Source: Candidatus Woesearchaeota archaeon (lineage in GTDB: Archaea > Nanobdellota > Nanobdellia > Woesearchaeales > DSVV01). Taken from it: 37,108 nt of DNA. The position numbers were made by a program, and so were the translations under genes. The stretch is taken from contig JAGVYH010000046.1 of assembly GCA_018303325.1 (NCBI GenBank), positions 1 to 37,108 on the forward strand, given 5' to 3'. Below the pieces are notes generated by a model. That model saw only the letters and a list, made by a program, of their open reading frames with translations. It searched no databases and was not told the origin of the DNA. This document shows positions 1-37,108 of the stretch, piece by piece (within the stretch, counting starts at the first letter, position 1; each line of letters starts with the position of its first letter).

Positions 1-41
1 GTATACGGCGAATTTGTCACTTCGTGACCGACATTTTTAAG

Positions 42-94
42 ATTACAAACTGGGTGTCGCAGCAAGCTGCGGGGTATAATACCCAGTTTGTAAT
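42..94. repeat. Nested hairpin: 14-bp outer stem (ATTACAAACTGGGT / ACCCAGTTTGTAAT) enclosing CGCAGC-AA-GCTGCG
   Basis: Arms at 42-55 and 81-94 are perfect reverse complements; inner motif TCGCAGCAAGCTGCGGGGTAT (57-77) recurs exactly at 8640-8660. Confidence 0.85.
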
Positions 95-177
95 TAATTA
101 AACCAACCTCACAAAACAAACTTTACCAACCCAAATACAAAAACTTAATAAATCTATAAATAACTTAAGTTCTCATT

Positions 178-894
178 ATGGTTAATATGAAAAATAATAC
201 AAATAATAAGCTGAGAAAGAAACAAAAAAAATCAAAAAAGAAAAGGACACAGAAAGAAACCATTCTTTGTTTCTGCGCGCATAATGATGATCAGGTTATT
301 GGCGCAGGCGGCACACTGGCAAAATATGCTAAAGAAGGCAAAGAGGTTTATACTTATATTTTCTCATACGGCGAAGGTTCTCACCCACATTTAAATCCAA
401 GAGTAATCATAAAAAAAAGAGTGTCTGAATCAAGGGCAGCTGACAAAATAATTGGAGAAAAAGGCAGCTTTCATTTAGGCTTGAAAGAGGGCAAGTTTAT
501 GGATGGCATTGAAAAGAGAGGGATAAAAGAAAGAATAAAAGAAATCATAACTGAGAAAGCCCCAATAAAAATATTTACTCACAGCCAAGACGACCCGCAC
601 GTTGACCACAGAATTGTTAATAAACTAATTTTAGATATTGCCAATGAAATAAAATATTATGGAGATATTTATTCATTCGATATATGGAATCCCTTGCCGG
701 CAAGAGGAAGAGAAAAGCCAATGTTGTTTGTAGACATTTCAAAAACATTCAATAAAAAAATAAAGGCAATAAAATGCCACAACAGCCAGACAGTTACACT
801 ATGGACAATGCTGCCTGCAACATATACAAGAGCAGTAATCAACGGATTAAATCATCACTGCAAATATGCAGAAATATTTTACAAGATAAATTAA
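178..894 (+). CDS. PIG-L/LmbE family deacetylase
   Basis: ORF with CAHNDDQVIGAGGTL and later HxDH-type motif (DDPHVDHR) typical of PIG-L family. Confidence 0.9.
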   Translation: MVNMKNNTNNKLRKKQKKSKKKRTQKETILCFCAHNDDQVIGAGGTLAKYAKEGKEVYTYIFSYGEGSHPHLNPRVIIKKRVSESRAADKIIGEKGSFHLGLKEGKFMDGIEKRGIKERIKEIITEKAPIKIFTHSQDDPHVDHRIVNKLILDIANEIKYYGDIYSFDIWNPLPARGREKPMLFVDISKTFNKKIKAIKCHNSQTVTLWTMLPATYTRAVINGLNHHCKYAEIFYKIN

Positions 895-940
895 GAAATA
901 GATTAAACAACAAATAAAAACATCATCTACAGAAAAATAA

Positions 941-2194
941 GTGACAAAAATGCTGGAACATTTACATCTTAAAGAACTGCAGGAGAAGGGAATTAGTGGC
1001 AACATTATAAAAGATAACCCCACAAATAAAATAAAGAAAAAACTGCTTATCGCAACAGACAGCTTTCTGCCGAGATGGGACGGCATCACAAGGTTTTTGA
1101 CAGAAATCATACCAAGGCTTAAGGATAATTATGAAATTACAGTAATTGCACCGGAATTCCCAGGTGAACTTAAATGGGCAGAAATTGAGCATATAAAATT
1201 TATAAGATTCCCTATTCTCAACTTCAATTTTGGCGATATAAATTTCAGCTGGTTCCATTATTCCAAAATAAAAAAGATTGTCGAAGAGCAGGATATTGTG
1301 TTCTCGCAAACTATCGGACCAATTGGAATCTGCGCAATAAAATCAGCAAAAAAATTAAAGAAGCCTGTAATATGTTATATTCATTCGATTGAATGGGAGC
1401 TGGCAACAAGAAGCATTGACAGTTTAAAACTATTAATAAATTTAGCAATGAAATCATTGGTTAAGCATTATTATAACAAAGTGGATTTGTTGTTGGTGCC
1501 GTCGATGGAAGTTGGCGAGTTGTATAAGCGAAACGGAATTGCGCCGCCTTACAAAATAGTTCATTTAGGAACAGATACCAACAAATTTGTTCCTGCAAAA
1601 GATGAAGAATATAAAAACAGGATAAGAGAAGCGCTTGGAATAACACAATTAAATTCAGAACAAAAATTAAACTCAAATCAAATAATAATTGGGTTCTCAG
1701 GAAGAATTGGCAGAGAGAAAAATTTGGTTACATTATACAGGGCATTCAGAAAGATTGAGAAAAAATATGAAAACATTAAGCTGCTAATTATTGGCAAAGG
1801 TGTTAAGGATTTAGAAGAAATGTTTACATCGCAGAGAAACATAATCATGCCCGGCGCTGTGAATAATGTTGTTCCTTACTTGCAGGCAATGGATATCTTT
1901 GTTCTGCCAAGCTTGACTGAAACAAGCAGCCTTGCAACAATGGAAGCAATGTCCTGCGGTATCCCTATTGTAACAACACCAGTAGGATATGTAAAAGATT
2001 ATATTAAGGAAAAAGAAAACGGTCTTTTCTTTCCGTTCAAAAATTCATTAGTCTTGTCAATGAAGCTTGAAATTCTGATAAAAGACAAAGAGCTGAGAGA
2101 AAAACTTGGCAGAAATGCAAGAAAAACAATCATTGAAAGATTCAGCTGGGAAAATACAGTCGGGAAGATAAAAGAGAATTTGAGCAAGTTTTAG
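941..2194 (+). CDS. Glycosyltransferase family 4-like protein
   Basis: N-terminal DSFLPRWDGITRFL, C-terminal GFSGRIGREKN and ETSSLATMEAMSCGIPIVTTPVGYVKDYI, typical GT4/GT-B. Confidence 0.9.
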   Translation: MTKMLEHLHLKELQEKGISGNIIKDNPTNKIKKKLLIATDSFLPRWDGITRFLTEIIPRLKDNYEITVIAPEFPGELKWAEIEHIKFIRFPILNFNFGDINFSWFHYSKIKKIVEEQDIVFSQTIGPIGICAIKSAKKLKKPVICYIHSIEWELATRSIDSLKLLINLAMKSLVKHYYNKVDLLLVPSMEVGELYKRNGIAPPYKIVHLGTDTNKFVPAKDEEYKNRIREALGITQLNSEQKLNSNQIIIGFSGRIGREKNLVTLYRAFRKIEKKYENIKLLIIGKGVKDLEEMFTSQRNIIMPGAVNNVVPYLQAMDIFVLPSLTETSSLATMEAMSCGIPIVTTPVGYVKDYIKEKENGLFFPFKNSLVLSMKLEILIKDKELREKLGRNARKTIIERFSWENTVGKIKENLSKF

Positions 2195-2263
2195 GGCACA
2201 GCTAGAAAAATAGCGTCGAGAAGATAAAGGAAAATTTGAGCAAATATTGTTCGCTGGCTATAA

Positions 2264-2644
2264 TTAATATTTCTTTTCATAATACGTATATTTATGCGGC
2301 TTTCCTTTGCACTTTTCAACAGGATATTTTTTTTCCAGCTCATCAAATTTTTCATAAAATGCTTTAGTAATATCTATGCCTGTTTCTTCCGCAAGAATTA
2401 AGATAAAATGCAAAACATCTGCTAGCTCATAACCTATCTCTTTCTTGTTCTCTGGATTTTTTAAGTATTCCTTAATCTCATCATTTGTTTTAAAGCGAAA
2501 ATGCTCAAGAACTTCTGCAACTTCTATACTTAATGCAAGCGCAGTATCCTTCGGATTATGAAACTGTTTCCAGTCTCTTTTATCACTAAATTCAACTGCT
2601 TTTTTTCTTAATTCTTCAATTGTTGCATTTGAAAATTCAGCCAT
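2264..2644 (-). CDS. MazG-like nucleotide pyrophosphohydrolase
   Basis: EVAEVLEHF ... YELADVLHFILILAEETGID helical MazG/dCTPase motifs. Confidence 0.85.
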   Translation of the reverse strand: MAEFSNATIEELRKKAVEFSDKRDWKQFHNPKDTALALSIEVAEVLEHFRFKTNDEIKEYLKNPENKKEIGYELADVLHFILILAEETGIDITKAFYEKFDELEKKYPVEKCKGKPHKYTYYEKKY

Positions 2645-2742
2645 AACTTATATGTTAACAATAGATGATTAATAAAGTTTGTTGAAAAAACAGTAGTAGT
2701 GCAGCAACATATATCATTTCAAAATAGACTGAAAAGATAATA

Positions 2743-3312
2743 TTAATTATTAAAAACAACAGGGTTGCTGTATATTCTTTCAAGTATTCTATTCATTTTT
2801 TGCGGTGGATTCAGTGGATAAATACAGCCTGCAAGAGGTGAAACAGAAATTCGTTTGAGAGAAAATATCCTAACCATCTCACCCAAACAACCTATACATC
2901 CATTATAATACGCCCATTCACCACCAACAAAGACGTTCCTAATATTTTGCTCAGCTAAGAACCCATAAAATTCATTTCTAGTGTATTGATTAGAACAAAA
3001 CCTTGCTCCAACCACATTTCCTCCGCAGTCATTTGTGTAAACAATGAACGCATCATCTGGCAGAACAATTCCGTTCCCATTCCTTTTGCTAGTTGAGTTA
3101 AATTTTGTTTTATGTTTTTTTTCAATAAAATATAATACGCGAGATTTATCAACACTTTTAATTTGCTCGATAAGTTTTTGCACATTTTCTAGATACTGGT
3201 TATAATCACCATATCTTTCAGCATCAAGCGCGTCAATGCAATTATCCAGCGAATAACCTAAATGCATTAAAGCAATTCCTGTATGTTCTGGCAATTCTAG
3301 CTTGGTACTCAT
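2743..3312 (-). CDS. Hypothetical protein, possibly isochorismatase-like fold
   Basis: Long ORF with ATG; Cys-containing GGEWAYYNGCIGCLGEMVRIF segment; family assignment weak. Confidence 0.6.
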   Translation of the reverse strand: MSTKLELPEHTGIALMHLGYSLDNCIDALDAERYGDYNQYLENVQKLIEQIKSVDKSRVLYFIEKKHKTKFNSTSKRNGNGIVLPDDAFIVYTNDCGGNVVGARFCSNQYTRNEFYGFLAEQNIRNVFVGGEWAYYNGCIGCLGEMVRIFSLKRISVSPLAGCIYPLNPPQKMNRILERIYSNPVVFNN

Positions 3313-3607
3313 AGAATATTGAGGAAATTAGTGCTACTTTTTAAGTTTAATGTAAATTTAAAGGGATATCTATAATATACTCATCTAAATACCAGTATCC
3401 AAAAACCTATCCTGAAAAACAATAATTATTAATATATAAATATATATTCTATCATATTTATACTTTATCATATTATTAGTAATTTATTTATTATTTTATT
3501 TGTTTATTGTCATTATATTTTATTAAAATGATAGTATATAAATTATAGAATTTTATTCATTATAATTTATAACACATTATATTATTTATAAAAAGTTTGT
3601 TGGGGGA

Positions 3608-3973
3608 GTGGTGTATATGACAGATTTAATAACTTGTTTATCTGTTGGAAAAGGGACATGGAGTGAGGTAAGAAGTGTTATAGAAAAAGAAAATTGGGGA
3701 AAGGTATTTATTATTACAAATGATTTTGGAAAACAAAAATACCAGCCAATAAGAGAAACAGAGTTCATTCTTATTGATGCAAGAAAATCCCTGCGGGAAT
3801 TAATAAACGTGATAAAAGAAGTCATCAAAGACAAAGTAGACGGCACAGAGGTAGGTGTTAACTTAAATTCTGGCAGCGGCAAAGAGCATATGGCTATCTT
3901 AGGTGCAATTATTGAAAGCGGCATTGGGTTTAGGTTGGTTGCGTTAGAAAGCGATAAGCTGATGCATATATAG
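3608..3973 (+). CDS. Small CARF-like / Rossmann-like protein
   Basis: ORF (track starts at ATG 3617-region frame; GGGGGAGTGGTG upstream); motifs VFIITNDFGKQKY and NLNSGSGKEHMAILGAIIESGIGFRLVAL resemble CARF/Csx1-type sheets. Confidence 0.7.
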   Translation: MVYMTDLITCLSVGKGTWSEVRSVIEKENWGKVFIITNDFGKQKYQPIRETEFILIDARKSLRELINVIKEVIKDKVDGTEVGVNLNSGSGKEHMAILGAIIESGIGFRLVALESDKLMHI

Positions 3974-3979
3974 GGTATG

Positions 3980-4072
3980 TATACTAAAAGTGATTAATTT
4001 TCGAACAAATTAATCACTTTTGTATATACAAAAGTGCAAAATAATGTTCGATTATTTTGCACTTTTAGTATA
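3980..4072. repeat. Twin hairpin element with shared 13-nt outer inverted repeat TATACTAAAAGTG / CACTTTTAGTATA
   Basis: Hairpin 1 stem 3986-4000/4007-4021; hairpin 2 stem 4030-4045/4051-4066, both perfect. Confidence 0.9.
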
Positions 4073-4103
4073 TGTGGTTTAATTATTACTTTTAATATTT
4101 TCT

Positions 4104-4275
4104 TTCAGTTCCTGGGAGAAGCCACACGTTTCATTATGAAAACTGGGTGCTAGGTGCTGGGTGCTGGGTGCTAGCAGCGATAATTCATCGTAACTAGCAC
4201 CCAGCACCTAGCACCCACTTAACACCTTTTTTAATTTTTCATGAGACTGTGGACTTCGTCCTTAGTACGTGCTGT
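4104..4275. repeat. Dispersed nested inverted-repeat element, copy A (R-first orientation)
   Basis: Termini GTTCCTGGGAGAAGCCACACGTTTCATTATGAAAA and TTTTCATGAGACTGTGGACTTCGTCC; inner heptad hairpin 4144-4174/4194-4217. Confidence 0.85.
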
Positions 4276-4350
4276 GAGCAAGAGAAAAAGATTAGGGAAC
4301 AAAAAAATAGATGAACAAATAAACGTTTAATTAAATTTATTCTAATCTAT

Positions 4351-5211
4351 CTAACTCATTATTCCATACATCTTATACAGCAGTCTATCCACATCTTTAA
4401 CTATTCCTTTGCCGTATCCATTGAGAGTAATACAATTATTATTGATATCTATGCTTGTTGCAGTGGTTGCATTCACGTCATTAAACACAATTATAGGCAA
4501 AGTTTTATTCTCGCAGGTTAATACAGCAATTTTCTTGCATGCTTCATTCTGATCAGTTGTGCAGGCAGGCAGTAACCTTACATCAAGCACCTGCAGCATG
4601 TTTGTTCTTATCTCGTGATGTGCAAGGTTAATTAGATCAAGATTATTGCTGTTTGGATCGAAACTAAAGTATGCAATATTAGGAAATTGCGTTTCATTGA
4701 TATTAAATTCACTATATTCGCTTAATGTATTATTATAAATATACATCATTTGCAAAAACTGATTGATATCACCATTAACAGGTATGTCTTCTATCTCTTT
4801 CGGACCATAATGTAACGGAATGTCATATTTTATCTTTGTTGATGGATTAAGAATTTGCGTATACCACATATAACCAGTAGTATCACTGCCGATTCTGACA
4901 AAGCTGTATTGATTATACAAATAATTATTCTCATCATCCTTTCCATCTAAAACATCCTGATGCAATTCATTTATTGTTTTAGGAGTTTCTTTGAAAATTG
5001 ATGGAATAGCCAATATAATAATTAAAACAACAAGAACAACACCAACAATTATGCCAAGAAGCTTGTAATCACTGAACCAGCTTTGTTCTTGAATTTCTTC
5101 TACATCTTCTCTTATTTTAATATCGTCAACAGCTATCTTAAACTCATCAGATGTTTTAGAAGTTTCATGTTTCTTGACCTTCTCTTCAACATTTCTTAAT
5201 TTATCACTCAT
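4351..5211 (-). CDS. Membrane-anchored protein of unknown function (paralog of 5424-6032)
   Basis: Start re-set to ATG at 5211 (MSDKLRNVEEK) preceded by AAGGAGGCAGTGAAG; one TM helix LLGIIVGVVLVVLIIILAI. Confidence 0.75.
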   Translation of the reverse strand: MSDKLRNVEEKVKKHETSKTSDEFKIAVDDIKIREDVEEIQEQSWFSDYKLLGIIVGVVLVVLIIILAIPSIFKETPKTINELHQDVLDGKDDENNYLYNQYSFVRIGSDTTGYMWYTQILNPSTKIKYDIPLHYGPKEIEDIPVNGDINQFLQMMYIYNNTLSEYSEFNINETQFPNIAYFSFDPNSNNLDLINLAHHEIRTNMLQVLDVRLLPACTTDQNEACKKIAVLTCENKTLPIIVFNDVNATTATSIDINNNCITLNGYGKGIVKDVDRLLYKMYGIMS

Positions 5212-5261
5212 CTTCACTGCCTCCTTAACACTGCGCTTACAAATTAAAATGAATATAGAGA

Positions 5262-5345
5262 GCTTTGAAAAACTCTTTTTTATGATATTTTTCAAAGCGG
5301 TTCTATTAAGGGTTTTGACTATTGGGGTAGGTTATTCAAAACCCT
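5262..5345. repeat. Two adjacent intergenic hairpins
   Basis: GCTTTGAAAAA/TTTTTCAAAGC (5262-5272/5288-5298) and AGGGTTTTGA/TCAAAACCCT (5309-5318/5336-5345). Confidence 0.75.
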
Positions 5346-5423
5346 CTATAATAAAAATGAATAAACATCTCGTTTAAAAAAGTTTTGTATTAAATTAAAA
5401 ACATATTTTTTATAGACTAAACT

Positions 5424-6032
5424 TCAATTCATAACATCATACAATCCGTATCTTATTCTGTCGAGAATAGCATTAAACTCAAACCCATCTGATGCATATA
5501 AATAAATACAATTATTTTCATTCAGAATTAAAGTTTCATTATAACTTTTTATATATATTACAGGAACAAACTGCGTTGCATTATTGCAGTCAATAAATGG
5601 AAGCGCCTGATAATTGCCTGTGTTATTTGTCACACCAACATAAGGATACATATTAAACTCATTCATGAAAGAATCTCTAATCTGAAAACGCATTAATTCA
5701 ACATCTTTAATATTTTTATCAGTTGGCTCAAAGGTAATATAAACCATCTTTGAATTCTTTAAAGTAGGGATAACATAATCAGAAACATTAATCTTATCTA
5801 ATGACGTCGGATGATAATTAAATTGTATCCATTTATCATTTATTTTTCCGAATATTTGATTGTTACTGTCTGCCTTAAATCTGAAATCATTATAATTATC
5901 CAGTGAAGTAGAGCTGCCCTGCCATACTGCCAAAAGGCTGGATACCATTACAAAGACAATAATAAGCCCAATTACGTTTTTTTTATTAAAAATCTTTGAT
6001 TCAGGTTTTTTGTTAATTTTATTAAATCTCAT
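5424..6032 (-). CDS. Membrane-anchored protein of unknown function (paralog of 4351-5211)
   Basis: N-terminal TM VIGLIIVFVMVSSLLAVW; C-terminus NNCIYLYASDGFEFNAILDRIRYGLYDVMN resembles NNNCITLNGYGKGIVKDVDRLLYKMYGIMS. Confidence 0.75.
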   Translation of the reverse strand: MRFNKINKKPESKIFNKKNVIGLIIVFVMVSSLLAVWQGSSTSLDNYNDFRFKADSNNQIFGKINDKWIQFNYHPTSLDKINVSDYVIPTLKNSKMVYITFEPTDKNIKDVELMRFQIRDSFMNEFNMYPYVGVTNNTGNYQALPFIDCNNATQFVPVIYIKSYNETLILNENNCIYLYASDGFEFNAILDRIRYGLYDVMN

Positions 6033-6152
6033 CTTACACCTTTTTTCTTACACTTTTTTTAGCATGTGTATAACACTTTTTTACTGCTAAACATCATCCT
6101 TTATATTTTTTATTAATAAAACATATAAATTTGGGTAAATCAACTGGAAAAC

Positions 6153-6905
6153 ATGCTCAAAAAAACAACTGAAAAACCAACTTCCAGACCTCAAAAGCCA
6201 ATAATCAAAATTGACGATGTCTGGAAGATTTACAAGATAGGAGATGTTGATATTTATGCTCTGCGCGGGCTTAGCTTAACCATAAACCATGGTGACTTCG
6301 TCGCAGTTATGGGTCCAAGCGGCAGCGGGAAAAGCACTGCTGTGAATATGATAGGATGTTTAGATATTCCCACAAAAGGCAGAATATTTCTTGACGGACA
6401 AGACATATCTCATTTAACTGAATCTGATCTGGCGCAAATCCGAGGCAAAAAGATTGGTTTTGTTTTCCAGCAGTTTAATTTAATAGCTACTCTTACTGCA
6501 CTTGAAAATGTTATGCTGCCCATGATTTTCCAAGGAACACCTGAAGAAGAAAGAAAGAAGAAAGCAAAAGAGCTTTTGGAAAAGATTGGTTTGGGAGACA
6601 GAATGCATCACAAACCATCAGAATTAAGCGGCGGTCAGCAGCAAAGAGTAGCTATTGCAAGAGCATTAAGCAATGATCCGCAGATTATCCTTGCGGATGA
6701 ACCCACAGGCAACCTTGACCAAAAAACAGGCAAAGAGATTATTGCGCTTTTACGCCAGCTTCATCAAAACGGAAAAACAATTGTATTAGTCACACATGAC
6801 CCTGATGTGGCAGAGTATGCTGAAAGGATTGAAAAACTAATGGACGGAAAAATAGTAAGCATTGTTAAAGGTAAGAATCACAATCATCAGCATACAGGCA
6901 GATAA
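6153..6905 (+). CDS. ABC transporter ATP-binding protein, MacB/LolD type
   Basis: Walker A GPSGSGKST, signature LSGGQQQRVAIARAL, Walker B IILADEPTGNLD. Confidence 0.95.
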   Translation: MLKKTTEKPTSRPQKPIIKIDDVWKIYKIGDVDIYALRGLSLTINHGDFVAVMGPSGSGKSTAVNMIGCLDIPTKGRIFLDGQDISHLTESDLAQIRGKKIGFVFQQFNLIATLTALENVMLPMIFQGTPEEERKKKAKELLEKIGLGDRMHHKPSELSGGQQQRVAIARALSNDPQIILADEPTGNLDQKTGKEIIALLRQLHQNGKTIVLVTHDPDVAEYAERIEKLMDGKIVSIVKGKNHNHQHTGR

Positions 6906-7034
6906 GTATTATTGAATAAATAAACATGTTAAATAAATTTTATCCAATTAATTAATTAAATCATAATCAATAAGATATATAAAGAAGTTAAATATAAGAT
7001 AACTTTGTAAAGAGTTATCTTAGTAAGAGGAATA

Positions 7035-8360
7035 ATGCTAATAAAAAAAGAGATTGAAAAAAATAAATTGTTTAAGATATTATTGTTAGTCATCAGTATA
7101 ACCGTTATTATAACCCTTTTTCTAGTTTCATTAAATTTTGTTTCAGCTTCAACAAATATCATTGATTTCCCGATGGTTCATGCTGTTCTGATAGGACAAA
7201 CACCTGATCCTGCTGAGCCTGGCAATATTGTTGAGCTTAGGTTTAATGTATGGAATAATGGCTCTGGTATTTTAGAAAATGTTAATTTTGAATTAATTCC
7301 AGAATGGCCCCTGTCTTTTGTGCCAGGACAAGATGCAAAGATTAATGTTGGCGACCTAAAAACAAAGAATACATACAGCGATAAAGCAGAAGATACAGTT
7401 GTCCTTTTATTTTATCGCCTGCAAATTGATCCAAAGGCAGATTCAGGAACATACCAAGTCAAATTAGAATATACTTCTAAAAATAAATATTCAACAGTTC
7501 AAAAACTGCCTGTTTACAAAATAAGAGTAGAATCTTCAACAAGCCTGCTTGACATAGAAAGTTTTGAAACTCAGCCAGAAAAGATTAAATCAGGCGACAC
7601 CGGCAAATTATTATTAAAATTAACAAATAAAGGAGGGGTTGACCTTAAAGATATCAAAGTAAAACTGGATCTTATCGGAACAGAGTTTTCCCCGATTGGC
7701 TCGACAGATGAGAAGCTCATCAATGAATTGCAGCGCGGCTATTCAACAATGGCAGAGTACAAACTGCTTGCGTCAGGAGACATGAAAGCAAAAGAATATC
7801 AGATTCCTGTAAAAATTGAATTTAAAGACGAGAAAAATAATAAATATACTAAAAATAATACAATCACTCTACTTATTGACTCTTCTCCAGGATATCTGTT
7901 AAATTTAGAGCAAACATCAGTATACAATCCAAACTTAAAAGGAAAGATAATAATAAGCCTTTCAAATATAGGCCAAAGCGATCTTAAATACACTGGTTTG
8001 GAATTAGAAGATACATACGATTATGAAGTGCTTGGGAAAAATAATGAATATCTAGGCAATCTTGAAAGTGATGATTATGAAACCGCTGATTTTGAAATAT
8101 TTGTAAAAGACATACCATTTGGCGGATTGGATAAAAGAAACATCCCATTAAAATTAAAAGTGTATTACAAAGACAGTTATAACAAAGAATACACAGACGA
8201 AAAAGAAGTAGTCCTGCCAATTTATACAACCTCTGCTGCAAAAAAATATGGATTAGTTGCAGGCAGCGGCAGTAAATGGTTTATTGTTTTAATTCTTATT
8301 GTGGTTTTAATTGTGGGTTATATTGTTTACAAAAAAAGAAAGAATAATAATCACAAATAA
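7035..8360 (+). CDS. COG1361/S-layer-like CARDB-type extracellular protein with C-terminal TM
   Basis: Signal/TM at N-terminus, repeated Ig-like segments (LLLKLTNKGGVDLKDIKVKLDL), C-terminal TM WFIVLILIVVLIVGYIVYKKRKNN. Confidence 0.8.
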   Translation: MLIKKEIEKNKLFKILLLVISITVIITLFLVSLNFVSASTNIIDFPMVHAVLIGQTPDPAEPGNIVELRFNVWNNGSGILENVNFELIPEWPLSFVPGQDAKINVGDLKTKNTYSDKAEDTVVLLFYRLQIDPKADSGTYQVKLEYTSKNKYSTVQKLPVYKIRVESSTSLLDIESFETQPEKIKSGDTGKLLLKLTNKGGVDLKDIKVKLDLIGTEFSPIGSTDEKLINELQRGYSTMAEYKLLASGDMKAKEYQIPVKIEFKDEKNNKYTKNNTITLLIDSSPGYLLNLEQTSVYNPNLKGKIIISLSNIGQSDLKYTGLELEDTYDYEVLGKNNEYLGNLESDDYETADFEIFVKDIPFGGLDKRNIPLKLKVYYKDSYNKEYTDEKEVVLPIYTTSAAKKYGLVAGSGSKWFIVLILIVVLIVGYIVYKKRKNNNHK

Positions 8361-8427
8361 ATAATTACAGATTAAATGAGAATAGCTTAATTAAATATGT
8401 ATTTGTGCCAATTTATATTTTTTACCG

Positions 8428-8625
8428 CTCACAACAAGTTATTTGCTCCCAATCAGTTTGGGGGACGAAGTCCACCGTCTCATGAAAAATTAAAATAGGT
8501 GCTGGGTGTTGGGTGCTAGGTGCTAGTTACGAATAATTATCGACACTAGCACCTAGAACCTAGCACCTAGTTTTCATAGTGAACGGGTTGGACATGCCAA
8601 GAACGAAATAAAACGAAAGATTAGC
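8428..8625. repeat. Dispersed nested inverted-repeat element, copy B (L-first)
   Basis: GGGGACGAAGTCCACCGTCTCATGAAAA ... TTTTCATAGTGAACGGGTTGGACATGCCAAGAAC; heptad hairpin 8496-8527/8545-8570. Confidence 0.85.
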
Positions 8626-8694
8626 ATCGCCTATCCTAATCGCAGCAAGCTGCGGGGTATTAAACACAAAAGGGAATAAAAAAATAAAAAATAA

Positions 8695-8778
8695 GAACTA
8701 AAGTCTTTGGTATTCATTACAAAAAGCTCGATACTGCCATTCATCTCATATTTGAAAAAGTGTGTATTCTGGCTTTTT
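8695..8778. repeat. 84-nt structured repeat, copy 1
   Basis: Near-identical to 25325-25408; 12-bp stem ATTACAAAAAGC/GCTTTTTGTAAT. Confidence 0.9.
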
Positions 8779-8826
8779 GTAATAAATCACTGAGAATTAT
8801 ACTATTAAAAATTAGAGGAAACTAAC

Positions 8827-10056
8827 ATGCTGGCAGATTATTTTAGAATCTCATTACGAAATCTACGAAAAAGAAAAATAAGATCCTTTCTTACCATATT
8901 AGGCATAGTTATTGGAATTGTTTCTGTTGTTGGATTAATCTCAATTGGCCAAGGCATGCAGCAAGCAATAAATGAAGAATTTAAGACAGTCGGACAGGAT
9001 AGAATAATAATTAAGCCAGGTGGTGAAGGTTTTACTGGCTCTACTCCAGTTACAGCAGAATTTTCTACTGAAAAATTATATGAACATGATTTAGACGTCG
9101 TAAAAAATTCAAAAGGAGTGTACAAGGCAATTGGGGTTATAATTGATACAGGAGATACTGAGTTTGACAACACCATTAAATACAACAACATATTTGGTGT
9201 TCCTACTGACAGTTATTCTATAAGTTTTATAAAAACAGTTGATTTTTTTATAATTGAAGACGGCAGAGAATTTGAGCAGGGTGATAAATACAAAGCAATT
9301 GTTGGATATAGAACCGCAAAAGAACTTTTTGACAAGGAGATTAGAATCGGCAATAAAGTAATTATCAAAGGTCAAGAGTTCAAAGTAATAGGAATTCAAA
9401 AAAAAACAGGAAGCCCTGTGCATGATTCAATGGTTAGAATCCCTTTAGATGTTTCAAGAGACTTATTAGAAAAGGATGACAAAGAATTCACAACTATTTT
9501 TGCAAAAGTGCAAAAAGGCCTTGATCCTATTAATGTTGCTGAAAGCATAAAAAAAGAATTGAGAAATGACCACGACGTAAAAGAAGGCGAGGAAGATTTT
9601 ACTGTCACTACATCTGTCCAATTAATGGAAGGCTTTAATAACATTCTTAATATTGTGCAGATTGTGCTGATTGGTATTGCAGGAATATCCTTGTTTGTCG
9701 GCGGCATAGGAATAATGAACACAATGTACACTTCTGTTTTGCAGAGGAGAAAGGAGATAGGCATCATGAAATCAATCGGCGCAAAAAACAGCGATATTAT
9801 GATTATTTTCCTTATAGAGTCAGGAATATTAGGAATAATTGGTGGAGTTATTGGAGTTATTCTCGGCATTTCACTCAGCAAAGGCGTAGAACTAATTGCA
9901 TTTAGTTTAGGAGTTGAACTTTTGAAAGCATATATCTCAGCCCCACTGATTATTGGTGCGTTAGTATTTTCGTTTTTAATCGGCGCAGTTTCAGGGCTGA
10001 TGCCAGCGATGCAAGCTGCGAAATTGCAGCCAGTTGATGCGCTGAGAGGTTTTTGA
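8827..10056 (+). CDS. MacB-like FtsX-domain ABC permease (1)
   Basis: RKRKIRSFLTILGIVIGIVSVVGLISIGQGMQ; VGGIGIMNTMYTSVLQRRKEIGIMKSIGA. Confidence 0.95.
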   Translation: MLADYFRISLRNLRKRKIRSFLTILGIVIGIVSVVGLISIGQGMQQAINEEFKTVGQDRIIIKPGGEGFTGSTPVTAEFSTEKLYEHDLDVVKNSKGVYKAIGVIIDTGDTEFDNTIKYNNIFGVPTDSYSISFIKTVDFFIIEDGREFEQGDKYKAIVGYRTAKELFDKEIRIGNKVIIKGQEFKVIGIQKKTGSPVHDSMVRIPLDVSRDLLEKDDKEFTTIFAKVQKGLDPINVAESIKKELRNDHDVKEGEEDFTVTTSVQLMEGFNNILNIVQIVLIGIAGISLFVGGIGIMNTMYTSVLQRRKEIGIMKSIGAKNSDIMIIFLIESGILGIIGGVIGVILGISLSKGVELIAFSLGVELLKAYISAPLIIGALVFSFLIGAVSGLMPAMQAAKLQPVDALRGF

Positions 10057-10094
10057 TGAAGATGATGTTTTTATTTTATGTATTAGTTTACAGC

Positions 10095-10320
10095 GGTGGA
10101 CTTTAATTGTCTTATCAATATTGTTAAAGTCCACCAGTATAGGCACGGTTACTGATTTACGATTATTATTGTCCGTGCCTATAGTTCCTTGGCGAAGCCA
10201 CCCGTCTCATGATGATATTTAATAGTAAGACGTAAGTTGTTAGACGTAGAACGTAAAACAATTATTCAACGCGTAATTCATGATATAGTGGTGGACTGCG
10301 TTCCACAAACGAGCAAGAAG
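10095..10320. repeat. Dispersed element copy C with two accessory hairpins
   Basis: GGTGGACTTTAA/TTAAAGTCCACC (10095-10106/10124-10135), TATAGGCACGG/CCGTGCCTATA (10138-10148/10173-10183), then R end GTTCCTTGGCGAAGCCACCCGTCTCATGAT and L end GTGGACTGCGTTCCACAAACGAGC. Confidence 0.8.
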
Positions 10321-10423
10321 CTGAAATTATGAAGAGAACAGAAAAAAGAAGTTAAGAAATTGTGAATCAACTAAACAAATACAATCTTTTTATTTTTAAT
10401 CAGTGTATTGAAACGAGGTTTAA

Positions 10424-11641
10424 ATGATATTAGAATATTTTAAGATTGGAATAAAAAATATACGAAGCAGGAAAATGAGATCTTGGCTGACCATGTTAGG
10501 TATATTTATAGGTATAGCTGCGATAGTTGCATTGCTTTCATTGGGCCAAGGTTTGAGAAATGCCATTGACGAGCAATTTGAGATGATGGGCAGGGATAAA
10601 ATTATGATTACACCTGGCCAAAATTTTGGTTTTGGTGGTGTTGCAGGACAGGAGATTCTTACAGAAGATGACCGCGATCTTATTGAAAAAGTAAATGGTG
10701 TTGATATAACAAGTGGTTTCCTGTATAAAACAGTTGAGGTAAAATACAAGAATGAAGTAAAAACAACATTTGTTACTGGCATTTATACAAGCGGCGAAGA
10801 GACAGAAGTCATGAAAAGCATGCAAAACTGGAAAACAGCAGAAGGCAGGGATTTGTCAAAGACAGACAGGTATAAAGTATCAGTTGGATGTGAAGTTACA
10901 AAAGATAAAGGATTGTTTAAGAAAGGTGTGACATTAAAAGAAACAATTGAACTGCTTGGAAAAGAGTTCAGGGTTATAGGCGCAATAAGCTGCCTCGGGA
11001 ATAAGCAGGATGATACTCAGCTGTTTATTCCAATAGATACAGCAAGAGATCTTTTTGATGAGCATGATAAATTAGACATGATATTTGTAAAGATTAAAGA
11101 TGGTTACACACCTAAACTTGTTGCAGAGAAGATTGCAGACAAGATGAGAAAAGATAGAGATTTAGACAAAGGTGAAGAGAATTTTCAGGTGCAGACCTCT
11201 GAGCAGTTAATTGAAGTTTTTGGCTCGATATTGGGGATAATAGAGGCTGTTCTCGTCGGAATAGCAGCAATCTCTTTGCTTGTTGGGGGGATTGGAATAA
11301 TGAATACAATGTATACATCAGTGCTTGAAAGAACAAGAGAAATCGGTGTAATGAAAGCAATAGGGGCAAGAAGAAGAACCATATTAACAATATTTCTGAT
11401 TGAATCTGGATTAATGGGCGCTGTTGGCGGAATTATTGGTGTGGTTCTTGGTTTTATGATTTCTTATGGTGTTGAACTCGGCGCAAAACTAGCAGGATTC
11501 TCGTATCTCAGTGTAAAAATAAGTCCATGGCTGGTTTTGTTTGGAATTAGCTTTGCATTCATCGTCGGAAGTGCTGCAGGGTTGCTGCCGGCAATACAAG
11601 CGACGAAATTAGAAGCAGTTGATGCGTTGAGGTATGAATAA
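10424..11641 (+). CDS. MacB-like FtsX-domain ABC permease (2)
   Basis: RSRKMRSWLTMLGIFIGIAAIVALLSLGQGL; VGGIGIMNTMYTSVLERTREIGVMKAIGA. Confidence 0.95.
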   Translation: MILEYFKIGIKNIRSRKMRSWLTMLGIFIGIAAIVALLSLGQGLRNAIDEQFEMMGRDKIMITPGQNFGFGGVAGQEILTEDDRDLIEKVNGVDITSGFLYKTVEVKYKNEVKTTFVTGIYTSGEETEVMKSMQNWKTAEGRDLSKTDRYKVSVGCEVTKDKGLFKKGVTLKETIELLGKEFRVIGAISCLGNKQDDTQLFIPIDTARDLFDEHDKLDMIFVKIKDGYTPKLVAEKIADKMRKDRDLDKGEENFQVQTSEQLIEVFGSILGIIEAVLVGIAAISLLVGGIGIMNTMYTSVLERTREIGVMKAIGARRRTILTIFLIESGLMGAVGGIIGVVLGFMISYGVELGAKLAGFSYLSVKISPWLVLFGISFAFIVGSAAGLLPAIQATKLEAVDALRYE

Positions 11642-11679
11642 TTGCATTGCTGTGAATATGATTAAAACTGAATATTTTT

Positions 11680-11892
11680 TTAGTTCTAGGGCGCAGCCAC
11701 ACGTTCACTAATAAAGTAAGAAGGTTAGAAAGCTTGAAGGTCTGAAAGCTTGAAAGTGCGCTATATGTACGACACTTTCAAGCTGTCAAGCTTTCTAACT
11801 TTCAAACAGTTTCATATGACGGTGGACTTCGTCCCACAAACGTGCTGAGAACAAATAACTGCTCGTAAGCGAATAACTGTTCGTGAGCGAGA
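11680..11892. repeat. Dispersed nested inverted-repeat element, copy D (R-first)
   Basis: AGTTCTAGGGCGCAGCCACACGTTCAC ... GGTGGACTTCGTCCCACAAACGTGCTGAG; octad hairpin 11720-11758/11773-11805; tandem 18-mers AATAACTGYTCGTRAGCG at 11854-11889. Confidence 0.85.
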
Positions 11893-12024
11893 AAAATAAA
11901 TATTAAAAAGATAAACACATACAAAAATTGCAGAAATAATTGAATAACACCAATCTGTTTTATTTATAAAGAATTCAACAAAATTATTTACACTCTCTTA
12001 TTTACACTACCTTACACTACCAAA

Positions 12025-13932
12025 TTATCTTGCAAAAAATTTCAATAATACGCTCCTTTCTCCAGCAGGCAGCTCTTCTTCTTTTGGCAATAATGCTGCG
12101 AATGTGTAAGGCCTTAGTGCATTAAGCCCATCTCCTCTTTCAAGCATTTTATCGCCTGCTTCTATTAATCCTCGCCTGTAAAGTGCGTCTCTAAAACGAT
12201 TATATGCATCCCATGCTTTGCCCCTATTAAGAAGCTCATAACCTTCTTCAATTAATCTTCTTTTTTTCCTTGGAGTTAAATCTGCTCTGATTTCATCAAT
12301 CCTTTCCCTATATTTTCTCTCTTCATCAAGGGCTTTACGCATATAGCTTGGAATTGAAGACATATTAGGTGCATTTGGTGATGATGCTTCAGATTCCTTA
12401 TTTTTTTCAGTTTCATCTGCTTCGCCATCTTTATTTCTTTCTTCCGATGAATTCTCCGATGATTTCCCTGCAAGAGCTCTTTTTGCTTCATTTAATGCTT
12501 TTTTCCATTCTTCTCTTTTATAAGAATCTATACCTATTCCTAAGCTTTTTCGTCTTGCAACTGCCTGTGCTTTTCTTAATCCTTTTGTATAACCAATCTT
12601 CGCCATAATTGGAATTAATCTACCATAATCTGAATACTCCAGTTTAATCAACCCTTCTGACATCTCAGCATCAATTACTTTTATCACACCTTCAGTATTC
12701 CCTGATGCTATAAAATAATCTATGCTCTCACTATAAAATCTGCATGGATGAGATTTCCGATGTTCAAACAATAAATCTGCCAAAGAATTTAATTTAACAA
12801 CATCGCCTATTGCTCTAAGCGACATTCTTACCTCGTCAGAAAAATCATTTGCTTCTACGATATGGTGGCCATATTTTTCAACAATTGCTTTTATTGCGTC
12901 AACAACTCTTTTATCTTCAACATGTGTAACATAATGTGTTTTTAATCTATCCTTTTTTTTAGTAACAAAAGTTCCTGTTGCTCTAAGCGCTCTTAATGTG
13001 CATACAATTAAGCTATGTTCTATATTGAGATAGCTTTCTTCCATTGTTTTAGAAAAAGGATCAACATTTAATGGACTTTCGGCGTAAGATTTGATAAATT
13101 GTTCGTTTGATATTTCCATGGCAAGGTCATATAACATTTCGCTTGCTTCTGATTTTAAAGCACCTTGTACTTGTCCAAACAAAGCAATTGCATATTCTAA
13201 GTTTTGGAGTGAGTTATGAATGCCACAATGAAAATAGTGATCATAGAAATCTACAAGCGCTAACATCCCTGTGTTAATTAAAATTCTTTCATTATCAGAT
13301 AACCTTTTAATTTTAGAAAGAACTTCAAACTGACCAAGCCTTAATGCATGAACACAAATCTCAAACGTTCTTTTTTCGTCGTCAATTGCCGATGCCATGT
13401 TAAGAGCATCATCTAAACTTGTGTTATAATAAGAAATGAGTTTAGTACGTGCAATCCCTAAATGTGAGACAAGCTGCCTGAATCTAGCAATATTATATTT
13501 AGACTGAAAATCACTATAACCTGTTTCAATCTCTAAACCCTCTTCACCATTTGGTGTTTTTAGTTGTCTTGCTCCTTCTGTAAGCAAACGAATCCCTTCT
13601 ATCCCCGCTTTTAACCCAGAAGATAAATTATAGTTTCTACCCTTTGCTAAAAAATCATCTAATCTTCTTGTAACTTTCTGCCTGATTACTTCTTCAGAAA
13701 TACCCATAAGTTTGTATAGATTAATAGCATCTAATGCAAAACTAGTGAGATGCTGACCTCGACAAGTATCATTATTGCCAATATCAAGCATCTGGTCAGC
13801 TGCTTTAATCATTCTTTCTCTTAAATCATCTGGGAGATGAGAATACATTGTTTCCATTGTTTGAACTAATGTTAAACTTGTGCCTTGGTCTTGATTAGTA
13901 CTTAAATGTTGATTAGTGTTTGGATTTTGCAT
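12025..13932 (-). CDS. Hypothetical 635-aa mostly helical protein
   Basis: Long uninterrupted ORF; charged low-complexity linker SSEERNKDGEADETEKNKESE; no recognised family. Confidence 0.75.
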   Translation of the reverse strand: MQNPNTNQHLSTNQDQGTSLTLVQTMETMYSHLPDDLRERMIKAADQMLDIGNNDTCRGQHLTSFALDAINLYKLMGISEEVIRQKVTRRLDDFLAKGRNYNLSSGLKAGIEGIRLLTEGARQLKTPNGEEGLEIETGYSDFQSKYNIARFRQLVSHLGIARTKLISYYNTSLDDALNMASAIDDEKRTFEICVHALRLGQFEVLSKIKRLSDNERILINTGMLALVDFYDHYFHCGIHNSLQNLEYAIALFGQVQGALKSEASEMLYDLAMEISNEQFIKSYAESPLNVDPFSKTMEESYLNIEHSLIVCTLRALRATGTFVTKKKDRLKTHYVTHVEDKRVVDAIKAIVEKYGHHIVEANDFSDEVRMSLRAIGDVVKLNSLADLLFEHRKSHPCRFYSESIDYFIASGNTEGVIKVIDAEMSEGLIKLEYSDYGRLIPIMAKIGYTKGLRKAQAVARRKSLGIGIDSYKREEWKKALNEAKRALAGKSSENSSEERNKDGEADETEKNKESEASSPNAPNMSSIPSYMRKALDEERKYRERIDEIRADLTPRKKRRLIEEGYELLNRGKAWDAYNRFRDALYRRGLIEAGDKMLERGDGLNALRPYTFAALLPKEEELPAGERSVLLKFFAR

Positions 13933-13975
13933 TGGATATACCTTAAATTATTAATAAGATCCAAGAAAAAGCTTG

Positions 13976-13990
13976 TGATTTATAAAGTTT
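13976..13990 (-). promoter_or_regulatory. Putative archaeal TATA box for the 12025-13932 gene
   Basis: AACTTTATAAATC (minus strand) roughly 45-50 nt upstream of ATG. Confidence 0.45.
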
Positions 13991-14036
13991 ATCAATTTTA
14001 CTACTTATTAAAGGTTACAAAGCAGAGCATGATAGA

Positions 14037-14180
14037 AGGAAGTGGTATGATTAATGAATGTTTATAATCTACGTTTATCGACGATAATTAAATATATTTT
14101 AAGGTATAATAACTAATTATTTATTTAAAATAACGTCGATACCAAGCAAATATTAACATTCGTTATATAACCCACTTCCT
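14037..14180. mobile_element. MITE-like element (144 nt) with terminal inverted repeats
   Basis: AGGAAGTGG (14037-14045) / CCACTTCCT (14172-14180), imperfect extension inward; flanked by GATAGA direct repeats (14031-14036, 14181-14186; GATAGAAG on both sides). Confidence 0.65.
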
Positions 14181-14205
14181 GATAGAAGATTAGATTATAT
14201 TGTAA

Positions 14206-15573
<1,368 letters not shown>

Positions 15574-15598
15574 GATTTATAATAAAAGTAATTATTAA

Positions 15599-15608
15599 TT
15601 TATAAAGG
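15599..15608 (-). promoter_or_regulatory. Putative archaeal TATA box, MFS gene
   Basis: CCTTTATAAA about 27-35 nt upstream of ATG at 15573. Confidence 0.5.
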
Positions 15609-15675
15609 CTTTGTGGAAAATTATGATTAGAAGTTACTAAGGAAATATTAAAGAATTAAAAAGATATTAAAAACA

Positions 15676-17076
15676 TCAAGGCTTCCATCTAATCATCGTC
15701 CTCGGAAATGGTATTGCATCTTTAATATTTTCTAATCCGCAAATCCAAGAAATTAATCTTTCAACACCCAACCCAAAGCCGCCGTGAGGCACAGAACCGT
15801 ATTTTCTTGTGTCGAGATAAAATGAGTATTCTTCAACTTTCTCGCCCATTTCAACAAGTCTTTTCTTTATCTCTTCAAGCCTTTCTTCTCTCTGGCTTCC
15901 GCCGATTATTTCACCATATCCTTCTGGAGCCAGAAAATCGGTGCCCTGAACAACATCAGGATTTTTAGGATCTTCTTTCATGTAAAATGCTTTTACTATC
16001 TTTGGATAATTAGTTACAATAACAAACCTGTCAAAACTTTTTACAAGCTCGTCTTCTTCAATTGTCCTTAAATCTTTTCCCCATTCAACATTCAGATTGC
16101 ATTTCTCCTTCAGAATTTTTAATGCCTCATCATATGTTATCCTGACAAATGGCTTATTCAGGCTTGGCTCTAATTTAGTTATATCTCTTCCTAAAATCTC
16201 AAGCTCTGGCTTGTTTGTTTCTAATACTTTTTTAATTATATGTTTTATAACTTGTTCACCATGATTGATTATTTCACTAAAAGTAGACCATGCAAATTCC
16301 ATTTCAGCATGCCAGTATTCTGTTAGATGTCGAGAAGTTTTTGATTTCTCTGCCCTGAAAGACGGCGCGATAGTATAAATCTTCTCTAAACCGAATATTG
16401 CCGGCTCAGCGTAAAGCTGCCATGTTTGTGCAAGAAAAACACCTTTTTGATTAAAATAATTCACACTGAACAATGTTGAGCCGCCTTCACATTGCACAGA
16501 CTGGAATATTGGGCTTTGGTATTCATAAAAACTTTGGCTTCTGAAATATTCATGTATCGCTCCAAATACTGTGCTTCTTACCTTAAGGATGGCTGTCATT
16601 TTTCTGCTTCTTAACCACAAGTGCCTGTTATCTGCGAGAAACTCTGTGCCTTGGTCCTTTGTAATTGGAAATGTATCGCATTCACCGACAACAACAAAAC
16701 TTTTCACATGAACTTCATATCCAGTTGGCGCTCGTTTATCCTCTTTTATGTCACCAAATACTTCAATTGATGCTTCTATCTGCAATTTATCTGCAACCTT
16801 GAATTTTTCTTCTCCTACGACACTCTTTTCAATAACGCATTGAATAATATTTGAAGAATCCCTTAGAACAATAAACTTGAGGTTAGAACTTCCTCTTTCT
16901 CTGTGAATCCAGCCACGTATAGCTACACTGCCGCTGCCTTGTTTCATAGCATCCTGTACAGACAGGAATGAATTATTATGCTTTGTTTCTTTATTTTTCA
17001 TTACTTCTTTCTCTTCATTTATTTTATTTTTTTCTGTTAATCCTTGCTTTTTTTCCTTTGTTTTGTTGCTGGTCAT
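15676..17076 (-). CDS. asnS: Asparaginyl-tRNA synthetase
   Basis: RGWIHRERGSSNLKFIVLRD, SPIFQSVQCEGGSTLF, PSFRAEKSKTSRHLTEYWHAEMEFA, GSVPHGGFGLGVERLISWICG. Confidence 0.92.
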   Translation of the reverse strand: MTSNKTKEKKQGLTEKNKINEEKEVMKNKETKHNNSFLSVQDAMKQGSGSVAIRGWIHRERGSSNLKFIVLRDSSNIIQCVIEKSVVGEEKFKVADKLQIEASIEVFGDIKEDKRAPTGYEVHVKSFVVVGECDTFPITKDQGTEFLADNRHLWLRSRKMTAILKVRSTVFGAIHEYFRSQSFYEYQSPIFQSVQCEGGSTLFSVNYFNQKGVFLAQTWQLYAEPAIFGLEKIYTIAPSFRAEKSKTSRHLTEYWHAEMEFAWSTFSEIINHGEQVIKHIIKKVLETNKPELEILGRDITKLEPSLNKPFVRITYDEALKILKEKCNLNVEWGKDLRTIEEDELVKSFDRFVIVTNYPKIVKAFYMKEDPKNPDVVQGTDFLAPEGYGEIIGGSQREERLEEIKKRLVEMGEKVEEYSFYLDTRKYGSVPHGGFGLGVERLISWICGLENIKDAIPFPRTMIRWKP

Positions 17077-17102
17077 TGTAAATGTTAGTAGTATAATAGT
17101 TA

Positions 17103-17112
17103 TTTATAAAGT
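17103..17112 (-). promoter_or_regulatory. Putative archaeal TATA box, asnS
   Basis: CTTTATAAAT about 27-36 nt upstream of ATG at 17076. Confidence 0.5.
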
Positions 17113-17223
17113 TTATTGGAGATTTAAGGAACAAAAGAAACAAACACAAAAATAGATTAAACGAACACAAACAAGTGTTATTTCATAATCTTTTTAAACC
17201 TCTGGCTTTATTTACCAAATACT

Positions 17224-17922
17224 ATGTTAAAGTTCGTTTTAAGCCCAAGATGGTTTTATGGAATGGATACTATTTCTGCAGTAATTGCATTAATAATTAC
17301 ACTTGTTATTGCAATATTCAGTTATAAACTTTATACATTCTGTCAGGATAAAAAGTATAAATATCTTGCATTAAGCTTTTTTACACTAACATCTGCATTC
17401 TTTTTCAAATTATTAACAAATGTTGTCGTGTATTATGAAGTTGTTAAAGAGAAGGTTGTTGGGAACATAGTTCTCACTTATAGTGTTCTTGAAAGCTCTG
17501 ATTTACTTGTTTCTATTGGATTTATCGGCTACAGATTCTTGTTTTTAGCAGGATTTATGGGTTTGTTTTATCTACTTTATCAGCACAGAGACAGAAAATT
17601 GTTTATTATAATGTTTTGGTTAATTCTAATAGCAACATGGTTCAGCTTAAGCAATTATTTCTTTTTCCATGCTACGGCTATATTATTTATATCATTACTC
17701 TTCTGGTATTATTACAGAGTATGCAAAACTTCAAAGCCAAAACAAGTTAAGTCATTAAGATATGTCATGTTTACTTTTTGGTTTTTGGCATTGAGCCAAT
17801 TATCTTTCCTATTTGTAGCTCTTAATCTGCATTTTTATGCAATTGCTGAAAGTTTGCAATTGATTGGTTTGTTACTATTATTATACAATCTTTTAACCAT
17901 TTTCAGGAAAGCTAAATGCTGA
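17224..17922 (+). CDS. Polytopic membrane protein of unknown function
   Basis: Several predicted TM segments across 232 aa. Confidence 0.8.
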   Translation: MLKFVLSPRWFYGMDTISAVIALIITLVIAIFSYKLYTFCQDKKYKYLALSFFTLTSAFFFKLLTNVVVYYEVVKEKVVGNIVLTYSVLESSDLLVSIGFIGYRFLFLAGFMGLFYLLYQHRDRKLFIIMFWLILIATWFSLSNYFFFHATAILFISLLFWYYYRVCKTSKPKQVKSLRYVMFTFWFLALSQLSFLFVALNLHFYAIAESLQLIGLLLLLYNLLTIFRKAKC

Positions 17923-18051
17923 TAAAGTGCTTTTTGTTGTTTTTTACATAATATTACAAATAAGCAATAAGAGTGAATAAGACTCTTATGGTTGCTATAT
18001 CTCCAAAAAAACCATTACATTAATAAATAAAGCACCATTTACATACTTATC

Positions 18052-18327
18052 ATGCCACAGCAAAGAAGATCCAGGATAGATATAATAAACGATATACTGG
18101 AAGCTATACAAAGAAAGGGCGGCAAAATAAAGCCAACCCATCTTATGTATAAAGCAAACCTTTCACATAAATTAATGACCAGTTATTTAGAAGAGCTTAT
18201 GAGCAAAGAATTAGTGCAGGAAATCACTGAGAAACAGTACAGATATCTTACAATAACAGATGAAGGCTACAAGTTCATAGAAAAATTCAAGCAAATGAAA
18301 GATTTCAAGGAAAGTTTTGGATTGTAG
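18052..18327 (+). CDS. Winged-helix DNA-binding protein (HTH_45-like)
   Basis: RIDIINDILEAIQRKGGKIKPTHLMYKANLSHKLMTSYLEELMSKELV ... YRYLTITDEGYKFIEKF. Confidence 0.85.
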   Translation: MPQQRRSRIDIINDILEAIQRKGGKIKPTHLMYKANLSHKLMTSYLEELMSKELVQEITEKQYRYLTITDEGYKFIEKFKQMKDFKESFGL

Positions 18328-18426
18328 ATTGTAAATGTGTTATTAAGTTGTTATTAAAATTAATTTTAGCTAATTTATGAGAATTCTTTAGAAAAGATAA
18401 ATAATTTAATTTGACAAACAATTTAT

Positions 18427-18591
18427 TTACTTTAACAAACAATCTATCTGTTGTTCTCTTCTATAAGGACATCGGTCTTTTTGGTTTTGTGTTAATCCTA
18501 TTGATTGATATTTTGGATAACCATCAGGAAAAACTGTGACAACAGTATCAAAACGTTCAGCGAATTTTTTTGACGCAGCAAAATTTAACAC
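18427..18591 (-). pseudogene. Possible C-terminal remnant of a PLP-dependent cysteine synthase-like enzyme
   Basis: In-frame with and directly after aspS stop: VLNFAASKKFAERFDTVVTVFPDGYPKYQSIGLTQNQKDRCPYRREQQIDCLLK*; AASKK-AERF-VVTVFPDG resembles CysK-type C-termini. Confidence 0.4.
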
Positions 18592-20367
18592 TTACTTCCC
18601 TTTCCCCATCTTCATCCCTAGCTCATCCAACTGCTCTTTATCAACCTCACTTGGCGAGCCTTCCATCAGGCTTTCAGCGTGTTTTGTTTTAGGGAATGCA
18701 ATAACTTCTCTCAGATTTTCCTCGCCGCAAATCATTGCAACAATTCTGTCGACACCAAAAGCAATGCCGCCGTGAGGCGGAGCGCCATATTTAAAGGCAT
18801 CTAGCAAGAATCCAAATTTATCCTGTGCAGATTTCTTATCCAAGCCAATTGCATTAAACACCTGCTCCTGAATATCTCTTCTGTGGATTCTTATTGAACC
18901 GCCGCCAATCTCAACACCATTCAAAGCAAGGTCATATGCCTTTGCTCTGACTTTGGATGGATGGGCTTCTAAGAATTGTAAATCCTCATCTTTTGGCGAC
19001 GTAAAAGGATGATGAACAGCTACATGCCTTTTCTGGTCTTCATCATATTCAAACAATGGAAAGTCAACTACCCATATAAAGTTCCAATCTTCTTTAGGAA
19101 TGATATCTAATTTTTTGGCAATATGCAATCTTAACTGGCCAAGCGCAGTGTTAACAATATGATGTTTATGATCAGCAATTATTAATAATAAATCACCCTG
19201 ATTCGCGCTCGTTGCAGACACTAATTCTTTCTGCTGCTCTTCACTAAAAAATTTCACACACATACCTTCTAATTTTAAAGCTTCAGATTTCTCCTCTACT
19301 TTTATCCATGCAAGACCTTTTGCATTATATACTTTAGCAACCTGCTCAAGCTCTTCTATTTCTGTTCTTGAAAATTTAGCGCAGCCTCGTGCATTTATGC
19401 ATTTTATCTTGCCGCCATTTTTAATAGTTTCTGTAAAAACCTTAAAACTAGATTTATTTGCAGTTTCAGTTATGTCAATAAGCTGAAGCCCAAACCTTAC
19501 ATCAGGCTTATCGCTTCCAAATTTGTCCAACGCATCTGCATAAGTTATTCTCGGGAAAGGTGTTTTAACTTTCACACCAACAATCTTGAATATTTCTTTC
19601 ATCAGCCCTTCCATAAGCAGATAAATATCTTCCTCTTCAATAAAACTCATTTCAACATCTATTTGCGTAAATTCAGGCTGCCTGTCAGCTCTTAAATCCT
19701 CGTCTCTAAAACATTTTGCTATTTGTACATATCTGTCAAATCCGCTTAACATCAAAAGCTGCTTGAATAACTGCGGAGACTGAGGCAGCGCATAGAATTT
19801 GCCCTGATGAACCCTACTTGGAACAAGATAATCTCGTGCACCCTCTGGAGTTGATTTAGCTAATATTGGCGTTTCAATTTCAAGAAAATCTTCTTTGTCA
19901 AAATAATCTCTGACAATCTTGATAACTTTATGGCGCAAGATAATATTATTTTGAGGTTTGGTTCTTCTAAGGTCAAGATATCTGTAAGTTAGTCTCATAT
20001 CTTCATTAGTAGTAGTTTTTTCTTCCATATCTATAGGTAAGGTATCTGATTTGTTTAGAACAGCAAGCTTATCTGCGAGAACTTCTATTGAACCAGTTGA
20101 AATAGTTGTATTATCCTGCCCTTGTGGTCTTGCTCTTACTCTGCCTGTTACTTGAATTACATCTTCCCTATTCAATGTCTCTGCAAGAGTATAGATTTCT
20201 TTCTCATGATTAGGATCAACTACAATCTGAGTAGTTCCGTAACGATCTTTCAAGTAAAAGAAGATAATGCCGCCTAAATTTTTTACATGCTGCACCCAGC
20301 CGCATAAAGTAATTTTTTTATTTATATCTTTGAGTGCCAGTTCACCGCAAGTATTAGTTCTTAACAT
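18592..20367 (-). CDS. aspS: Aspartyl-tRNA synthetase, bacterial type with GAD insertion
   Basis: MLRTNTCGELALKDINKKITLCGWVQHVKNLGGIIFFYLKDRYG; RYLDLRR; QSPQLFKQLLMLSGFDRYVQIAKCFRDEDLRADRQPEFTQID; GGIAFGVDRIVAMI; start re-set to MLRTNTCGEL. Confidence 0.93.
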   Translation of the reverse strand: MLRTNTCGELALKDINKKITLCGWVQHVKNLGGIIFFYLKDRYGTTQIVVDPNHEKEIYTLAETLNREDVIQVTGRVRARPQGQDNTTISTGSIEVLADKLAVLNKSDTLPIDMEEKTTTNEDMRLTYRYLDLRRTKPQNNIILRHKVIKIVRDYFDKEDFLEIETPILAKSTPEGARDYLVPSRVHQGKFYALPQSPQLFKQLLMLSGFDRYVQIAKCFRDEDLRADRQPEFTQIDVEMSFIEEEDIYLLMEGLMKEIFKIVGVKVKTPFPRITYADALDKFGSDKPDVRFGLQLIDITETANKSSFKVFTETIKNGGKIKCINARGCAKFSRTEIEELEQVAKVYNAKGLAWIKVEEKSEALKLEGMCVKFFSEEQQKELVSATSANQGDLLLIIADHKHHIVNTALGQLRLHIAKKLDIIPKEDWNFIWVVDFPLFEYDEDQKRHVAVHHPFTSPKDEDLQFLEAHPSKVRAKAYDLALNGVEIGGGSIRIHRRDIQEQVFNAIGLDKKSAQDKFGFLLDAFKYGAPPHGGIAFGVDRIVAMICGEENLREVIAFPKTKHAESLMEGSPSEVDKEQLDELGMKMGKGK

Positions 20368-20462
20368 GATGTAATAAAAGAACATAATGGGCTATTTAAA
20401 GGTTTAGGTTTTGAAGGCTTAATCAAAAAATTTAACAAGTTACCATTCTATGCAAAAAACAA

Positions 20463-20699
20463 CAGTGGCTTGTGAGCGAGTGAGCAGTCTAAGGTATCAA
20501 TAAATGATTTTGGTTTACGAGCTCACTCGCAAGCCACTGGCCGGGCGAGGCGAAGCTTTAGCTGAGCCGAGTAGGACTTTTTCAGAGAAAAAGTCCGTCC
20601 GCGCCATGATTGTATCTAACCAACCACATGTATATACTTTTTAGTTGGTTAGATATTCCACAGATCACAACAAATAAGATAGGATGTTTGTGGTCTGTG
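20463..20699. repeat. Array of four different intergenic hairpins
   Basis: Stems 20463-20485/20521-20539; 20574-20582/20588-20596; 20613-20624/20644-20655; 20659-20670/20688-20699. Confidence 0.85.
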
Positions 20700-20782
20700 A
20701 TATTGTTATTTTTTGCTCAGCTCTAAATACTAAAAAAGCGGAATTTTTGGATGAAGCTTGTTTTCAAACTTAAATTATAATC

Positions 20783-21106
20783 TTAACCAAATGTTAAGAG
20801 TTTATCAGAATCCTCAACCAATTTCAACAAATCTTTCATTGTTGAAATTGGACAAACACTACTTCCTTCTTTTTCTCTAGATTTTAAACATGTTCCACAA
20901 GCTAATATCTGCCCTTTGTTTTCAATAAATGAAGTTATTTGTTCTTTGATGTTATATTTTTTGTCATTGATATCTTCTACTTCAACACCTTTGTTTATTA
21001 AGAAAACTTTTACCGTATGATTTGATGTTAGTGAGATAAGACCAAATCTAAAAGCATTCCATACTACTTCTGGCTCATTTGTCGCTATAATTATTCCAAT
21101 CTTCAT
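20783..21106 (-). CDS. DsrE/DsrF-like family protein
   Basis: MKIGIIIATNEPEVVWNAFRFGLISL ... VKVFLINKGVEVE ... GQILACGTCLKSR. Confidence 0.8.
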   Translation of the reverse strand: MKIGIIIATNEPEVVWNAFRFGLISLTSNHTVKVFLINKGVEVEDINDKKYNIKEQITSFIENKGQILACGTCLKSREKEGSSVCPISTMKDLLKLVEDSDKLLTFG

Positions 21107-21131
21107 TTTAATATTCTCATTTTATTTTATC

Positions 21132-21689
21132 TTACTTTACACATACACCATCTTTACAGCCTTTTTCACAGTCAATGTAATCTATCGCATAGTCTTTACC
21201 ATTTTTGCCAACACATTTACCTTCGATTAACCTAACCTTTCCAGAGAAGAAAGTATAACATTCATCTACTTTACCGCTTGGATTGCTGGTTGAATAAGTT
21301 ATTCCTTTGATATATTTAGCATTTGGTGAATCTCCGTCAGTATCACTGCACCAAAAAATATTGAGTTTATTTCCTAAATCTTCGCATTTTTTCATACATG
21401 TAATATATTCTGGGTTTTCTATGTTTTTAGGCGCTGCTGAAGTATCAACTGCTCTTTTTTTACCAGCATCACATTCTTTGACACATTTATCGTAAACTTC
21501 CAATGAAGTTGCCTGTCCTGCTAAATCGTTTCCAGCTTCTTCAGCAACTGCTCCTTCACTAGATGATGAATCTCCTGTTGATTTCAAACCCATATAATAA
21601 TCAGCCAGAATAGCAACCCCAAACATTACAATTATAACTGCAATTACAAACAAATAAACAGAATACTTATTTTTCTCTTTTTTTGCCAT
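21132..21689 (-). CDS. Membrane-anchored Cys-rich protein of unknown function
   Basis: N-terminal TM YSVYLFVIAVIIVMFGVAILADYYMG and repeated CxxxC pairs (KCVKECDAG, CMKKCEDLG, DCEKGCKDGVC). Confidence 0.75.
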   Translation of the reverse strand: MAKKEKNKYSVYLFVIAVIIVMFGVAILADYYMGLKSTGDSSSSEGAVAEEAGNDLAGQATSLEVYDKCVKECDAGKKRAVDTSAAPKNIENPEYITCMKKCEDLGNKLNIFWCSDTDGDSPNAKYIKGITYSTSNPSGKVDECYTFFSGKVRLIEGKCVGKNGKDYAIDYIDCEKGCKDGVCVK

Positions 21690-21788
21690 ATTATCACCTT
21701 TTTTAGATTATTTTTTATGTTGCTTAATTTAACTTAATAAGTTTTTATTAAGCTTGTGCTTTTTATATTTTTCGTATTTATTGACTGG

Positions 21789-23813
21789 CTACTTCCTTCC
21801 CCTCTGCCCTCTATACAATTCTTCGACTTGTTTTAACGTAGAAATATCATTAACATTTCTGTCTTCCCTTAATCTTACAAATCTTGGAAATCTCAAAGCA
21901 TAACCGCTTGAGTATGATGGAGATTTCTGTATTTCTTCATAATGAACTTCTATCACAATTTTTGGCTTAACTTTAACTTCTTGACCTTTTTCTTCTTTAA
22001 TAGATGGTTTTAACATTTCAGTGAGCTTATTAAAGGTTACACCTTCTTCTTCCAATTCTTTAATGCCTGTTCCAACTTTGCCAATTTCAACAATATTGCC
22101 TTCTTCATCTCTGCAGGCAACAACAAAACTAGTCAACCATCCTTTTCTTTTGCCTTCGCCCCATTCTGCGCCAGTTATAACCAAATCCAAGCTTTCCATA
22201 ACAGGCTTAACTTTTACACCATAACCAACTCTTGAGCCTGGTTTGTAAATAGCTTCTAAATTTTTTGCCATTACTCCTTCATTTCCTGCATCCAAAGAAT
22301 TTTGATAAAATTTATTTGCCTCTTCTTCTTTGTTGGTAATTATAATCCTTGATAAAACCATTTTTCTTGGATGCGGGTCAATTATCTTTGAAAGTAATGC
22401 TCTTCTTTTATGAAACTCCTCGTTAATCATGCTTTTGCCATTGTGATAAAGCATATCAAACACATTGACCTCGACAGGGAATTGCTTGGCTAACTCTTTT
22501 ATGTTATAGATTCTTTTTATTCTTTGGGAAATACTTTGGAAGGGGAGATACTGCGTTGTTTTTGGATTAAATCCAACTGCCTCGCTGTCAAGAATCGCTT
22601 CTTTAACATCTTCGCTGACATATTTTTTTACAAATTCCACGACATCAGGAAACTGCTCTGTAACATCTTCAAAACTTCTTGTAAAGAGAACAATCTTCTT
22701 TTGTGTTTTATCTTTTTTACTCCTGCTGTCAACATCATTTTCATTATCAACATTACATTTACTAACAACACCGCCTTTGCCATCAATATTGTTCTTACAA
22801 TCAACAATGTGAATCTCTAACCTAAATCCATCATATTTATACTCGAAAGCGCAGGGTTTACCCACTCTTTCAAATGCTTCAGTTATATTTGCTGCTTTTT
22901 GATAGAGCATAACTTTTACTGGTTTTCCTGGCTTAATATTTATCTCGCTCAGGCCTTTTAATCCTTTTTCTCTTAGGGCAATTATTACATCAGCCCAATC
23001 ATTTGTTATATTATATGCTTCTTCGACTTTCTCAGTGAAATAATTAAACAATTCTCTGGCTAATTCTTTGTCATTTCCCTTATCTTTGTCATTTATTTTC
23101 TCTTTGTCATTTATTTTCTCTTTGTTTTCAACCCCTACTGCTTTTATTTTTAGAATGTTTATCTTGTCAAATTCACTTTTAGAAACAATTGTTTTGTCAG
23201 GCTTAATTTGTTCCTTATCTTTGAAATAAAATTGGTCCCCTTCACCAGAAAGCTCAAGCCCAATGATTAACGGGAACTCGCTCCAGACAATCGCATCCCT
23301 CAAACTTCCAGAGCCGACACCAACACGCATATCTTCAAGAACAGTCCTGATAATATACCTTGCTTCCAATGGCTTTGCGCTTGTAAGAAGCTCTGCAACT
23401 AGCTTTGTTTTCATATCAACTGTTCCTTGGCCTTCCATTCCTGAAAGTTTTTGCAGATTGGAAAAGACTTTTTTTATTGTTAATTCCTGCGAGAATAATG
23501 TTGCCTGTTTCTTCTGTTTAGTATGCATTTCTGAAACAATACCTAAATCACCTGTCTTTTTCCATTCAAGTTCTATTTTATCTGTGTCTATTCCTGTTGC
23601 AGTATTAATTGCTTTTACAACTGAACGTGAGGCCATACCTAATTTCCGTGTATCCCACAGAGGAAAAACCCTTCCTTCAAGCAACAGCATAACCTCTGAT
23701 AACTCTTCTGCTTTGGTTTTTTTGATTAATTGAGAAAGATAATATGTCTTCTCTAATCTTCTGGACGTTGATTCCAGCTTTTCGTATATTTCGCATAAGT
23801 CAATGTATTTCAT
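21789..23813 (-). CDS. lig: ATP-dependent DNA ligase, archaeal LigB type
   Basis: Active-site FEYKYDGFRLEIH, DSEAVGFNP, EGVMAKNLEAIYKPGSRVGYGVKVKP, C-terminal RFPRFVRLREDR. Confidence 0.93.
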   Translation of the reverse strand: MKYIDLCEIYEKLESTSRRLEKTYYLSQLIKKTKAEELSEVMLLLEGRVFPLWDTRKLGMASRSVVKAINTATGIDTDKIELEWKKTGDLGIVSEMHTKQKKQATLFSQELTIKKVFSNLQKLSGMEGQGTVDMKTKLVAELLTSAKPLEARYIIRTVLEDMRVGVGSGSLRDAIVWSEFPLIIGLELSGEGDQFYFKDKEQIKPDKTIVSKSEFDKINILKIKAVGVENKEKINDKEKINDKDKGNDKELARELFNYFTEKVEEAYNITNDWADVIIALREKGLKGLSEINIKPGKPVKVMLYQKAANITEAFERVGKPCAFEYKYDGFRLEIHIVDCKNNIDGKGGVVSKCNVDNENDVDSRSKKDKTQKKIVLFTRSFEDVTEQFPDVVEFVKKYVSEDVKEAILDSEAVGFNPKTTQYLPFQSISQRIKRIYNIKELAKQFPVEVNVFDMLYHNGKSMINEEFHKRRALLSKIIDPHPRKMVLSRIIITNKEEEANKFYQNSLDAGNEGVMAKNLEAIYKPGSRVGYGVKVKPVMESLDLVITGAEWGEGKRKGWLTSFVVACRDEEGNIVEIGKVGTGIKELEEEGVTFNKLTEMLKPSIKEEKGQEVKVKPKIVIEVHYEEIQKSPSYSSGYALRFPRFVRLREDRNVNDISTLKQVEELYRGQRGRK
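23065..23123. repeat. Intragenic tandem 18-mers TCTTTGTCATTTATTTTC in ligase gene
   Basis: Encodes KEKINDKEKINDKDKGNDKE. Confidence 0.85.
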
Positions 23814-23913
23814 GTGTTATTTGTTGTTTATAGAAAGATATATATATTTTGTTGTTAAAGAGGCATTATGGTTGTTATTTAAGTTTTTTCTTATGCTTTA
23901 GGCATATCTATCG

Positions 23914-23933
23914 TTTTGTCGGCTCCGACAAAA
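23914..23933. repeat. Short hairpin TTTTGTCGG-CT-CCGACAAAA
   Basis: Perfect 9-bp stem. Confidence 0.75.
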
Positions 23934-24170
23934 TGATTATTAATATCAACACCTACATTTTTACATGATTCTTTTGCCTTTTCAATAACACCAGCAAATT
24001 TTCTCCACTCAATATAACCCAATAATTTTTGTAAATTTATAACTTCAACTCAACTTGAAATTTTCATAGTATATTTATATAAGAAGAGTTTAAAACATTA
24101 ATAACATAGAATGATTCAAACACAAATAAGAGAGAATAAAGATCTCAAACACAAACAGGAGGTAATCATC

Positions 24171-24914
24171 ATGGAAGAAAAAATGATTTATGTATTCGGA
24201 TTAATTGCCCTAATTGTTGTCGCTGGTATTTTTTACACAATGGGCGAGAAGCAGATTATTGTGTCTTATGACAATACCAATAAAATAAGTGTAAGCGGCT
24301 CTGCTGAAAAAGAGGTCATGCCAGACGAAGCAATACTAATGTTAAGTGTTATAACAGAAGGCAAAGAAGCCAAACAAGTTCAAGACGAGAACAGCGTTAA
24401 TATGAACAATGTAATTGAAGCATTAAAAGCAGAAGGTATTGACAAAAAAGATATTGAGACAACAAGCTACTATTTGTACCCTATGCAAGAATATGATTAC
24501 GAGCAAAAGAAAACAATTGACAAAGGATATAGATTGACAAATACAATAAAAGTTACAACAAGTGATGTTGAAAATGCAGGAAAACTGCTGGATATTGCAG
24601 TAAAAAACGGCGCAAACCAAGTAGAGAATGTTTATTTCCAGCTTTCAGAAGACAAAGAGAAGGAAGTGAAATCTGAGCTGGTTGCAGAGGCAACAAAGAA
24701 TGCAAAAGAAAAGGCAGAAACACTTGCATCAAACCTTGGAGCATCTGTCGGAAAACCAATATCTATATCTGAGTCAAGTTATTATCCGCCAATATATTAT
24801 GCGAAAGGCGTCGCAATGATGGCGGAAACAGCAGCATCAGCACCTTCACCACAAATAAACCCAGAGAGCATCAAAGTAACCTTGACAGTGAATGTGGATT
24901 TTAGTATAGAATAA
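24171..24914 (+). CDS. SIMPL domain (DUF541) protein
   Basis: ISVSGSAEKEVMPDEAILMLSVITEGKEAKQVQDENS; start re-set to ATG at 24171 after AGGAGGT; ORF track start is 24111. Confidence 0.88.
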   Translation: MEEKMIYVFGLIALIVVAGIFYTMGEKQIIVSYDNTNKISVSGSAEKEVMPDEAILMLSVITEGKEAKQVQDENSVNMNNVIEALKAEGIDKKDIETTSYYLYPMQEYDYEQKKTIDKGYRLTNTIKVTTSDVENAGKLLDIAVKNGANQVENVYFQLSEDKEKEVKSELVAEATKNAKEKAETLASNLGASVGKPISISESSYYPPIYYAKGVAMMAETAASAPSPQINPESIKVTLTVNVDFSIE

Positions 24915-24979
24915 AATTAATGTAAGGGTTAGTTAAACCTTTTTTTATTTTTTTAGCTTATTGGATATTTCTTAATTTT

Positions 24980-25130
24980 TTTCTCTTATTCCCAGCTCGT
25001 ACTAGGGACGAAGTCCACAGTCACATGAATTTTCTTAAAGGAATTATAAAAAATCAAATAATTTATTTAAGATGAATAAACTAAGTATCCTCATGAACTT
25101 TGTTGGACATGCCAGGAACTGAACAAAAAT
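24980..25130. repeat. Dispersed element copy E (L-first)
   Basis: GGGACGAAGTCCACAGTCACATGAA ... TCATGAACTTTGTTGGACATGCCAGGAACTGAAC. Confidence 0.8.
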
Positions 25131-25218
25131 TAATAATAACATTTGAAAGATTAAAAATTTAATCAATTTTATTTAATTTTGTATTTGTTTAGTTGATTAA
25201 TTCTTTCTTTATCTTTTT

Positions 25219-25442
25219 TCCGCACACAACTCGTTTGTGGGACGAAGTCCACCGTCTCATGAAAAGTTTTTTACGTTTTTTTAAGCGTTATATAAACAGT
25301 TTAAGTTTAAAATAAAAAACCAAGGACTAAAGTCCTTGGTATTCATTACAAAAAGCTCGATACTGCCATTCATCCCACATTTGAAAAAGTGGGTATTCTG
25401 GCTTTTTTGAGACGTGTGGCTGCGCCCAGGAACTAAACAAAG
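25219..25442. repeat. Dispersed element copy F (L-first), containing the second 84-nt repeat
   Basis: CGCACACAACTCGTTTGTGGGACGAAGTCCACCGTCTCATGAAAA ... TGAGACGTGTGGCTGCGCCCAGGAACTAAAC. Confidence 0.85.
25325..25408. repeat. 84-nt structured repeat, copy 2
   Basis: Near-identical to 8695-8778; terminal hairpin CCAAGGACT-AA-AGTCCTTGG at 25321-25340. Confidence 0.9.
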
Positions 25443-25702
25443 ACCAATTTTTATCTAAACAAGAAATTGTTTTATCAAGATAAGGTTTTTCTCTCCATTT
25501 ATTTATATATTTAAATAAAAAAAATGCCAACAATCTGCAACCTAAATGCCCAGAAATCAAAGATTTCTAGCATATTAGAAATGCTTTTGCATTTCAAATA
25601 GGTCACAGTATTCGCTTTTCCAAATAAACAATAATTATTAATTTTAACTCAAATCAAAGTCATCAATAACTATTTATATTACATTATTTATTCACCATAA
25701 CA

Positions 25703-26371
25703 ATGGCAAAAAACAATTTATTATTAATAGATTTAAGCGATGCAAGGGTAAAGAATCTTGCTGAGACAATTACAAGCGACACAAGCAGAAAGATACTTAA
25801 TCATCTCGCTGAAAAAGAAGACACAGAAGCAAATATATCAAAAAAGTTAGGCATGCCTATATCTACTGTGCATTATCATCTGCAAAAATTGCAGGAAGCA
25901 AGCCTTGTTGTTGTGGACGAGTATCACTACAGCGAAAAAGGCAGAGAGGTTAATCATTACAAGCTTGCAAACAAATATATAATCATTGCGCCAAAAAAAG
26001 TTACAGGTATAAAACAAAAGTTAAAAAACATTCTGCCTGTTGCGCTCATTACTTTAGCAGCTGGAGCATTGTTAAAATTATATACTTATGCTGTTGCTTC
26101 TGGTTTCGGCAGAAACATGTTTATGGCAGCAACTAAAGATTCAGCGCTGCAGGTAGCTGATAAAGCAGCGCCTGTGCTACAAGCGACAAAAGAAACTGCT
26201 GAGGCTGCTACACCTATTGCGCTTGAAACTGCGGGAAAAACAGCAGAAACAATATCTAATCTATCTAATCAGCCAGACATTGCGTTATGGTTTTTAATTG
26301 GCGCTGTTTCTACGATGGCTGTTTATCTAGTTGTTTCGATTATTAAAGATTGGCTGAGGAATAGGGAATGA
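25703..26371 (+). CDS. ArsR-like winged-helix regulator with C-terminal membrane helices
   Basis: TSRKILNHLAEKEDTEANISKKLGMPISTVHYHLQKLQEASLV; C-terminal TM segments. Confidence 0.85.
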   Translation: MAKNNLLLIDLSDARVKNLAETITSDTSRKILNHLAEKEDTEANISKKLGMPISTVHYHLQKLQEASLVVVDEYHYSEKGREVNHYKLANKYIIIAPKKVTGIKQKLKNILPVALITLAAGALLKLYTYAVASGFGRNMFMAATKDSALQVADKAAPVLQATKETAEAATPIALETAGKTAETISNLSNQPDIALWFLIGAVSTMAVYLVVSIIKDWLRNRE

Positions 26372-26441
26372 AGTAAGTTTTACTTGATTCTCACAAAGAT
26401 TTCAATTAACTTTTTATATTCTAAATTTTATTCAATGAACT

Positions 26442-27131
26442 ATGTGGATTGGCCATTTCAAGGTTTGGCATGAGAATTGTATTTATCTCACAAACTCTTC
26501 AAAGTTTAATGTAGTTATTTCAATGTATCCCCTTAATTCTTATGTCGAGGGAAAATACAGATATCACACAAATGTCAATATTTTAAGTGGAAGCCATGAT
26601 GATATCAAACAGTTCATAACTGCAATTAAAAAAGACAAAAGATGTCTTGAGTTTAAAGGGAGTGGGAATGTTTATCTTTCATATATGCGCATGAAATTAA
26701 GTGATTATCATACAACCAATTATTACACACCAAAAATTTTCCTGCTTAAACCTATAATACACAAGGATGGAAAAGAGGAATGGTATTTTGGCGCATGGGA
26801 AAGAGAAATAGTATCAGATTTATACAATTCATTCAAAAAATTTTTTCATGTAGAAATGCTTTCAATCAAAGAGCAGGACTTTACTGACTTGTTTATCCCG
26901 CATATTATGCCTAAAATTACTGAAAAACAAAAAGAAGCTATACAGCTTGCAATTAGAGAAGGATATTATGATTTTCCAAGAAATATACATCTTAACGAAC
27001 TTTCAAAAATAACTGGCGTTTCCAGAGTTACTTATCTGGAGCATTTAAGAAAGGCAGAATGCAAAATTATACCTGAAATGTTTGGATATTCTATAAAAGA
27101 AGATAAGAAAAAGGGAAAAAAGAAAAAGTAG
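26442..27131 (+). CDS. Bat-type HTH transcription regulator
   Basis: ITEKQKEAIQLAIREGYYDFPRNIHLNELSKITGVSRVTYLEHLRKAECKII. Confidence 0.85.
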   Translation: MWIGHFKVWHENCIYLTNSSKFNVVISMYPLNSYVEGKYRYHTNVNILSGSHDDIKQFITAIKKDKRCLEFKGSGNVYLSYMRMKLSDYHTTNYYTPKIFLLKPIIHKDGKEEWYFGAWEREIVSDLYNSFKKFFHVEMLSIKEQDFTDLFIPHIMPKITEKQKEAIQLAIREGYYDFPRNIHLNELSKITGVSRVTYLEHLRKAECKIIPEMFGYSIKEDKKKGKKKK

Positions 27132-27379
27132 GCATATAAATCGTTCACAAGAAAAAAGATTGATTCTAATAAATAAATTTTATTTCTTATCTAAAATATC
27201 ATAAAAGTACCTAACTATGTAGGGTAAATTATAAAATAGTAGTTAGTATATTTACTACTAATAGGGGGTTGATTTACTGCATAATAATGGACTAATATTT
27301 TGTTCCTTTATTTTTTCATTATAATAAATAACAATCATTTGTTTTAACGGCGTTCCATCAATTATAAATCACTTTAACT

Positions 27380-27814
27380 ATGATAATAAACCACATCATA
27401 AAACTAGAAACAAAAGAAGGAGTAAGTTTCTATGACCTAACTCCAAAAATAAAAGAATTTTTGGCAGAAAGCAATGTGAAGAATGGCTATGTATTAGTTT
27501 TCACAAAACATACAACCAGTGCAATAATTATAAATGAGAATGAGGAAAGATTGCTTGAGGATTTCAGGCTTTATTTGAAAAAACTTGCGCCTAAAAATGC
27601 CAAATATCTGCATGATGATATCTCCTTAAGAGACTGCCCACAGAATGAAAGGTTAAATGGCCATTCTCACATTAAAGCACTTTCATTAAATTCTTCTGAA
27701 ATGATTCCTATTATCAATGGAAATATTGGTTTAGGCAGATGGCAGGCTGTTTTGTTCACTGAGCTTGACGGAGGGAGAAACAGAGAGATAATTATTCAGT
27801 TATGTGATGAGTAA
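27380..27814 (+). CDS. YjbQ family protein (UPF0047)
   Basis: VLVFTKHTTSAIIINENEERLLEDF ... NGHSHIKALSLNSSEMIPIINGNIGLGRWQAVLFTELDG. Confidence 0.92.
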   Translation: MIINHIIKLETKEGVSFYDLTPKIKEFLAESNVKNGYVLVFTKHTTSAIIINENEERLLEDFRLYLKKLAPKNAKYLHDDISLRDCPQNERLNGHSHIKALSLNSSEMIPIINGNIGLGRWQAVLFTELDGGRNREIIIQLCDE

Positions 27815-27902
27815 ATTTAAAACCCCTGTTTATTAAAATTAAATTTTAAATTGTGAATAATTTTGAAAAAATATGCTTATACAAATTAAATGGTGAATAA
27901 CT

Positions 27903-28256
27903 TTGAAAAAATTAAGTTTATCAGAATTAAACTTTGAAGAGAGGTTTACTTATGTCAAAAACATTCCTTTTAATGAGAAAGACCTAAACTGTAAGGGCAG
28001 TAAATTTCAGATTGTTAAATTTAAGCCACACACAAGCATTAAGCCACATTATCATAAAAAAACAAAAGAGATATTTTATATTTTAAAAGGAAACGGCACA
28101 ATAATATTAAACAAGATTAAATTCCAGTGCATGCCCGATGATTTCTTTCTATGTGAACCTAATGATGTACATGAATTTGTTAATAACAGCGAAGAAGAAT
28201 TTGTAATTCTTATATTTAAGACAAACGAAGAAGAAGGAGACATGTTATGGAATTGA
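27903..28256 (+). CDS. Cupin domain protein (TTG start)
   Basis: FKPHTSIKPHYHKKTKEIFYILKGNGTIILN ... CEPNDVHEFVNNSEEEFVILIFK. Confidence 0.85.
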   Translation: MKKLSLSELNFEERFTYVKNIPFNEKDLNCKGSKFQIVKFKPHTSIKPHYHKKTKEIFYILKGNGTIILNKIKFQCMPDDFFLCEPNDVHEFVNNSEEEFVILIFKTNEEEGDMLWN

Positions 28257-28366
28257 TTTCTTAAACATAACCTTTTAGCACAAACAAAGAGAACACAACA
28301 AAATATATAAACCAACACATACATTCTAGTTTATGGACATATTGTTTAGTTTATGGTGTTGATAAA

Positions 28367-28942
28367 ATGTTAAACATAAAAGAACTTAATAAAATCAAGG
28401 AAAACTTGCATGAATTTGACAAACAGCGGGAGAACATTATCTTTTTGTCAAGGATTATATTAAAGGCGTCAAAATCAGCGATATACTCTGCGCACAGAAA
28501 TGATTTCAATACTTCAAAAAAGCAGATAGATGAAGCTGAAACCAACATAAAAAAAGCAGAGAGTTTGTTTAAGAAAGACGAAAATTTAAGGAATGTTGGT
28601 GCTTATTCTGAGGCATTGGAAGAATATGTTGAAGCAAAATGCTTTTATGGATTTATGAAAGAAAAAAAGCTTCCAGAACTGGCAAAATTAGCAGTAAGCC
28701 CTGATGAATATCTTCTTGGATTGTGCGATTTTACCGGCGAGATGGCAAGATCAGCAGTTATATTGGCTACAAACAAAAAGTTCAAGGAAGTTCAGCAGAT
28801 TAAAGAGATTATAGACGAGATATTCGGCTTTTTCTCCAGCCTTGATTTAAGAAACGGAGAGCTGAGAAAAAAAGCAGATTCAATTAAATGGAACTTAAAG
28901 AAAATTGAAGAAATTTTATATGATATTTCCATGAAAAAATGA
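28367..28942 (+). CDS. Translin family protein (archaeal)
   Basis: REN..FLSRIILKASKSAIYSAHRND ... YVEAKCFYGFMKEKKLP ... YLLGLCDFTGEMARSAV. Confidence 0.88.
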   Translation: MLNIKELNKIKENLHEFDKQRENIIFLSRIILKASKSAIYSAHRNDFNTSKKQIDEAETNIKKAESLFKKDENLRNVGAYSEALEEYVEAKCFYGFMKEKKLPELAKLAVSPDEYLLGLCDFTGEMARSAVILATNKKFKEVQQIKEIIDEIFGFFSSLDLRNGELRKKADSIKWNLKKIEEILYDISMKK

Positions 28943-29796
28943 ATTTCAGAAAAAAGATTAAGAAAATAAAAAGTTATTTTATCTTAAGTACAGAATCACG
29001 TTTAATTATGATTTTATTATTATGTTTAGTTTCATTATTATTTACAGTTGGTTGTTCAAACAAAAACAAACCGCCTGCAGACGACAATAATAATGCTGAA
29101 AATATGAAAGAAATAATCTGGCGCGGCCATGCGACTATTCAATTGAATTCTCAAGAGAAGAATATTGTAATGTATATAGACCCATATAATTTAGATAATC
29201 AAAATAATGATTTAGACAATAATAACTTAAATAATAAAAACAACAATTTAGATAAGGCAGATATTATTCTAATAACGCATGCGCATTATGACCACTGCAG
29301 CTTGGCAGATGCAATAAAGATTGCAAAACCGTCAACAATAATCCTTGCTACATCAGATTGCATGAATAATTTAGAAAAACTCGACGTGGAAAAAAAGGTA
29401 ATTGTTGAGCCAAATAAAAAATATGATATCAATGGGATTATTGTTGAAACAATCCCCGCATACAACATTAATACAAAGTTTCATCCTAAAGAAAATAACT
29501 GGGTTGGCTATGTAATAAATGTAAACAACAGAAGATATTATCACGCAGGCGACACAGATAATATACCAGAAATGGCTTTACTTAAAGAAATAACATTAGC
29601 CAATATTGATGTTGCATTCCTGCCAGTTGGAGGAACATATACAATGAATGCAGAAGAAGCTGTAAAAGCAGCAGGCGCATTTAATCCAAAAAAAGCAATA
29701 CCCATACATTATGGCAGTATCGTCGGGACAAAAGAAGATGCAGAATTATTTAAGGAGAAATGTGATTGCGACGTTGAAATTCTAGAAGAGAATTAA
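28939..29796 (+). CDS. Lipoprotein-like MBL-fold metal-dependent hydrolase
   Basis: Lipobox-like LLFTVGCSN; ILITHAHYDHC; YYHAGDT; IPIHYGSI; overlaps translin stop. Confidence 0.9.
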   Translation: MNFRKKIKKIKSYFILSTESRLIMILLLCLVSLLFTVGCSNKNKPPADDNNNAENMKEIIWRGHATIQLNSQEKNIVMYIDPYNLDNQNNDLDNNNLNNKNNNLDKADIILITHAHYDHCSLADAIKIAKPSTIILATSDCMNNLEKLDVEKKVIVEPNKKYDINGIIVETIPAYNINTKFHPKENNWVGYVINVNNRRYYHAGDTDNIPEMALLKEITLANIDVAFLPVGGTYTMNAEEAVKAAGAFNPKKAIPIHYGSIVGTKEDAELFKEKCDCDVEILEEN

Positions 29797-29845
29797 TTAG
29801 CTTTATTGTATTTATTTATATCCTCACCTGTTTCTCAATCTATTT

Positions 29846-30000
29846 TCCGCTCACAACACGTTTGTGGGCGCAGCCACAGTCACATGAAAAAAAGGTAAGA
29901 AGGTTTGAAGGTCAGATGGTTTGATGGCAGCGACTTATTTCCGTCGTGCCGTTCGTAGTACCTTCAGACCATCAAACCATATTACCATCTTACCTTTTTT
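29846..30000. repeat. Dispersed element copy G (L end only) with octad hairpin reaching into the HAD gene 3' end
   Basis: CCGCTCACAACACGTTTGTGGGCGCAGCCACAGTCACATGAAAA then AAAAAAGGTAAG...ATGG / CC...CTTACCTTTTTT arms. Confidence 0.85.
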
Positions 30001-30849
30001 AGTGAATTCATACATCTTAACAAAGAACGCTTCAACTGGCCTTGCAAATGCTTTTATAAGAAAAGGATCCGTTTGAGGATGCAAAGGGTGAGTAATTTGT
30101 ATTGTCCAAACACCTGCCTGATTCCCTCCAGTAATATCTGTAAATGCCCTGTCTCCTACCATCGCAGCTTTTTCAGGGGAAGTAATTCCTAGTTCTTCCA
30201 TTGCATATTCCACCAGTCTTGTATCTGGTTTTTTAATAATAGTGTAATAATCTCTAAGAACAGCAAGATAATTTTCTCTTCCGCACATTTGCTGCGGTAA
30301 ATATAATTTGTCGTATATAATAGTATCTTTTAATTTTTTAGTTTTAGCACCTAATACCTCTTTGCTAACCCCGCTATTCTTTTGTTTTGCATCATCTTCT
30401 GATATATAAGATACATAAAATTGGTTGTCATCCTTTGGCTCTAAAGTAAATGTTTCTTTGTGCTGGTATATCTTTCTTTTTACAATAGAAGGATTACTTT
30501 CATACATCCTTAACACAGAAATTTCTGGAAAAATCCTGCCAAGTTCCTGAAATCTTTCTTCGCCTGAATTAGATAAGATAATATGTTTCAGTCTTTTATC
30601 GACAGTTAAGGCGTCAAATGCATCTTTTATACTATCATCAACAGCTTTGCCATAATATCTCATCAAAGTGCCATCCACATCCCAAATAACTGCTTCTATT
30701 CCATACTGGTCAAGAAATTCACGTGTAATATCGTTGACAGAAACAACAATTAAATCAGCCAAAACATTATTAGGATGCAGATTCGTAAATAAATCACTGA
30801 AAAAATGCCTTGCTGTATTGAGATAGCCAAATTTTTCTGCAAGAGTCAT
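29935..30849 (-). CDS. HAD-family hydrolase (YqeG-like)
   Basis: AVIWDVDGTLMRYYGKAV, HIILSNSGEERF, KAAMVGDRAFTDITGGNQAGVWTIQI. Confidence 0.85.
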   Translation of the reverse strand: MTLAEKFGYLNTARHFFSDLFTNLHPNNVLADLIVVSVNDITREFLDQYGIEAVIWDVDGTLMRYYGKAVDDSIKDAFDALTVDKRLKHIILSNSGEERFQELGRIFPEISVLRMYESNPSIVKRKIYQHKETFTLEPKDDNQFYVSYISEDDAKQKNSGVSKEVLGAKTKKLKDTIIYDKLYLPQQMCGRENYLAVLRDYYTIIKKPDTRLVEYAMEELGITSPEKAAMVGDRAFTDITGGNQAGVWTIQITHPLHPQTDPFLIKAFARPVEAFFVKMYEFTKKGKMVIWFDGLKVLRTARRK

Positions 30850-30880
30850 TGTAGAATAAGGGAAAGTGTTTCTGTTTTTA

Positions 30881-30997
30881 AATCTTTTTGAGCTTGCTGT
30901 TATTAATTCTTTTTGAACTTGCCGTTATTAATTCTTTTTGAGCTTGCTGTTAATTCTTTTTGAACTTGCTGTTATTAATTCTTTTTTGCCTGCTCTA
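30881..30997. repeat. Imperfect tandem repeat, about 4-5 units of 22-25 nt (AATTCTTTTTGARCTTGCYGTTATT)
   Basis: Direct reading; begins in last codons of the Lrp-like gene. Confidence 0.9.
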
Positions 30998-31985
30998 ACG
31001 GCAGATAAACATGCTTGTAACTCTTTAAAGATTTCACATAATTATAATCCCTGATTTTCCCGTAAAATTTCTGTTTAATGTCGTCAATGACTTTGAGAAA
31101 ATCATTAAAATTAGCAGGCTCTATGTTAAACTCAAAATCAATATTATCACTTATTGACTCGACAACAGATATTACATTTGGGTGCCTGTGGCAGTATTCA
31201 ATTAAACTTGGAATAATTGTGGTATCTTCTAATTCTAAATTAACTTTATAAAATTCATATCCTAATTTACTAAAATTAATGTTTACTCTGTATCCAAGAA
31301 TTATTTTCTTTTTAATTAGCTGCTTTATTCTGTAAATGATGGTCATGCTTCCCAATCCTGTAGCTGCTGCAATCTTTTCAATGGGCATTCTTGCATTTTC
31401 TGTCAGCATTTTAAGGATAATTAAATCTGTCTCGTCTACCTGTTCAGGGGTTGAGCAGCCCTTTTTCCAAGAAAGATGTGAAATATCTTCTGTTTCACCA
31501 ATCAAATATGCTTTTCTGAAAGAAATGTCTCTTGTAATAATGTTTGAGCTGTACTCTTTTATCAAACGTCTAAATCTTTCCACTATTTTGGACCAGTGCT
31601 CTGAGAATTCATAAATATCTTTGACAAAGAAGCTGGCAATAACATCCCATTTGCCAGAAGCCCTTGAAATTCGGCTTGTTTTCTTATCACTAATTAGAAA
31701 TTTAATTAATTCTTCCTCTTTTTTCTGATCTGTTTCATAAAAGTCAAAATACACTCTTATAAGCAGGTAACCTAATTTAGAATAGTCAAATGTTGTTGTA
31801 TATCCTTCAATTATTCCTGCATCTTCCATTCGCTTAATGCGATAATTTACAATGTTTTTGCTAAGCCTTGTAGCTTTAGCTATGGCTGTGTTGCTTTGCC
31901 TGGAGTTTAAATCTAATTCTTTCAGTATCTTTTTATCATTTAAATCAAGTTTTATCTTGTCTTCACAAACATGTGTGATGTGCAT
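30975..31985 (-). CDS. Lrp/AsnC-type regulator with two tandem HTH-ligand modules
   Basis: LDLNDKKILKELDLNSRQSNTAIAKATRLSKNIVNYRIKRMEDAGII and DLIILKMLTENARMPIEKIAAATGLGSMTIIYRIKQLIKKKIILGY. Confidence 0.9.
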   Translation of the reverse strand: MHITHVCEDKIKLDLNDKKILKELDLNSRQSNTAIAKATRLSKNIVNYRIKRMEDAGIIEGYTTTFDYSKLGYLLIRVYFDFYETDQKKEEELIKFLISDKKTSRISRASGKWDVIASFFVKDIYEFSEHWSKIVERFRRLIKEYSSNIITRDISFRKAYLIGETEDISHLSWKKGCSTPEQVDETDLIILKMLTENARMPIEKIAAATGLGSMTIIYRIKQLIKKKIILGYRVNINFSKLGYEFYKVNLELEDTTIIPSLIEYCHRHPNVISVVESISDNIDFEFNIEPANFNDFLKVIDDIKQKFYGKIRDYNYVKSLKSYKHVYLPLEQAKKN

Positions 31986-32114
31986 ATAGACATATTTATT
32001 GTACTTATTTATAAATATTTACAGAGTTTTTAGTTATTTATTAATAATTATCATTTATTTTCTTATTTTGAATGAAAACTAAAACAAATAGTGTGTAATA
32101 CAAATAATAAAAAC

Positions 32115-32265
32115 GCAACTACTAAGCCTACCTCAAAATTGTCAGCTTTGCTATTGAATCTCGTAAGACTATAGGGGAAGCGAAAACACTTGAAAAAGTC
32201 ATCTGTTCTACAAATACTTATTTTGCGGGTTTTCGCCAAAGCTGACTGGTAGGCTTAGTAGTTGC
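32115..32265. mobile_element. MITE-like element (151 nt), 18-bp perfect TIRs, 8-bp flanking direct repeat
   Basis: GCAACTACTAAGCCTACC / GGTAGGCTTAGTAGTTGC; ATAAAAAC at 32107-32114 and 32266-32273; inner stems GTCAGCTTT/AAAGCTGAC and GCGAAAAC/GTTTTCGC. Confidence 0.85.
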
Positions 32266-32276
32266 ATAAAAACAAA

Positions 32277-33200
32277 TCATAAATCCTTTTTCATTATTTC
32301 CGTGTAATTTATCTCTCCAACTCTTCCAATTACTGTCCTTACATCTCCTGAAAGATATTCCTGTTCAATCTGCTGCCTTATTTGTAATCTATCTGCATAT
32401 TGTTGTTTGAGTGTATCAAGATTTCTTCTTCCATTTATAGCTTTATGGTTACATGCTAACTTGTAGAGATAGCTGCCACCCATAAACGGAATTGGTGAAG
32501 CTACAAGTGTAAAAATAGCAGTTATACCTATCGTCCTACCAACATCACGTGCTGATACCCCAAAAAAAAGATAGCCTAAAGCACTTCCTAACGCACTTAC
32601 AACAATAGGAGTTAATGTTGCATAAACCCCTGCTAAATTTATATGCACGTTTACATTTTCACAATTTGTAATCATCTCTTCTAATTTACTTATTTTCCTT
32701 TCAGCTTTTTCAAAGTCTTTTTTTGAAACACCAATTATTCTATAAACTTCTTTTATGAAACGATGATGAAAGATATCTTCTACACCATTGTCAACAGCTT
32801 GCTCTAAATAAGAATAATATCGTCTTAATGCTGAATCCGTTATAGGTGTTGAGGGCACAGTAATATTTGGAGCTGTTAATAAGCCTGTAAGTGTATGAGA
32901 TACTGGTGAATGTGTAGGTAACTGTTGTGGTGGAGATACTAGTGAACCTGTAGGTAACTGTTGTGGTGAAGATACTGGTGAACCAGTAGGTAACTGTTGT
33001 TGAGAGGATACTTTTTGTTGTGGAGATGGTGGTTGCATAACTGGACTTTGAGATACAACAACTTGTAGAGCAGAAGCATTAGATAGGGGAGCTACTAAAT
33101 AAGGAGAATTACCTTGCTGCAATCCTTTTGGTCGAGCACTTAATCTTCTATCCTCTTCTATTGCCTCATAATAATTACCCATTTTTATCACCATAAACAA
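32277..33200 (-). CDS. Hypothetical membrane protein with Q/P-rich tandem repeats
   Basis: SSQQQLPTGSPVSSPQQLPTGSLVSPPQQLPTHSPVS repeats; hydrophobic AGVYATLTPIVVSALGSALGYLFFG and GITAIFTLVASPIPFMGG. Confidence 0.75.
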   Translation of the reverse strand: MFMVIKMGNYYEAIEEDRRLSARPKGLQQGNSPYLVAPLSNASALQVVVSQSPVMQPPSPQQKVSSQQQLPTGSPVSSPQQLPTGSLVSPPQQLPTHSPVSHTLTGLLTAPNITVPSTPITDSALRRYYSYLEQAVDNGVEDIFHHRFIKEVYRIIGVSKKDFEKAERKISKLEEMITNCENVNVHINLAGVYATLTPIVVSALGSALGYLFFGVSARDVGRTIGITAIFTLVASPIPFMGGSYLYKLACNHKAINGRRNLDTLKQQYADRLQIRQQIEQEYLSGDVRTVIGRVGEINYTEIMKKDL

Positions 33201-33269
33201 TATTTATCCACTATTTACACCTTTTATTCCCTGGCCTACAACATATAGTGTAAAGAAAGAGGATTATTA

Positions 33270-33402
33270 AATTTCCTATAGTTTTTTAAGTCAAAATAAG
33301 AAGAGTTTATGACAGATAATAAATAAAATATGAATTTTTAGTATTTTTTATTAGATTATACAGAGTATTTTCTTATTTTGAATGAAAATTTAGTAGGAAA
33401 TT
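33270..33402. promoter_or_regulatory. Bipartite inverted repeat in divergent intergenic region
   Basis: AATTTCCTA-N12-TCAAAATAAGAA (33270-33302) and TTCTTATTTTGA-N12-TAGGAAATT (33370-33402). Confidence 0.6.
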
Positions 33403-33512
33403 ATATATATTAATAACTACATTATAGTGATATAATAACAGATAAAACATAAGAAAAGGAAGAGGTAAATAATAGAAAGTCGGGAAAAAGAGCAAAGGCA
33501 AAGGTGGTCAAA

Positions 33513-33635
33513 ATGGAAGGACAAGCAGGAATGTCATGTATGCGATATGAACAGCTAAAAGATAAAGAATATGGACAAGGCATAGGACTATTTGTACTAG
33601 CTGTAGCCATAATCCTGATACTGTTTTTTATGTAA
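33513..33635 (+). CDS. Small 40-aa single-pass membrane protein
   Basis: MEGQAGMSCMRYEQLKDKEYGQGIGLFVLAVAIILILFFM*; GGTGG upstream; absent from ORF track because short. Confidence 0.5.
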   Translation: MEGQAGMSCMRYEQLKDKEYGQGIGLFVLAVAIILILFFM

Positions 33636-33703
33636 TTAAATGAATTTTAAAGTGAAGATAGAACTTTAATCAAATGAATTTAATGAAAAGGGGGGAATAC
33701 AGA

Positions 33704-33871
33704 ATGAAAGTGAAAACATGTCTTGGACTAGAAAAAGAAATGATAACAGACTCAGAGATTTTAGATTTAATAACAAAGGCAAAAATGAACCAACAAGATA
33801 TTGTAGAGATAAAAGGCATCAAAATCAAGTTAAATAAAGATCAATGCTTTGAGTGCGGGATATTGGATTGA
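33704..33871 (+). CDS. Small protein of unknown function
   Basis: MKVKTCLGLEKEMITDSEILDLITKAKMNQQDIVEIKGIKIKLNKDQCFECGILD after GGGGGGAATACAGA; track ORF starts at 33674. Confidence 0.5.
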   Translation: MKVKTCLGLEKEMITDSEILDLITKAKMNQQDIVEIKGIKIKLNKDQCFECGILD

Positions 33872-33913
33872 TAATAAATAATATAAATGGTAGTGTATTA
33901 CTAGGAATATACC

Positions 33914-33951
33914 AAAAGCACAAAATAATGTTTCGATTATTTTGTGCTTTT
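33914..33951. repeat. 16-bp perfect hairpin related to hairpin 2 at 4030-4066
   Basis: AAAAGCACAAAATAAT-GTTTCG-ATTATTTTGTGCTTTT followed by AGTATA. Confidence 0.92.
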
Positions 33952-33979
33952 AGTATAAATAAAATAGGAGTGATGTACT

Positions 33980-35008
33980 ATGTCAGGAGATAGATTGACT
34001 TTGGCGGGTGTTTTTTTAGTAATCGCAACAATTGCTGGTATAAGAGCTGAGAATGATAGATATACTAGTAACCCACCAGAACAAAATAATGAATCTAATG
34101 TTGAACAGCTAGAACAAAGTGATGAACATAAAGTTGAACCATTAAAACAGAATGATGAACATAAAGTTGAACTGCCAAAACAAAATATACTAACTGATAA
34201 AATAGCATATAAACTAGCTGGACAGATCGCCGAATTTCCAAGAGATTCTCATAAAGAAAAAGTGGGTTTAGCTGCTTCGGATTTTGATAAAGATGGTGAT
34301 ATTGATTTGGCAGTTATGAAAGTCCTAGGCAATCGTGGCAAAGTTTTTCTTTACAAAAATGAAGGTCAAGGAAATTATGTTTTAGATGGACAAATCATAG
34401 ATATGTCAAGAGATTTCTTTAGAAGAGTAATAGATCTAGCTGCTGCTGATTTTGATAAAGATGGGAATATTGATTTAGCATTTATGGTGAATTATTATGG
34501 TGGTTATAATGGCAGCTTAGTTTGGCTCTACAAAAATCAAGGCGACGGCGGCTGTAGAAGCCCTTACCAAGATAAAGGTCAAGGAAACTACATTGGAGCG
34601 GGGAAAATTGCAGAAGCTATAGAATATGGCCTCAATGAAAAAGGAGTTGGTTTAGCTGCTGCGGATTTTGATGGTGATGGTGATATTGAGTTAGTGGCAA
34701 GGGTAAGAGAGTTAGTGACAAAGAGAAGTCCATATAAATATACCGTTCGTCTTTTTGAAGATATTATAACCAAAGAAAACTATCTTTTATCTGGACGACA
34801 AATTGAAGAAGCGACAATATCAAGCAACAGTACTGGAGAAACAGGTTTAGCTGCTGCGGATTTTGATAGGGATGGTGATATTGATTTAGCATTTATAGAA
34901 ACTAGTCGTAATAAACATAAAGTTCTTCTCTACACAAATGAGAGAATAGAAACTCTTGTAGAAACACAAGAAGGAGATAATCAAAATGGAGAAAATATTA
35001 ATAATTGA
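33980..35008 (+). CDS. FG-GAP/VCBS repeat protein
   Basis: Four DFDxDGDIDL-type Ca-binding repeats (ASDFDKDGDIDLAVM, AADFDKDGNIDLAFM, AADFDGDGDIELVAR, AADFDRDGDIDLAFI). Confidence 0.9.
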   Translation: MSGDRLTLAGVFLVIATIAGIRAENDRYTSNPPEQNNESNVEQLEQSDEHKVEPLKQNDEHKVELPKQNILTDKIAYKLAGQIAEFPRDSHKEKVGLAASDFDKDGDIDLAVMKVLGNRGKVFLYKNEGQGNYVLDGQIIDMSRDFFRRVIDLAAADFDKDGNIDLAFMVNYYGGYNGSLVWLYKNQGDGGCRSPYQDKGQGNYIGAGKIAEAIEYGLNEKGVGLAAADFDGDGDIELVARVRELVTKRSPYKYTVRLFEDIITKENYLLSGRQIEEATISSNSTGETGLAAADFDRDGDIDLAFIETSRNKHKVLLYTNERIETLVETQEGDNQNGENINN

Positions 35009-35636
35009 AGATAATGCTGCAGAATCAGCTTGTGCCCAATCTGAATTAGAAAAAGCTGGATTTAAAGAGGTTAAAACAGTTACAAATTTATCAGATGGTT
35101 TGGAAACAATGTCACAATACAGCGCTGTTTTATCAGACTTGTTTTTTCCTGCTGGAAATACACCAACAGAACAATATTCTCAAAGATTTCTACCATCCTA
35201 TGAACAATTCAAGCAAAGAAGATTTCCAAAGATAGACAAAGATAATCCTATTTTAAGAGCTATAGACGTCTGTGCCAAGATTTTCGGCATGACACCACAA
35301 GAGTATGTAGAAAACGTTGTAGCTAAACTAAACACACCAGAACTTGTTTTGAAGATGGTAAGAGATGCTTTAGCAGGAGTTGAGAACTCAGAAAAATATG
35401 CAAAGTTTTTGGAAATAGAAGAAGGAATTAGAAATGGAACAAATTTACCATTAGGAATAATTGCTTGTGAAAGAGCTGCTGAATTAGGAATGCCTGCAAT
35501 TATTGTCACATCAACATATCATCATAGTGATGCATTTGAACCAATAAGTGGTTTAATTAAAGTTTCTTATTGTGATAGATTAGTAGATGAAAAAAAGGAT
35601 TGGAAAGGAGGCATAGAATTGCTTGTGAGACGATAA
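34986..35636 (+). CDS. Receiver (REC)-like protein with large internal insertion
   Basis: MEKILIIEDNAAESACAQSELEKAG, VLSDLFFP, GMPAIIVTSTYHH; overlaps the FG-GAP ORF by 23 nt. Confidence 0.7.
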   Translation: MEKILIIEDNAAESACAQSELEKAGFKEVKTVTNLSDGLETMSQYSAVLSDLFFPAGNTPTEQYSQRFLPSYEQFKQRRFPKIDKDNPILRAIDVCAKIFGMTPQEYVENVVAKLNTPELVLKMVRDALAGVENSEKYAKFLEIEEGIRNGTNLPLGIIACERAAELGMPAIIVTSTYHHSDAFEPISGLIKVSYCDRLVDEKKDWKGGIELLVRR

Positions 35637-35693
35637 ATATTGTTAAAAGCAAAACAAGAAAATATATATTTGTTTATATGATTAATAATTTTT

Positions 35694-36132
35694 CTCGTTC
35701 CCAATCCTGTTTCTCGCTCTCAGCTCGTTTGTGGGACGCAGTCCACCGTGTAGGCACGGACACTAATTTTTGTATATTCATTTCCGTGCATACATACGTG
35801 GACTTTAACTAAATTAATACAGATATTAAAGTCCACAGCTATCTCATGAATGCTTTTTTCGAAGAGTTTATTAGAAAAATAAACATTGTAAACCTAAACT
35901 ATAGCAAAGGCACTAAATTTCCGTAATTAATAATGCCTTTGCTATATACGTGGACTTTAACAAAAAAGATACGAATATTAAAGTCCACCACTATAAATAT
36001 CATCATGGGACGTGTGGCTGCGCCCAGGAACTATACTAATACTATAGTAAACGCACTAAATTTTAGTAATTAGTCGTTGCGTTTACTATATTGGGCGAAT
36101 TAAACAAATTTATTCGATTATTTAATTCGCCA
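35694..36132. repeat. Composite hairpin array: dispersed element copy H plus accessory hairpins
   Basis: L end 35694-35749; hairpins 35749-35794, 35798-35836, 35900-35946, 35950-35988; R end CATGGGACGTGTGGCTGCGCCCAGGAACTAT; hairpins 36043-36090 and about 36094-36132. Confidence 0.9.
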
Positions 36133-36168
36133 GCTATAAAAGATTAAGAATACATTTATTTAACATTC

Positions 36169-37108
36169 TCAGCCAAACAAACTTTTCAGAACAATTGTGC
36201 CATAACTGCCTTTGTTTAGGAAGAATGACAGTTTATATTTCTTAATCTCTGGCTTTTGTTCAGAAAATATTTTTTTAAAATTATTCACTGTTTTTAATAT
36301 TCTATTTTTAATAGTTTTTTTCTCTGTTTCCATCTCTTCAATTTTCAGATTTTCAATATCAACCAGCATATTTCTATCTTCGCCGACACAGCTTATCTCA
36401 GGCATCTCTCTTATAACAAAATCACTGAAGCTAATGCCTTCGCTGACTAACAGCGCATTCAAAATATCGCGGATAACATCATTATCAGTCTCGACGCCAA
36501 AACCAATCAAAGGAATCTTGTGATTTTGAACTGTGCTCATTTCTTCAGGAATAAACAATTCTCCAAGTGCATAGTCAATTTCGAAATATTTATCGCTTCT
36601 TTTAATAAGCTCTCTTTTAATAAACTCTTTTACAGTCTCATTCCATAAATAGCTTTGATAAGCATGAAGATATAATAAAAGAACACGCTTGTTGATTTTT
36701 CTTAATGCTCCGACATAATTATTTGCCTCAACAACCATTTTAAGCTTTTCACAAACATCTTTGAATTTTCTCTGAAGAAGTAATTTACCGATTATATGAT
36801 TATCCATATTAACTCCAAACCGCTGGTCATCAAAATAATTGATTGTCTTAGTCATATTCCTCGGAGAATTATCACCCTCAACAATAATCTCAAATTCATT
36901 TCCTTTAAGACAGCCAAGATTAATCCTTTCATTTCCCTGTCCTAAATATTTCAGCTCGATATTATCCAAAAATAATCCTTTTTTCGGGCCTCTTTTTATA
37001 GAAATAAGTTGTTCTGTTAATGCATTCTTGTCTTTTGTGCCTGCAAAATTAATAAATTTAGGATATATATTCCAATGATTAGCTATTCTTGTAATAGCAT
37101 CAATTGTA
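36169..37108 (-). CDS. truD: tRNA pseudouridine synthase TruD, truncated at window edge
   Basis: NYFDDQRFGVN plus upstream in-frame INFAGTKDKNALTEQLISIKRGPKKG between 36969 and 37108; track start at 36969 is an internal Met. Confidence 0.9.
   Translation of the reverse strand, partial: TIDAITRIANHWNIYPKFINFAGTKDKNALTEQLISIKRGPKKGLFLDNIELKYLGQGNERINLGCLKGNEFEIIVEGDNSPRNMTKTINYFDDQRFGVNMDNHIIGKLLLQRKFKDVCEKLKMVVEANNYVGALRKINKRVLLLYLHAYQSYLWNETVKEFIKRELIKRSDKYFEIDYALGELFIPEEMSTVQNHKIPLIGFGVETDNDVIRDILNALLVSEGISFSDFVIREMPEISCVGEDRNMLVDIENLKIEEMETEKKTIKNRILKTVNNFKKIFSEQKPEIKKYKLSFFLNKGSYGTIVLKSLFG

What the first reader, a model, noticed from the sequence alone, without database searches (positions are those of the whole stretch)
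4104..36045. Family of at least eight dispersed intergenic elements with conserved termini and non-conserved interiors
Copies at about 4104-4275, 8428-8625, 10181-10320, 11680-11892, 24980-25130, 25219-25442, 29846-30000 and 35694-36035. One end reads approximately TTTCTCGCTCACAACTCGTTTGTGGGACGAAGTCCACCGTCTCATGAAAA; the other, read inward, TAGTTCCTGGGCGCAGCCACACGTCTCATGAAAA. Both ends finish in CCAC-CGTCTCATGAAAA, so each element is an inverted repeat. The interior differs completely between copies. Elements occur in both orientations. A conserved frame around changing cargo suggests a structure-recognised mobile or RNA element rather than a simple copied sequence.
Basis: seen in the sequence. 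Interest (0 to 1): 0.85.

Follow-up and report, generated by a model that had tools for sequence, protein, structure and literature searches.

The report
Miniature transposons in a Woesearchaeota genome
The repeated intergenic elements are copies of a small gene-less "jumping" DNA element (a MITE), present in well over a hundred copies in this tiny-cell archaeon and also abundant in its sister species; it is a new family of a well-known kind, unusual mainly for the hairpins and nested elements it carries inside.

Summary
In detail: dispersed, near-palindromic elements with conserved inner ends lie at the listed places, far above chance. The full element begins and ends with a 12-bp terminal inverted repeat, GTATTTGTTTAG...CTAAACAAATAC, and makes 8-bp target-site duplications: 10 of 73 TIR-bounded elements have perfect 8-bp flanking repeats and 9 more have 7/8 (0.01 and 0.33 expected); exact abutting repeats occur at no other length tested. 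A sister species (about 86-91% nucleotide identity) gives empty sites with a single target octamer. The inner-end pattern has 141 hits in this genome, 95 in the sister, none in 97 other genomes of the order. Only 2 of 127 copies lie inside ORFs; copies are over-represented between convergent genes. This is a new MITE family (non-autonomous DNA transposon), presumably moved in trans by a DDE-type transposase that I did not find. Interiors do not all differ completely: many share an AT-rich filler, about 40% are long hairpins, mostly of 7-8-bp tandem units, and some hold a second nested MITE (twin hairpins, TA duplication). The two arms do not covary within copies, so a maintained structural RNA is not supported.

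The parts
4094..4325 (-). E1 MITE copy W1 (interior = GGTGCTA-type 7-bp-unit hairpin); approximate ends, TIRs degenerate; also present at the same site in the sister species
8399..8625 (+). E1 copy W2 (GGACATGCC-type right end, GGTGCTA-type hairpin inside); no E1 at this gap in the sister species; right end approximate
10080..10382 (-). E1 copy W3, TIRs GTATTAGTTTA...CTAAACAAATAC, with a nested E2 element at about 10091-10183; no E1 at this gap in the sister species
11672..11922 (-). E1 copy W4 (GAAAGCTT-type 8-bp-unit hairpin inside); no E1 at this gap in the sister species, which also lacks the neighbouring gene at 12025-13932
24944..25130 (+). E1 copy W5a (AT-rich interior, GGACATGCC-type right end)
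25181..25444 (+). E1 copy W5b, TIRs GTATTTGTTTAG...CTAAACAAAGAC; interior holds AT-rich filler plus a further repeat of about 99 bp shared with 8680-8778
29808..30005 (+). E1 copy W6, right end lost; the 3' end of the minus-strand ORF 29935-30849 lies inside it; the sister species has a different E1 copy in the opposite orientation in this gap
35664..36042 (+). E1 copy W7 with two nested E2 elements; the sister species has a different E1 copy in the opposite orientation in this gap
10091..10183 (.). E2 twin-hairpin MITE nested in W3 at the TA of its GTTTAGTTCC end
35748..35843 (.). E2 twin-hairpin MITE nested in W7 (CCGT^CTCATGA)
35899..35995 (.). E2 twin-hairpin MITE nested in W7 interior
36042..36138 (.). 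E2 twin-hairpin MITE abutting W7
3980..4072 (.). E2 twin-hairpin MITE (TACTAAA...TTTAGTA subfamily) next to W1
5254..5350 (.). probable E2-type twin hairpin, absent from the sister species at this site

Best explanation
[quoted passage not shown] Shown: it is bounded by 12-bp terminal inverted repeats (GTATTTGTTTAG), duplicates exactly 8 bp of target on insertion, is absent from homologous sites in a sister species where a single target octamer remains, codes for nothing, and is present in more than a hundred copies in this genome. Inferred: a DDE-type transposase acting in trans binds the terminal and subterminal inverted repeat (perhaps including the C(GNA)G mini-hairpin and CGTCTCATGA block, which are read inward from both ends), moves or copies the element, and inserts it with an 8-bp stagger. 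The interior is not needed for movement and is therefore free to change: nested insertion of another MITE, repeat growth inside long hairpins, and swaps of modules between copies. Selection removes insertions in genes and in divergent promoter regions, leaving copies between convergent genes and downstream of genes.
For: 8-bp direct repeats: 10 exact and 9 at 7/8 among 73 elements, against 0.01 and 0.33 expected from re-paired flanks; exact abutting repeats only at length 8, none at 5, 6, 7, 9-12 (earlier statistic, z 7.8). Empty sites: sister element with AATAATTA on both sides, own genome uninterrupted with one AATAATTA (88%); sister 132-bp element with GGAATATG on both sides, own genome one GGAATATG; own element with AAAAAATA on both sides, sister one copy; one further, less well aligned site at 78%. 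Window copies W2, W3 and W4 lack an E1 counterpart in the sister. Pattern hits 141 and 95; none in 97 other genomes. A body unrelated in sequence (132 bp) with the same TIR and 8-bp duplications in the sister shows that the ends, not the interior, define mobility. Of 127 copies, 2 lie in ORFs; 51 convergent / 63 tandem / 8 divergent gaps, against 64 / 238 / 67 for gaps without E1. Arms decay independently.
Against: No autonomous copy was found: no transposase bounded by this TIR in the stretches read, and no hit in either genome for PF12762, PF01610, PF03050 or PF00872. Both genomes are draft assemblies (92% and 76% complete), so it may be unassembled, extinct, or in an untested family. Most copies have decayed or no recognisable duplication, as expected for old insertions. 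The restriction of the mini-hairpin loop to GCA (107) and GAA (60), with no GGA or GTA, is not explained by a MITE as such.
Confidence: 0.95

Rival explanations
1. REP/IS200-IS605-like elements: single-strand hairpins recognised by a Y1 HUH transposase, with no target duplication.
For: The ends carry small imperfect hairpins with a GNA triloop, and copies are intergenic.
Against: True terminal inverted repeats and 8-bp target-site duplications are not products of Y1 HUH transposition, which makes no duplication and does not use TIRs (own knowledge of the family).
Confidence: 0.02
2. A conserved structural RNA or regulatory leader family, spread by duplication, whose fold is under selection.
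For: A compact copy folds better than shuffles as single-stranded DNA (z -5.3); conserved mini-hairpins; location bias to gene 3' ends.
Against: Inner arms pair no better within copies than between copies (z 0.9); no Rfam match at gathering threshold; palindromes fold well simply because they are inverted repeats; presence/absence differs between sister species.
Confidence: 0.03
3. Integron attC-like recombination sites (conserved ends, variable palindromic centre).
For: Conserved frame around a variable palindromic interior resembles attC in outline (own knowledge).
Against: Sites are scattered singly between ordinary chromosomal genes in both orientations, not in a cassette array; they have TIRs and 8-bp duplications; the end motifs have the opposite polarity to RYYYAAC...GTTRRRY (own knowledge of attC).
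Confidence: 0.005
4. A dual-use family: MITE in origin, with many copies now serving as transcription terminators or mRNA 3'-end structures.
For: Excess between convergent genes, and 41 of 63 tandem-gap copies point the same way as the genes; the left arm is T-rich, as archaeal terminators are (own knowledge).
Against: The same distribution arises if insertions into promoters and genes are simply removed; no expression data; arms are not kept complementary.
Confidence: 0.25

Closest known systems
Prokaryotic MITEs in general (review PMC10969869)
   Same: <500 bp, non-coding, TIRs within 4-30 bp, AT-rich, intergenic, direct repeats in younger copies, multicopy, stem-loop forming, insertion into one another
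   Different: No parental insertion sequence identified; interiors of many copies replaced by hairpins of 7-8-bp units; host is Woesearchaeota, which is not among the archaea named in the passage of that review that I read
Correia elements of Neisseria (PMC10969869)
   Same: About 200 bp, >120 copies, small palindromic MITE
   Different: Unrelated TIR; Correia target is TA (own knowledge), E1 target is 8 bp; Correia is described as lying immediately upstream of genes, E1 avoids divergent promoter gaps
hupL MITE of Ca. Thiomargarita nelsonii (PMC4853749)
   Same: High-copy MITE with TIR, long direct repeat (10 bp there) and no parental IS found in ISfinder
   Different: Different duplication length; a copy there interrupts a gene, E1 almost never does
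IS200/IS605-derived PATEs of haloarchaea (library hit PMC3119063, not read; compared from own knowledge)
   Same: Archaeal, non-autonomous, small hairpins near the ends
   Different: PATEs lack TIRs and target duplications

Membership tests
MITE (non-autonomous DNA transposon) | Short (<500 bp), no coding capacity | tested here: met
   Typical TIR-to-TIR lengths 130-300 bp; element cores lie outside ORFs of 90+ codons in 125 of 127 copies
MITE (non-autonomous DNA transposon) | Terminal inverted repeats | tested here: met
   GTATTTGTTTAG exact: 59 hits in own genome, 64 in sister, reversed control 0 and 1; inward-facing pairs bound the elements
MITE (non-autonomous DNA transposon) | Fixed-length target-site duplication | tested here: met
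   8 bp, 19 of 73 at >=7/8 against 0.34 expected
MITE (non-autonomous DNA transposon) | Empty sites in relatives | tested here: met
   Four sites; one (AATAATTA) well aligned on both sides with a single octamer, two (GGAATATG, AAAAAATA) with a single octamer and good alignment mainly on one side, one (78%) with a poorly aligned junction
MITE (non-autonomous DNA transposon) | Autonomous parent with the same ends | tested here: inconclusive
   No TIR-bounded transposase in stretches read; PF12762, PF01610, PF03050, PF00872 no hits; PF01609 and PF13610 hits without these ends
IS200/IS605-type (HUH Y1) or REP elements | No target duplication, no TIR | tested here: not met
   8-bp duplications and TIRs present
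Structured RNA family | Compensatory changes between paired arms | tested here: not met
   Inner stem: z 0.9 against re-paired arms
Structured RNA family | Match to a described family | tested here: not met
   0 Rfam hits at gathering threshold in the window

The most novel reading that the evidence does not exclude
The E1 ends are recognised as folded single-strand or cruciform DNA (C(GNA)G mini-hairpins at both ends) by a transposase of an undescribed family that nevertheless makes 8-bp duplications, and the interior is actively remodelled by a process that grows inverted arrays of 7-8-bp units, giving one frame many unrelated hairpin cargos.
Probability: 0.08. Interest if true: 0.65.

Novelty: new member of a known kind. 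Interest (0 to 1): 0.38.

Why it matters
It documents a high-copy (141 motif hits in 1.97 Mb) transposon family in Woesearchaeota, a DPANN lineage, with insertion differences between two species that give empty sites. In the window and the stretches read, many intergenic gaps are made of nested miniature transposons, which affects gene-end annotation, assembly breaks and any reading of these hairpins as non-coding RNAs. The 7-8-bp-unit hairpins inside the elements are an open question.

Tried and rejected
Rfam scan of the window: nothing at gathering threshold. Two-genome searches for transposase families: PF12762, PF01610, PF03050, PF00872 none; PF01609 one hit (L250) and PF13610 one per genome (L251, L252), none flanked by the E1 TIR. 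Search of fetched loci for lone TIRs next to ORFs: only chance-looking cases. Exact E1 core in IMG/VR: none; the 132-bp element's end in IMG/VR: five lone hits without a partner end, taken as chance. Structural RNA: rejected on lack of covariation. attC and Y1 HUH readings: rejected on TIR and 8-bp duplication. Papers on MITEs in DPANN or on insertion sequences in Woesearchaeota: no relevant one in the library. A covariance model was not built, because boundaries and relatives were already settled by pattern searches; more diverged relatives than 3 mismatches in 23 could therefore have been missed.

Full report
What is there. The eight listed places hold copies of one dispersed family, here called E1. 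The inner motifs are far above chance in the window and genome-wide: 117 hits of GGACGAAGTCCAC with at most one mismatch against 1 for the reversed control, and 141 hits of GGACGMAGTCCACCGTCTCATGA with at most three mismatches against 0. The genome is a 1.97-Mb draft; the only same-genus genome found (G001, 1.4 Mb draft) has 95 hits, and 97 further genomes of the family and order have none.

Anatomy. Reading many copies: left TIR GTATTTGTTTAG; a T-rich stretch with one to three ~20-nt units of the type TTTCTCGCTCTCAATCCTG; CTCGTTTGTGG; mini-hairpin GGAC-GNA-GTCC; ACCGTCTCATGA; interior; TCATGAGACG; mini-hairpin GGCTGCGCC (or GGACATGCC, or CCAATCAGG); CAGGAAC; right TIR CTAAACAAATAC. Read inward, both ends have the same order of parts, so the element is a long imperfect inverted repeat with a small palindrome in each arm. 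Hybrid copies occur in which a left end carries the GGCGNAGCC hairpin or a right-type end carries GGACGNAGTCC. The loop base N is C in 107 and A in 60 copies, never G or T.

Mobility. In 73 TIR-bounded elements the 8 bp on the two sides are identical in 10 and differ at one base in 9; pairing left flanks with other copies' right flanks predicts 0.01 and 0.33. Exact repeats abutting both ends occur only at length 8; none at 5, 6, 7 or 9-12. Joined flanks of ten elements with perfect duplications were searched in both genomes. The sister element at G001:C67:4813-5018 (AATAATTA on both sides) corresponds to uninterrupted sequence in the own genome with one AATAATTA; the 132-bp sister element at G001:C87:8846-8979 (GGAATATG) corresponds to one GGAATATG; the own element in C46 (AAAAAATA) corresponds to one copy in G001:C26; a fourth site is empty but aligns poorly at the junction. 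In the window, W2, W3 and W4 have no E1 counterpart in the sister species (the intergenic sequence there is too diverged for a base-exact junction), W1 is shared, and in the gaps of W6 and W7 the sister has other E1 copies in the opposite orientation. The 132-bp elements share only the TIR with E1 and still make 8-bp duplications, so the ends define what moves.

Interior. Of 94 interiors folded as DNA, 37 are much more stable than dinucleotide shuffles (z < -3). Most of these belong to several unrelated sequence families (GGTGCTA, GTCGTTA, GACGTTA, TATTCGT, GAAAGCTT, GATGGTTT types), each made of 7- or 8-bp units: identity at lag 7 is 0.42 and at lag 14 0.35, against about 0.26 in shuffles. 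Many of the others share one AT-rich filler (e.g. AAAAGTTTTTTACGTTTTTTTAAGCGTTATATAAAC). Some copies hold a second family, E2: about 95-bp twin hairpins which occur in several sequence subfamilies and insert at TA with TA duplication; empty sites in the window against E2 insertions in the sister genome are seen near window 33203 and 26396, and E2 nests in W3 and W7.

Location. Of 127 copies with enough flank, 2 lie in ORFs of 90 or more codons; of the rest with two assignable neighbours, 51 are in convergent, 63 in tandem and 8 in divergent gaps, against 64, 238 and 67 for gaps without E1 in the same loci, where overlapping loci are counted more than once. In tandem gaps 41 copies point with the genes and 22 against. 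ORFs were called mechanically, so these are rough counts.

Is it an RNA? The inner stem is 81.3% Watson-Crick within copies and 80.7% (sd 0.8%) when arms are re-paired between copies. The arms therefore mutate independently. A compact copy folds well (z -5.3), as any inverted repeat does. No Rfam family matches at gathering threshold.

Transposase. Not found. Families with 8-bp duplications (own knowledge) tested by profile (IS1595, ISL3, IS66, IS256) have no hit in either genome; the IS6/IS240 profile has one hit in each genome and DDE_Tnp_1 one in the own genome, none with E1 ends. Both genomes are incomplete. A DDE transposase is inferred from TIRs and a fixed stagger, not shown.

Verdict. 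E1 is a new MITE family: a new member of a known kind, firmly established. Unusual points are its high copy number in a DPANN archaeon, the nested MITEs, and the 7-8-bp-unit hairpins whose origin I cannot explain.

Noticed in passing
window 3980-4072, 5254-5350, 10091-10183, 35748-35843, 35899-35995, 36042-36138; L164, L165: Second mobile family E2: about 95-bp twin-hairpin elements in several sequence subfamilies, with TA target duplication and empty sites between the two species; nests inside E1.
   Followed up: partly
interiors of E1 copies, e.g. L004, L030, L080, L207, window 8499-8570: At least six unrelated hairpin families, all made of 7- or 8-bp tandem units arranged as inverted arrays; no mechanism known to me.
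   Followed up: partly
window 8680-8815 and 25309-25407; L051: Third dispersed repeat (91% identical over 99 bp) with two hairpins each followed by TATTC; could be an IS200/IS605-derived miniature element.
   Followed up: no
window 29935-30005: The 3' end of the minus-strand ORF 29935-30849 (about 20 codons) reads into the E1 copy W6, which has lost its right end: possible capture of element sequence by a gene.
   Followed up: no
L008, L042: Two E1 copies are interrupted by sequence beginning TGGAGTGAACCCC...TTGACA, apparently an insertion-sequence end.
   Followed up: no
window 29796-30005 and 35640-36160 against L164: In both gaps the sister species carries a different E1 copy in the opposite orientation, suggesting these convergent gaps are repeated targets.
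   Followed up: partly
L219:5201-5333, L220:446-580, L216, L131: 132-134-bp MITE with the same TIR but unrelated body, closely similar copies in the sister species, so probably a recent burst.
   Followed up: partly
L164 around 4130-4770 (reverse strand) against window 33180-33260: Sister genome carries an extra gene-sized segment next to an E2 insertion that is absent from the window.
   Followed up: no
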